DNA of 64,000 bases from assembly GCA_002189035.1 (NCBI GenBank), contig NEEC01000002.1, positions 5,851,001 to 5,915,000 of the forward strand, in the 5' to 3' direction. The notes under the pieces were generated by a model that was not told the origin of the DNA, made no database searches, and saw only the letters and a program-made list of their open reading frames with translations. Position 1 is the first letter of the stretch; the number at the start of each line of letters is the position of its first letter. Of this stretch, positions 1 through 64,000 are shown piece after piece. The DNA is from Utricularia gibba (taxonomy: Eukaryota > Streptophyta > Magnoliopsida > Lamiales > Lentibulariaceae). A program made the translations under genes and the position numbers.

Positions 1-152
1 TACATGTAGACAGTTCCGCTTGGGTGCATTGCAGTCCCGCAGCCATGGCATAAATCGGCAGGCGGGTTTCTCTCTGTAGACCCCGACGCATCAGCGCTGG
101 CCGAAGATTTGGAACCTGATGTCTTTTCCTTGCTGCTTTTTTTGTTCCACAT
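1..152 (-). CDS. Partial hypothetical protein, 5' end only (runs off the window)
   Basis: Reading the minus strand from an ATG at 152, the frame stays open for 50 codons to the window edge. It starts MWNKKSSKEK, continues with a Ser/Ala-rich stretch, and ends with a short Cys/His-containing segment (LCHGCGTAMHPSGT). A TATATATA box lies about 50 bases upstream of the ATG (199-206), correctly placed for minus-strand transcription. GC content is well above the flanking spacer. I do not recognise the family. The CxxC and nearby His could be the start of a zinc-binding motif, but the rest is outside the window. It may be a chance ORF. Confidence 0.35.
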   Translation of the reverse strand, partial: MWNKKSSKEKTSGSKSSASADASGSTERNPPADLCHGCGTAMHPSGTVYM

Positions 153-198
153 CTTTGTAATTGTGTAGTTTGTAGTAATATTTGATGGAAGCTAGCGG

Positions 199-206
199 TA
201 TATATA
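199..206 (-). promoter_or_regulatory. Candidate TATA box for the partial minus-strand ORF at 1-152
   Basis: TATATATA lies 47-54 bases upstream of the ATG at 152 on the minus strand. If transcription starts about 30 bases downstream, the leader would be short (near 20 nt). Position and sequence fit a plant TATA box, but AT-rich DNA makes chance matches common. Confidence 0.3.
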
Positions 207-689
207 CAAGCCACCATAAGGAAAAAAAAATTATGAGAATTGAGTTTGTTACAATAACTTAAGTGTTAATAATAAAGTTACATTTATATAAAAAAAATTT
301 CCACCGAAAAAACTGTAAAACCGTAAGAAAATTAGGTAACTAAAAAATGAATAATATCGTTCAAATGAAATAAGAGTAACAATATTTGATTACGACCACA
401 AGGATTATGATAATACAAAATATAGCATATTAGAATATATGACCTACATTGTTATTTGTAGGTAAAAAAAGTTATATTTATAATAATTATAAATAAATAT
501 ATTTAAAATATGAATTTAATGTGGAAATTTTTAACCTATAATAGTATTGTATGGCTTGAAGCACGCTCATTCAATCTATAATATAAGGATATATGCATAC
601 TTAGTTGAATAGCTGTCCTCATGAGAATGTTTTCTATGTTCCAATCATAGAGAATTGTAATTATTTGCCTTTATATTGATGATTGAATT

Positions 690-1600
690 TTCAATGACTT
701 AGAAATGGAAGGTGTAGATGAGTTCAAGAACAATATGTAATAGAAATTTGAAATGATAGATTTAGGCCTCATGCCATTTTACTTAAAACTTTTAAGTAAG
801 GCAGAAACATATAGCGTACCTTCCTTTCTCAAACATGGTTCACTAAGGATAGATATTCTGAAAAAATTTCATGTAAAAAAAATAGATGCAATAAGAATAT
901 TTCTCAGAAATGTCATTACTCCTAATACTACTCTCAGTCCAAGCATGTTAATTTTTCATGTTTTGATGTAATACTATGAACACACTTATTGAATCCGGAA
1001 TTAATTATTCTCTAATGATATATTTGTTGAACAAGTAGATACTTCAACTTATAGAAGATTTAATTGGGAGTTTGAGGTTGTTATGTTTGATATAGCTTCT
1101 TGAAAAAAAATACTAAATTGAGGTTTTTTAACTTTTTAAAAATAAAAAATATTTCTAAATTTTTAAATTTTTTGAAGTGTAAATCACTAATGCTATATAG
1201 CAAAATTGTTATTAGAACATTTTCCAGAAGTATAATTTTTTTTTTCAAATAAAACCTAATATACCTTATAAATGTTAATTCTAGCATGCATTTTGGAGTA
1301 CTCCTAGTGTATGGATTCGTGGAAAAACCAACTCAACTCACACACTGCATGAATTCTGCAGACCTTATATTAAAAGCACTATTGATTATGGTTTGCGGTA
1401 TGGAGGATCTGAAAATTTTGAGTTAAATGGTCTTAGTGATAGTGATGAGCAGATAAAAAAGATGATTAAAACAACACAGAAGGTGTTATGTTCTTTATAA
1501 GAAACTCAATTTTTATATAAAATTCAAAGAAGCAACTCTTTCTATTTGTAAAGATGAGTATGTTAAAAAGAGTGTATTACAAATGTGGTCATTTATAATA
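690..1600 (+). mobile_element. Decayed Ty1/copia retrotransposon fragment (RT to RNase H part of pol)
   Basis: Scattered stretches in all three plus-strand frames, in the right order, recall copia pol. They include an MIDLGLM-like segment near 753 (copia usually has EMTDLGLM), ILKKFH near 870, a VDTSTYRR-like segment near 1037, an EKPT segment near 1320, TIDYGLRYGG near 1380, a GLSDSDEQ-like stretch near 1430, and a KEATLSICKDEYV-like RNase H segment near 1530. Frames are broken by many stops and indels, and an AT-rich insertion sits at 1090-1270. No LTRs or target duplications are visible, so this is an old internal fragment. It is dead as sequence. Family assignment rests on motif order alone. 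Confidence 0.6.
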
Positions 1601-2390
1601 CAGAAAATTCACATAAAAGTGGTTATCCTTAAAAAAAAATTTCTAAATATGTGAGATAGAATGAGAAGGTGGTCACATTTATAAATGAAACGTATGGTAA
1701 ATATCTTTGTTTGGGTCATATTTTTACTTGAAGGGACTGTAACCATTGAATATATTGCTGCAAATCTACCATTACCATATGAAAGAACCCTGCGATGCAT
1801 GAGCAAAGCAACACACATTGAAACCAGGCAGGTTTCATTTTATCAAAGATAAAGAGATTAAGCTGCTGTGTCGAACATAGAAGCCGCTTCTTTGATCCCC
1901 TCCCACCGCCGCCAGTCATTTATTTTGTCAACGCAGTGTACTTTGCTTCTTGTACAAATATCGTCCATGTTGAAATGAAACGCCAGTCGATGCCTCATGG
2001 GGTGTGCACTTTGAAGTGATCAATTGAATGGTCGGTTCTGAAAATTTTTTCCTGATACGGAGGTTAGGTGTTTGGGTGCTTTTTACCAGTCTAAGTGATA
2101 ATGGCTCTATGGAGCTTCTGCTGCAACAAGGATAACAAGTACTCGGAAACGAAAGGAAACTGATGGGGATCAGATGAAGGTGCTTTAATCATTCAGAAAG
2201 GTTTAGTCCCATTTCTGAAGTTGATGAGAATGGAGGAAGGGATACAACTCTGGCTTGGAAACCAAACCCCCCATCTACGTCTACCAACGACTACAGGCAA
2301 AACAAGTTCAGAAAGCAAAAGTTTTGAAGCCTCCCTCCATCAGTATTCACCCCCATTCAGCAAAAACCACCATGGAATTGCTGGTGTATT
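1601..2390. other. Spacer and probable 3' flank of the WRKY gene
   Basis: No convincing coding region. Short ORFs at 2221-2512 overlap the antisense of the last WRKY exon and its 3' flank. The part next to 2391 is probably the WRKY 3' UTR. Confidence 0.4.
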
Positions 2391-3759
2391 CTACGTATTG
2401 GATGAGTGGGCAGCCAGCTTTGTGTGGCTGTGTTCCCCTTCATAAGTCACGATCAGCATCGATGGTTCGTCTACGCATCTCTCAACATGTTTCCTCGCAG
2501 GGCACCCTCTAACACTGCTGCACTTGTAGTAACCCCTGCAAGCGAAAACAGGCTCACAAGGTTTGTATGATGTGTGTGAAAATCTATTTTAAACATCAGA
2601 TTTCAGTGAAATCATTGCAAGGGAGTGTTTTGCTAGGAAATAAACTTGAAAAGAGTAACCCTCATACAATCCCCTATCTCTGATTGGAAGTTCAGCTACC
2701 TTAGCACAAAGGTAAAAACGCAGTAATGCAGATCCCATGACAGAGCATAAACAAATCACTTCCAAACACCCCCTGTTAACGCCTTGCAAAAGTCATTTGA
2801 AAACTAGGATATCGCAAGCTCCAAGCAAACATATGTAACATGAAAATCCGCAAAGACATTAGCCAAGCTATTATACCTAGGATGAGGAGACCCCTTGATG
2901 GGTTTCTGGCCATATTTTCTCCAAGAGTACTCATCTGGTGGGATATCAGCTAACTTATTGCTGATAGCAGGAACCTTGATTGACCTTTTGATCCTGTGCT
3001 TCCTGTGTATATGCAAAAAACAGAGAAACTCAGACTCATCTCCATGATGAGAAGCACAAACATACTCAAAAGCAGTAACCTTTTCTTGGAACAATGGCAT
3101 TTTCCACTTCCTCCACATTTAACGCGTCCATCATCCCCTCTGGCAGAGCACTTTCTCTTGTGATGATCAGAGCTCTGATCAGCTGACTTGGAGGCCCCAA
3201 TCAAACGAAAATTTCTACCATCCAAATTAGGAACACTCGCATCTACGCTCAACGAAGAGATAAAGGACCTAGTGCAAGATGAGCTATCAAAATTCAGGCT
3301 AACGCCACTAATGCTCCTCTCATACATCCCCTCTGCATTATGCTGCTTCAACTGCTGCTGCTGCTGAAGCTGAAGGCGCTGCTGCTGAAGGTAATGGTAA
3401 TTCTGCAAAGGGGTTTGCGGGGGAAGATGCGCAATTTGCGGATGGGAGCCTAACTGCAGAGGAGGGTTGATTTGAAGAAGTTGAAGGGCCTTCGGCGGCG
3501 GCTCATCTGCTCCAGCCACCGGAGATTCTAAGAAAATAGTTTCTGGTAAATGGGTAGGGCCTCTCTTGCCTCTTCTCACTCTAGCATGCCCACAACCAGA
3601 ACCAAGAAGGGAAACAACCTTCTTAAACTTCTGCACAGCATCTTCTGTTTGGTCCGCCAAGCTCTCCCATTGGCTCTGGTCTTGATGCTGGGACAAGACA
3701 TTAATAACTCTATGGCAAGTAGCAACCGCTGCGTACGCCGCCATTTCCACCTCCTCCAT
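2391..3759 (-). CDS. WRKY transcription factor, group IId (WRKY21/39/74-like)
   Basis: This is a sequence-specific nuclear regulator that binds W-box DNA. Three exons (3759-3080, 3002-2877, 2535-2391) give 316 aa. The ATG at 3759 starts [11 protein letters not shown], as group IId members of the WRKY21/39/74 branch do; an upstream in-frame TTG at 3801 is not used. In order it has the N-terminal [11 protein letters not shown] motif (about residues 57-67), a Gln-rich stretch of poly-Q and HPQ repeats (about 105-150), a basic KKRKHRIKR region, then the WRKY domain with WRKYGQK at 254-260. Zinc ligands C274, C280, H304 and H306 fit C-X5-C-X23-H-X-H. The last intron splits the domain after PR and before GYYKC, the conserved IId position. 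All phases agree and the frame is intact. Confidence 0.93.
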
Positions 3760-5164
3760 ATCAGAAAACAATCCCCAGCCCAAACCCTTGTTCAAGATCA
3801 ATGAACCCTAACTTCGAAAGGCAGGGGACGGACTAACACCCACAAAAACAGAAAAATGGATCCCCAAGCATCGGAAAAACCACAAAACGCAGAAACTCAA
3901 TTCCCAACAAGAAGCAGAACCCAGCTTACCCCGGCACCATAAATTGAATTAAAGAGCGCAGAATTGAAAAAGAAGCATCAAAGCATGAAATTCAAACCCC
4001 CCCAAAAAAGTTGAAATTAAAGAAGAAGAAAGTGAAGCCCGGAGCCCGAGCGAGGGAGGACCTTTTGCAGAAAAATTATGATAGAAAATTAGGCTAGATT
4101 CTTTCAACCCCGACATAGGGGCTGACTAGGGAGAGAAAAGAAGTGATTGATGGGTGCCTGATAGGAGAGGAGGAGAAGACTTTTGCCTTGCTTTTGCCAG
4201 AGGACTCAGACAGAACAAACAAACAAGCAAGAAAAGCAATCCATCCACCCAAGGGAAGCAACGAAAATTACTTGTTTTTTTCGTTGGAAAAAATAATATT
4301 TAATTATTTCCGTTAATTTAAATGCGAGATATTCATTTAATATTACTCATATAAAAAAAATAACAAAAAATTATCGAATTTTATATTTTAAAAGGGCTCG
4401 AGTGGATAATATTAAAAAAAGGAAATACCGGAAGATGGGCTGCCCTGCCACTCTTGGAAGTGGAGCCCCGGATACGGCAATCGCGTGCGGGCCCATTTGA
4501 TATATTTAGAATTTTGAGTCGCGTCTCACTTTGGGTAGTGGGCCACGCCACCCCAAATCTCTTGTTTTATATTTCAGTTTCTACGGACCAAAATTAAAAA
4601 ATATATCAAATTAAAAATTATAAATTGTGCTAAGAAATTAAAATTTCGAAAATATAAACATAATTTTATTTACTTTTATATTGATTATAAAAATATTAAT
4701 GATGTGTTCAAAAAATATTAATTTTAACTGTACCAAAAATATTTTTGAATTTATACTGAATACAAAAATAGATTATTCATTACTTTTTAATTTAACCCAT
4801 TTTTCTCAAAAATAATTTTCAAACACTCTTAATTTTATTTATACTTTTATAAATTATTTTTTTACTTTTCTATAAATAAAAATAAATTCAAAATTTTTTC
4901 CAGAAGACTAAATTATTTTGCTTTTTTATGTCAAAAATCTAAAATTTCTAAAAAAATTTAAAAGCCCCACAAACGCAGAAATTAATTGGTATTTAAAATG
5001 CATTCTACACTGCTTTGTTTTGAATTTCAAAATATGCATTAATTAGGAGGGATTCTAAATACCTGGAACTCCGGCCTCTGGGTTTGAATGAACGAACTAC
5101 AAGAGCATTCTGCATTAGAAATGCACAGTCGCACAAAAATAGGATACCGCACAGCAGTTGTTCA
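3760..5164. other. WRKY leader, AT-rich spacer and UTP18 3' flank
   Basis: 3760-4250 is purine-rich and moderate in GC on the plus strand and is probably the WRKY 5' UTR and promoter. 4260-4990 is AT-rich with no ORF or repeat I can name. 5000-5164 is probably the UTP18 3' UTR. Confidence 0.4.
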
Positions 5165-6856
5165 CTATGCCGCTGTATAGTGATGCAGCTTGTATAGCAG
5201 AACTTTTCCGGCAGCATTCCCAACAGTCAGGAAGCCTCCACGGGGGCTGAAGTCCATGCAACAGGGATACTGCAGAGAGTGATTGTGGCGAGGCCAGTTC
5301 TCGAACACGCTCAAGGAAGGCACATGGACAAGCCTCATGCTGTTCCTCATCATGCGAGAGCCTATCGCCAGGATCTGCGCGTCCGGGTTGAACTTCATGA
5401 AGTCCACGCTCTCTGTCAAGTTCTTGAAGGATTTCAGAGGCTTCTTTTTGCCGTTCAGGAACTGTTCCCTGTTGTAGAGGTTCACGACCCCGCTGCTTGA
5501 GCCTGCAGCGAACAAGCTTCTGTCGGGAGAGATGCAGAGGGATGTGCCCTTGAGGCAGCCTTCGTCGACGCCGATGTGCATGCATGACATCTTTTGCATG
5601 TCCCACACGTAGACGCGTCCGTCGTCACCGGAACTCAGAAGCTGCTTGCTGTCACTGGTGAAGGCTAGTGATCGGACTGCTGCATGCATTTTCAGTGTCC
5701 CGATCATCTCCTTTGTCTTTGTGGAAGCTAATAGGATATGGCCTTCGTTGCCGAGGAATGCAATGGTTTTTGAGTCAGGGCTTACCTCGAAGGATTCCAA
5801 GCTTTTTTCATCTCTTCCAATGAAAGGGCCGAATTTGCTTATCTTTGCTTCGACTAAATCGAAGGCGTAGGCAAACTTTCGTCGTCCAGACACAATGACC
5901 TGGGATCCATCAGGCAGGAATGCGGCCTTGCGAATAGGACAGTCTTCTAGGAAAATGCTTTGTACTAACTCGTTCTTCTTGCCATCAATTTGGAAGAATT
6001 TGAGGGTCTTATCCAAGCCACCAACAAGCAGCAGCTCAGCATTGTTGTGGAACTGAACAGAATTGATGGGAGCATCTGAAGAATAATTCACATTAGCATT
6101 CACCAATTTTGAAAACTCGAGAATCCGAGGTAATAACTTCACACCCCTTTTCGAGATAAGATCTTCATTTGTTGTTAGAATGCCATCATCATCAACAAGG
6201 TCCTGATACCGATTGTTTACTACCATACCATCTTCTTGATCAGAATCATCATCATCGTCATCATCATACTTTCTCCGGTGATTATCAGGCTGACTCCACT
6301 CAGTTCCTGGGTTCATCTTAGCATGCTGTGCTCGCAATCTTGAGACATATGCAGAACCAGAAATGACGGTTTCACCATCTACCTTCCTCAGCTTTCGTAA
6401 TTTGTTGACTTGTGCTATATCAACGGTAATTTTCTCCTCTTCATCATCAACCCATACAGGTCTTCCTTGTTTCTTTTCTAGCTGAACGATATTTTCCTCG
6501 GCACTGTCAAGCTCCTCCTTATGCGCAGACAACATACTATTCGCGGATTTATCGGTGAAGAACAAAGCGCATTCGTTGTCACTTTCATCACTAGTTTCAG
6601 CATCTTGCTTCCCAAACTTGATTGGATGGTGCAATGAACCAAATAAAGCTTGTTCAAGCCGCTCCATTTCCTGCTCCTCAGCCTTGCACACTTCTTTCCC
6701 TCGCTTCCTTTTCCCACTTGCTTCATCCAGAACTATCTCCTTTCTAGCGTCGCCATTCCCTCCGGCTTCTTCCTCAAAAACATCCTTTTCCTTCTTTTTC
6801 ACAGATTTTTTCTTACGCAACCCACTCACTGAAGCATTTGATGAGATTGACTCCAT
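5165..6856 (-). CDS. UTP18: UTP18-like WD40 protein (U3 snoRNP / SSU processome)
   Basis: Single coding exon of 563 aa. By family, UTP18 is a nucleolar WD40 subunit of the small-subunit processome, needed for early 18S pre-rRNA cleavage. Seen here: a lysine-rich N-terminus (KKKSVKKKEK), an acidic and charged region with a run of Asp near residue 200, and then a C-terminal beta-propeller with WD-type repeats (for example a VYVWDM segment, GGLDKTLKFF, and a final LLYKLHH). The start is the ATG at 6856; another ATG lies directly upstream at 6859. Upstream, TTATCTTGCAG ends about 25 bases before the ATG and looks like the acceptor of a 5' UTR intron. The frame is intact and the length is close to plant orthologues. 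Confidence 0.9.
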   Translation of the reverse strand: MESISSNASVSGLRKKKSVKKKEKDVFEEEAGGNGDARKEIVLDEASGKRKRGKEVCKAEEQEMERLEQALFGSLHHPIKFGKQDAETSDESDNECALFFTDKSANSMLSAHKEELDSAEENIVQLEKKQGRPVWVDDEEEKITVDIAQVNKLRKLRKVDGETVISGSAYVSRLRAQHAKMNPGTEWSQPDNHRRKYDDDDDDDSDQEDGMVVNNRYQDLVDDDGILTTNEDLISKRGVKLLPRILEFSKLVNANVNYSSDAPINSVQFHNNAELLLVGGLDKTLKFFQIDGKKNELVQSIFLEDCPIRKAAFLPDGSQVIVSGRRKFAYAFDLVEAKISKFGPFIGRDEKSLESFEVSPDSKTIAFLGNEGHILLASTKTKEMIGTLKMHAAVRSLAFTSDSKQLLSSGDDGRVYVWDMQKMSCMHIGVDEGCLKGTSLCISPDRSLFAAGSSSGVVNLYNREQFLNGKKKPLKSFKNLTESVDFMKFNPDAQILAIGSRMMRNSMRLVHVPSLSVFENWPRHNHSLQYPCCMDFSPRGGFLTVGNAAGKVLLYKLHHYTAA

Positions 6857-7861
6857 CATCACCAACGGAACAAACAGCCTCTGCAAGATAATCGGAAAAT
6901 CAGAATACCAGTCAGTGATCAATTTTTATGAAATCAATTCATATTCACCAAATAAACAAGCAGATTCTAAAAGGATACCGAAGGATCACAAAAAAAACAA
7001 TACAAGAAGGAAATTAGGGCTACGAATCGACTCGCCAGTTGAGAAAAGAACGACACTCACAGCTTATTCTTCTTTCCTAGTGCTTAGAAATGGTAGCCAC
7101 GTTTCGTTTCTGTATGATATGGCGGGTGTGGTTGTCCGGCGGAGGCGGAGGCGGCGTCGAGGATGCGCAACGCTGTATGTTCTGACCTAATTCATTATAG
7201 AAAAACATTTGGGCCAATTTCAGACTTCGTAAGTGGGCTTCTTTGGTTTGCTTTTCATTAAAATTATTATATTTAATGGTAGAGTATATTATTATTTAAA
7301 AAATATTTTTTTGAATTATGAATTATTTAGAATTGCATTAAATTCGAATTCTTTTAAAATAAAAACTTTTTATAATTTAATCACTATTTTCACTATTTAC
7401 GATCAATTTTCGAAATGATCACTTTATTTTTTTCGTAAAAAAAATTAAAAAATAAGCTATTCAATTATGATTACCCAAATTAAGAATGGTATATACATGG
7501 ATCATGATTTTTTAATTATTAAAAAATAAAAATTATGGAATAGACTACCAAAATAATTATTATACTTATATTTTTAAATATAAATTATTTACATTAAAAA
7601 ACGAATAAAATGATTTATATACTTTTAAATTACGATAATAGAAAATAGAGAAAGGTTACGGGAATCTTCTCCCCCTTCCCTGTGTTATCTGCATTCTCTG
7701 CTCCTGAACAGCTACCTGCCTTCGGTGAGAAGCTTATGTGGAAGCCATTAGGCCTCACTCTAACATGCACACCGCAGAATGGCACTCCTTCTCCACCGCC
7801 CAATTTCGTATAAGTATCCCCATTCCCTGTTTCACATCATCCACATCCACATTTCATCGCC
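6857..7861. other. UTP18 5' region and AT-rich spacer before the 11S globulin gene
   Basis: 6857-7190 holds the UTP18 leader, including a likely 5' UTR intron and first exon. 7200-7650 is very AT-rich with no ORF above background. 7660-7861 is the 11S promoter and leader. Confidence 0.4.
7764..7769 (+). promoter_or_regulatory. RY element (CATGCA) in the 11S globulin promoter
   Basis: CATGCAC lies 98 bases upstream of the 11S start codon. The RY/legumin box is the known binding site of B3 factors (ABI3/FUS3/LEC2) in seed storage promoters. The match is exact, but a 6-mer alone is weak evidence; the downstream gene family raises its credibility. Confidence 0.5.
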
Positions 7862-9402
7862 ATGGCTACGAAGCTCGAGTTCCTCTTCCTCACTCTTGTG
7901 CCTCTGCTTCTTTTCTCCTCAGTCGCCATAGAAGCGGTGTCCGAGGGAGACAGGGCCGCTGCAACATCGACAAAATCGACGCCCGTGAACCGTCCTACAC
8001 CCGGAAAGCAGAAGGCGGCGTCTCTGAGTTCTGGGATCACAGCAACGATGAGTTCCAGTGCGCCGGAGTTACCATCCACCGCCACCGACTCCGCCAAAAT
8101 GCTCTCATGCTCCCGGCTTACCACAACGCTCCGGTTCTCGCTTACATTGTTCAGGGTCAGTACATTTATATTTATCGATAGGGTGATTCTTCAACGTGAG
8201 AGAGATAAGTGGTAGACTGTTTACTGCAGGCCGGGGTATATTCGGGTTGATGATTTCGGGTTGCCCTGAAACCTACGAGTCGCCGCAAGAATGGGGGAGA
8301 GCACCGGTGAAGGCGGGAGGAGATTCAGGGATAGGCATCAGAAGGTTGGGCATTTCAGGGAGGGAGATATTATTGCGATCCCGGCTGGTGCTGCTCACTG
8401 GGCTTACAACAATGGCGATCAAGAACTCGTCGTGGTTTCTTTGCAGGACACCGCAAACTTCGCCAATCAACTCGATCGAACCCCCAGGGTAAATCAAAAT
8501 TGCATGGATCTGCAACATCAAATAATTGCAGAGCATGAAGTAATTCTAGTTTTTTTTTTTTTTCTCGTTAGTCTTTCTTCCTCGCCGGAAACCCGGAAAG
8601 AGGACAAGAACAGAGCTCGCGCAGAGGCAGCGGTGAGCATGAGTTTGGGAATGTTTTCCGGGGCTTCGATACCCGTTTGCTGTCGGAAATATTCCAAGTA
8701 AACGAGGAGACAGCAAGGAAGCTCCAGGGAGAGAATGATAACAGGGGCCATTTGGTCATCGTGGAGAGATCACTCCAAGTACTCTCTCCACCACTCCGCG
8801 GCGAGGAGAGAGAATACGATGAAGAGCCCATCAGAGGAAATGGACTAGAGGAGACAGTGTGCACCGCCAGAATCAGGGAGAACATCGACAGGCCTTCACG
8901 CGCCGACGTTTACAATCCACGCGCCGGTCGTTACAGCACCGCAAACAGCCTCACTCTCCCGATTCTCCGCTTTATCGGCCTCAGCGCCGCCAGAGGCGTT
9001 CTCCAAAAGAACGCAATAATGTCCCCACACTGGTACGTGAACGCCCACAGCATAGTCTACTTCACGCGGGGACAGGGCAGAGCGCAGGTGGTGAACCACC
9101 GCGGAGAAGCGGTGTTCGACGGGCAGGTGAAGGAAGGTCAAGTCTTGGTGGTACCATTCAACTTTGCGGTCGTGAAGCAGGCGTCGGAACAGGAGAATCT
9201 CGAGTGGGTGGAGTTCAACACTAACCACAATGCAATGATCAATACACTCAGCGGCCGGACATCCGCCCTTCGCGCGATGCCGGCAGATGTCCTCGCGGCG
9301 GCGTATCAGATTCCCAGGGAGGAGGCGCAGAGGCTCAAATTCTCCAGGGTGGAGACCTTCTTCAGCACCGGCAGGAGCAGCCGCGGGAAGGCGTCAGCCT
9401 AA
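7862..9402 (+). CDS. 11S globulin (legumin-type) seed storage protein; frame broken twice
   Basis: A bicupin storage protein, made as a precursor on the ER and cleaved in the protein storage vacuole. Exons are 7862-8155, 8230-8488 and 8572-9402. Exon 1 encodes a hydrophobic signal peptide ([18 protein letters not shown]). Further on are [10 protein letters not shown] and FQCAG with the expected cysteines, SGCPETY, the first cupin ([15 protein letters not shown]), the NGLEE cleavage site of vacuolar processing enzyme, and the basic-chain cupin ending near [12 protein letters not shown]. The signal peptide and the GRCNID part are in different frames (about 7935-7962). A second shift lies between ETYESPQE and RRFRDRH (about 8285-8318). 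Each is a net loss of one base. Exon 3 is uninterrupted, so the third intron usual in this family is absent. It is either a young pseudogene or sequence error. Confidence 0.85.
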
Positions 9403-11251
9403 ATGTATCCATCGGGTTTTTGTGGGAATAATGTTGCATGCAAAACGGAATAAATGATGAGACCTGAAACTTAACACTTTGCCACCAAAGTTATCATCTT
9501 TCACTTCATCAGATAAACCCTTACATCGAGCATTTGGACTCCAGATTCTGTTCACAAACCGATTGAAACCGCATTCATGTTACCTCTCATATATCTGAGA
9601 AGTTCAAGTTTATAGAAGGAGCGTAGATAGTGATCACTGATATACTACGAAGCACCTTTCATCGTTTGGACAAATGAATTGGTATTCTTTTTTCAACAAT
9701 ACCTTTTGATTTATTATCAATTATCACTGATTTTAATAAAATTTTGTTTTTTATATTAATAAAATGATAAAAATAATAAATTTTAGATATTTTTAAATTT
9801 TTCGTATCAGTATGCATATCCATAGTAATTATTTTTTACAGTTATATGTAAACTTCAATAGCTTATTGGATATGCTGGGGGCATTACAAACGCTTTTGAG
9901 GTTTATCATTGTAAACATGGTTATGCATTGTCCTGAAATTCTATAATCTCAACATTGGGGACGACTCCTATTAAAATAAGCAATCTTATGTTAAAAAATC
10001 AAAATGAAATAATCAAATATATAAAAAATTATAAATCAATAATAATTGATTGAATTTAATTTTTTATAATATGATACATACTTTTTGTATACGTAGGTTT
10101 CACATATATTTATTCGATTAATCGAATTCTTAATTTCAATAGTTTTTATAAACATCTGCTTCGCTAGCCATGGAAGAGCAACAACCCGTTGAGCATTTTC
10201 AACTTGTTGGTAATCGACTGCTTTGGTGACGGCATTTATGCAGGTCTCCCCACCCACACGCAGCATCATGCTCCAATTGGAGTTCTTGCAGTTTGAGTGG
10301 TCATGACCGTTAGTGATAGAAGTTGTGTTTCATTCCTTATCTGAGCATCCGGATCCGTTGGTCTACAAGGCAGATGAATACTTGTCCATACAATTGCGTC
10401 TCTATTTAAGTTTCCTTTTTTTTTTTTTGTTTATATCAAATAAATACATATTCTATTTAATAAACATATCTTATAAATATATAATTAAAATATTATTGTT
10501 TTTTATAATATTTAAAGGAATAAGAAAATTTATTAAAAAAGTAAATAAGATTTAATAAATCATGTAAATATTTTATAAATCACATACACATTAAAAATAG
10601 GTATACCAAATAAAGTAATTTCCAATATTTATAAAGATAAATAAAATCTATTAGATTATTGTGTCAACTTTTTAGTTTTAAGGTAAAAAGAATAACATGC
10701 CAAATGTGAGATTTATAATTGGTAATAATTATAATTATGTTAATGAATTATTTTGCGGATAAAAAAGATAATTACTTTTTTATTTATCATATCCTGAATA
10801 ACAAAATCAGAGGATTCCACGTTTCGCTGTCATGCACCTGTCGCCGTCTGCTGCGCTCCTCTCCTCTTTTTCTCTTTTATTTTGTCTAATCGTCTCTCGC
10901 ACGCGTTTAGCGTTTCCCTCACCGCAGATCTCTGCCTCCGTCCCGGAGTGCAACTTAACTCGCCATGGATCATGGTTTTTCTAATGAATCCTCTAGGATT
11001 CCATGATTCAGCGAGGATCGGATAAGACTTTCTCAATTCACGTCTCCTCTTGAGGGTTTCTGTTCATATCGACGATGCGGCGTGGCTGAACCGGCGCTAA
11101 AAAGCAAGCGATCGGCAATTTGTGTTCTCTTTTATTGGCTTATGTGGTTGAGTTCACCTAATTCTGTTACTTTGCGATTTTTTGTGAAAGATTATTTGAG
11201 ATTCGGGTGTATTTGGTGTTTTTGAGCCTTGACTGGTTCCGGGTAGTTGAT
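9403..11251. other. 11S 3' flank, AT-rich spacer and CK1 promoter/leader
   Basis: An AATAAA at 9449-9454 could serve 11S polyadenylation. 9700-10800 is AT-rich. A small island of higher GC at 10140-10390 shows no recognisable product. 10800-11251 is higher in GC and CT-rich and is probably the CK1 promoter, 5' UTR and a leader intron. Confidence 0.4.
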
Positions 11252-15022
<3,771 letters not shown>

Positions 15023-15568
15023 ACCGGGTAAGCTTGCTTGTGTTAAAAAACCAGTGTGGGAAGGGAAAAAGAATCCCACCCTTTTCATCTCTTTCTTCAT
15101 ATCCTCTTTCCCTCCCTCCCTCTTGGGTGGGGTGGCGGGACTGGATGAGAAGACAGTAATCTTGACTTGTCGTGCTCATTGTAAAAAGACGTGTTGTGGG
15201 GGCACTTAGAGAGCTGGCATTTGTTGCAGTTGCATGCCTCAAGGATGCACGGAATGAGGTGTCAAATTTTCCATTTTTCAGACACAAGATTCTATGTAAT
15301 GTCAACAGTATTATTATTATAATGCATTTGTTTCTGTGATTCAGTTTAATCCAGCTGCTCTGTGGGTTTTTCTCCACGCCTTTCGGGCCTGAAACACTGC
15401 TTTCGCGATGGCTAACCCCAGATGACTAGCTGGGAGAGAAAACTAGGTGTAGAATAAAAAGGAGAATTGGTGTCATATAACCGGTAAAACAGATAGTAAA
15501 AAGAGAAATATATTCTGTTGAAAACATTAGAAAAAAAGTAAAGAAAGAAATTTGAGAAAATGAATTAA

Positions 15569-15980
15569 GGGTATGTTCTAACCTACTTTTAAAATAATAA
15601 CTTCTTTTTATTAAGAAGTAGAAGTTAAAAAAAGAAGTATAAATTAGAAGTTATTTTTTGATAAATTATAAATTATATTTCAGTACTTATATTGATTTTT
15701 AGTTCTCATTTTTATATCAAATTCTCAATCTATCCTCTAGTTAAAAATATATTTTTATTTTGAGGAATAAATATATAACTTTATAGTAAAGAAGTAGAAA
15801 TAAGAAATTAGAAGTAACTTAAAATAAATTCTCATATTTCATATATTTGATAAGCAGGAGAAGTAGTTGATAAGTTAAAAGTAGAAATGTGAATGTTGTT
15901 TTGTTCTGACATTTTATTCTAATTTTTTTTGGAAGTAAAAGTAAAAAAAAAAAAAAAAAAAACTAGATTATAACATGCTC
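15569..15980. mobile_element. Tourist-like MITE (PIF/Harbinger type), 412 bp
   Basis: The left end GTATGTTCTAACCTACTTTT (15571-15590) and the reverse complement of the right end, GCATGTTATAATCTAGTTTT (15959-15978), match at 16 of 20 bases. The element is flanked on both sides by TAA (15566-15568 and 15981-15983), the 3-bp TWA target duplication typical of PIF/Harbinger elements. The interior is AT-rich, has no ORF and carries an A-run near the right end. Confidence 0.65.
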
Positions 15981-16167
15981 TAACATTCAAAATAAGCAAA
16001 ATATATGCTTTTGGATTTAGTGTTATTTTTTAAAAAATAAGAATACACTGAAATATATGTTGGTATATATGATTGATAAATAAACCATACTCCATTTCCT
16101 GTGTTTGAAGGTGTCCTCAATTAAGAGTATATGATATGGGTGGTTGACTTTCTTATTAATACATTAT

Positions 16168-16425
16168 ATTAGAATAAATAATTTCATATCAGCAAATTGA
16201 AGTGAAATGTTAGTGTATAATATATTATAAATTACTAATAATGTTATATACTATTAGAATAAACAATTTCATATCAGTAAATTGAATGTAAATGGTGAAG
16301 TATATATTATATTACACATCATTAATAATGCTGTATAATATTAGAATAAATAATTTTGTATCAACAAATTGAATTTAAATGTTCAAATATATAATAAATT
16401 ACATATTATTATTAATTCGATATAT
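16168..16425. repeat. Tandem repeat, three copies of about 86 bp
   Basis: Copies begin at 16168, 16253 and 16340. Each starts ATTAGAATAAA, followed by CAATTT or TAATTT, an ATATCA-like segment, AAATTGAA, and then a TATA-rich part with AATAATG. The copies diverge by substitutions and small indels. The repeat is non-coding, lies in the PCS upstream spacer and is probably a decayed minisatellite. Confidence 0.7.
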
Positions 16426-16586
16426 CTAATCTTTTATAATATTATTCATATTTATTTATTACAAGTAATTGTAATAAAATAATATGAAAGTTGAAATTCT
16501 CCACGTCCAACTGATTTTATTCTGGTTGAAGGGAACAAATAGGGAATAACCGTTTTTACGCCTGGAACCTGATTCCTCACTTCTGA

Positions 16587-19204
16587 ATGGCAGTAGCTGG
16601 CTTTTACCGCCGGATCCTCCCCTCTCCTCCCGCCGTCGATTTCTCTTCGCCGGAAGGCAAGGTAACTCCGATCGCGTCTTCTTACTCTGTAGCGTGGTAT
16701 TGTTTGATCACTTGAATGCTTTCAATGTTATATTCTGTCATATAGGCATGCAAGGGAAAGCATTTATGTTAAGTTGAATTTTTCTTTATTGACCAACCCA
16801 TTGATTGTTGTGTAATTTGTGGCTTAGATGTCAACTTGAATTCTAAAGAGATTGTGATTTTTCTTTTGTTTGCAGAAGCTCTTCCTTGAGGCCATTTATG
16901 ATGGAAATATGGAAGGGTTTTTCAAGTTGATTTCGTATTTTCAAACACAATCTGAACCTGCGTATTGTGGTTTGGCAAGCCTTTCTATGGTTCTGAATGC
17001 CCTTGCAATTGACCCGAAAAAAAAGTGGAAAGGTAAATAATGCTTAAAATGCGACTTCTCTTGTAGGGTGAAACTGCAGTGCTTCCTCATATATTTCTGA
17101 AATTTTCTAGCTATCCTTTGGAATGCATTTGTGTTTTTTTTTTTCATTTTCAAGATTACACATTTTGTTATTTTCATTAAATTAGGGCCTTGGAGATGGT
17201 TTGACGAAAACATGCTGGATTGTTGTGAGCCTTTGGAGAAGGTTAAGGAAACAGGCATCTCCTTTCCGAAAGTTATATGTTTGGCTTACTGTTCTGGAGC
17301 TAGAGTTGAGGGTTTTCATGCAAATGAGAGCTCTATAGATGTTTTTCGGAATTATGTTTCGAAATGTTCTTCTTCAGATGATCGCCATGTAATTGTGTCC
17401 TACCACAGAGGCATTTTTAAGCAGGTTAGATTGCATTCCCCTTTCATGAAGTCAGAGGTGCTGCCTGTCGTTATGTTTTGTATTTGTGTACTTATAAAAT
17501 ATTACATGCTTCATTTGTAATACTTCGATTTGGATGTTTTTTTTTACTTTGACATTTCTTTCTAATCATTATCCGTCTACCTGATTATTAAGCAAGTTGC
17601 TTTCAATGCAGACTGGAACGGGCCACTTTTCTCCAGTTGGGGGATATAATGCCAAAAAAGATATGGCTCTCATTCTAGATACTGCAAGGTTTAAATACCC
17701 TCCGCATTGGGTTCCACTTACTCTCCTCTGGGAAGCTATGAGTACTTTAGATGAATCAACAGGAAAGCAACGTGGGTATGCACATGAGTTTTCCTGTGTT
17801 GGCTGTTTTAAGGTTTTTGGCGTTCCAACTTGTAGCATCGATTTTCCATCATATCTCAATCTCCTTAAATGCAATTCCTAATGTCCTAAAAAATCATCAT
17901 GTTTTCATGTCATTGATATGACTGCTTTGATTCTAAGAATTTCCATCTCAAATCTCATCATCTATATTATCAGGTTCATGATTGTTTCTAAGAACCAAAG
18001 AGACCCAGCTTTGTTGTATTCTCTGGTATGATTTTTTCTTTCATAAAATAAAGTGTATGATGCTGTTGAACTTAAGCTTCCAATATCTAGATGTTTATCC
18101 TGATGGAGTTAGTCGACTAAATTTTCCAAGTTGAGAATCGCCATTTTCAGATTCATATCTTAATTGAGTATGGTCTAATCCTTTACTGTTGTCCAGAGCT
18201 GCAAACATGAGAGTTGGATGAGCACTACAAAGTATTTGATGGATGATGTTCCAGCCATACTAGGTTCAGACTTATTGAAGGATGTCCGGAGCATTCTTTT
18301 AGCTATTTTCACATCCCTTCCTCCAGATTTTTTCAAGTTTATTGAAAGGGTGGTAGAGGTTCGTAGGCAGGAGGATGCAACACAATTTCTGAGTGAAGAA
18401 GAGAAAGGAAGGATTGACATCAAGGTAAATGGTTTAGCAATTTCGTTGCATTGTTTGGTGACTAGAATTTAAACGCTTCTAACTTTCCGACTTCCTGAAT
18501 GGGATGTTTTTTTGCCTTCTTCCAGGATGAAATTCTAAAGCAAGTAAAAGAAGCCCCCCTCTTCAAGTATGTAACTGATGTCTTACAGTCAGAGGAGGTT
18601 GCAAAACCTGTAAAATGCAAATTTTGCATCCGAGATAGTTTGACCAGTATAGGAGCTAGCGTATGTTGCCAAGGTGCTGGTATCCTGATGGGGAAATATG
18701 GGTCATCAGAGGCGCTTTCCATCCAGGATGCATGTGTTAGATGCTGCAGTGCTACAAATGGGGGCAAAAATGTTGTTGTAGTATCTGGAACCGTTGTTGG
18801 TGGTACCAGTGCTCAAGGTGTAGATGCGCTGTTTCCTCTCTCCCAAACGGAGTCCAACTGCTGCGAAACTGGATCAGATTGCTATTCTTCCGGTACACAT
18901 CTACATCGCCATGATGTCTTGACAGTGCTTTTGTTGGCACTGCCCCCACCCACATGGTCTACCATCACAGACAAAAATGTTTTGGATGATTTATCTGCTC
19001 TAGTTTCAACAGAAGCGCTTCCTCTGTTACTCCAGGAAGAGGTATATATATTCATATGCCAATTATCTGCATCTTTCGTTTCAAGGAATGCTCATGGCAT
19101 CCTCTGGTTTGCTCCTAATGTCACAGGTTCTCCATTTGAGAAACCAGCTGCTCATGCTTATGAACTGCGAGGAGGATAGACCCCACCGCAGTTTGAAAAC
19201 GTAA
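16587..19204 (+). CDS. PCS1: Phytochelatin synthase
   Basis: A cytosolic gamma-glutamylcysteine dipeptidyl transpeptidase that polymerises glutathione into metal-binding phytochelatins for Cd and As detoxification. Eight exons (16587-16661, 16876-17032, 17186-17424, 17612-17775, 17974-18025, 18197-18424, 18526-19041, 19127-19204) give 502 aa with all phases consistent. The N-terminal papain-like domain has the triad at the family's positions: Cys56 ([11 protein letters not shown]), His162 ([11 protein letters not shown]) and Asp180 (ALILDTARF). The variable C-terminal half keeps cysteine clusters ([18 protein letters not shown]), thought to sense metals. The last exon starts VLHLRNQL, the conserved end of plant PCS. 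Reading through the last intron gives a stop at 19179, so splicing at 19041/19127 is preferred. The gene is tail-to-tail with the LUL gene, 278 bases away. Confidence 0.95.
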
Positions 19205-19482
19205 GCCATGGCAACTCACTCTAGTCCAGGGATATGGCTGCTGCTGGCTGGGAGCCCGGTTCACAGCCCCCACCGAACAGAACAATGTCCCCAAAAGGAA
19301 GAGAGCTTATTCAGACCTTTGCATTAGTATGACGATTAGGATCCATTCAACATATCTTTGTAACAGGAGATGCAGGAAAAAATGTCACAGAGAATGGTAC
19401 AGGCTACACGCAGAATATATCCACACCTACAGACACCTCTAGTCTCCAGTGTTAGGAAATCCATACTTTGACAGTTACCTTC

Positions 19483-21335
19483 TTACTCATCCTTCCCGTT
19501 GTTGACTTTGATCTCTAATAGGCGCTCAACGGGCTGTCTGCAAATCGGGCACCTGTCTGTTTGGTACCTCAGCACTTTCGCACACTCACTGCACATGCAC
19601 TGTGTTTTCAACCACAAAAACATTCATCACGAGCCTGAAGTCAGGAAAGCCAAGGTTTAGTGATGAGAAGATTGAACTGTACCATGTGTCGACAGGGTAG
19701 GACTGTTGTGTCGCGAGCTTCCGAGAGACAGATGACACACTCTTTGCCAAGATCATTGCCTTCGTATTCATCACCCTCGATCGAGTTTCCGATACCGTAT
19801 ATCTCCTGTAGCTCATACCTCATGCCATTCACCCACAAGATTTGCCTCACTACTCTCACATGATATTCCCCCTTGTCCTTCTCAAATACAGCATGAGTTA
19901 TCTGGGAGTTTGTGGAACCCGTGTCTGACTTGCCACGTTCGCTGTCTGGACAAGCCTCTGCCTTGATTGCAAGAGGGTAGACATCCATGTCCTTGTCCTT
20001 TGATAATTCTGACTCATCATACATTGAAAGATCGATTCCTGTTCCGGGCGCTTGTCTGAACCTCTGAGCTAAGCCTTGGTTGAAACATGCGGTGATTGGA
20101 GGATGTGCACTTTCTGAGACTGGGGTCAAGTGGCAATCTTTACCCTCCCTTGCGAAAAACATTACAGTGATGCTGCACGACATGGAAATCTCACATCAGA
20201 AAGCTTGGCTATTTCAGAAACATGGTTTATGCTACGCTGTAAACGATGACAAAACTGATAAATAAAAAAGTTGTTTAATTAATCGTTCAGTTGCCATCCA
20301 ACTTCGGAATATCCAACAAGCAATGGCCTTTAAGGAGGTGTAATCCATACCGCAGATTTCACAAGCTACACAAATAGGTAATTCATACTACAACGAAGTA
20401 GCAGATAAAAACTGCAATCAAGTGATAATTACGAAGCCAATTGCTGCTGATGACTCAGAAGATATTCTTGTTCTACAGTCAAGTAAAAGCTCACATTCTA
20501 AAATTCATAGAAACATCATGGTAAACCCAGAAAGTATCCGGCTTTCAAAACAGGTTTAAGGGATCAAGTGAAATGAACCATTAAACCAACACTAACTACA
20601 CTACCAGGCCATTTTACCCTTTTGATGTGCCTTCAATACGCATGCAGTAAACTTAAATGGTACACGATCAGCTATAAAAGCAACCATTCTGAATATAGAT
20701 CCATAAACATCGAAGAAGAACAGCCTTCCTAACACAAATTACGAAGTTGTATATATATGAAGCGAAAACGTCTGTTGATTACTCGAGGATCAGAAAGAAA
20801 AGCTAAAAACAGTGCATGAATGAAAGAGAACAGCATAGGCAAAGATGGCACTTTTACCTTCCGGCTACTGTAGCGTCAAACGTGAAGGAAACAAGATACT
20901 TCCCTGGATTCTCCTCATCAGGCTCGATTCTCAACGTTTCCTTCTTCAAATTAACATCATTCCGAATCGTAACCGCCTTCTGATGCTCCACATAGGGTGG
21001 AGGCGGCGGCGGCGGAGGCGGAAGCGCATGCTGCATCATCGGCCCATAAGGATAACGGCCGGCAACCCAACCCCATGGTGATGATCATACGTCCCCTGAA
21101 CTGGAATCGTTAGCGCACCGTGTGCCTGAGGCGGGTAATAACCCGGGTACTGGTAATACGGCGGAGGGTTTGGGCCGGGCGCTGGGTAGGCGGGCGGAGG
21201 ATAAGGCGTCGCCGCCGCAAAAACATACCGATTGTTGGTGGTAACCTCATTCTGGGGCGGAGGTGAGCGCGGGTGACCCCGGCCCGAAAAGTGCCATCTC
21301 CGGCCATTAACGCCGCTACTCCCCATGTTACCCAT
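19483..21335 (-). CDS. LUL: LOG2/LUL-type RING E3 ubiquitin ligase; one-base frame break in exon 1
   Basis: Plant MGRN-like E3 ligase. LOG2 of Arabidopsis acts at the plasma membrane with GDU1 in amino-acid export and ABA response. Exons are 21335-20858, 20172-19683 and 19599-19483; the sum of 1085 is one base short of 362 codons. It starts MGN, a candidate myristoylation signal. A Pro/Tyr-rich region ([12 protein letters not shown], poly-Pro) follows, then the DAR2-type domain ([50 protein letters not shown]). The C-terminal RING reads [22 protein letters not shown], then [20 protein letters not shown]. The frame changes between TYDHHH and AGRYPYG (21062-21075), where a G-rich run could have lost one base. 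The rest is well preserved. Confidence 0.92.
20184..20857. other. Large first intron of the LUL gene
   Basis: The intron runs from a donor at 20857 (AAG/GTAAAA on the minus strand) to an acceptor at 20173 (GTGCAG). No ORF or repeat of note was seen. Confidence 0.7.
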
Positions 21336-21625
21336 TCTTTCCTGCAGAATCACAACGATTTCAACCTTGATTAAGACGAACGAAGCCGAAATCGGAAGAG
21401 GGTTTTGAATAAGAAGAGTGGAGAATTGGAAAAAGGAGACCTTGGGAGGTAAGCGAATGCCAAAGGGCAAAGGGAACCCAGAAAGAAAAGAGAAAGGGAA
21501 AGTGTCAAGAAATGATCATTTTTCGGACACCGCACCGTTAGCAGTTCTAATTTTCCCTTCATTTAATCACAAAAACCATGATTGGCCACGTCGGCGTAGT
21601 GCCCTCCGACGCAGCTTCCCATCTG

Positions 21626-24238
21626 CTAGATGAGGCATGGCACTATCGCATCTCTGTCTCTGCTTCCATAGCTCCAGACCCACAACACCGCCTCCTCATG
21701 CCGCGTGTCTTCCTTCATCTTCATGCAGTTTTGCAGACACCGGAGTGATTCACATGTTCTACTGTCCAACCCACCGGAGAAGAAGACCTCTACGGTGTCT
21801 CCAACCTGAATCCAGCTGCATCCAGGGAGCTTCTTTAGCCCCCTCTGTCTCATCACTCCCCTCAACTCCGCTGACTTTTCCTTTACTCCTAAGTCCGCAT
21901 AAAAGTTCATGATCTGGGCATAGTTTCCGGGATCCATTTCAATCAGGCGGTTCGCAGCCATCTTACCAATCTCATCATTCCCATGGATCCTTGAAGCTGA
22001 CAACAACGACATCCAAATGCTGCTACTATCAGATGCAGAAGGAGTAGATGCCATGGCATCGATGAGCTCGTGTGCCTCTGCTAGATGTCCTCCCCGGCCC
22101 AAGAGATCCACCATGTTTATGTAATGATCCGTATTTGGTGCTATTCCATGGTCTTTCATGGAGTTGAACAGGGCTATTCCCTCATCGATGAAGCCACAGT
22201 GGTTGCAGGAGGAAATAAGGGACAAGAATGTTACCTCATCGGGTGCTACTCCTGAAGATTTCATCTCCTGGAACAATTCCAGGGCCTTATGACAATCACC
22301 ATGAGATCCATGCCCAGAAATCATTGAATTCCATGTAACTACGTCTCTTCTTGGCATGTGGGAAAAGAGCAGCTGTGCATATCTGAAGAAGCCACACTTG
22401 ATATACATATCTAGTAATGAGTTTTCCAACTGAAGATCCCGAGGTAGCTGAAATCTAATGAAGTAAGCGTGTACTGATTTACCTGCAGGTAACAGAGCCA
22501 TCTGTGAAATGGAAGATAGTGCAATGGTGATCGTTATGCAGTCGAGGCGCAAATCATATTGCAGAATTTCTGGGAGAAGAGCAAGGGAGACATCAGGCAT
22601 GCCATTTAGAGAGTAACAAGACATTAAGGAATTCCACACAGCAAGATTCTTCCACAAGACACCAACGAATGATCTTCTTGCCATTTCTGGTTGTCCACAC
22701 CTCGAATAAAACTCAATTAAAGCATTTCCTGTATAAGCATCAAGGTCCAAGCCAGCCTTGATTGTGTAGCCATGGATAGAACAGCCTAGGAGACTACAAC
22801 TGAGATTAGAACAACAACTAAATGCATTTGCAAGAATATTAGGATCCGGCTTTATATCAACATGTAGCATTTCTCGGAATAACATCAATGCCTCATGAAA
22901 CTCTAGATTCTCAAGACTCCCAGATATCATGGATCCCCAAGCTATCAAATCCTTTTCCTGCATTGCAGCAAAAATAATGCGGGCTTCTTTTTTCTTCCCA
23001 AGCTTCGAGTACATCGCCTGTAACGCACTTTGGATAGTTTTACTATCTTCAATGAGCCTCTTACAGAGCTCCCCATGTATCATACTTCCCATGGAGAATG
23101 ATCCACTCACACTGCAAGCAACCAAAGCGCTTGAATAGGTGAATGAATCAGGAATGATGCCTCTATGTCTCATGGAAGTATAAACTTCCAAAGCATCATT
23201 ACCATATCCCTGGTGCACATACGCAGAGATGGTAGCATTCCATACTTCAACCTCCACATGTTCATCACGAAATATAATCCTCCCAGCATCTTCAGGATAA
23301 CCACTCTCACAATACGCAGTTATCAGAGAAGTGCAAACGTACGGATCATTATCACACCCCATCTTAACCAGGTCACAGTGCAACTGAGTGGCAATGCGCA
23401 CATCCTCACCCTGTGAAGATGCCACCAACAGAATGGCAAATGAAGCAGACCCCATGTAGTGGCCTTTTCTCTTTGCTGTGATGAGTAGTTCCAAGCCCTC
23501 TATCCATAATCCATGGCAACAAAACCCACTGATCATGGAATTCCACACTGCAGTATAGTAATTATTCTGCAACTTTTCAAAAACATTCCTAGCATCTGCA
23601 AGCCTACTATAACAACAGTACGCATCAATCAATGCAGTAACTACAAAAGGATCATCATCACAAAAATTTCTTATCGCAAATCCATGAGTTTCTTTCCCAC
23701 ACAAAATATTTGGAAAAGCTTTACATATTCCCAGAAGAATGCACAGTGTATACGCATCAGGCCTGACATTAAAAAGTAGCATCTGGCTAAAACGATGCAT
23801 TGCCTCCTCCAAAGATCCATTCTTGAAGTAGCCATGGATAATGGAATTCCAGAGCGCAGTATCTCGAAGCAAGACCACCGATGACTCATTATCGAACAAC
23901 TTACTTGCTGTGCTAACAGACCCACTCTTGATATACAGTCTGATCAGAGAATTGACAATGTAAGGATCAAAAGAGAAACCCAGCTTAATAACTGAAGAAT
24001 GGAGTGCCTCACCATATCTAAAATCAAGAAGCAAAGTGCAAGCTTTTAGAAGTGAAGGGAAAATGAATCTGAAGGTGTAGGAATTATAACAGGTTCGTCT
24101 AGAATACAAGTCAAGTGCCTCTGAATACTGACCGCGCTGAACAAAGGACAAGATCCTTTTATCGGAATTATCTAAACAGGAAACATGAATTCTTCTGAAA
24201 ACAGAACGTGATGGAGAGATCAAAAAGCCATTACGCAT
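21626..24238 (-). CDS. Pentatricopeptide repeat protein, PLS class with E-type C-terminus
   Basis: Single-exon gene of 870 aa (ATG at 24238). PLS-class PPR proteins bind organellar RNA, often for C-to-U editing. The sequence is a tandem array of roughly 35-residue helical repeats with the usual signatures, such as PYIVNSLIRLYIKSG, WNSMISGHGSHGDCHKALEL, PDEVTFLSLISSCNHCGFID and MVDLLGRGGHLAEAHELI. The end carries E-like elements (GCSWIQVGDTVEVFF) and no DYW domain. The N-terminus is basic with hydroxylated residues (SPSRSVFRRIHVS), compatible with mitochondrial or plastid import. The specific orthologue and target RNA cannot be told from this. The frame is intact. The stop lies 290 bases upstream of the LUL start codon on the same strand. 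Confidence 0.93.
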   Translation of the reverse strand: MRNGFLISPSRSVFRRIHVSCLDNSDKRILSFVQRGQYSEALDLYSRRTCYNSYTFRFIFPSLLKACTLLLDFRYGEALHSSVIKLGFSFDPYIVNSLIRLYIKSGSVSTASKLFDNESSVVLLRDTALWNSIIHGYFKNGSLEEAMHRFSQMLLFNVRPDAYTLCILLGICKAFPNILCGKETHGFAIRNFCDDDPFVVTALIDAYCCYSRLADARNVFEKLQNNYYTAVWNSMISGFCCHGLWIEGLELLITAKRKGHYMGSASFAILLVASSQGEDVRIATQLHCDLVKMGCDNDPYVCTSLITAYCESGYPEDAGRIIFRDEHVEVEVWNATISAYVHQGYGNDALEVYTSMRHRGIIPDSFTYSSALVACSVSGSFSMGSMIHGELCKRLIEDSKTIQSALQAMYSKLGKKKEARIIFAAMQEKDLIAWGSMISGSLENLEFHEALMLFREMLHVDIKPDPNILANAFSCCSNLSCSLLGCSIHGYTIKAGLDLDAYTGNALIEFYSRCGQPEMARRSFVGVLWKNLAVWNSLMSCYSLNGMPDVSLALLPEILQYDLRLDCITITIALSSISQMALLPAGKSVHAYFIRFQLPRDLQLENSLLDMYIKCGFFRYAQLLFSHMPRRDVVTWNSMISGHGSHGDCHKALELFQEMKSSGVAPDEVTFLSLISSCNHCGFIDEGIALFNSMKDHGIAPNTDHYINMVDLLGRGGHLAEAHELIDAMASTPSASDSSSIWMSLLSASRIHGNDEIGKMAANRLIEMDPGNYAQIMNFYADLGVKEKSAELRGVMRQRGLKKLPGCSWIQVGDTVEVFFSGGLDSRTCESLRCLQNCMKMKEDTRHEEAVLWVWSYGSRDRDAIVPCLI

Positions 24239-25469
24239 TTGATGAGTCAAGAAGCAATACGTCTACAGTTAGGTTAACCAATCCAATGACTCAATAGAAC
24301 CAACCAGTATGTGCAAAGTGACGTCGACCCCTGATGATCACTCTTGGATTCACAAAGTCATAAACTTCCACCTAGAAAACAAAATCAAAATAGAAGAACT
24401 GGAGGCAAGGGGATTCATTTGTACGGAAGAACGCCGCCGTCTACCGGCATGAACGCTACTACTGCACATGATTCCCAGTTTGCGATTTCTCCTCGAATAT
24501 GGCGAAAAAAAACCAGAAATCCGACGCGGGTTGAGGTCAATAAGTCCGTCAAGGAAGACGACTAGTAGTAGCACCAGCAGAGAGATGGAGAGAAGTCGCC
24601 TTCGCCTAATCCAACACTTGAATTCAACAATCAAATGAACCACCCACTCACAAGTTACAGTGGCCTGCGAAATATTTGAGAGGGGAAATCAATTTCATTC
24701 ACCTCCTATTTTCAAATTATTTGAAAAATAGGAAAACCGCATGAAAAAATCACTTAATAAATAATTTTAACTGATAAAAAATAACTGATGTATAATTAAA
24801 ATATTTTTAAACATACTTATTGTAAAATTAATTCATTTTTCACATTAAAAAAATAACATATTTATTTATATTTATTAATAATCATATCTTATAAATTTAT
24901 AAATAAAAAACATGTTTATAATTTATAAAAAAATTACCTACTTTAATTTACATATAATTTAAAAATGAAATAATTTCAATAATTTAAAATAATTATTTAT
25001 ATCATAACGAATATAATTATAAATTTAAGGACTGTGCGGTAGAATTGTTAAAGTTACTTAACAAGAGGTTTTAATTTTAGAAGATATGACTTTACAAATA
25101 TGGAAAAGTTTTGGAATGTGACGATTAACATGGGGATGTTTAGATTTATCCACAACTCATCTCTAATAAGTATTATTGGCTTGCTCTCACTAGAGTGGTG
25201 AGAAAGAACTCCAGAAACCTAGAAGCAAATGATGAAAAACTAAATAACAAAGAATTGAAAGAATGATGATTTTTAAACAATGTTAGCAAATACATAGTCA
25301 ATCTAACATACTGTATGCTTATTTATCTAAATAACAATAATCAAACTATAAATTAAACAATTCTATCAAATAGGGACTTAATTAAATAATATTTCAATAT
25401 CAATAGTGGCATATCACATCAATCATCTTACTAGTAAATGAGGTAAATACATGTAATTTTTACAAATAG

Positions 25470-25856
25470 TTTGTAAAATACATGATGTTTTGCAAATCAT
25501 TTACAAAAAAAAACATGATGTTTTGTAAAATATATGTATTTTACAAACCAAAATAGTTTTATAAATTAGTATTAATATTTTTAATGAAATTTGAAAATAT
25601 TTTAAATCAATTGATGAAAATTGAATATTGATCTATTAAAAAATAAATAAGATTTTTAGATTGCTAAAAATTTACAAATTAATTTATCCTTTAATACTTT
25701 TTTATCTTCCTAATCAATCATTTCTAATATTTCATGTAATATTAAATTAAAGACTTTCATATAGTATAATTATATAAAAAAAATTATTGTATATTTTGAA
25801 TTTATAAACTATATATATTTTGCAAATTCTTTGTAAAACATCATGTATTTTACAAA
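25470..25856. repeat. Foldback/MITE-like inverted repeat, about 390 bp
   Basis: TTTGTAAAATACATGATGTT (from 25470) is repeated inverted at 25830-25856 (TTTGTAAAACATCATGTATT). With the following TTT(G/A)CAAA the match is 26 of 27 bases. A third, partial copy with ACATGATGTTTTGTAAAATA lies just inside the left arm (about 25512-25531) and runs into a TGTATTTTAC complement. The spacer between the arms is about 330 bp and AT-rich. No target duplication was identified. Confidence 0.6.
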
Positions 25857-26863
25857 TGAGTTTCTTCAATTACACGGAATAGAGAAACTCATCAATTTCT
25901 CATCATCCAATACACCACACAGTTGATCAACTCCAGTTTCTGTCTTGGAAAATTTATCCCACAAACCAAGAACCAAGCCCACAAATCCTGCTGTAGGAGT
26001 AGGAGTGAAGAGAAGAGAGAGAGGGGGGTTTGTATGGTATGTATTGCATTTGCGATATGGTATTCAAATGCAGCATGCAGTGCAGCACACAACCCAGACA
26101 CCCCAGTCTGGCATGATTGACAAATATCCATGCAGGCACCGCACAACCACCTTCCGCCACTCATGTCAGCTTTGACTACGAGACACAGGGGAGGGGCGAC
26201 TGTTTTCTGGCTCCCCTTCCTCACCTCACCTTTTCTTCCAACTGTTCTCTCACAACCCACAATTCATTATTCATCTTATTCTTCTTTCGACAGATTAAAA
26301 TATCCCAACAAAACAAAAATGGAATAGTTGCTCCAACACCCCCAATCCCAATCCTCTTGCATATTTACCTTCTGCATATCCAGTGGTAACTTGTTTGTTA
26401 CACAGTGCCCATCTGCTCTTGTTGACTACAACTCTGAGTCTTAAAAAAATGTTTTACTATCACAACAAAAGCCCCTCATTGAACAAATGTGTTTTGCTTT
26501 TCTTTGCTTTGGTTTGTAATAAAAATGGGTTCTTTTTTTTTTTTTTACAAGACATGGATGAATTCTACTTATTGTTACAGTGCAAAAAGGATTTATACAA
26601 AAAATATATATATAGTGTTAGGGTGAAAAGGTAAAGCCAAATAACATATCTTGGTAGGAAAAGACAAATAGAAGATGAACTGCCACAATGTTTTTACCGC
26701 AAAGGGGCAAAAAATGCAAACTGCAGTGTCATGGTTTCATTTCTCCAGTCCCAGCCCCAGCCCCATTATAACTCCTCCATCTCAGCTACTTCATTTCAAG
26801 CCAAGCCAAGAGAAGAGAGACACAAAGGCGAAAAGGTAGACACATGCCCCTTTCCCATCTCTC

Positions 26864-26869
26864 TATATA
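26864..26869 (+). promoter_or_regulatory. Candidate TATA box of the RTFL/DVL gene
   Basis: CTCTATATACACC lies about 75 bases upstream of the ATG at 26941, after a pyrimidine-rich stretch. This suggests a leader of roughly 45 nt. Confidence 0.45.
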
Positions 26870-26940
26870 CACCAACACGCACACTCACACCGCATTCTTT
26901 CGTTCTGTCTCCAGGTAACAGGCGCGATACATAGGAAGGA

Positions 26941-27110
26941 ATGGGGGAGGAGACAAGGAGAGAGAGGAGAGCTCCGGGGGAGGCGGAAGCCGGTCGTTCG
27001 GGGAGAAATGCAGCGAGCTAGCGAAGAAGCAGAGGGCGAAATTCTACATCGTCCGCCGCTGCATCGCCATGCTCGTCTGCTGGCACGAGAAGAACGACCC
27101 CAGAGACTGA
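26941..27110 (+). CDS. ROTUNDIFOLIA-like / DEVIL small peptide (RTFL/DVL); frame break near the N-terminus
   Basis: RTFL/DVL proteins are short plasma-membrane-associated plant peptides that limit cell proliferation and alter organ shape when overexpressed. The frame ending at TGA 27108-27110 encodes [20 protein letters not shown] then [15 protein letters not shown], a clear match to the family's C-terminal RTF domain. The only upstream ATG, at 26941 ([10 protein letters not shown]), is in a different frame. An upstream in-frame stop and the absence of another ATG mean one base must be missing between 26944 and about 26990, a G/A-rich stretch. With one base added the protein would be about 56 aa, normal for the family. 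A TATA box and pyrimidine-rich leader precede it. Because of the break, it does not show as a long ORF. Confidence 0.8.
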
Positions 27111-30100
27111 CCTGAAACAGACCACTCTCCACAGTCACACCAACACAAAAAACAAAAAAACGACTGTGAGTGAATCAATTCCTCTGCAAACCCCCTCCCC
27201 CATTACATTATTCTCTTGTTTTTTTACCATCCCAATACCCAAGTAATTCACAGTTTCTCGTCCACTGGTCTTTATACTGTGCTTAACAAGAATGCGATTA
27301 GGGTTTACACACTTAAAGAAAAAAGAAAAAGGGTGGAAATGATTAGTCGACATGATTGAATCATTGCAGGGAAACAAACCAGAGGAGGAGGGAGATGATC
27401 AAGGCGCAAGGTGAGAGTGGTGCATTATTGAGGAATGTTTCTCTTGGGAACAACATACACGTCAGCAGGGGGCCAACATGGTGACATTTTTGTTGACTAC
27501 TTGGGACTTTGATTGTAATTTTTAATTTTTTTTGTTTCAAAACGCATGATAATTATCTTATTTTGGAAAAATAATAATAAAAAACCAACCTTCAACTGAT
27601 TTATTTATTTATTTATTTTCATTGAAACCTTGAAGTGGCAATATCACGTGGCTAAAACATGCTGCCTCAAGGTCACGCACGACTCGCTACAGCGTTGAAA
27701 ATTGGAGGAGGACAAATTTGACCATACATGCAGGTGGGAGCCACACCTTATCATGTGCTTTGCACGTGGTTGAGATAAAATGTTTTTTAAAGTAAAATTA
27801 AGGTGATTAATAATAATAAAGTGCTTTTATTTTAATTTTTACCTTTACTCCTGGTCCTGTAGGAGGAAATATAATAAATAATTTGAATTTCATAGAGCCT
27901 GCGCCAGAGGGGCCAATGCTTCACCACTCGTGCGCCCAGCCACGTGCCCCTCCTTTGTCTCTACTGTTTGTTACTTATTCTCTCTGTCTATTAATATTTA
28001 TATTTTTTGGAATAATTTATATTTTGAAAAACCAATGTAGAAATAATTATGTTATGATTTTTGTTTAAAAAAATAAAAATTCAGAAGCACTATTTATCTC
28101 AAAAAAACCGCAGAAATCAAATTCTATTCTAGTGGAAATCACTATTTTAAAAGAGTAGTAAAATTGGTTTCAATTTTTTTTAATATAGTAGCAAAATAAT
28201 ATTCACCATTTTGATATAAATAACTCTAATTATTTGAAATTATTGGTACTATTAATTCTCAAATTATTTAATTATTTGGAAAAATTAATATCCAAATAAT
28301 CGTTCTAGTTTTTAAATAATTAAAAATTAATTGCGCTCAATGTTCAATTAATGGAAGATAAAAAAAATATCTAAAATATAAAATTATAGAGATTAATTAT
28401 GTCACATATGCTAAAGTTATGCAGGCATATGAAACTTTGGAAATTGATTTTATTAATGAGGACCAATTACACAATTGATATTAAAAATAAAGATTAATTT
28501 TCTCAAAATGTTAAAATTTAGGATTTTTTATGTAATTCTCTCCTACCATAATAACTGCATTACTATAAAATCTATCAAATTTTTTAAAAAATATCGGTTT
28601 CTTTTTGTGTTTAAAAATCGAGAGATGATGGTCGTAGTTGCGAAAGAGATGTTGTAAGAGCAAGTTGGTGTGCATCACAATTATTTAAAAAATAAAAAAT
28701 CATTTCATAATTTTTTAATAAAATAAAAATAAAACCGACACGAGGGGATGGGGTTTGGGCAAGAGTACAGGCGCATGGGCATCAAGATTGACACACGAGA
28801 GTGTAAGAAGAGAGGAGAGGTGTGGGCTACCCACATGAAGCCATGATGATGATGGAGAGAGCATGCATCAGTCAATGGAGATGTGTCGGCCAGAAAAAAT
28901 GCAAGCACTGAAGTGAACACAAACTCACACAAGAACCCAATCTCCATGGACCGGACCCTAATTTATAATTAATATGAAGAATTTAACTTTTAAGTTTCAA
29001 AATTACATTATATATTTCTCACCGTTTTTTTTTTGTAAATAGTTTATCTTCTAACTTACGAAATTGTATGTTCAACTTCTGATATTGCTAAAATTAATTA
29101 ATTTTAACTTTAATATTATTATAACGATGCATTATATAATCATTTTTACTTTGAATCATGTAAAACATGAATGCGATATAATCATAGTCAATTCGAATAA
29201 TATGATATATAAACATGATATAACCTTAATTTGATTCATCAAACTTCAGACACAAATACAAAAAGTACTAACACACAATTTTATTAAGTTTGAAATTAGA
29301 GTTTGTTTCACGGCGTTGTAAATAAGTTCATATTTTAAAAATTTTGAAAATCATTTAAATTTTAGTTATATGATTTTGACACTTGAAATATTTTTTTGTA
29401 ATTTTAAAATTTGAAGATTAAATTCTTTATACTAATTGAAACTTATGATATTATTTTTGTAATTTTCTCATTAATTTTCTATATTTTTTGACAATGTATA
29501 TTATATACATTTTTTAAAAATTGATATTTAAATAAGTATTTGTTAGAAATGGATAATTAGTTGAACACTATTTTCAAATACACAAAGTATAAATCATATT
29601 AAAACAATGTTATGTAAAATTTTTGAAGTATATTTCTATTTTTCAAAAAATAAAAATAATTTTATTTTAAAATAATATAAATTATAAAAGTAATTCTATT
29701 AAAAATACTTTTAAAATTATAATATAAAAATTATTTTTAAAAAAGTAATAAGTATTTTACTTTTTAATTCTTATTTCTATTTTTTAAAATAATTTTAAAA
29801 GAATAAAAATAGTTTCCAAAAGTTTTTACACAATAATGTTTAAACTCGTTTTTGGTAAATTAGGGGTACTTTAGTCAAATCATAATTCGCAGTTCAGTCT
29901 GCGTCTTTAAAACATCTCCGGCTTTCCCCCAATGCAAGCTTCGAGTTCTCGGCATCGGGTGTAGGGTTTGCATTTTCGTCGTTGAAAGTTCTGCTCCAGT
30001 ATAATTGGAAAGCCCTAGGGAAGTGATTTACATCGCTCTCTAGGGTTTGCAAGCGTCCATTTCGCGCATCTTTGCTGGTTCTCTTTTTGCGGAATCGCTT

Positions 30101-30363
30101 TGGAGTTGGATATTCGGGGCATCGGAAAGAGCTTGGCGACTGTAAGTGCTCGTTACTTGGTTTTTGTTTTTTCGTTCTGGATTTGTGGCAGTACGACCGG
30201 GAGCCTGCCGTTGAATCTATTTTCAATTCTATTTGAGGCGGAACCCTCGGGTTTTTTTGAACCGTATCGATATACTGAAATGAATCCGTGAGTTACCTCG
30301 TTAGCATCGGAAATTTGTGATGTTTTGAACTCGAATTGAGATAAATGGTTTTGGAATTTGACT
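27111..30363. other. Gene-poor spacer between RTFL and TAF8
   Basis: 27111-27480 is probably the RTFL 3' UTR. A (TTTA)n microsatellite lies near 27600-27618. Two CACGTG G-boxes are visible (about 27646 and 27941). 28000-29880 is very AT-rich. A small higher-GC island at 28720-28960 has an 80-codon minus ORF that I do not support (see rejected). 29890-30363 is the TAF8 leader and likely contains a 5' UTR intron. Confidence 0.4.
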
Positions 30364-31059
30364 ATGAACGATGAAATGAGAGGGGAGAAAGATGAGCAGG
30401 ATAAACGAATTATTCGACCTGGTTGTGATGATTTTGGCAGAGAAATAGCAAGAATTGCTGTTGCCCAAGTGTGTCAGACCGTTGGATTCGAGACATTTTA
30501 CGAATCTGCTCTGGATTCTCTAGCTGGCATCGCCATTAGATACATCGTTGAATTGGGCAAGAGCTCAAAGTTTTATGCGAGCGTATCTGGAAGGACTGAC
30601 TGCAATATATTTGACGTTGCTCACACTTTGGAAGACTTTGCCCCTTCTAAGGATACTTCAAAGCTTCATTCTCATTGTGTGGTTAACAGTGGTATCATGT
30701 TGGAGCTTGAGAAGTACGTAGAGACTGCTGAGGAGATACCTTTTGCACAACCCTTGCCGAGATTTCCTGGCATCAGATATCCAAACCGGATACCAAGTTT
30801 CTCACAAGTAGGAGAAGCACCGAAGTCAAAGCATATACCAGCTTGGCTGCCAGCGTTTCCCGATCCTCACACATACATCCAAACACCTGTTTGGAATGAC
30901 AGGGTCACTGATCCTCGTAGTGATAAGATTGAGCTAGCAAGGCAGCACAGAAAGGCTGAAAGGTCGTTACTGAACTTGCACCAACGGCTGCTATCAAGTG
31001 GATTGCAGGAGGGAACTAACACCCCCATTTTGAAAACCCATTCACACATATACCCCAGA

Positions 31060-31091
<32 letters not shown>

Positions 31092-31412
31092 GTAGAAGAA
31101 GAAAAAGTCTCCCCAGTAAGCATTCCAGCAGAGAAGTCTGAAACGCTGCTACAGACATTCTCACCTGCAATCGAAGCAATGAGAGATAGGTTGCATTCTG
31201 AGGGTGCTCCTAGCAAGAGACCTCGTGTAATCTTGGAGTTCAAAAGCAATAAAAGGTTGTTGGGCGAACCGGTTGATATGATGATTCAGTGCGTGGCTCT
31301 TGGGAAGAAGGAGCCATGGTTTGGACGTGATGGGGTGAAGGATGATAAGAAAAGAAGGGTTGAGTTTATGCTGAGACAGTCTTTGGAAAACCAGCTTGAG
31401 GGCTTCCACTGA
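30364..31412 (+). CDS. TAF8: TFIID subunit TAF8; one-base frame break at an AAG repeat
   Basis: TAF8 is a histone-fold subunit of TFIID that pairs with TAF10. A single coding exon of 1049 bases is one short of 350 codons. The N-terminal bromodomain-associated histone fold (REIARIAVAQVCQTVGFETF, then SALDSLAGIAIRYI) is followed by the conserved TAF8 C-terminal region (IPAWLPAFPDPHTYIQTPVW) and a LARQHRKAERSLLNLHQRL helix. The N-terminal frame runs into a (AAG)n tract at 31063-31089 read as poly-Lys, then stops. The downstream frame reads the same tract as poly-Glu and continues VEEEKVSPVSIPAEKSE to the natural end LENQLEGFH. Family tails are acidic here, so the second reading is the expected one. 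One base is missing at the start of the repeat (31050-31070). Confidence 0.88.
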
Positions 31413-32567
31413 AAAGTGCTGAGCCTCTTCCCTGGTTCAATCAACCATGGGGATTCCTTTTGGTTCGGTAGTGTTCATCTGTGTTGTCAATTCTACGGAT
31501 AAACTGAACTTTGAAAGTTAGAGGGTGATAACGCGAATTGGTTTGAGTAATATATCAATATGATATATTAAATAATTATTAAAAAATACATTCGAGAATG
31601 ACATCCCACTTGAAGTATCTCGGAGATGTTTTAATACTATAGTATAATGTTTAATTATTTGTGAATAATATTTTTTATATATATTTTGAACGTGATACAT
31701 AACTGCACATTATTTGATAAATCTTTTTTAATGGGGAATTTTAAAAAAAATGCACTCCGGAGGTCAAGAATTTCACCTACAATTCTGCGTTATGCCCCCC
31801 GTAAGGCTCCTGCTCTGTTCTTCCGCTCCTTGTGATTCTGGTGCGGAGTCCCGTTAGTCTGGTTCATTTGTCTCCATTTTTCAATGACCTTGAAAACATC
31901 CGATCTTCGATTTTTGTTTTTCTGGTAGAGTTTTGGTGGCGGCAGCTGTAGTTCTTGGGCAGGGCGTTTTTGAATTCGATTCCTGGTGAGTTACTTTGCT
32001 CGATAAAAGGATCCGATTTTATTTTCCGACGTTTATGTTGAGGAATCAACTAGGGTTTGCGGTGTGGTGATTTTTGGGTGGCAATATCCGATCTTTGAAT
32101 GCTGTTTGAGCAGGAATTGGGCTTCTGTGACCAGATGTTTGCTGATAGTTTTTTAGGGCTAGGGGCCGTAAATTTATTAATTCTTAACATCTGTGGTACT
32201 CTAAAGCTTATGAATTGATGGAAATGGTGGTCAGGTTTATATTGTGTCGTTTTAATTACGAAGCGAGAAGTGCAAATGCAGTTCTGGATTGTTGTATAAT
32301 TGAATGATTCGTGGTTGTTTTTTGGAAACCCTACAGTGGGGGTTTTTCGCTAAATGATCTTGAGGTTTAGGCCGTCATGGCTCATTCTAGAGTTTAGTTT
32401 CCAAATAATTTTTTTACAGGGATTTTTCTCTTTATCCAGGTTTTCCCCCGTTGGGAATCACCGGCTATTGAAGTGTGATCACATGCATGATTCCAGGAAA
32501 GGCATGTACTAGTGAGAGCACATTTGCTATGGGATTGTTATACAGAGGTATCAGTTCCATCTGATTG
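31413..32567. other. TAF8 3' flank and leader of the trihelix/kinase gene
   Basis: 31413-31760 is AT-rich. 31780-32567 has the T-rich, moderately GC texture of a 5' UTR with introns; possible acceptors occur at TTTTTTACAG and CTTTATCCAG near 32420-32440. No coding region was seen. Confidence 0.4.
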
Positions 32568-34856
<2,289 letters not shown>

Positions 34857-35709
34857 TTCCTTTGCATCGTCTCCGTGCTTCTTGTGTGTTGCAGTGTATG
34901 ATGATTCGTAGGGAGAGAGAAGGAGGTGCTTTTGTATGCAGTTAACGGTTACAAGTAGTTAGTTAGTGGACATGGGGGCTCTTCTCTGGTCTCTCGTTGT
35001 AATTTATTGGGAGGATTTCATTATAATTCCTTTTTTGTTAACGTTTTTAATCTTGGGAATTAAAACATTTCCTCAATTTATTCAAAACCAAAACATATCA
35101 TAAGGGGGTGTTTTGCATCATTTTTATTATTATTAACTTATAAGTTAATGAACTTATAAGTCAATTATAAATGCATAATGTTTAATTTGATAAACTTAAT
35201 TTATAATTAGCTAAATTTATAAGAAAAAAATAATTATGTTTTTTTACTTATAAACGTAACTCATAAGTAATTTAAAAATATTACTTTAAAATCAATTATA
35301 AGTAATAAGTAAAACACTTGTATAAATTATAATAACTTATAATCAATTAAAATAATTTTTAATCAATACAAAACACCTCCATTATAATTTCTCATAATAC
35401 TAACGTTTTATTATGAAGTATTTAAATGGAATTTTATTACTAATAAATTATATTATCTTTAGTAATAATATCAAAGAATAATAATATTTAAATAATTATC
35501 TGCACTTGCATCTCACATGTACGGATTTAAAAATTTGAGAATACATGAATATGATTACAGATTACATGGATTCATAAAATTTAGATATATTAGTATTTAA
35601 AATAAAATTATTTATTCCTAGTTCTCCGGCATCCCATGATGATGAAATTGAGGCTTGGTTAGATATAAACTCCTCCTAACAGGAATTACCTGAAGCTTAA
35701 AGGAAACAG
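34857..35709. other. Spacer with MITE-like element
   Basis: 34857-35040 is probably the 3' UTR of the trihelix/kinase gene. 35104-35380 is a MITE-like inverted repeat, listed separately. The remainder is AT-rich without ORFs. Confidence 0.4.
35104..35380. mobile_element. MITE-like element with GGNGGTGTTTTG termini
   Basis: The left terminus GGGGGTGTTTTGCAT (35104-35118) and the reverse complement of the right terminus, GGAGGTGTTTTGTAT (35366-35380), differ at 2 of 15 positions. The interior is AT-rich and rich in ACTTATAAGT-type palindromes. A TAA precedes the left end, but no matching TAA directly follows the right end, so the target duplication is unclear. It probably belongs to the Tourist/PIF class. 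Confidence 0.5.
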
Positions 35710-35930
35710 ATGAGGATGGTTGTTTGTGCCAATGGCTCCAGCCCTGATCATCATCAATTGAGTGAATCCAGCAGCAAGCTCGTCTCTGCACTCAGTGATC
35801 TGTATTGGGTAAGCTCGTCACTTGTTTATTCAGGTCTTGCACATCTGAGTTTGGTCTTCCACTGTTGCAGCTGGACTCCTTTGGACCTCTAGATTTGAAG
35901 ATACCATCATGTAGGTATAGCGCGGTGTGA
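35710..35930 (+). CDS. Candidate small two-exon protein of unknown function (52 aa)
   Basis: The ATG at 35710 opens a frame MRMVVCANGSSPDHHQLSES followed by SSKLVSALSDLYW. A donor TGG/GTAAGC (after 35808) and an acceptor CTGTTGCAG (35870) would join it to LDSFGPLDLKIPSCRYSAV, then TGA at 35928-35930. The intron is short (62 nt) but both sites are strong, the phases agree, and the composition is coding-like compared with the surroundings. I do not recognise the family. It could instead be a leader ORF or a non-coding transcript, and the reading without splicing gives a different 60-aa peptide. Confidence 0.4.
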
Positions 35931-36552
35931 ATCTGCAACAACCATGGCTCCGGCATATTATAGTAACGAGATGGGAGAGGTTTGTAGCCTCTGTGAGATG
36001 TCAATATGATGATGATGATGATGGATGTAGCAGAGAAAGTGATTGTAACCTGAATGCACATGATGTTTAACTCTGGTGGCCCTCTTCTTGTTGGGTGGAT
36101 CCATCTCCTCTGCAATGGAAAATCCAACCTGAACAGGACGGGTGGCTCAGGCATCTCATTCATGTGTTTACGACAAAGTTACCTGAAATATTTTTACACA
36201 GAAAGCAAATCGTTCATTTCATACACACATTAGAAATTTCAAACTTGCATTTTCTCACCGTTTTCGTTGAGAATGACAAGTGGATGAAACACAACCGTCG
36301 AAGGGATGCGCCCCACAACAACCGACAGATGTTGAACATACACAGACATGAAAAAGGCATTGGGTCCAACCCATGAGTCATGTGGCTCTTGAACGTAGAT
36401 CAGACAGCAGCATCCGCCCCCTGCAGTAGACCAGCAGAGATCATTCTAAGGAGCGGAAATAATAACCATTAACAAAAAGGAAGCAGATGGACGAGCCCCA
36501 TGGCGGTTATAAATTGGGTGTGGAAAGCACTCGGAGGAGGTGAAGGAGAAGC
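35931..36552. other. Spacer and UGT promoter
   Basis: No supported gene. A GATGATGAT run lies near 36008-36022. The final 60 bases contain the UGT TATA box and leader. Confidence 0.4.
36507..36514 (+). promoter_or_regulatory. TATA box of the UGT86A-like gene
   Basis: TTATAAAT lies 39-46 bases upstream of the ATG at 36553, implying a short leader of about 10-15 nt. It sits in otherwise GC-richer DNA (CCCCATGGCGG before it), which makes the box stand out. Confidence 0.6.
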
Positions 36553-38079
36553 ATGGAGAAGGCAAACCAGAAGCCTCATGCGGTTATGATCCCGTACCCT
36601 CTTCAAGGCCACATAATCCCCTTTGCCAACCTCGCAGTTCAGCTAGCCACCAGTCACTCCTTCACCATCACCTTCGTCAACACTGAAGTTAACCACCTTC
36701 GCATCTCCCGGGCCAACGACGGCCAGGAAGACATTTTCGCCTCCGCCCGCAGCTCCGGCATCGATGTCCGTTATGCCACCGTCTCAGATGGCTTTCCCAT
36801 TGAATTCGACCGGTCCCTCCACCATAGCCGTTTCCTGGAGGAACTGCTGGTTAGCTTCGAATCTAGAATCGACCAACTGATTGGGCGATTGATCCAGGAG
36901 GATCCATCCATCAATACGTTGATCACGGATACCTTCTACGTTTGGACATCAAGAATAGCGAGGAAGTACGGTCTCGCTAGCGTTTCGTTCTTCACGGAGC
37001 CTGCACTTGTTCTCACTATCTACTACCATTCTGATCTTCTGAAGAAGCATGGCCATTTTGGTTCCGAGGGTAAGTTCAATCAACTCCGTCGAATTTTCAC
37101 CTTGTTCTTGTGCTAACCTTTTTCCTCGACAGAGAATCGAAAAGATCCCATCGATTATATACCTGGAGTGAAATCGATTCTGCCAACGGACTTGATGTCC
37201 TTCTACCAAGAAAGAGAGATTGTGTCAGTGATTGAGCACAAGATTCTGGCGATAGCATTCCTGGATGCTCAATTGCTGGATTTCATTCTCTGCAACACGA
37301 TTCAAGAGCTAGAAGAAGAAGCAGTTTCAGCTCTGGAAAAGAAACAGCCGTTCTACGCAATCGGACCCATTTTCCCACCCGGTTTCACCAAAAGCATCAT
37401 CTCCACGAGCCTCTGGTCAGAGTCAAACTGCACCCAGTGGCTCGACTCAAAACCTCGAGGCTCTGTTCTTTACGTCTCGTTCGGAAGCTACGCGCACGCG
37501 ACGAAACGAGAAGTCGAGGAATTAGCCCACGGGTTACTCCTCAGCGAAGTCAATTTCTTACTGGTGGTTCGATCTGACATTGTCAGCTCGGATGAACCAG
37601 ATTTCCTTCCGCCGGGATTCGTTGATCGCGCCGCCGAGAGGGGTTTGCTCGTGGAGTGGTGCTCTCAAATCCAGGTGATTTCGCATCCAAGCGTCGGAGG
37701 ATTCTTGACGCATTGTGGATGGAATTCGATCTTGGAGAGCGTCCACGTTGGTGTCCCGATGATATGTTACCCTTTGTTGACGGATCAATTCACAAATCGG
37801 AGGCTGGTGGTGGATGATTGGAAGGTTGGGGTCAATTTGAGGGATGAGAAAATTCTGACGAGAGAAGAGGTTGCGGCTAAGATAAGGTTCCTGATGGAGG
37901 AGAAGACGTCCAAAAAGATCAGGGAGAAAATGCAGACGGTGCGGGGAATCCTGAAGGCCGCCACCGCCGACGTCGGATCATCGGCGGCGAATATAGCGCG
38001 GTTTGTTGTAGATTTGAAGGCCAAGATTGCAGTGAACGCCCAAAAGAATAAGTTCCAAGGAAATAATATCCCATACTAG
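36553..38079 (+). CDS. UDP-glycosyltransferase, UGT86A-type
   Basis: A family 1 glycosyltransferase that transfers sugar from UDP-sugar to a small-molecule acceptor in the cytosol. Two exons (36553-37069, 37133-38079) give 487 aa. The N-terminal acceptor-binding half begins KPHAVMIPYPLQGHIIPFAN, with the presumed catalytic His20. A TDTFYVWTSRIA segment supplies the usual Asp. The C-terminal PSPG box runs from WCSQIQVISHPSVGGFLTHC through GWNSILESVHVGVPMICYPL to LTDQ. SVLYVSFGSYAHATKREVEE and the short first half fit the UGT86A group. The intron lies after HFGSE, just before the DYIPGV motif. The frame is intact. The acceptor substrate cannot be inferred; no biosynthetic partners sit nearby. 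Confidence 0.94.
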
Positions 38080-38579
38080 CTATTACAATTTTTCTTCCTA
38101 GTTTTTCTTATTGTGATAAATAAATAGGCAAAAATTGCCTATTATTTTGAGTAATTTTCCTAAATATATACCATAATTTATAGTAGCTTTTTTATATATA
38201 TTTTTTAATTTTCCTATAATAAGTATAATATTTTAAAATATTTTAATAGCTTCAACAATTTTAGGAGGAATATTTTAATTAAATTATTGCTATCTATATC
38301 CAATAATTTTAAATATGAATAATTGTTTATACTAAATTTTTTTATAAGAAAAATATCAATTTTTGGTATCATCAAACTGTTCTTACAAATTATTCCTGGG
38401 TTTTTTTGATTATTTAAAATAATGCTTTTTGTTTGTTTAAAATCAAATAATCAATGGATTAAGGGCGTTTAAGCCCATTTCGTATCCAGGAACCGCGCAA
38501 GCCCATCGAAGAAGACAGAACAACTTTCAGCGATCGATGTCACCGCCGGCGAGTGTCTTCAGTATCACGAGACGAAGCA
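38080..38579. other. UGT 3' flank and EMC5 leader
   Basis: AT-rich to about 38460, with TATATATATT stretches. The final 100 bases are the GC-richer EMC5 leader. Nothing else was seen. Confidence 0.4.
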
Positions 38580-39728
38580 ATGGGTTTCAGCTTCGAGGCC
38601 GGGGTTCTCGGTGTCGTCATTCTAGCGCACGCTGCTCACGCCACTATTCAATGTAAGATTAAAACTTTTGATTACAACTTCTCCGAACTCGAGATCCGTA
38701 AATCCTATTTGTTTTAAACGATTCATTTGTTTTTTCAGATCGATCCTTCCTCAAGATTATAGGAGATGAGTTCTCTGGGCCTCCATTCGCCGTATGGTTA
38801 ATTTTGATAGTAACTGTGATTACCGTCTGTCGTGTTTGATCAGTTCCTAGATTTGCCAATTTTCATGTGGGGACGGGGTAAATTATGCAGGTGGTGTTGG
38901 AGCTGTTGGCAGGTTTGGGTTTTTGCCTGTGGGCTGCCTTGACTGTGCCTGGAAAGTTCTTGTCCATACGTCCCCAGGACGATGAAAACAGGTTTTTGAT
39001 CCTTTCTTCTTCTACTTCCATTTTCCATACAATGATACAATTCAGTATGGATAAAGATTCCTAGAGAAACTGGGTGAATATTGAGCTTTTCCTGTAGAAA
39101 ATTGGGAGGTGGAATCAGGTCTAGATACAGTTTGATCAGGTCCTTTGTATAATCTTTCTTTGGTTTGTGCGAAAAAAATTGGGAAATGCCTGAGTTGACA
39201 GAGCATCCGAGGTGAAACATAATCTCTGGTTTGCCCAACGAACAATTTAAGTATTTGGGTGGTTAAAAAGTTGGTATTTACCAGGGGCTTCCCTTACCAT
39301 TCCAATGATCTGAGATCCTGGAAGCAGTTCTGTCGTATATCTTTAAATGCAAAAACTTAAAATCTCAACAAGGATGAGAATATTTCAATGAGCAAGACAG
39401 CTTTACTTCATTTTGATACAGAAGAGGTATTATTTTGTAGAGTTATTTCATGCCAAGAATTTCCCAGCCATTTCTCCAATGGGGAAATGATGTTCGAATA
39501 TTCACATGCATATTGCACCATATCTGATCTCTGGTCTTCAGTATTCGCATTTTAGGTTGTTTTAGATCGACATTAGTATTCTTAGATTGTTCGTTCAGTC
39601 TTTTATGCTTGTGTGATATCAGGGTGGTGGCTCTGCCTGCAAATCTGGATTTCATGATCTTCAACCACCGAGGCAAAGCGTTTCCGTTGGCCACCACGAA
39701 CAGCAAACCTTCTGGTTATTTGCTTTAG
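38580..39728 (+). CDS. EMC5: ER membrane protein complex subunit 5 / MMGT-like protein
   Basis: EMC5 (MMGT1) is a small membrane subunit of the ER insertase that inserts tail-anchored and multipass proteins; it was earlier described as a magnesium transporter. Four exons (38580-38652, 38739-38791, 38891-38991, 39623-39728) give 110 aa with consistent phases. There are two hydrophobic segments: VLGVVILAHAAHATIQ near the N-terminus, and VVLELLAGLGFCLWAALTV in the middle. The family signatures EFSGPP, VPGKFLSI, NRVVALPANLDFMIFNHRGK and the aromatic tail are all present. The 631-nt third intron is long relative to the gene. The frame is intact. Confidence 0.93.
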
Positions 39729-40655
39729 CAGCATTGAATTGTAAGCAGTTGGATTAGGACCGTCTGTGTGAAGCTTTGATTTGATAGACTTTATACAAAT
39801 GATATGTTTGGTACGTTTATTTAAACTACTAAACATATATTAGGGTTAACCGAACCGAAACTAAATCGAAATTGAATTAAAAATAGAAATACATAAAGTA
39901 TATACTTATCTAAAAAAAGGATTAATTCAGCAAATAACCAAATTAATCGATAACTGATTTATGCCAAATTTTACTAACAAAAACCCAATCGAATTTTTCA
40001 GTTTCCGTTTGGTTCGATTAATCAATTTTCTTGATTACTAATCGAATTTTACTCTGCCATACATGCATGTTTTAAAATTAGACATATTTTGTGTAATTTA
40101 TAAAATATTTGAATAATTCATATAATCATATTTATCAAAAATTTTATCTAATTTGAGGTTTTTTAATCAATCAAGTGTATGGTATATGTCATATGTATTT
40201 ATTACATATAATAATATTATATATATATATATATGTAATAAATACTTATTAACATATAGATTTTGAATATAATAATATAATGTATGTCTATCAAATGTGT
40301 TCAAAAGATTATCATTTCAGTGTGATTCAAAAGTGCCAAGAGCGAACACTCTATTTTCAATTTTTCCCGGAAAGAATTAAACATTATTCCAAAATTATAA
40401 TTTTGAGAAAATGCTAATAAAAATAGACTATACGATATTCATGATTTTTCCTTTTTAAGATAAAAAAATTAATATTAAAAATAATAATTTGTAATAGGGC
40501 AAAATGTTGATATTAAATTGAATAATACAGAAAATAAAAAAGAAAGAGAAAATCTGAAGTCTTGAAATTCGGGAGACAGAAGTCCTCCTTTTTCCGAAGT
40601 TGAGAGGGCAGTCACTCGAACTCAATGCTGCAGCATCCATCTCCATTTTTCTGCT
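39729..40655. other. AT-rich spacer with (TA)n palindrome
   Basis: Contains a (TA)n run at about 40213-40231 flanked by the inverted TATTTATTACATA and TATGTAATAAATA. No coding region was seen before the PTST leader (about 40560-40655). Confidence 0.45.
40195..40245. repeat. Near-perfect palindrome around a (TA)n microsatellite
   Basis: TATTTATTACATATAATAAT and, after the (TA)n core, TATGTAATAAATA form inverted arms able to make a hairpin or cruciform. It is a simple repeat, probably unstable in length. Confidence 0.55.
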
Positions 40656-43152
40656 ATGGCTTCGTGTTATTGCTTTCGGAGTTTCATCCCTCTCCCTTTA
40701 GGAAGACTCGACACTTCTTGCAATCTTCTTTTTCCCAAGTTTCAGTGTTACCCTGCAACCCGTAATGAGGCGAATCATTCGAGAATCTCTGCGTCTTTAA
40801 AGAAACCCAGGTTGCGATGTGTTTTCTAGATTTAGGGTTTCGAATTAGTAATGCATGTGTTTATGGATTTTGGAGTACTATTTCTTCTTCTCTTTGCCGT
40901 GTCTGCCGTTTTGACATTGGCGGAGTTAACAGGAGGGCGAAGAGCAACGATGAACTTGTGCACGATATTAGGGAGTTTTTGTCATCTGTTGGACTCCCTG
41001 AAGATCTTGTGCCTTCAATGAAAGTGCTTTCCCAACATGGAAGGTTTGAATTGTAGCTCTTAATTTTCATTGATGTTCGGTGAATGGCATTAAGTACCGA
41101 ACTTCATCCTCTTTCTTTGTAGGCAAATTAAGAGTCTTGTTAACCAATGCATGCAGGACTTGTTTTTGGATTCTTATTGTAGAACTTTCAAATATTGCAG
41201 AGGCTTGATAGAGTTTATACATGTTTCCTTGAGTTTCCATTGCTAATATGATGACATTGGAATGCATGAAGAAGTCTAAAGCTCTGCATGTTAGGGCTTA
41301 TGATTGGTCAACTGAGTGAATTTGTATGGTTGATTTTGTAGACAGGACCTGGCTTACTTGGTCAGGAGGCGAGGTTATAAGTTTATCAGACAGCTTCTCG
41401 AGGCTTCCACCCAAGCAGTCAGTGATACCGAAAGAACAGAGTCTTTTCAGGCTGGAAATTTAACTTTGCTCAATCACTCTGGGAGTAAATGAAATATCTT
41501 GATTGTATCATTTGCGTCATTTAAGAATGCTCTTCATTTTCATGATCCCGGTATTCTGATTAAAGGTCGGGATGAGAGACTGGGAGTTTTGGCTGGAGTA
41601 GGAACGTATGAAGAGATGCAACTCAATTCTAGTACAGAAAAAGCTGAAAATCCCGAGCTTAAGGATGAAATTTCATCTAATTCCCCATCTCTGGAAGAAG
41701 CAGTTGCTAGATTTATCGAGCATGGGGAATTAGAGACACTGGATGGTATGGTTTTTCCATTTCTTCAGACCAACATTCTAAAATAGCCATCGGAGCTACT
41801 TCAGTTCTATGGATACGATTTCTTTCATAACCTAATATGTTGGGTTTAATTTATGTTTAAGCAGAGTTATCCTGCAAAGAAAGTGGAACAACTCTAGCGA
41901 GAAATGAGCACAGTGGGTTGAAGAAAATAAATGGAAATGGCTCTATTGATCATTCCGTTATTGAGAATATTAGCTCCTGGTTAGTTTACTGCTTCTTGCT
42001 GCTTCAAAAAACTTATTTATATTCTTTTCTTATGTGTATTGTTTTTGCATCTTGAAATGTCTAGTGAGGCGTCTAGCATCCAAGATACGGAACATCACTC
42101 TAGCAGTCCGGATCATGATATTGAGGTTGTGGTCAAAGTGATTTGGTTAATAGCATACTGAAAATTTTCACAGATTCTCCAGATTTCCACTGTTTCACCT
42201 TAATCACTATTACTACTATTTTTGTGTGGAAGACACAGAAAATGGAGTATGAAGATGAAATTAAGCATCTGAGTTTCTTGCTGGTAAAAAAATTACACGC
42301 TGCCACCAGTAGTTTCAGATTGTGACTTGATCATCTCATGTTATCATGTTCATTATTTTGTTTGATAGTTGGACTATATATTAAATCACGCTGTTCTTGC
42401 CTTTCTGTAGCGTCAAAAAGAATTGGAGCTAGTAGATTTGAAGCAGCAGATAGAGAAGGAAAAGGTACATACGTAGAAGCTTTACTTCTGCAAGAAAACT
42501 CATCCTTATTAAACGCAATATCACTTCTTTTCAGAGTGTATTGTCTGCTCTGCAACTAGAAGCGAAGATGAAAATTGAAAAATCACAAGAACTTGTCTCC
42601 CAAAAAGAGATGGAATTGCTCGCTGCAGAAGAAAATCTAGCTGGATTAGTTGAGGTAAGCTAAGCCTGTCAAATTGCATCATACATCTGATGTGGGATTC
42701 TGAAAATTGGAATGGCATACTTTGCTCTTAGGCCGTGGTTCAGTTTTCTGTGGAAGGTGAGAGCGTAGAGCTAGCTGGTAGCTTCAACGGCTGGTGCAAT
42801 AAAATCAAAATGGAAGCAGAGCCATCCCCAGTCAGGTCATGCCTCTTCTTCTGTTGTTTGCCTTCTCCCCAAACTTCCTGTATATCTTCTTCAGAAAACA
42901 GAATCTGAAGTACTTCTCTTCAAATTCTTCAGGAAGCGAGTATGGACAACAGTGTTATGGCTCTATCCAGGGATTTATGAGGTGATCAATATATTGCATA
43001 TACATAAAAGCTTTTGCTCTGAAAGTATTGATGATGTTCCCTTGCTGCATGATCAGATGAAGTTTGTGGTGGATGGGATTTGGATGACGGATCCTGAAAG
43101 AGAGGTTGTCTTCAGAAATAACATTCAGAACAATGTTCTTCGGATATACTAA
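40656..43152 (+). CDS. Plastid CBM48 starch protein, PTST2/PTST3 (FLO6)-like; one-base frame break in exon 1
   Basis: PTST2/3 (FLO6 in cereals) are stromal coiled-coil plus CBM48 proteins that supply primers for starch granule initiation. Exons are 40656-41043, 41342-41484, 41566-41745, 41865-41979, 42065-42125, 42239-42283, 42411-42464, 42535-42654, 42732-42835, 42933-42981 and 43057-43152. The sum of 1355 is one short of 452 codons. The N-terminus (MASCYCFRSFIPLPLGRL) resembles a transit peptide. It is followed by the family's SNDELVHDIREFLSSVGLPE and RRRGYKFIRQLLEAS motifs, a charged coiled coil (RQKELELVDLKQQIEKEK onward), and a CBM48 (VQFSVEGESVELAGSFNGWC, then KFVVDGIWMTDPER) to NNVLRIY. 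The transit-peptide frame and the downstream frame differ by one base somewhere in 40700-40826. Confidence 0.87.
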
Positions 43153-43273
43153 TCATGCACATGTTATTGATCACAAAAAAAAAAAAACGAAAACATGCAC
43201 CAGTCTTGTACAGAATCTACAAAATAGAGGATAGATGTAGTCTGTAATATTCTACAACAACAAGTTGACATCT

Positions 43274-43358
43274 CCGACCTTAGCTCAGTTGGTAGAGCGG
43301 AGGACTGTAGTAGTCTGCTGTGATCCTTAGGTCGCTGGTTCGAATCCGGCAGGTCGGA
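43274..43358 (+). tRNA. tRNA-Tyr (anticodon GTA) with a 12-nt intron
   Basis: The acceptor stem CCGACCT pairs with AGGTCGG and the discriminator is A. The D arm reads TAGCTCAGTTGGTAGAGC. The anticodon arm GAGGACTGTAG gives anticodon GTA, and the T arm CTGGTTCGAATCCGG contains the B box GGTTCGAATCC. An intron (43311-43322, TAGTCTGCTGTG) sits one base 3' of the anticodon, as expected for nuclear plant tRNA-Tyr. The mature tRNA is 73 nt before CCA addition. A CAACAACAAG run lies about 10-20 bases upstream, as is common for plant tRNA genes. Confidence 0.96.
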
Positions 43359-43361
43359 TTC

Positions 43362-43367
43362 TTTTTT
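43362..43367 (+). terminator. Pol III terminator of tRNA-Tyr
   Basis: A run of six T begins four bases after the tRNA 3' end. Confidence 0.8.
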
Positions 43368-43572
43368 CTTGTTTATTTTTTCCTTAAAATGTGTTGGGCC
43401 TTGGGCTTCCTATGGCTGATAAAGGGCCCAAATATTTGGGCCGGCTCAACGACTGCTGGTGTTTCTTTTTATTATTAAAACTACGATATTCCCGATATTT
43501 TTGGACGAGTCGCCTCCGCATTGGTGCAAACTGCCGAACCAGTAGTGATCGTGGAGCGGCGGCACCGGAGAG

Positions 43573-44570
43573 ATGGCTGGCCGGAGCATCACGTATATCA
43601 CTGCTTCGCAGCTCATCTCCCTGAAGCGAAACCCTGGTATTGCTATTGTCGACGTCAGGTGTTGAATCCTTACTGCTCCTTACAAATGATCTAACCCTAT
43701 CTTTTGTTTGATATTTTTATGATGCTAAGGATTTCGATATCTGTTCAGGGATGAGGAGAGGAGTTACGATGGTCACATTCTTGGATCGCTTCATTTCTCC
43801 AGCTCCTCCTTTAAAGATCGGATGCCCAGTCTTGTTGAAGCTACTCAAGGGAAAGATACCCTCGTTTTCCATTGTGCTCTCAGCCAGGTCTCTGCCTTAC
43901 TCTCTTGTTGATTGATTCGGAAACTGATCGAATTTATAGTGATTTGATTTTAGTGGAAGTATGCATAAGTTTCTGCAGAGGGGTCCTTGTTTTTGTGGTG
44001 CTAGGACTTAGACCTTGATTGTCATTCTCCCTAAATATGAGGCTGCTGAAATCAACATGCTGTTATTGGTAGTCTTTTTTATTCTTTGAGATTATGAATA
44101 GTATTTCAATGCATGAAAAATGCTGATTCATCTTGAATCTGTGGCTTGGAAGATGAGCCAGGTGTTTTGTTTTTATGGGTGAGCTTTTTGTGATGGTTGG
44201 TTCCACAATTGGGAGCTTGTTTGAAATGGAATAGTTGACCATCGGGGGAATGTCATGTTCTCTTACCAAATGTGTGTAGTTTGTCTGCAAGTGGAGGGAG
44301 CTCTTTTAGTGAAGTCATCTGCTACCAGTATCCTTTTCTTTTTCAGTTCAACTTTCGTACATACTGTACAGGTTGCAACACGGATGACAGTGTACTTTTT
44401 CTCCATAGGTTCGTGGACCAAAATGCGCAAGAATATTTGCAGAGTATGTTGCTGAAGAGAAGGGAGTTGGGTCGAAGAACATCATGATTCTCGAACGCGG
44501 TTACAATGGCTGGGAAGCATCGGGGAATCCAGTTTGCCGGTGCAAGGACCCTGCCTGCACGGGCGTTTGA
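43573..44570 (+). CDS. CDC25-like tyrosine phosphatase / ACR2-type arsenate reductase
   Basis: Small plant rhodanese-fold enzyme. The Arabidopsis orthologue (CDC25/ACR2) has tyrosine phosphatase activity in vitro and was described as an arsenate reductase. Three exons (43573-43658, 43749-43887, 44409-44570) give 128 aa. The active-site loop HCALSQVR (C71 to R77) satisfies HC-X5-R and spans the second intron. [32 protein letters not shown] and [12 protein letters not shown] are family signatures. The C-terminal CRCKDPAC matches the Cys-rich zinc-binding end of plant members. The frame is intact. The ATG lies about 215 bases after the tRNA-Tyr. Confidence 0.93.
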
Positions 44571-46128
44571 ACCCAGAGTAGGAAGAATAACTGGCTCCAT
44601 AAGATGCTGGATAGCCATTAGTGTATCGTCTGCTGCCTCTTTGTTTTCATATTGGAGACGTTGAAATGTGCAGGACAAGACGAATTTGTTTCATATTCTG
44701 AATTGAGCTTCGTGTTATCAGAGAAAGGTACAGGTGAATCAATACCCTTTTGTCTACATGGTCTCAGCATCCATTCGCTCGCCGGAGATCCTCAGCTCTG
44801 ATGATCTCTTTAGCCAATTTGGTGTAGAGGGAGAGACCCTCAACCACACCATAAACAGTAGCCAGCCCAAGATAGCGAGATCCGAAGTGTGGCCGGAGCT
44901 GCGGTGGATCTGCGGTTCGGATGTTGTACCTCTCGGTACAGTGCACCGCCGGAATTATCCCAGCAGCGGAATCCAGATTCTGATCCGGTGCCGGTGGAGC
45001 TTGTCTGTTTTTAATCCCCATTCTTTCCTAAAATATGTTTCCTTACTTTTTATGGAAAGAAAGGGATTCAATAAGAATAACAACGCCGAGTTACAAGTCC
45101 AATTTTATCATTCTGAAAAAAACTATATTGTTTTTTTGAAAATTGTTTATCGAAACAATAAGATTATTTTTTAACGAAATTGTTTATCTCCTTCATTCCT
45201 TCCTTCCTTGTTTTCATCTATGCCACTGCAATCAAAGGATGGGCATAAGATGCGAAGATAGGTTATCTGTTTGTGAATTTGGAATTCATCATATTCTTTT
45301 TCTTTGGCTTATGTTAACATAAAAATATAACTAATTATTATTCCTTAATACAATATTGTACATCTCGAATATTTAAATTTCATAATTTTATGTTTTTTTA
45401 TTTAAAAAAAACTTCGTGATTTTTTTATATAAACTATATCTTTATTCCATTCCTAATCCATATGGAATTCATCTTGGACCGTACCCTTCCCTAGAGTGGA
45501 GCTGATGATCTTGAGCTTGTCAAAGGATTGTTGATGACACTACTATTAGAAAGTTCCAACTTTTTCTGTCGATTGGCCAACATCTCACCTTTTTCCAACG
45601 AGAGAGAAAGATGGACTACTGGCTTGCCACTTCTTCCTTGTATTCATCATGCCGAGCATGTGGCGCCTCTCCCCTTCTAAGGAATGTAAATGGGATGAAG
45701 GTATGTGACTTCCATCCATCTCAGTCGAGTATGCTTTTCGACTGTTGCTGATCCTGGAACTGAAGGAAGCACCATATTTAACACAGGCTGCTTGTTCTTT
45801 ATCTTGATGAGTTTCTCACAGTGGTGGCATGCCCATTCTTCTCAAGGTAAGTAAAATTTCAAAGAAGCACCAACTTCCCTGCAACATATGGTGTGTGACA
45901 TTGTTCCAGTTAATCCATACTAGTCAATATTGGTACTCATGCACATCTTCAGATACACTTCTTACCCTCTAAACTTCCACATTAGAACGAAGAATCAAAG
46001 TTGAACATAATAGATGCATTAGAGTAAGTTGATCATCATGCTAAGTCTAGTGTCATGGCATTGGTTGATTGTCATAATAATCAAAGGAGCAATGGCTGAG
46101 GAATGCCGCAACAAATCAGTTGTGTGTC
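44571..46128. other. CDC25 3' flank and spacer before NodGS
   Basis: 44571-45020 is GC-richer than normal for a 3' UTR and carries an unsupported 85-codon minus ORF (see rejected). 45300-45440 is AT-rich. 45470-46128 is of intermediate composition and without a recognisable gene; its end is the NodGS 3' UTR. Confidence 0.35.
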
Positions 46129-49100
46129 TTAGTACCGATGGATCAGCTGCCTCCACTCATCCTTGTTTTCTGTGTAGTAGTTGATCTCAGCCTGAATAAA
46201 TAAGCTCACAAGTGAACTGTCGAGCATGAAAGTATATTATGCAAAATGTGTTCATTTTGAAACAGAATCATATGGACTTCAATCAGTTTATATGCCATTG
46301 AGATTTCTGGAAGCTACCTTTCTTATTGCTTTAATGGCAACCAGAAGCTTTTCACCGATCAAATCTTTCATAACTGAGTCCTTTTCAAGGGCTTCGACAG
46401 ATTCAGAGAGAGACTTTGGTAGCCTCTTCACCTTGTCTTTAAAATTGTCCGGATTAGCATCTGGTAAGAAAAAACCAACATTCTAGCAGTTGAGTGCAGC
46501 AGAAATCCAAGTAAAACCGAAATGTAGGTGTTTTAAACTATTTTATAGGAGAGTAAACTGCACTGGAGATCTCTATATGCAGTAAGCTTGCTTGTATAGC
46601 AGAAGATCAAGATGTAAATGTTGCGCAAGTCTTACCAATTGGTTCAGGAATCTCAGAGTGTTTGCGTAGACCATCGATTCCGGCAGCAATTATAGACGCA
46701 AGGCCAAGGTAAGGATTGGCGCAGCCATCAAAGGCCTTGATCTCAAAGTTGCTCACAAAGCCAAAAGGAATTCCTGGTGGAGAAGCAGCTCTTATGGGAG
46801 CTTCTCTATTTTCCATTCCCAGCAATGGTATGCACCACTCCATGTGTTGGGTTGTAGACGATCATAACTGGAGAGTACAAATATATTAGACTTCACCTCA
46901 TTAGAAACCATAGCAGACAGGCTCATGAGACACAAACAGACACTCAGAAGTTAAGAACCATGAAAAAGCATCAACCTGTTGGGAATTGGTGCTGTGAATG
47001 CCAGTATAGATGGAAGATGATTGAGTACTCCAGCCATGAACTCCTCCCCAATTGCAGAGATCCCGTACCTACTTGTTCCTTTTTGCCCCATAAACACATT
47101 TTGCCCATTCCTGAACAAACTGAGGTGCACATGTGATCCAGAGCCGACATCTTCAAGGGAGTACCTAGAAAAAGATGAGACATTGCTTATCATTGTGGTG
47201 TTTGGCTTAATATTGAAGTCCAAAACCCAGGAAAGGTAAGTTAGATCAAAAAACTTCAGAGCCTAAAAGCCTGAGCTTAGGGGGGAATGATTAATTAAGT
47301 ACTCACTTGGGTACAAAAGTAGCCATTAACCCATGTTTTCTTGCCACTCCCTTGATAACTTCACGCGCGAAGATGAGTTTTTCTGCAGCACTTTCGCAAG
47401 CTGTATACCCCAAAGCAATTTCAAATTGACCATGCCCCGCTTCTGCATGCAGCTAAAGAAGGATTTCGAACAGAGAATAATGCTTCAGCCACTATTTAAT
47501 CATTATGAAGAGAAAGTTTCTTTAGTTGCATCATTGCCTAATCATATATTCAACTGGGCAAGAAGGTAAACAGAAAAAGATGAAAGATTTTAAATCATCA
47601 CACCTGTTCCACAACAATATCCAGTGATTGAAGTGAGGCCGCAATTTCACTAAGTATAGGAAAAGCAGCATCGGTTGAAGAGGCTGAACAATAAGTAGTA
47701 TGATCAAAAGGCACCCATTTCTCTTTCCCATCACTGCAAGTGTGTCTCGTTCATCAGTTCTCAACAAGCACGAACGAAAAAAAAAAATCAATATGAAGCT
47801 TCTCCCAACATACACTGACTCATTCCGTAAGAGATAAAATTCGCTCTCGAAACCGGCATTCATTATCTGCATAACCAGCTATGTCACAAAAAGCATACAT
47901 GTAGTACACTAGCGAACGAGTATATGTCAGTTAATACCAAGTCAAATTCATCCTTCAGAATTTTTGAAAGTCTTTGCAGTGTCCATCTGGGACAATATTC
48001 CCATGGCGTTCCAGGTCTGAGATGCATTGCAGCAAGAACCATCTCTTGCTTCTTTGCCCTGGAAAACCAAATGGTGGAATAGCATGGAAAGACTCTTCCA
48101 TTATCTCAGTGGACCATTCTTAAACCATACATGGTAAAAAATGAAGACAAGTGACAAGGCAATAGAAAGAACAATAGGAACTATCATATATACTTGATAA
48201 GAACACTGCTCCAGCATGGAAGTGCAAAGCATCAAATATTTTTAGAACAATGGTTAACTTATGGGATTGAGAACTTTCTAACAAGGGAAATCTAATGAAG
48301 AAGTAAATATACTCAAATATGTGATCTTCAAGATTTCCAAATGGCATGCTTCTGACATACCAAGGAATTAGGACTTTGGTTGATAAATCAGGCATAAGTC
48401 TGATTTCACCAGATACACCTAGATTACTTCCTTCAGCCGGACAGTCTGTGTAGGAGCTCATTCCCATTGACGCACAGGTTAGTCCGAGGCCGTTCGATAT
48501 GATGAGGTCATGGAAGCGCTTTCTTGGAACCACCTGAAACAATAAAAAACACAGTTGTAGAGGGAATTACATTACCAAAGTCACATGACTGTGACATTTT
48601 TGTCAAGGTAAGAATTAAAGAGGTAAATTCGTACAATTCAGGAAACCGAGAGTCCAGCAAGCATAAAGAATGAGAAAACAGCTACTTGATGAAAATCACA
48701 GGGCAATTTAACCAGTACATTCTACCATGCCAAATACATAATGTTAAGCTGAAAAGCTTACACGACATCTGTGCTGTCCTGAAGCATCAATCCATATAAC
48801 ACGCACAAATTCGATGCCTTCAACTGAAGCATGATGACTAAGATCAACAGGAATAGAGCCGTTTAAAGTGGATGAAGCTGAGGAGCCTTCAATCTTATAA
48901 AAAAGCTTGGCATTTTCAGATAATATTTCTTTAGCAGCTTGAATAGCTTCAGGGATTGATAGGTCTCCATCGGTGCACGCATCCCGCAGGACAGAAAATA
49001 TCACCTCACGTCCATTTTTTGCACCTGTTTAATGGAGTCAAATCCAAAAAAGAAGTAAAATGATGAAGCCTTGAGAATCATATGGAGAGTGGACCTAAAA

Positions 49101-50916
49101 CCTACCCAGATAGAAGTTCTCAGCAAATGCAACGCCATCAGTACTGAACATGACCTGTATAGAATAGTAAACACAGAATGGATGCAAGTTTTGTTTCTGC
49201 ATTAAAAGACATCATTTAAGGCCCAGATATAAAATTGTAATCAAAGTTTTACCTTGTTAATTGGGGCCAGATGCAAGAGCTCCTTAACTGATGAAACCAT
49301 TCCATGGACGCTGAGTTTAGGCACTGCCAGACCAAAGTCCAGATAGACCTACAATCAACTTTGCTGCTTGGAGGATTAGTGATTCTAGTAAGGATGTTTC
49401 ATTTAGCCCATTGGCTTCTACACTTAGTAAATGACTTAAAAATTCGATAACAACACGAACTGAACTTCATACAAAGCCAAATGAAGATAGGAAGAAATAC
49501 AATACATAATATTACTTGATGATATACAGACGCCAAATAGGATGCTTCTTTGGAATAAGGGTATGAGGCGTGCAGCAGCACAATTCGACAGTTCTTGAAT
49601 CTCTTGTCCTCCAGAAGTCCCCGTAGATGACAAGGATTTGCCTTCCTCAAATCCAGATCATTGTCTCCATAGCTTCAGAGAGCAACAGCACAATTATTCA
49701 GTCATAGATAATTACACAGATACCAACTTATCATCATGCCAGATTCCAGACGATACTAATTAATCATTATCAAATAATAATGCAGTTGTTTCACTGGAGA
49801 CAGTCATCAGAATAAAAATCTTATCACGGAAATATCCAAATGCTTTGAAACAAACAAATGTATTTACTCACTAATCATTACCCGGTGTGCATCTGGATTG
49901 GCAAATCAAAAGACTGAGCAATCTCCAACGCTTTCACGAAGATGTAATCCACGAAGTTCTTATTCGTGATGCGAATGGAGCTCCCAGCTGCAACAACAAA
50001 ACTCCATTAGAACAACACCGGGAACCCCTCAAATTCTAACTACAGATTATCAACCTCTTAAAGTGTGATTGAGACCCTCCTCAGCCTCCTCATTTGACAC
50101 ATATGTATTGATTTCAAGTCCACTCCGGTAAGCAGCTATACTCTTAAAGCCAGCAATGTCGTTGGCACATGTAAAACACCAACTAAGGAAATCAAAGAGA
50201 ATTTGTTTTTCGTCATTCTCGGTAACAAAAAAAAAAAAAAAAAAAAAAAAAACCTTAAAGCTCAGCCACAAAGGATATGATTTCAAGTGATTCACAAATG
50301 ACTCTGTGAATAAGTCCAACGACCATGCAATCCCACGGGCGATTCCCTGATCAGGATTCAGGAACAAGAACAAAAGGATGCTCAGAGAAACAGGGGAACA
50401 GGGGAGGGGGGAGCGGAATAGCGTGATCTACCTCATGGAGAATTTTCTCGGCTGCAGTTTCGATTCTCAGTATCCTTCCGACGAACGGAACGTATTGTCT
50501 GTGCCATTCGATTCCAAACTTTTTGTCCAGATTAATACCATCATCAATCAAGACCGCTGATATTCCAGACGCCTTGAAGCACTTTGACGTAATTGATTCC
50601 ACTCCGGCCTTGTTCCGGTGTCGTTGAATATCCTCCAGTGATGATTCCGTGGCATACAGTTCCGCAATTCGTCTCAAATTTCTCTACAGTTAAACAAAAA
50701 ACGGAGATAGGTCAGCCTTGTTCGCATATCGTTAAGAGCGAAAAGCGTGTACGGCACCTTGAAAACAATGGAGCGAGGCCCCAAGGAGGGATCCGCCTCC
50801 GAAAAGCAGTTGTGGAAGGGGAACGTGGAATCAAAGGCGACAATATTGTGAGCGTGTCCGTCAACAAGGTCCGCCGTGTCAACGGCGAGCTTCAACGCGG
50901 CGAAAGAGGTGTCCAT
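46129..50916 (-). CDS. NodGS: NodGS / FluG-like protein: amidohydrolase domain fused to a glutamine synthetase domain; one-base frame break in exon 16
   Basis: A cytosolic fusion known from plants (Arabidopsis NodGS). It lacks classical GS activity and is linked to root development and flagellin response. Eighteen exons (minus): 50916-50758, 50683-50432, 50346-50279, 50170-50055, 49987-49882, 49672-49516, 49348-49253, 49154-49106, 49024-48762, 48533-48361, 48058-47938, 47866-47814, 47733-47604, 47452-47307, 47164-46976, 46867-46636, 46460-46318, 46191-46129. The sum of 2516 is one short of 839 codons. The N-terminal part shows LVDGHAHNIVAFDSTFPF, SIAAYRSGLEINTYV and LPIQMHTG. The GS part shows LTCASMGMSSYTDCPAE, VGSGSHVHLSLF, GEEFMAGVLNHLPS and REAPIRAASPPG. 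Intron 3 is a U12-type AT-AC intron. A G is missing near 46818-46820 (TGCTGGGAATGG). Confidence 0.93.
50171..50278 (-). other. U12-type (minor spliceosome) AT-AC intron in NodGS
   Basis: On the minus strand, exon 3 ends AAATC and the intron starts ATATCCTTT, the exact U12 5' splice consensus. It ends TTCCTTAGTTGGTGTTTTAC, with a near-consensus branch site (TTCCTTAGT) 13 nt before the terminal AC. Joining at AAATC/ATGTGCCAAC gives HLKSCANDIAGFKSIAAYRS, collinear with the family. No GT-AG pair gives this length. A 26-base A-tract (plus strand 50227-50252) lies inside the intron. Confidence 0.85.
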
Positions 50917-53790
50917 GGCCTCCCCGGGTACCTTGAAAGTGGAGCAGAGCAAGAGGACCAGCGCCGCGAAGGTTTACTAGGGGGTGGGCATATTCAACAG
51001 TATGGATAACCGACAGCTGCAGAGTAGGCCCCCGGACTGCTAAGCTGCTTACCCAACCTACATCCGCTGACATTTCGCACCTTTAGCAGATCGCCCTCCC
51101 ACCTTCTTCTCTTCTCCTCTCTTCAACCATTTGGTGTTGATGCAACACGCACGCAAGGCACTGGGCAGTCAATTGATCATCTTCAAAGCAACAATAATAA
51201 TGGCCCAGTTACAGTTACAGATGAAACTAGAGGTGGTAGGTTTTTAGCAGCTTTGCATGCAACAGAAGCATGGCCTTGCCGGCATCCATGTCAGGCCTCC
51301 GGGAACTTGTGATTTTGACTTTCCGGCCATTCGCGAAAGAAGGATTGATTAGTTAACACCACCCACCGGGTTTCCGATTCATCATCCCAACCTGCTCTAC
51401 TTACTCACCATTATTCCCTATCGCAATCCAACTCCGATATCGAGTTGACTTTCGATCTTCTGTGGCTGCTTCCGACATTAAAACCACCCCATTCCGATTT
51501 CTGGTGGGTTATCGACAATCAAGATTTTTAACCTCATCGTTGTTCGCTCTTGAAGATTCAATAGAGGTTGCAAGAAAAAAAAAAAAAAAACGAATCTTTT
51601 TTGTATTAAAAAAGCATTATTAAATTAATAAACATAATTCGAATTTAATGTAATTTCAATAATATATTGCCATAACGTCATTTTTTTATCGACACGTGAG
51701 TCGGTACCATGGTCTTTGTGTTGGCCAAAAAGTATTAATATAATAGTATATATTATAATTAAATAAAAATGCACATATATTAAATGAAATAGTCTTAATT
51801 TTTAAATTTAACTTTTATTTCAACAAGTTTAAAATAAAAGTACATCAATTAATAGACTTGGGCACGCGTCCACAATCATCAAGTTACCAGAAACTTGACT
51901 AGTCAGCTAGAATATTTATGATATAAGTATGCATTTACTGTAATAACTGATTATCGAAGGAAAACAATGTCACAATTTACATATCACATAATTTGCAAAG
52001 AACATCATCATCACACAACAATGCCTTTGTGGTAACGGGTGCTTGTGCATTCAAATTTCAAGATGAACAAAAATCCACGTGTCTCGCTAGCCATGTGTGT
52101 TCGTGGTTCATCACCACGTGCCGATGGCCGGAGTGGGGCCCAAACCCTAAACCCCACATGACTACCATGACCTGCATCCAAGAAACTGGGCCCCATTGAG
52201 GTTATTGGAGATCCATGTTTTACCACCTCAAATATTTTAAATGTTCAATACATATTTATTGGGTATTTTTGAAAACTAATCATCATAACATTCTCTTACA
52301 CATACTAAGATCAAAATTTTACATACAGAATAATTCTTTTTTATACAAGATAATAACAATTCTCTTTAGATACGATAATATGAAGAATGTTGTATTTTTT
52401 TGGAAGCCCAATGCCGTTACATCACGGCCCGTTCATCAGCCCATGAATTGCACTGGTATAAAGACCCCGTCCCATCTTCCAAAGATCGAATCTTTCAAAG
52501 AAGATCTGAAGGCCCTTTTGTCCAAGGAGGTTGAGGACGAGAAGCCCAATTATATATATGAGTTAACTCAAGTTAAATTCGGATAAAAAATATATAATTC
52601 AACTTGTATTTGTTGAGTATGAATACGAATACGAATCAATTCGGAAATTATTGGGATTAACTCGTAATCATATCCAGGGTTAATTAGAAGGTGCTTTTTG
52701 TTTTCTAATTGGACCTTCTAGAACAAAAAATCTAGAATCTCCATGCCCCTTTACTGTAAGAAATAAATTTATTCAAAATATTTACTTATAAAAATCAATT
52801 TTCATCTTATAAGTTATAATATAAATATTACTAAAATATAAACAGTGTTTTGTAAAAATTTTTGAACCTATTTTTACTTTTCAAAACTATTTTAAAAAAA
52901 TAGAAATAATAAGTAAAAGTAACATATTCCTTAATTTTCCAAAAATAATTTTTGTAGTACAATTTCAAAAGTATTTTTTTAATAAAAGTACTTTTACAAT
53001 TGATAATGTTCTAGAAAAGAAATAAACTTCAAAAAATTTTCAGAACACATATAATATCTTTATAAAATATGTTATTTGTTTACAAAAATCTCTTCTAATT
53101 TTTTAGTTTCTAAACATAAATAAATTCTAGAATAATCATTCTTAAAAAACGATTCTAAATATACATAAATTCTCATTCAATCAAAATTTTCAATTTTACT
53201 AGAATCGATTCTGAAGTAATTTTTTCAAATGTATATTTGATATTTTACTCCAAGTACCATGGAATCGCGAGCTAGTGTTTTTTGGGCACCTAGCAACTCC
53301 TAAGATTATTACTTCATAAAAAAGAATATTTTTTTCATAATATTAAATAAGAAATAGAAAAAGGAATGAGAAGAATTTGTCGGCATGGTTAGAAGACTCT
53401 AGAAAGATTCCCATCCGATTGAGAAGTGCCACGCCACGGCCACCTAACTATTCGGCTGCTCCAAAACGATGGAGATTAATTATTGAAAACAAAATATAAT
53501 ATTAAAAATCATGTCTTTTCCTGAGCTGTCCATGTGAGCTTGTGGCCCCCATCCGATTTTAAACTATGTAATAAAAAAGAATATGTAATTTTATTCCAAA
53601 TTATTATTCAATTATTAAAAACACACTTTGATGCATATCATCGTATTTCCGTACAATGTGACAGTGTTTTTTTTAATTATTATGAAAAATAGATCACCTA
53701 AATTGGTAATTTATAAAAGAAATGTGGTATATTTTGATATTATTTGCTTTTGATTACATTTTTAGACACAAGAAAAAGAACAGGAGAGAC
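50917..53790. other. NodGS promoter and AT-rich spacer
   Basis: 50917-51500 is of moderate GC and is probably the NodGS leader and promoter. 51570-53740 is mostly AT-rich. A GC-richer island at 52410-52560 has a short plus-strand frame (MNCTGIKTPSHLPK onward) with no known family. No transposon termini were identified. Confidence 0.35.
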
Positions 53791-54985
53791 TTATGACCTG
53801 AAAGGTGCTCTTTGAGGGATTCCTTTCCTTCTTCTTGCATTAGGAGGAGTGATGGGGCACATCTGGTATTTGCCTGGATCTTCAACAGGGACCTTCTCAT
53901 CCCTCGACGGGGAGGATGGAGAGGAGAAGCGGGTAATCTGTCTTGAACCCTCTTCTGCATTTGAGTTCCTCTTTCTCTTGATTCCGACGAGCTATGGATT
54001 TGAAAAACAAGAGGGATTAGTTGAGGTGTTGATATCAGAGTCATTCATGAGACAGCGGGAAGGAATAAGAAGGGAAGAGCTAGTTGTCAGTTTTGCTCGT
54101 GTCACTTTTACATCTTTCGACTGTGAGAGAGAATTATGTGGGGTGGTTGGATATGATGTGAAAGAGACGGATTCATGATACTCCAGGGTGGATTGGAGGG
54201 ATTGTAGTTTGGGTTGTTAGGATGGTGATGGCTCATCCATGCGCAGAGCCATGGATGCAACAGTAAGGCTCTCAAGAAATGTTTCTGTGGGAGATGATCT
54301 GTGATTCTGATAGGGTGCATTGGAAACCCTAATTCAGAGCTTTTAACTGTGGACTATCTATGGAAGGAAGGAATAGCAGAAGATGGTGGTGTTTTCGTGG
54401 AGGAGATGAGGAGGAAAATGCACCTTACATCCCAATGAACAGAAGCGAAATGTGTCCAGGAGACTCCTCCCACAAATCTGGCAAACGTGAGAGACGGATT
54501 TCCCGGCTCTAGGCTGCGGCCTCTCGTTGAGAAACAAGACTCTTGCGCTGTTGATCACATACGTCTGCACCCCAGAAATGTCCAGCACTTTCTGCACCTC
54601 ACAAACCCTCACCACATCGTGGTACGACGATCTCCGGATCTGTTCACATAAACCCATCACTCTCTCTACGCATTTGTTCTGCATTCTAATGCAATTACAG
54701 GCACTGCACCTGAATGACGGGATGATGCTTGTGGCTGGCGGAGACGCAGAACCCACACAGCGCATCGCTGGAGCTGCACTCCAGACAAAAGAGATTGCAT
54801 TCGCTCCGAGACGACGCGCCGCTGTGGGTCCTGCACACCCCGAAGAAGGTGGTGTTGAGGAGGCGCTCCAGCCACGGCGGCACCCCCGCCCCGCCCTCCG
54901 GTTCCTAGACACACAACCCGAATCATCAGAACCAGGAGAAAAGCAAAGCAGAGTCGAGATGAGATCATCTGACAGGGATTACCAT
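53791..54985 (-). CDS. PLATZ transcription factor
   Basis: PLATZ proteins are plant-specific zinc-dependent DNA-binding proteins that bind A/T-rich DNA and generally repress or modulate Pol II/III transcription. Four exons (54985-54983, 54904-54710, 54639-54424, 53991-53791) give 204 aa. The start codon alone forms exon 1, followed directly by the donor GTAATC. Exon 2 encodes [20 protein letters not shown] and [20 protein letters not shown]. Exon 3 encodes [40 protein letters not shown] and [20 protein letters not shown]. Exon 4 starts LVGIKRKR and ends with the family tail [12 protein letters not shown]. The C and H residues of the PLATZ zinc motifs are in place. The frame is intact. The micro-exon is inferred from frame and splice sites. 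Confidence 0.92.
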
Positions 54986-56596
54986 TAACAACACCTCGGG
55001 GAGTTCAGCCCTTCCTCACTGGGGAGAGAATAATGACACAACCGTAAGTGCCTAACCTAAGAAACGGCCTACGGCGTAGCTGGTTCGAGGTGGGAGAGAT
55101 GTATGGAGATGGAAGTTGGAGGCTTACGCATCAGGAGGTGAGTGTCGTCCCAGCGCTGCGCTACGCATTTCGTGTGGAGAAGTAGAACAAGTAGTAGCAA
55201 TTAAGGCGTTGGTCGATACGGCGCCGTTCTAGGAGCGGTGGAGCTGCATTTTGGGTGTACTTGAGGGGGCCCCACCGAGACGGTAGGTGGAGGGAGCCTG
55301 TTCCTTCGTCCTCAATTCACTGACACTTGCGTAAACCCTAATTTACTACACTAGTTATGTTTATTTAAGTTTGTGCTTCAAATTAAGTGTTTTTGAATTG
55401 ATTTTTATTGAGAACATAAACAGTTTTTGCTTTTTTTAAAACAATTTTATATCAACTTCTATCAGCTTTTGAATTACGTTTTTTGAAACGTTTTTAATAA
55501 AGCGGAAATAAACATACCCTTACTTCCCAATCCAGTCAAAAACGTGTCCGTGTCCGCCCCTGGATTCAGACAACAAGAGGAATCATCAAGTGATCGGAAC
55601 AAATAAACCAACCCGGCCTAATTTTGTCGCGTCCCGCTTTTCAATTTATTGAGGCACATGCACCTTGTGGCCATACTTTCGATTCGCATTGCAGCGACAG
55701 TTAGTGATCAACATCGCCACGTATGTTCAAAACTGCACCTTTACTTTTTTTGAAAAAATTTGATTATATTTAATGTTGATTTAGACAACATTATTAATCT
55801 TTGATTATGATTAGAAAATGAATTACTTTTTGAACATCTAATTCTCTTATATTACAAATAATTTTTTTAAAATCAATTCAATTCTATCCTTTTACCAAGA
55901 TTAATTTTTAAAGAATTGATTATGATAAAGATATATATTTACGATTATACCCATATTCTTATAAATAATTATGACTATTGATCTTATTTAAAATAAATTA
56001 TTAATTTTTGTAGCATAACTATAATAGAAATCTAATTTAAACTATTATAGTGATATCAAAATACAATTTATAAATTTATGTAATATAATGATTTATAAAA
56101 TTACTTCAATATAAATTAATTATATAATAATAATATTTTAAAAAATATTTCTAAACATATATCAATTTTAATTCTATTTATATTATATTTCTAGTGTTGG
56201 GATACTTACAACTAAAATCATATTTAAAAGTTCTTACCTAAACCAAAACAACCAAACAGTGTGTCATGTTGAAAAAGTAAGATGGAAAGGAACCCCACCA
56301 CATCAAAAAGGAAGATGCAAAGAAACCCCACTACAACCAGACCACTCAATGGGCTGCAGTTCAAATGAGACTATTCTTGTACTTGAACTAAGGTATTTGA
56401 CATTTGTGCCCCCTTGTGTACACTACACAGTGTCCCTGTTTTCGCTACTGGACAAGTGTACAGCAGCAGAAAAAGAAGAAGGGTGTGCGAGCCAGGTGTG
56501 TGTCTATGACTTGCAAGTAAGTGTTACTACTGATAATAAGCAGCAGCGAGGAGAGTGGGGTTCGGATGACTGACCCGTGGAGAAGGAGAAGAATGC
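54986..56596. other. PLATZ promoter and AT-rich spacer
   Basis: 54986-55320 is of moderate GC (leader/promoter). A short inverted repeat GTTATGTTTATTT / AAATAAACATACC spans 55354-55518. 55750-56250 is very AT-rich. 56260-56596 is of higher GC and probably includes the 3' UTR of the DUF1992 gene. Confidence 0.4.
55354..55518. repeat. Short inverted-repeat element (possible MITE remnant)
   Basis: GTTATGTTTATTT (55354-55366) is repeated inverted as AAATAAACATACC (55506-55518), 12 of 13 bases matching. The length is about 165 bp, the interior is AT-rich, and no target duplication is clear. Confidence 0.4.
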
Positions 56597-58013
56597 TCAT
56601 TCTTCACTAGGCTGTGTTTCTTCGGTCAGCCGATCCATTTCTTTCTCCCATTTGAATCCACACATCTGGCGCCCGAAAGGAACAATGAGGTTGTAATGGA
56701 GAACCTGCAGAATGTAAAAACTTGAACAGTGTTGAGCTGCATTCAGAGAGGGAGAAGACTCAAAGTAGCATTGGGGTGGAACTGCTGTACATGAGTCATT
56801 AAGCATGTTTCCTCAAATCTGAGTGCTCAAAAAGGTGTCCCTTCCAACCACTAGATTCTTATGATAACTATGACGCTTCTAAGCTATCGTGATGATAGGA
56901 CATTCATGACTCATTTTCCTGTTTATCATAATACAGGAAACATACTGCAAAGTAATACTAAAAGTACAGTACCTTGTTGTTTAGATCATGCAGTTGAAGC
57001 TGCAAGATGCTGGAGAACTCGGACCATTTGGAATGATCGTGTCTGTTTTTCATCAAGAAAGCTTTGCAAAGTGCCAGTCGCCACTCGGCAATGTCATTCC
57101 TTATCTCCTTGTTAAGTTCGACCCACCTGGGTGCGCACCCGTTTTTGTTAAGAATCCTGTACAGAGTGTCTTCGGCAGGGTCAGCATGAGGATTGGTATT
57201 CAGATCCAAGGGCTTTCCCTTCCCAGGCAAATTTTCAAATTGGCCTTCCTCCATTGCATTATACACCCGCCGCTCAACAACATTTATAATGTCCGTTTCT
57301 GATCTGGAAAACACCACAAAAAAACGAGTAGGATGCACATATTGAAACCAAATTATGTTCCAACGGAAAATTCAGTACTCAGGACAGAACTTTGAAGTGC
57401 ATATCTATTCCCTGATATGACCACTATGAAGTACAACATAAATGGACCAAAAGTTCCTAAAATTTATTTCTAAGCAGGTGTGTTCATATGCTGATCGAAG
57501 TGAACTGAAATACTCTTCACAGCAAACGTGTAGCATCTGGTGCATACTCTGAACGCCATCAGCATCAACTCACCAGGACCCCCCCCCCCCGTTTTTTTTT
57601 TCTTTTGAACATGCTTCAATTCGAAACTTCGTATGTTCACACCAGCTGAGCTAAAGTCATCAGTTCAACTATGATATACAGAGGAGAAGGAAAAACTGCG
57701 CAATATTTGAAGTACTCTACGTCAATCAAAGCCTTTCCTCAGCAGTATAAACACATTAAAAAACGAAATCCCCTTACCGTATGTTATTCCGCCGTCCACG
57801 GATCTCCGGCGGAAGCTTCCGGTCGTTGACGGCGTCGATAACCGAAGCAAGACGATCACCACCGTTCACCTTCTTCTCAATCTTCTTCTCCGAATCATAC
57901 GACGACGAGGCAGAGGAGAAGCTCCATCGGCCGCAAGCACCCGCGGTGGCCGCCGATTGACTCAACGACGATCGCGTGAAGAGAATCTTCCTTACCGCGA
58001 AGGGAAGACCCAT
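56597..58013 (-). CDS. DUF1992 (DNAJC28 conserved-domain) protein, probably mitochondrial
   Basis: Three exons (58013-57778, 57303-56973, 56704-56597) give 224 aa in a single consistent frame. The central region ETDIINVVERRVYNAMEEGQ, ENLPGKGKPLDLN, DTLYRILNKNGCAPRWVELN is the DnaJ homologue subfamily C member 28 conserved domain; no J-domain is present. I chose the ATG at 58013 because MGLPFAVRKILFTRSSLSQS is a good mitochondrial presequence. An in-frame ATG at 58193 would add 60 residues without targeting character. Function of the family is poorly known. Intron 1 contains a C12-G-T10 homopolymer junction (57579-57601). Confidence 0.87.
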
Positions 58014-58902
58014 TCGGAATCCCCAAATGGGCCTTGTGTGCCCCATACCCCAATTTCTTCCAAGTGGGTGGCCCATGAGAGATCCCGCGTTATTCATCTC
58101 CACATTATTCCCATAAATACATGACCCGCGGGCGTATACTTCCCAAAACTTCACCTTGGTCTCCACGAGAGATCTTCTTCTTCTTGGCAACATTCTTGAA
58201 AGGAAGCAGTGCTCGATATGGAGAAATCTTGAGAGGTATGAAGGAATCCGAGAAGGAATGTGTGAGATAAGGAAGGACGTGTGATGAATTCGTTCAAGAA
58301 TCGTGAAGATGATGAAGAAAAGATGGTTACCAAAGTCTTATACATTGCTTTTCTTTATGATGTTCAAAACACGGAATTGTCACACCAGTTCCTTATCCCG
58401 TTCATTTGTTCTTGTTATGCTCCTTTGTGTGTCACCAAGATCGATTTGATCATACAAGAAATTACAAAAGAAATTATTGCACGTGATTTAGTGAATCTGG
58501 GTTTTCTTGTTTGATTCTTGTTGATTATGATGTACGGTTGAAAATGGAAACGAAAACCTCATGGATTCAAAAGAGTTGGGTCACTTCTCTTGGTCCTCTT
58601 GTGAGCCTGGAAGAACGACGAGGTGCCAAGAACGATTTCGCTTGCTTTCGCTATTTTCAGATTCCTCATCATTAACGTGCACCCTCTGCAAAGCATTGAA
58701 TTGCAGGTGCCTTTAGAGCCTGCCTGGCTTTCAGTTCTAACAAAATGGAAGCACATATGCAGAAGCAAAAGAGACGCCTCACAAACAACCGCTGATCGTG
58801 CGCGCTGCAGATGAAGTGATCTACGAGGATCGCCGCCCTTGGAGCTGCTCTATACGCCGGCATTTGAACTTGTTCCGTGAAATGCAATGACTTGAGCTCA
58901 GA
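58014..58902. other. Spacer between the DUF1992 gene and HD2
   Basis: 58014-58340 is the DUF1992 leader and promoter. The part near 58902 is the HD2 3' UTR. Several short ORFs on both strands lack any family resemblance. Confidence 0.35.
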
Positions 58903-61281
58903 TTACTTGCTTGCGTGCTTAGCTTTATTGTGGCTATCAAGAGCTTGTTTGGAGCCAAATGTCCTGAACCACGAATATGATCATTCAGATGTCATCTTTC
59001 ACAGAGCTACAATCAGGTAGCATCTTTGATACATAATTGTTGGAAATTGATGTGGCACATACCTAGAGCAGCTCTTGCATTCATGGGTTCCAGATGATTT
59101 TGGGGTTTTCCCGTCTGTGCTCTTGGCCGGTGCCTTCCCAGTTTGCTTGGATGGGTAAGGGGTAGCAACATGACCTCCAACTTTTTTCCCATCTGCGAAT
59201 GGTGGAGTTAAAGATCATACAGTACATTATCATGGAGACTGCAAGGAACGAACCCGTGTAATGAAACATGTCAGAAGATCTCACCTGTTCCCTGAGGGTT
59301 CACTTTGGCCTTTTTACTAGGAACTGGTGTTTTAGAAGGAGAATCGGCAAGCCTCTTCTTGCTGGATTCAGCCTAATAATGAACAAAAAGCAAAGCGTAT
59401 AAAACATATCAAGCCACGAATTACAAGGTACATAGTACATATAAGACATCAGAAGAGCATAATGAACCTTCTTCGGTGGAGTCTCTTCATCCTCTTCATC
59501 ATCATCATCGTCATCATCTGAGTCAACCAAGCCATCACCATCCTACAATTAGAAAAGTGCGACATCAACTGGTTCTGTTCCACAGTATCCAAGACCAATG
59601 AGAGTTCAGCTTCCATTTGACATCCATAATCACTAAGACATTATAAACCATGACAATGCTAAGTTTAACTCAACGCTGTTATGCATAATAGCAAGGTGGT
59701 GAGCAACCAATCAAACACAATAATGGAAGTTTATAAAAAAATAAAAATCAGAAAGAATTTCCAGAATTAAATTCATCATACAAGTCTACGATTCATAGGT
59801 CGCAATGACCACCCATACCTCAGAATCATCGTCATCATCAGACATCATATCATCGCTACTCTCATCATCACCTTGATTAGTAGCTTCTTTCTTAGGTTCA
59901 ACAATCTTCACCTTCTTCCCAGCATCAGGCGCTTTTTCCTTGCCAGCGTTAGCCACCTGAACTTCAGCAGGTTTATCCCGTTTGGCTTTTATTTCAAGTC
60001 TCTCTGGAGATTAAATGCCAACTGAATCCACAGAAGCATTGAGCAACGAAGAGAAAAACTACTACTGGATACCATTAGTTTCAAGGTTCAAAGGATTCTC
60101 CTCATCAGAGTCATTTTCATCTGCAATGCACATCATATGTACTAAGTGAGATAGAGACAGGGAGAAAAAATGAAAGCAGGAACAAAAGAGAAACTTACCA
60201 GAATCACCCGCAGGGAACTCAGTGATGGAAACAGGAGATCAGGGGTCAAGGAAAAGTTTCATAGAAAAATTATCAAAAGGCTTTTAGTAGCATAGTCCTA
60301 AGAAAAGGATATTCATCTTCCACAGGGTTTGCGGCCTTATACCCAAAGAAATAGACACTTCCACTCTTGTAGTTATGAGACAGCTCAAAGTCCCGTTCAA
60401 AAACTAGGTCAAATTGTTGCTGAGGTAACTTTTGAGGGAAGAGGGTTCCAAGAACAAGTTTCTTTCCATCAACATTGACAAACAAGTGGACACAAGCGTC
60501 CTTATCCTGTTTCGTTTCACCAATAGAAGCCTACAAGGTAGAACAAAATAGCATATCAGACTTCATGTGACTAGGGCATCCACATTAGATCGAGTCCTTA
60601 TCCACGTCCATCCCACATTCAGAATACACCGAACATCCATACCTGTGAAAGGTGCAGCACCATGCCATCCCCAGGTGATACCTTAAGAGGATCTCCGCTT
60701 TTTACCTCAATTCCTGAAAGTTAAAGCTACCTTGATTACAATCATGTTATAATAATAAATTTCTATAAATAAATAGTAACTTAAATATATACATCTATTA
60801 GTAAGTTATATCCCACAATTGCCGTAAACACACACGTTTAGATAATATACACTTGAATACTCAAAGACACGTAGAATCAGCGGAGAAGATTTCAAAGCTA
60901 CAACTCAGAAATGGTGCCACAAGGCTGGAGAAGCAGCAGAAGAAGTTCATACGAAATCGTGTTTCAAAATGCTGGTATTGCTTCTACATTTCTAACAGCG
61001 ACAACGCAATTCTAGATTACAGACAAAATCTGACCAAAAAATTTAGGCAGCTAATATCCACACAAACTCCTAAAGAAAAATCTACCTCCCCACACACATA
61101 AAAAAAAAAAACAAGAATGATCTCCTAGGAAAAACAAGTAAATGATACAGCAAAGACAGCCTTCTCGAATGGTTCCAGAAAATAGCTTTCGAAAATACGA
61201 TAGCTACAACAGTTAGCATAAAATACGGCGGCGGATAATACGGCTAGCTATTTAAGCTACACACTTACCCCAAAACTCCAT
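58903..61281 (-). CDS. HDT: HD2-type histone deacetylase (HDT) with C-terminal C2H2 zinc finger
   Basis: Plant-specific nucleolar nucleoplasmin-like protein acting in histone deacetylation and rRNA gene silencing. Ten exons (61281-61269, 60713-60643, 60530-60313, 60221-60199, 60120-60073, 60003-59819, 59542-59468, 59372-59285, 59192-59063, 58963-58903) total 912 bases, 303 aa, fully in frame. It starts with the invariant MEFWG, split by intron 1 after only 13 coding bases. The nucleoplasmin-like core (KVSPGDGMVLHLSQ, KKLVLGTLFPQKLPQQQFDL, RDFELSHNYKSGSVYFFGYK) is followed by acidic runs (SDDDDDSE, DSDDDDDDDEEDEE) and a lysine-rich region. The end is a C2H2 finger: HECKSCSRTFGSKQALDSHN with KAKHASK. 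Intron 3 is a U12-type AT-AC intron. The gene is divergent from the aldolase gene. Confidence 0.94.
60222..60312 (-). other. U12-type (minor spliceosome) AT-AC intron in the HD2 gene
   Basis: On the minus strand, exon 3 ends GAAGATGA and the intron opens ATATCCTTTTC. It contains TTCCTTGAC, a perfect U12 branch-site consensus, and ends CCATCAC before TGAGTTCCC. Splicing gives EDDEFPAGDS in frame with the downstream acidic region and makes the whole CDS divisible by three. There is no GT donor near the exon end. The branch-to-AC distance (about 24 nt) is somewhat long. Confidence 0.8.
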
Positions 61282-61843
61282 GCTCCGAGTACTCGAGGGC
61301 TTCCGACGAAGAGAACTCAGTAGGGTTTTGCAAGTGAAGCAAAAAAACGATGTGGAGGATATTTTAGTGAAAAGGCAGAAAAGGCAAAGAGGAACTCTTC
61401 AAAATTTGGGCCTTTTTTAAATCCTCTATAATAAATTATACCAAATTGATTATTTTAAATTGTTTAAAGTAAAACAAAGAAACAGAATAAATAAAGATTG
61501 CAATTAAAAACAAAAAAATAAGAATGTATTTGGTATGATAATATTATGAAGTAACACACACTTATCATTATATTTAATAAATATATTTAAAATATGTTAA
61601 AAAAGAAGCAAAACTCATTTAATATATTTATACAATTTTAATTTATTCAAATTAATTTTTCTTGGAATAGCGTGAATCCTTCCTCCCCCAGGGGATTGTA
61701 AACAGGCAAAAAGAAAGGAAGGCCAACGGTTCCATTCCTGTAGAAGCGGTCGACATCCCCCACCCTTTTCATATAAAAGCCGCCATCCCCTTTCTGCTTC
61801 TGTTCAATCACCTGCATTTCGTTTGATTTTAACCGTTGGAGTC
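61282..61843. promoter_or_regulatory. Divergent promoter region between HD2 (-) and aldolase (+)
   Basis: 562 bases separate the two start codons. The middle (61430-61660) is AT-rich. The aldolase side has a clear TATA box. Confidence 0.55.
61772..61777 (+). promoter_or_regulatory. TATA box of the aldolase gene
   Basis: CATATAAAAGCC lies about 70 bases upstream of the ATG at 61844. The expected transcription start is near 61805, giving a leader of about 40 nt. Confidence 0.7.
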
Positions 61844-63368
61844 ATGTCTGCTTACAGAGGAAAATACGCGGGTAATTCTCCTTTTTATTGTGATGGATAC
61901 TTGTTGGATTAATGCTTATCAATGTATGATTTAGCGATGTTGATTATGGATCGCGCAGAAGCGATTTCTGTGATGCCATATCTGTTTTCTTTTTGTGTCC
62001 GTGTATGTCTCGGTGTACTGTTGTATAATTACCCCAGATGTTTTTCTGTTGAATAAGCAACACATTTGCAGGTTGAGAGACCTTCTAATTAATTCATTTT
62101 TGGAACACAGTATTTTTTTTTTTTTTTTTGTGTGGATTCTAAGCATCTGCTGTACAGGGAACCTAATTCGTGGATTTCCCTGTTTTCCTTTATGCTTGGC
62201 TTGGAATACTGTTGTCTAAGATTTGGATGTTGCTTTTTTTTTTTTTGTAGATGAGCTCATCAAGAATGCTGCATATATCGGTACACCTGGAAAGGGCATC
62301 CTTGCTGCTGATGAGTCTACTGGAACCATTGGCAAGCGCCTGTCAAGCATCAATGTGGAGAACGTAGAATCAAACAGGAGGGCTCTCCGGGAGCTTTTAT
62401 TCACCACCCCTGGTGTTCTTCAGTACCTCAGTGGAGTCATCCTTTTCGAGGAAACTCTTTATCAGAAGACAGCTTCAGGTATGATCATGGATTTCTGTTG
62501 TAGTTTGGAGTATACGCGAGCTGAGGCAATGCTTCTGAGCTAACTTGCAGGTAAGCCCTTCGTTGATGTGTTGAACGAGGGTGGTGTCCTCCCTGGCATT
62601 AAGGTTGATAAGGGCACTGTAGAGCTCGCCGGTACAAATGGGGAGACAACCACCCAAGGCCTCGACGATCTCGCACAGCGTTGCCAACAGTATTACTCCG
62701 CAGGGGCCAGATTTGCCAAATGGAGAGCTGTTCTCAAGATTGGCCCCAATGAGCCATCACAGCTCGCCATCAATGAAAACGCCAATGGCCTTGCACGTTA
62801 TGCCATCATTTGCCAGGAGAACGGCTTGGTCCCTATTGTTGAGCCGGAGATCCTCGTCGACGGCTCTCACGACATCGACAAGTGTGCTGATGTTACAGAG
62901 CGTGTGCTTGCTGCTTGCTACAAGGCGCTCAACGATCACCATGTTCTCCTGGAGGGCACTCTGTTGAAGCCCAACATGGTGGCCCCGGGGTCTGATTCTA
63001 AGAAAGTCCCACCGGAGGTCATTGCTGAGTACACAGTCCGTGCCCTGCAGAGAACAATGCCTCCGGCGGTTCCCGCCGTGGTCTTCTTGTCCGGTGGACA
63101 GAGCGAGGAGGAAGCCACAGTCAACCTGAATGCGATGAATAAGCTGAAGGCCAAGAAGCCATGGAGCCTCTCCTTCTCATTCGGGCGTGCTCTGCAGCAG
63201 AGCACCATCAAGGCCTGGTCAGGAAAGGAGGAAAACATCTCAAAGGCACAGGATGTGTTCCTGGCAAGGTGCAAGGCCAACTCTGAAGCAACACTCGGAA
63301 CTTACGAGGGTGGTGCTGTGAGCGAGGGCGCGTCTGAGAGCCTCCATGTCAAAGATTACAAGTACTGA
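61844..63368 (+). CDS. FBA: Class I fructose-bisphosphate aldolase, cytosolic
   Basis: Glycolytic and gluconeogenic enzyme that cleaves fructose-1,6-bisphosphate to dihydroxyacetone phosphate and glyceraldehyde-3-phosphate. Three exons (61844-61871, 62251-62478, 62551-63368) give 357 aa with consistent phases. It starts MSAYRGKYA with no transit peptide, so it is the cytosolic type. Signatures: [18 protein letters not shown], the Schiff-base lysine region [38 protein letters not shown], and [20 protein letters not shown]. It ends DYKY with the C-terminal tyrosine needed for full activity in class I enzymes. The 28-base first exon is typical of plant cytosolic aldolases. The third exon is markedly GC-rich, as expected for a highly expressed gene. 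Confidence 0.97.
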
Positions 63369-64000
63369 ATCACGCCATTTTTGCCCTGCAAGCTCTATGG
63401 TACGCTTCCTGGTAGTAGGACTTTGCCATGGTAGGGAATAAGACGAGAAGGAGAGGTATGATACGGCCATTCTTAGTATACAAAACTGCTTTGCCACCAT
63501 CTGGTGCGACTTAAAATAATGTAATTATTTATTTAATCCTCACATTAAAATTTTCTAAAATACCGAAAATTTGTATTATTATTTTTTTGAATCTTATTAT
63601 CTTTAAGAAAATGTAAAAAATTAATAACCATATAAATATTTATTAAATGGATACGGCAATATATGAATACATAATAATACGATTGTAATAAAATATTAAA
63701 AGATAATGTGTAAATCATAATTTTAAATAATAATATATTTTATAAATGCATAATTCAATAATAAAAATAGTTTACATGTTTAATATTAAAAAGTGATTTG
63801 GTTAATTATTTCTAAATTTTTTAATAAAATTTTCGAATTAATTTTATGGTTTAAAAACTGATAAAATGTTTTGTAGAGTTCAAACTTCAGACAATTTAGA
63901 TGCTAAAATAGATTCATTTAAAAAATTGACTAATATCAATTTATTTGTCACACATTTAATCAAAAAAATATATACATAGGATGCTCATTTTTTTCACATA
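63369..64000. other. Aldolase 3' UTR and AT-rich spacer
   Basis: 63369-63520 is probably the 3' UTR. The rest to the window end is AT-rich with no ORF or repeat I can support. Confidence 0.45.

Follow-up and report, generated by a model that had tools for sequence, protein, structure and literature searches.

Frame breaks in the window

The window, the whole 64,000-base stretch analysed here, spans positions 5,851,001-5,915,000 of contig C451 (6,822,880 bases), one of the 516 contigs (100,091,633 bases) of a plant nuclear genome assembly that we scanned for frame breaks. It carries genes for an 11S globulin, a casein kinase 1 (CK1), a LUL-type RING ligase, an RTFL/DVL small protein, TAF8, a trihelix/kinase protein, a PTST-like protein and a glutamine synthetase-like NodGS protein, together with UTP18 and PPR genes that each form a single open frame and served as intact controls within the window (Table 1). 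The trihelix (Myb_DNA-bind_4) and amino-acid-kinase (UMP kinase-like) domains apparently belong to one gene. A tRNA that ARAGORN calls tRNA-Leu reads by eye as an intron-containing tRNA-Tyr.

Table 1 Genes, frame breaks and other features of the window (window coordinates)
Feature	Position	Strand	Remarks
UTP18 gene	5165-6925	-	single open frame, 586 aa; intact control
11S globulin break 1	7930-7950, at 7939/7940	+	net -1; signal peptide frame to mature chain frame
11S globulin break 2	8285-8318, at 8297/8298	+	net -1; G5 run ends at 8297
CK1 break	12460-12480, at 12472/12473	+	net -1
LUL-type RING ligase break	21062-21080, at 21074/21075	-	net -1; G4 run
PPR gene	21626-24262	-	single open frame, 878 aa; intact control
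RTFL/DVL small-protein gene break	26941-26990	+	net -1; G5 run at 26943-26947
TAF8 break	31050-31093	+	net -1; run of four Cs (C4) / GAA repeat
Trihelix and amino-acid-kinase domains	32565-34525	+	apparently one gene
Trihelix/kinase gene break	32725-32760, about 32728-32736	+	net -1; N-terminal frame to Myb_DNA-bind_4 frame
PTST-like gene	40656-41461; exons 40656-40810, 40933-41043, 41342 onward	+	no break; splices open, in frame
tRNA	43273-43359	+	tRNA-Leu (ARAGORN); tRNA-Tyr with intron by eye
NodGS break	46815-46824	-	net -1; G3 run at 46818-46820; between AYHCW and MENREA

Window genes were assessed by three-frame translation, which left eight breaks in seven genes of the nine in eight that an earlier note on this DNA had proposed. 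The PTST-like gene drops out, as in-frame splicing suffices to read it: a GT at 40811 and an AG at 40931-40932 are followed by a second GT-AG intron, and the three exons join open and in frame, which rules out a ninth break. The note's further claims, that every break is a net single-base loss and that none needs a base removed, were borne out, with all eight confirmed sites shifting the frame by -1 and no break among the window genes examined calling for a removal; a net loss here means -1 modulo 3, and exactly one base only at sites with an aligned intact duplicate. Under random direction, eight of eight has a probability of 1 in 256. The window genes examined contained only net -1 changes, and not the mix of gains, losses, stops and larger indels expected of pseudogenes. 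A coding-frame Viterbi model was dropped as a break finder because it was too weak and missed known breaks.

Intact duplicates and coding constraint at the break sites

Positions 5000-46000 of the window belong to a partly inverted ohnologous block shared with C304:2501000-2630000, in which the 11S and CK1 genes lie one way, LUL and RTFL the other way and TAF8 as 11S and CK1 do; the block supplies partners for all five of these genes. For four of the eight window breaks (two in 11S, one each in CK1 and LUL) the genome also contains intact duplicates without the break, longer by exactly one base at the site. For the 11S globulin, alignment places one extra base in the intact C304 ohnolog at each of the two sites, and the remaining differences in coding-exon length are multiples of three. 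For CK1, the additional base is found in three paralogs (C304, C411 and C505), and the reading over the junction is colinear with the rice CK1-like structure 3sv0. For LUL, the frame of the C304 ohnolog runs open through the break site.

The other four breaks were read from gene anatomy and homology. In the TAF8 ohnolog on C304 both flanking halves lie in one frame, and the repeat at the break is absent there. Separately, a codon near the C-terminus of this C304 copy (C304:2510260-2511360) is an in-frame stop but encodes tryptophan in the window copy. The DVL domain of the RTFL gene has no in-frame start codon, the only ATG upstream of it being in another frame, and the relatives on C304 and C505 start in frame; this anatomy of the open reading frame gives moderate support to the break. 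Support is likewise moderate, and of the same kind, for the trihelix/kinase gene, whose Myb domain lacks an in-frame start while its N-terminal frame is out of phase; a search for a duplicate in the same genome found none. None was found for NodGS either, and there the joined reading aligns with the glutamine synthetase-like structure 4hpp gaplessly at the junction.

We then counted substitutions between window and C304 copies by codon position in the shifted frame. Three segments of the 11S gene past its breaks gave 6/3/15, 8/2/13 and 14/2/55, and the LUL gene past its break gave 2/4/14; TAF8 past its break showed a weaker third-position excess (7/7/17). The loss of coding constraint expected after the break in a pseudogene was thus not seen in 11S and LUL, where the third-position excess persists. 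This bias argues against old pseudogenes; a very recent real mutation would show it too.

One-way losses in conserved families elsewhere in the assembly

As genome-wide frame reporters we used conserved, mostly intronless families (GRAS, HSP70, PPR and KCS), a non-random sample; match tables for P450 and cellulose synthase were left unused for break direction because introns fall between the matches. At the sequence level we read 13 single-base losses in 11 GRAS genes with no clear gain, four losses and no gains in HSP70, and one loss and no gains in PPR. Together with the window, all 26 breaks read at this level (8 in the window and 18 elsewhere) are losses, a result expected with a chance of 2^-26, about 1.5e-8, if losses and gains were equally probable. 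KCS adds three losses and no gains, known by coordinates only and kept outside the 26.

Several GRAS loci were set aside or reinterpreted in this count. An apparent +1 on C244 resolved into two successive -1 breaks, the short segment between them being readable in the intermediate frame, and a candidate on contig C4 proved to be a normal intron. The gene on C414, ambiguous between two losses and one gain, was left out, as were those on C416, C3 and C402 and a second C244 locus, which look divergent or decayed.

The breaks are spread over many contigs irrespective of gene function, and apart from their breaks the affected GRAS, HSP70 and KCS genes show good conservation. Density varies by family: very roughly, a base is lost every 2 kb of coding sequence in the window and every 4 kb in GRAS and HSP70 genes, with few breaks in PPR and P450 genes. 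One HSP70 break on C304 recurs on the 31-kb contig C241, with 16 substitutions in 2,957 bases between the two, and because C241 has the same break despite these substitutions, it may be real, or it may be a systematic error made twice. Over parts of C304, in inverse orientation, the 31-kb contig reaches 99.4-99.7% identity (loci C241:8501-18500 and C304:2235301-2245300), and it would be either a haplotype copy or a recent duplicate.

Base context of the breaks

The earlier note had placed the breaks in or beside short homopolymers (GGG, AAA and G/A runs). Runs do adjoin them, chiefly runs of G or C, and AAA accounts for a minor part. A G/C run of at least 3 lies within 8 bases of 23 of the 26 breaks against 22-29% of intact coding control positions, one of at least 4 near 16 of 26 against 4-8%, and one of at least 5 near 9 of 26 against 0.4-1.5%; each junction was assigned to the run closest to the shift in frame, a placement that favours and inflates the association, so that its p-values are not to be taken at face value. 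Three of the 26 have no G/C run above 2.

A cleaner test of context comes from the PGGPP motif of GRAS proteins. In 17 intact copies the longest G/C run at this motif is 2-4, the run being interrupted in the intact paralogs, and in copies broken at or near it the longest run is 4-6 even after the loss. One intact GRAS copy (L110) keeps a run of six Cs (C6) elsewhere in the gene; error at such runs is therefore not certain. In a census of run lengths, long G/C runs were not sharply truncated. The note's attribution of the breaks to deletion-type consensus error is strengthened by other contigs, where conserved families of unrelated genes show the same one-way losses beside G/C runs.

Origin of the frame breaks

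We consider it very likely that the window breaks are single-base deletion errors in a long-read assembly consensus and not biology. Raw single-molecule reads would under-call homopolymers, above all G/C runs; a consensus made without short-read polishing would settle one base short at some of these sites; and each dropped base would shift the frame of a gene that is intact in the plant. We infer a PacBio platform and expect the missing bases to be present in the reads. The long-read reference of Utricularia gibba is a PacBio assembly (PMC10663240, PMC8333044). Close parallels exist in bacteria: a PacBio assembly of E. faecium ATCC 700221 retained 561 single-base homopolymer deletions after three Quiver rounds (PMC4888979), and that of Streptomyces albus SM254 retained 205 indels, almost every one in a homopolymer of G or C (PMC4832174). 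These HGAP/Quiver residues, which remain after self-polishing, share with the window breaks the loss of one base at homopolymers, mostly of G/C. In contrast to the bacterial cases, the present one concerns a plant genome and is drawn from gene frames and paralogs rather than short reads, and its density per coding base appears higher.

Real pseudogenes, redundant copies left by whole-genome duplication in which single-base deletions became fixed, would also place a frame-breaking indel in one of two duplicates, and the window does lie in a block duplicated with C304 that offers partners for 11S, CK1, LUL, TAF8 and RTFL. The 11S gene is broken twice, and the stop in the C304 copy of TAF8 points to some decay, or to a substitution error. 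This account is nevertheless very unlikely, since third-position bias persists past the breaks, every break is -1 where decay would also bring base gains, stops and large indels, no duplicate was seen for NodGS or the trihelix gene, and the losses recur in unrelated GRAS, HSP70 and KCS genes that are well conserved apart from them. A mixture, in which most breaks are consensus errors and a few (for example 11S or the two-contig HSP70 break) are real frameshifts, is a variant of the consensus-error reading that does not exclude it, and is possible, if on the unlikely side. The HSP70 break common to C241 and C304 speaks for it; an error made systematically at this G run would, however, likewise appear on both contigs. 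Individual window sites, the 11S copy above all, could be true mutations.

Short introns, and not missing bases, do explain the frame changes in the PTST-like gene and the GRAS gene on C4. As an account of the other sites they are highly improbable, because the two frames there are contiguous or overlapping, leaving no space for an intron, and the duplicates align base for base. Real deletions, made tolerable by programmed frameshifting or by polymerase slippage at runs, would fit breaks that sit at runs with coding constraint persisting beyond them, but such rescue would be needed by seven unrelated genes in 39 kb plus many elsewhere, no common slippery sequence was seen, several breaks fall at runs of 2-3, and paralogs with interrupted runs are intact; we regard this reading as extremely improbable. 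Equally improbable is a miniaturised plant nuclear genome with real one-base losses at G/C runs in working genes, their frames being restored at transcription or translation.

Under the consensus-error reading, the window frame breaks are very probably an ordinary assembly artefact and matter only as a caution on gene models. If the loss rates are typical, many gene models from the assembly would be split or cut short, and a loss of genes or domains claimed for this organism would need confirmation by transcripts or short reads. The DCL3 truncation of U. gibba, which we had considered as a candidate artefact of this kind, was dropped because it has been confirmed by transcripts and 5' RACE (PMC8333044).
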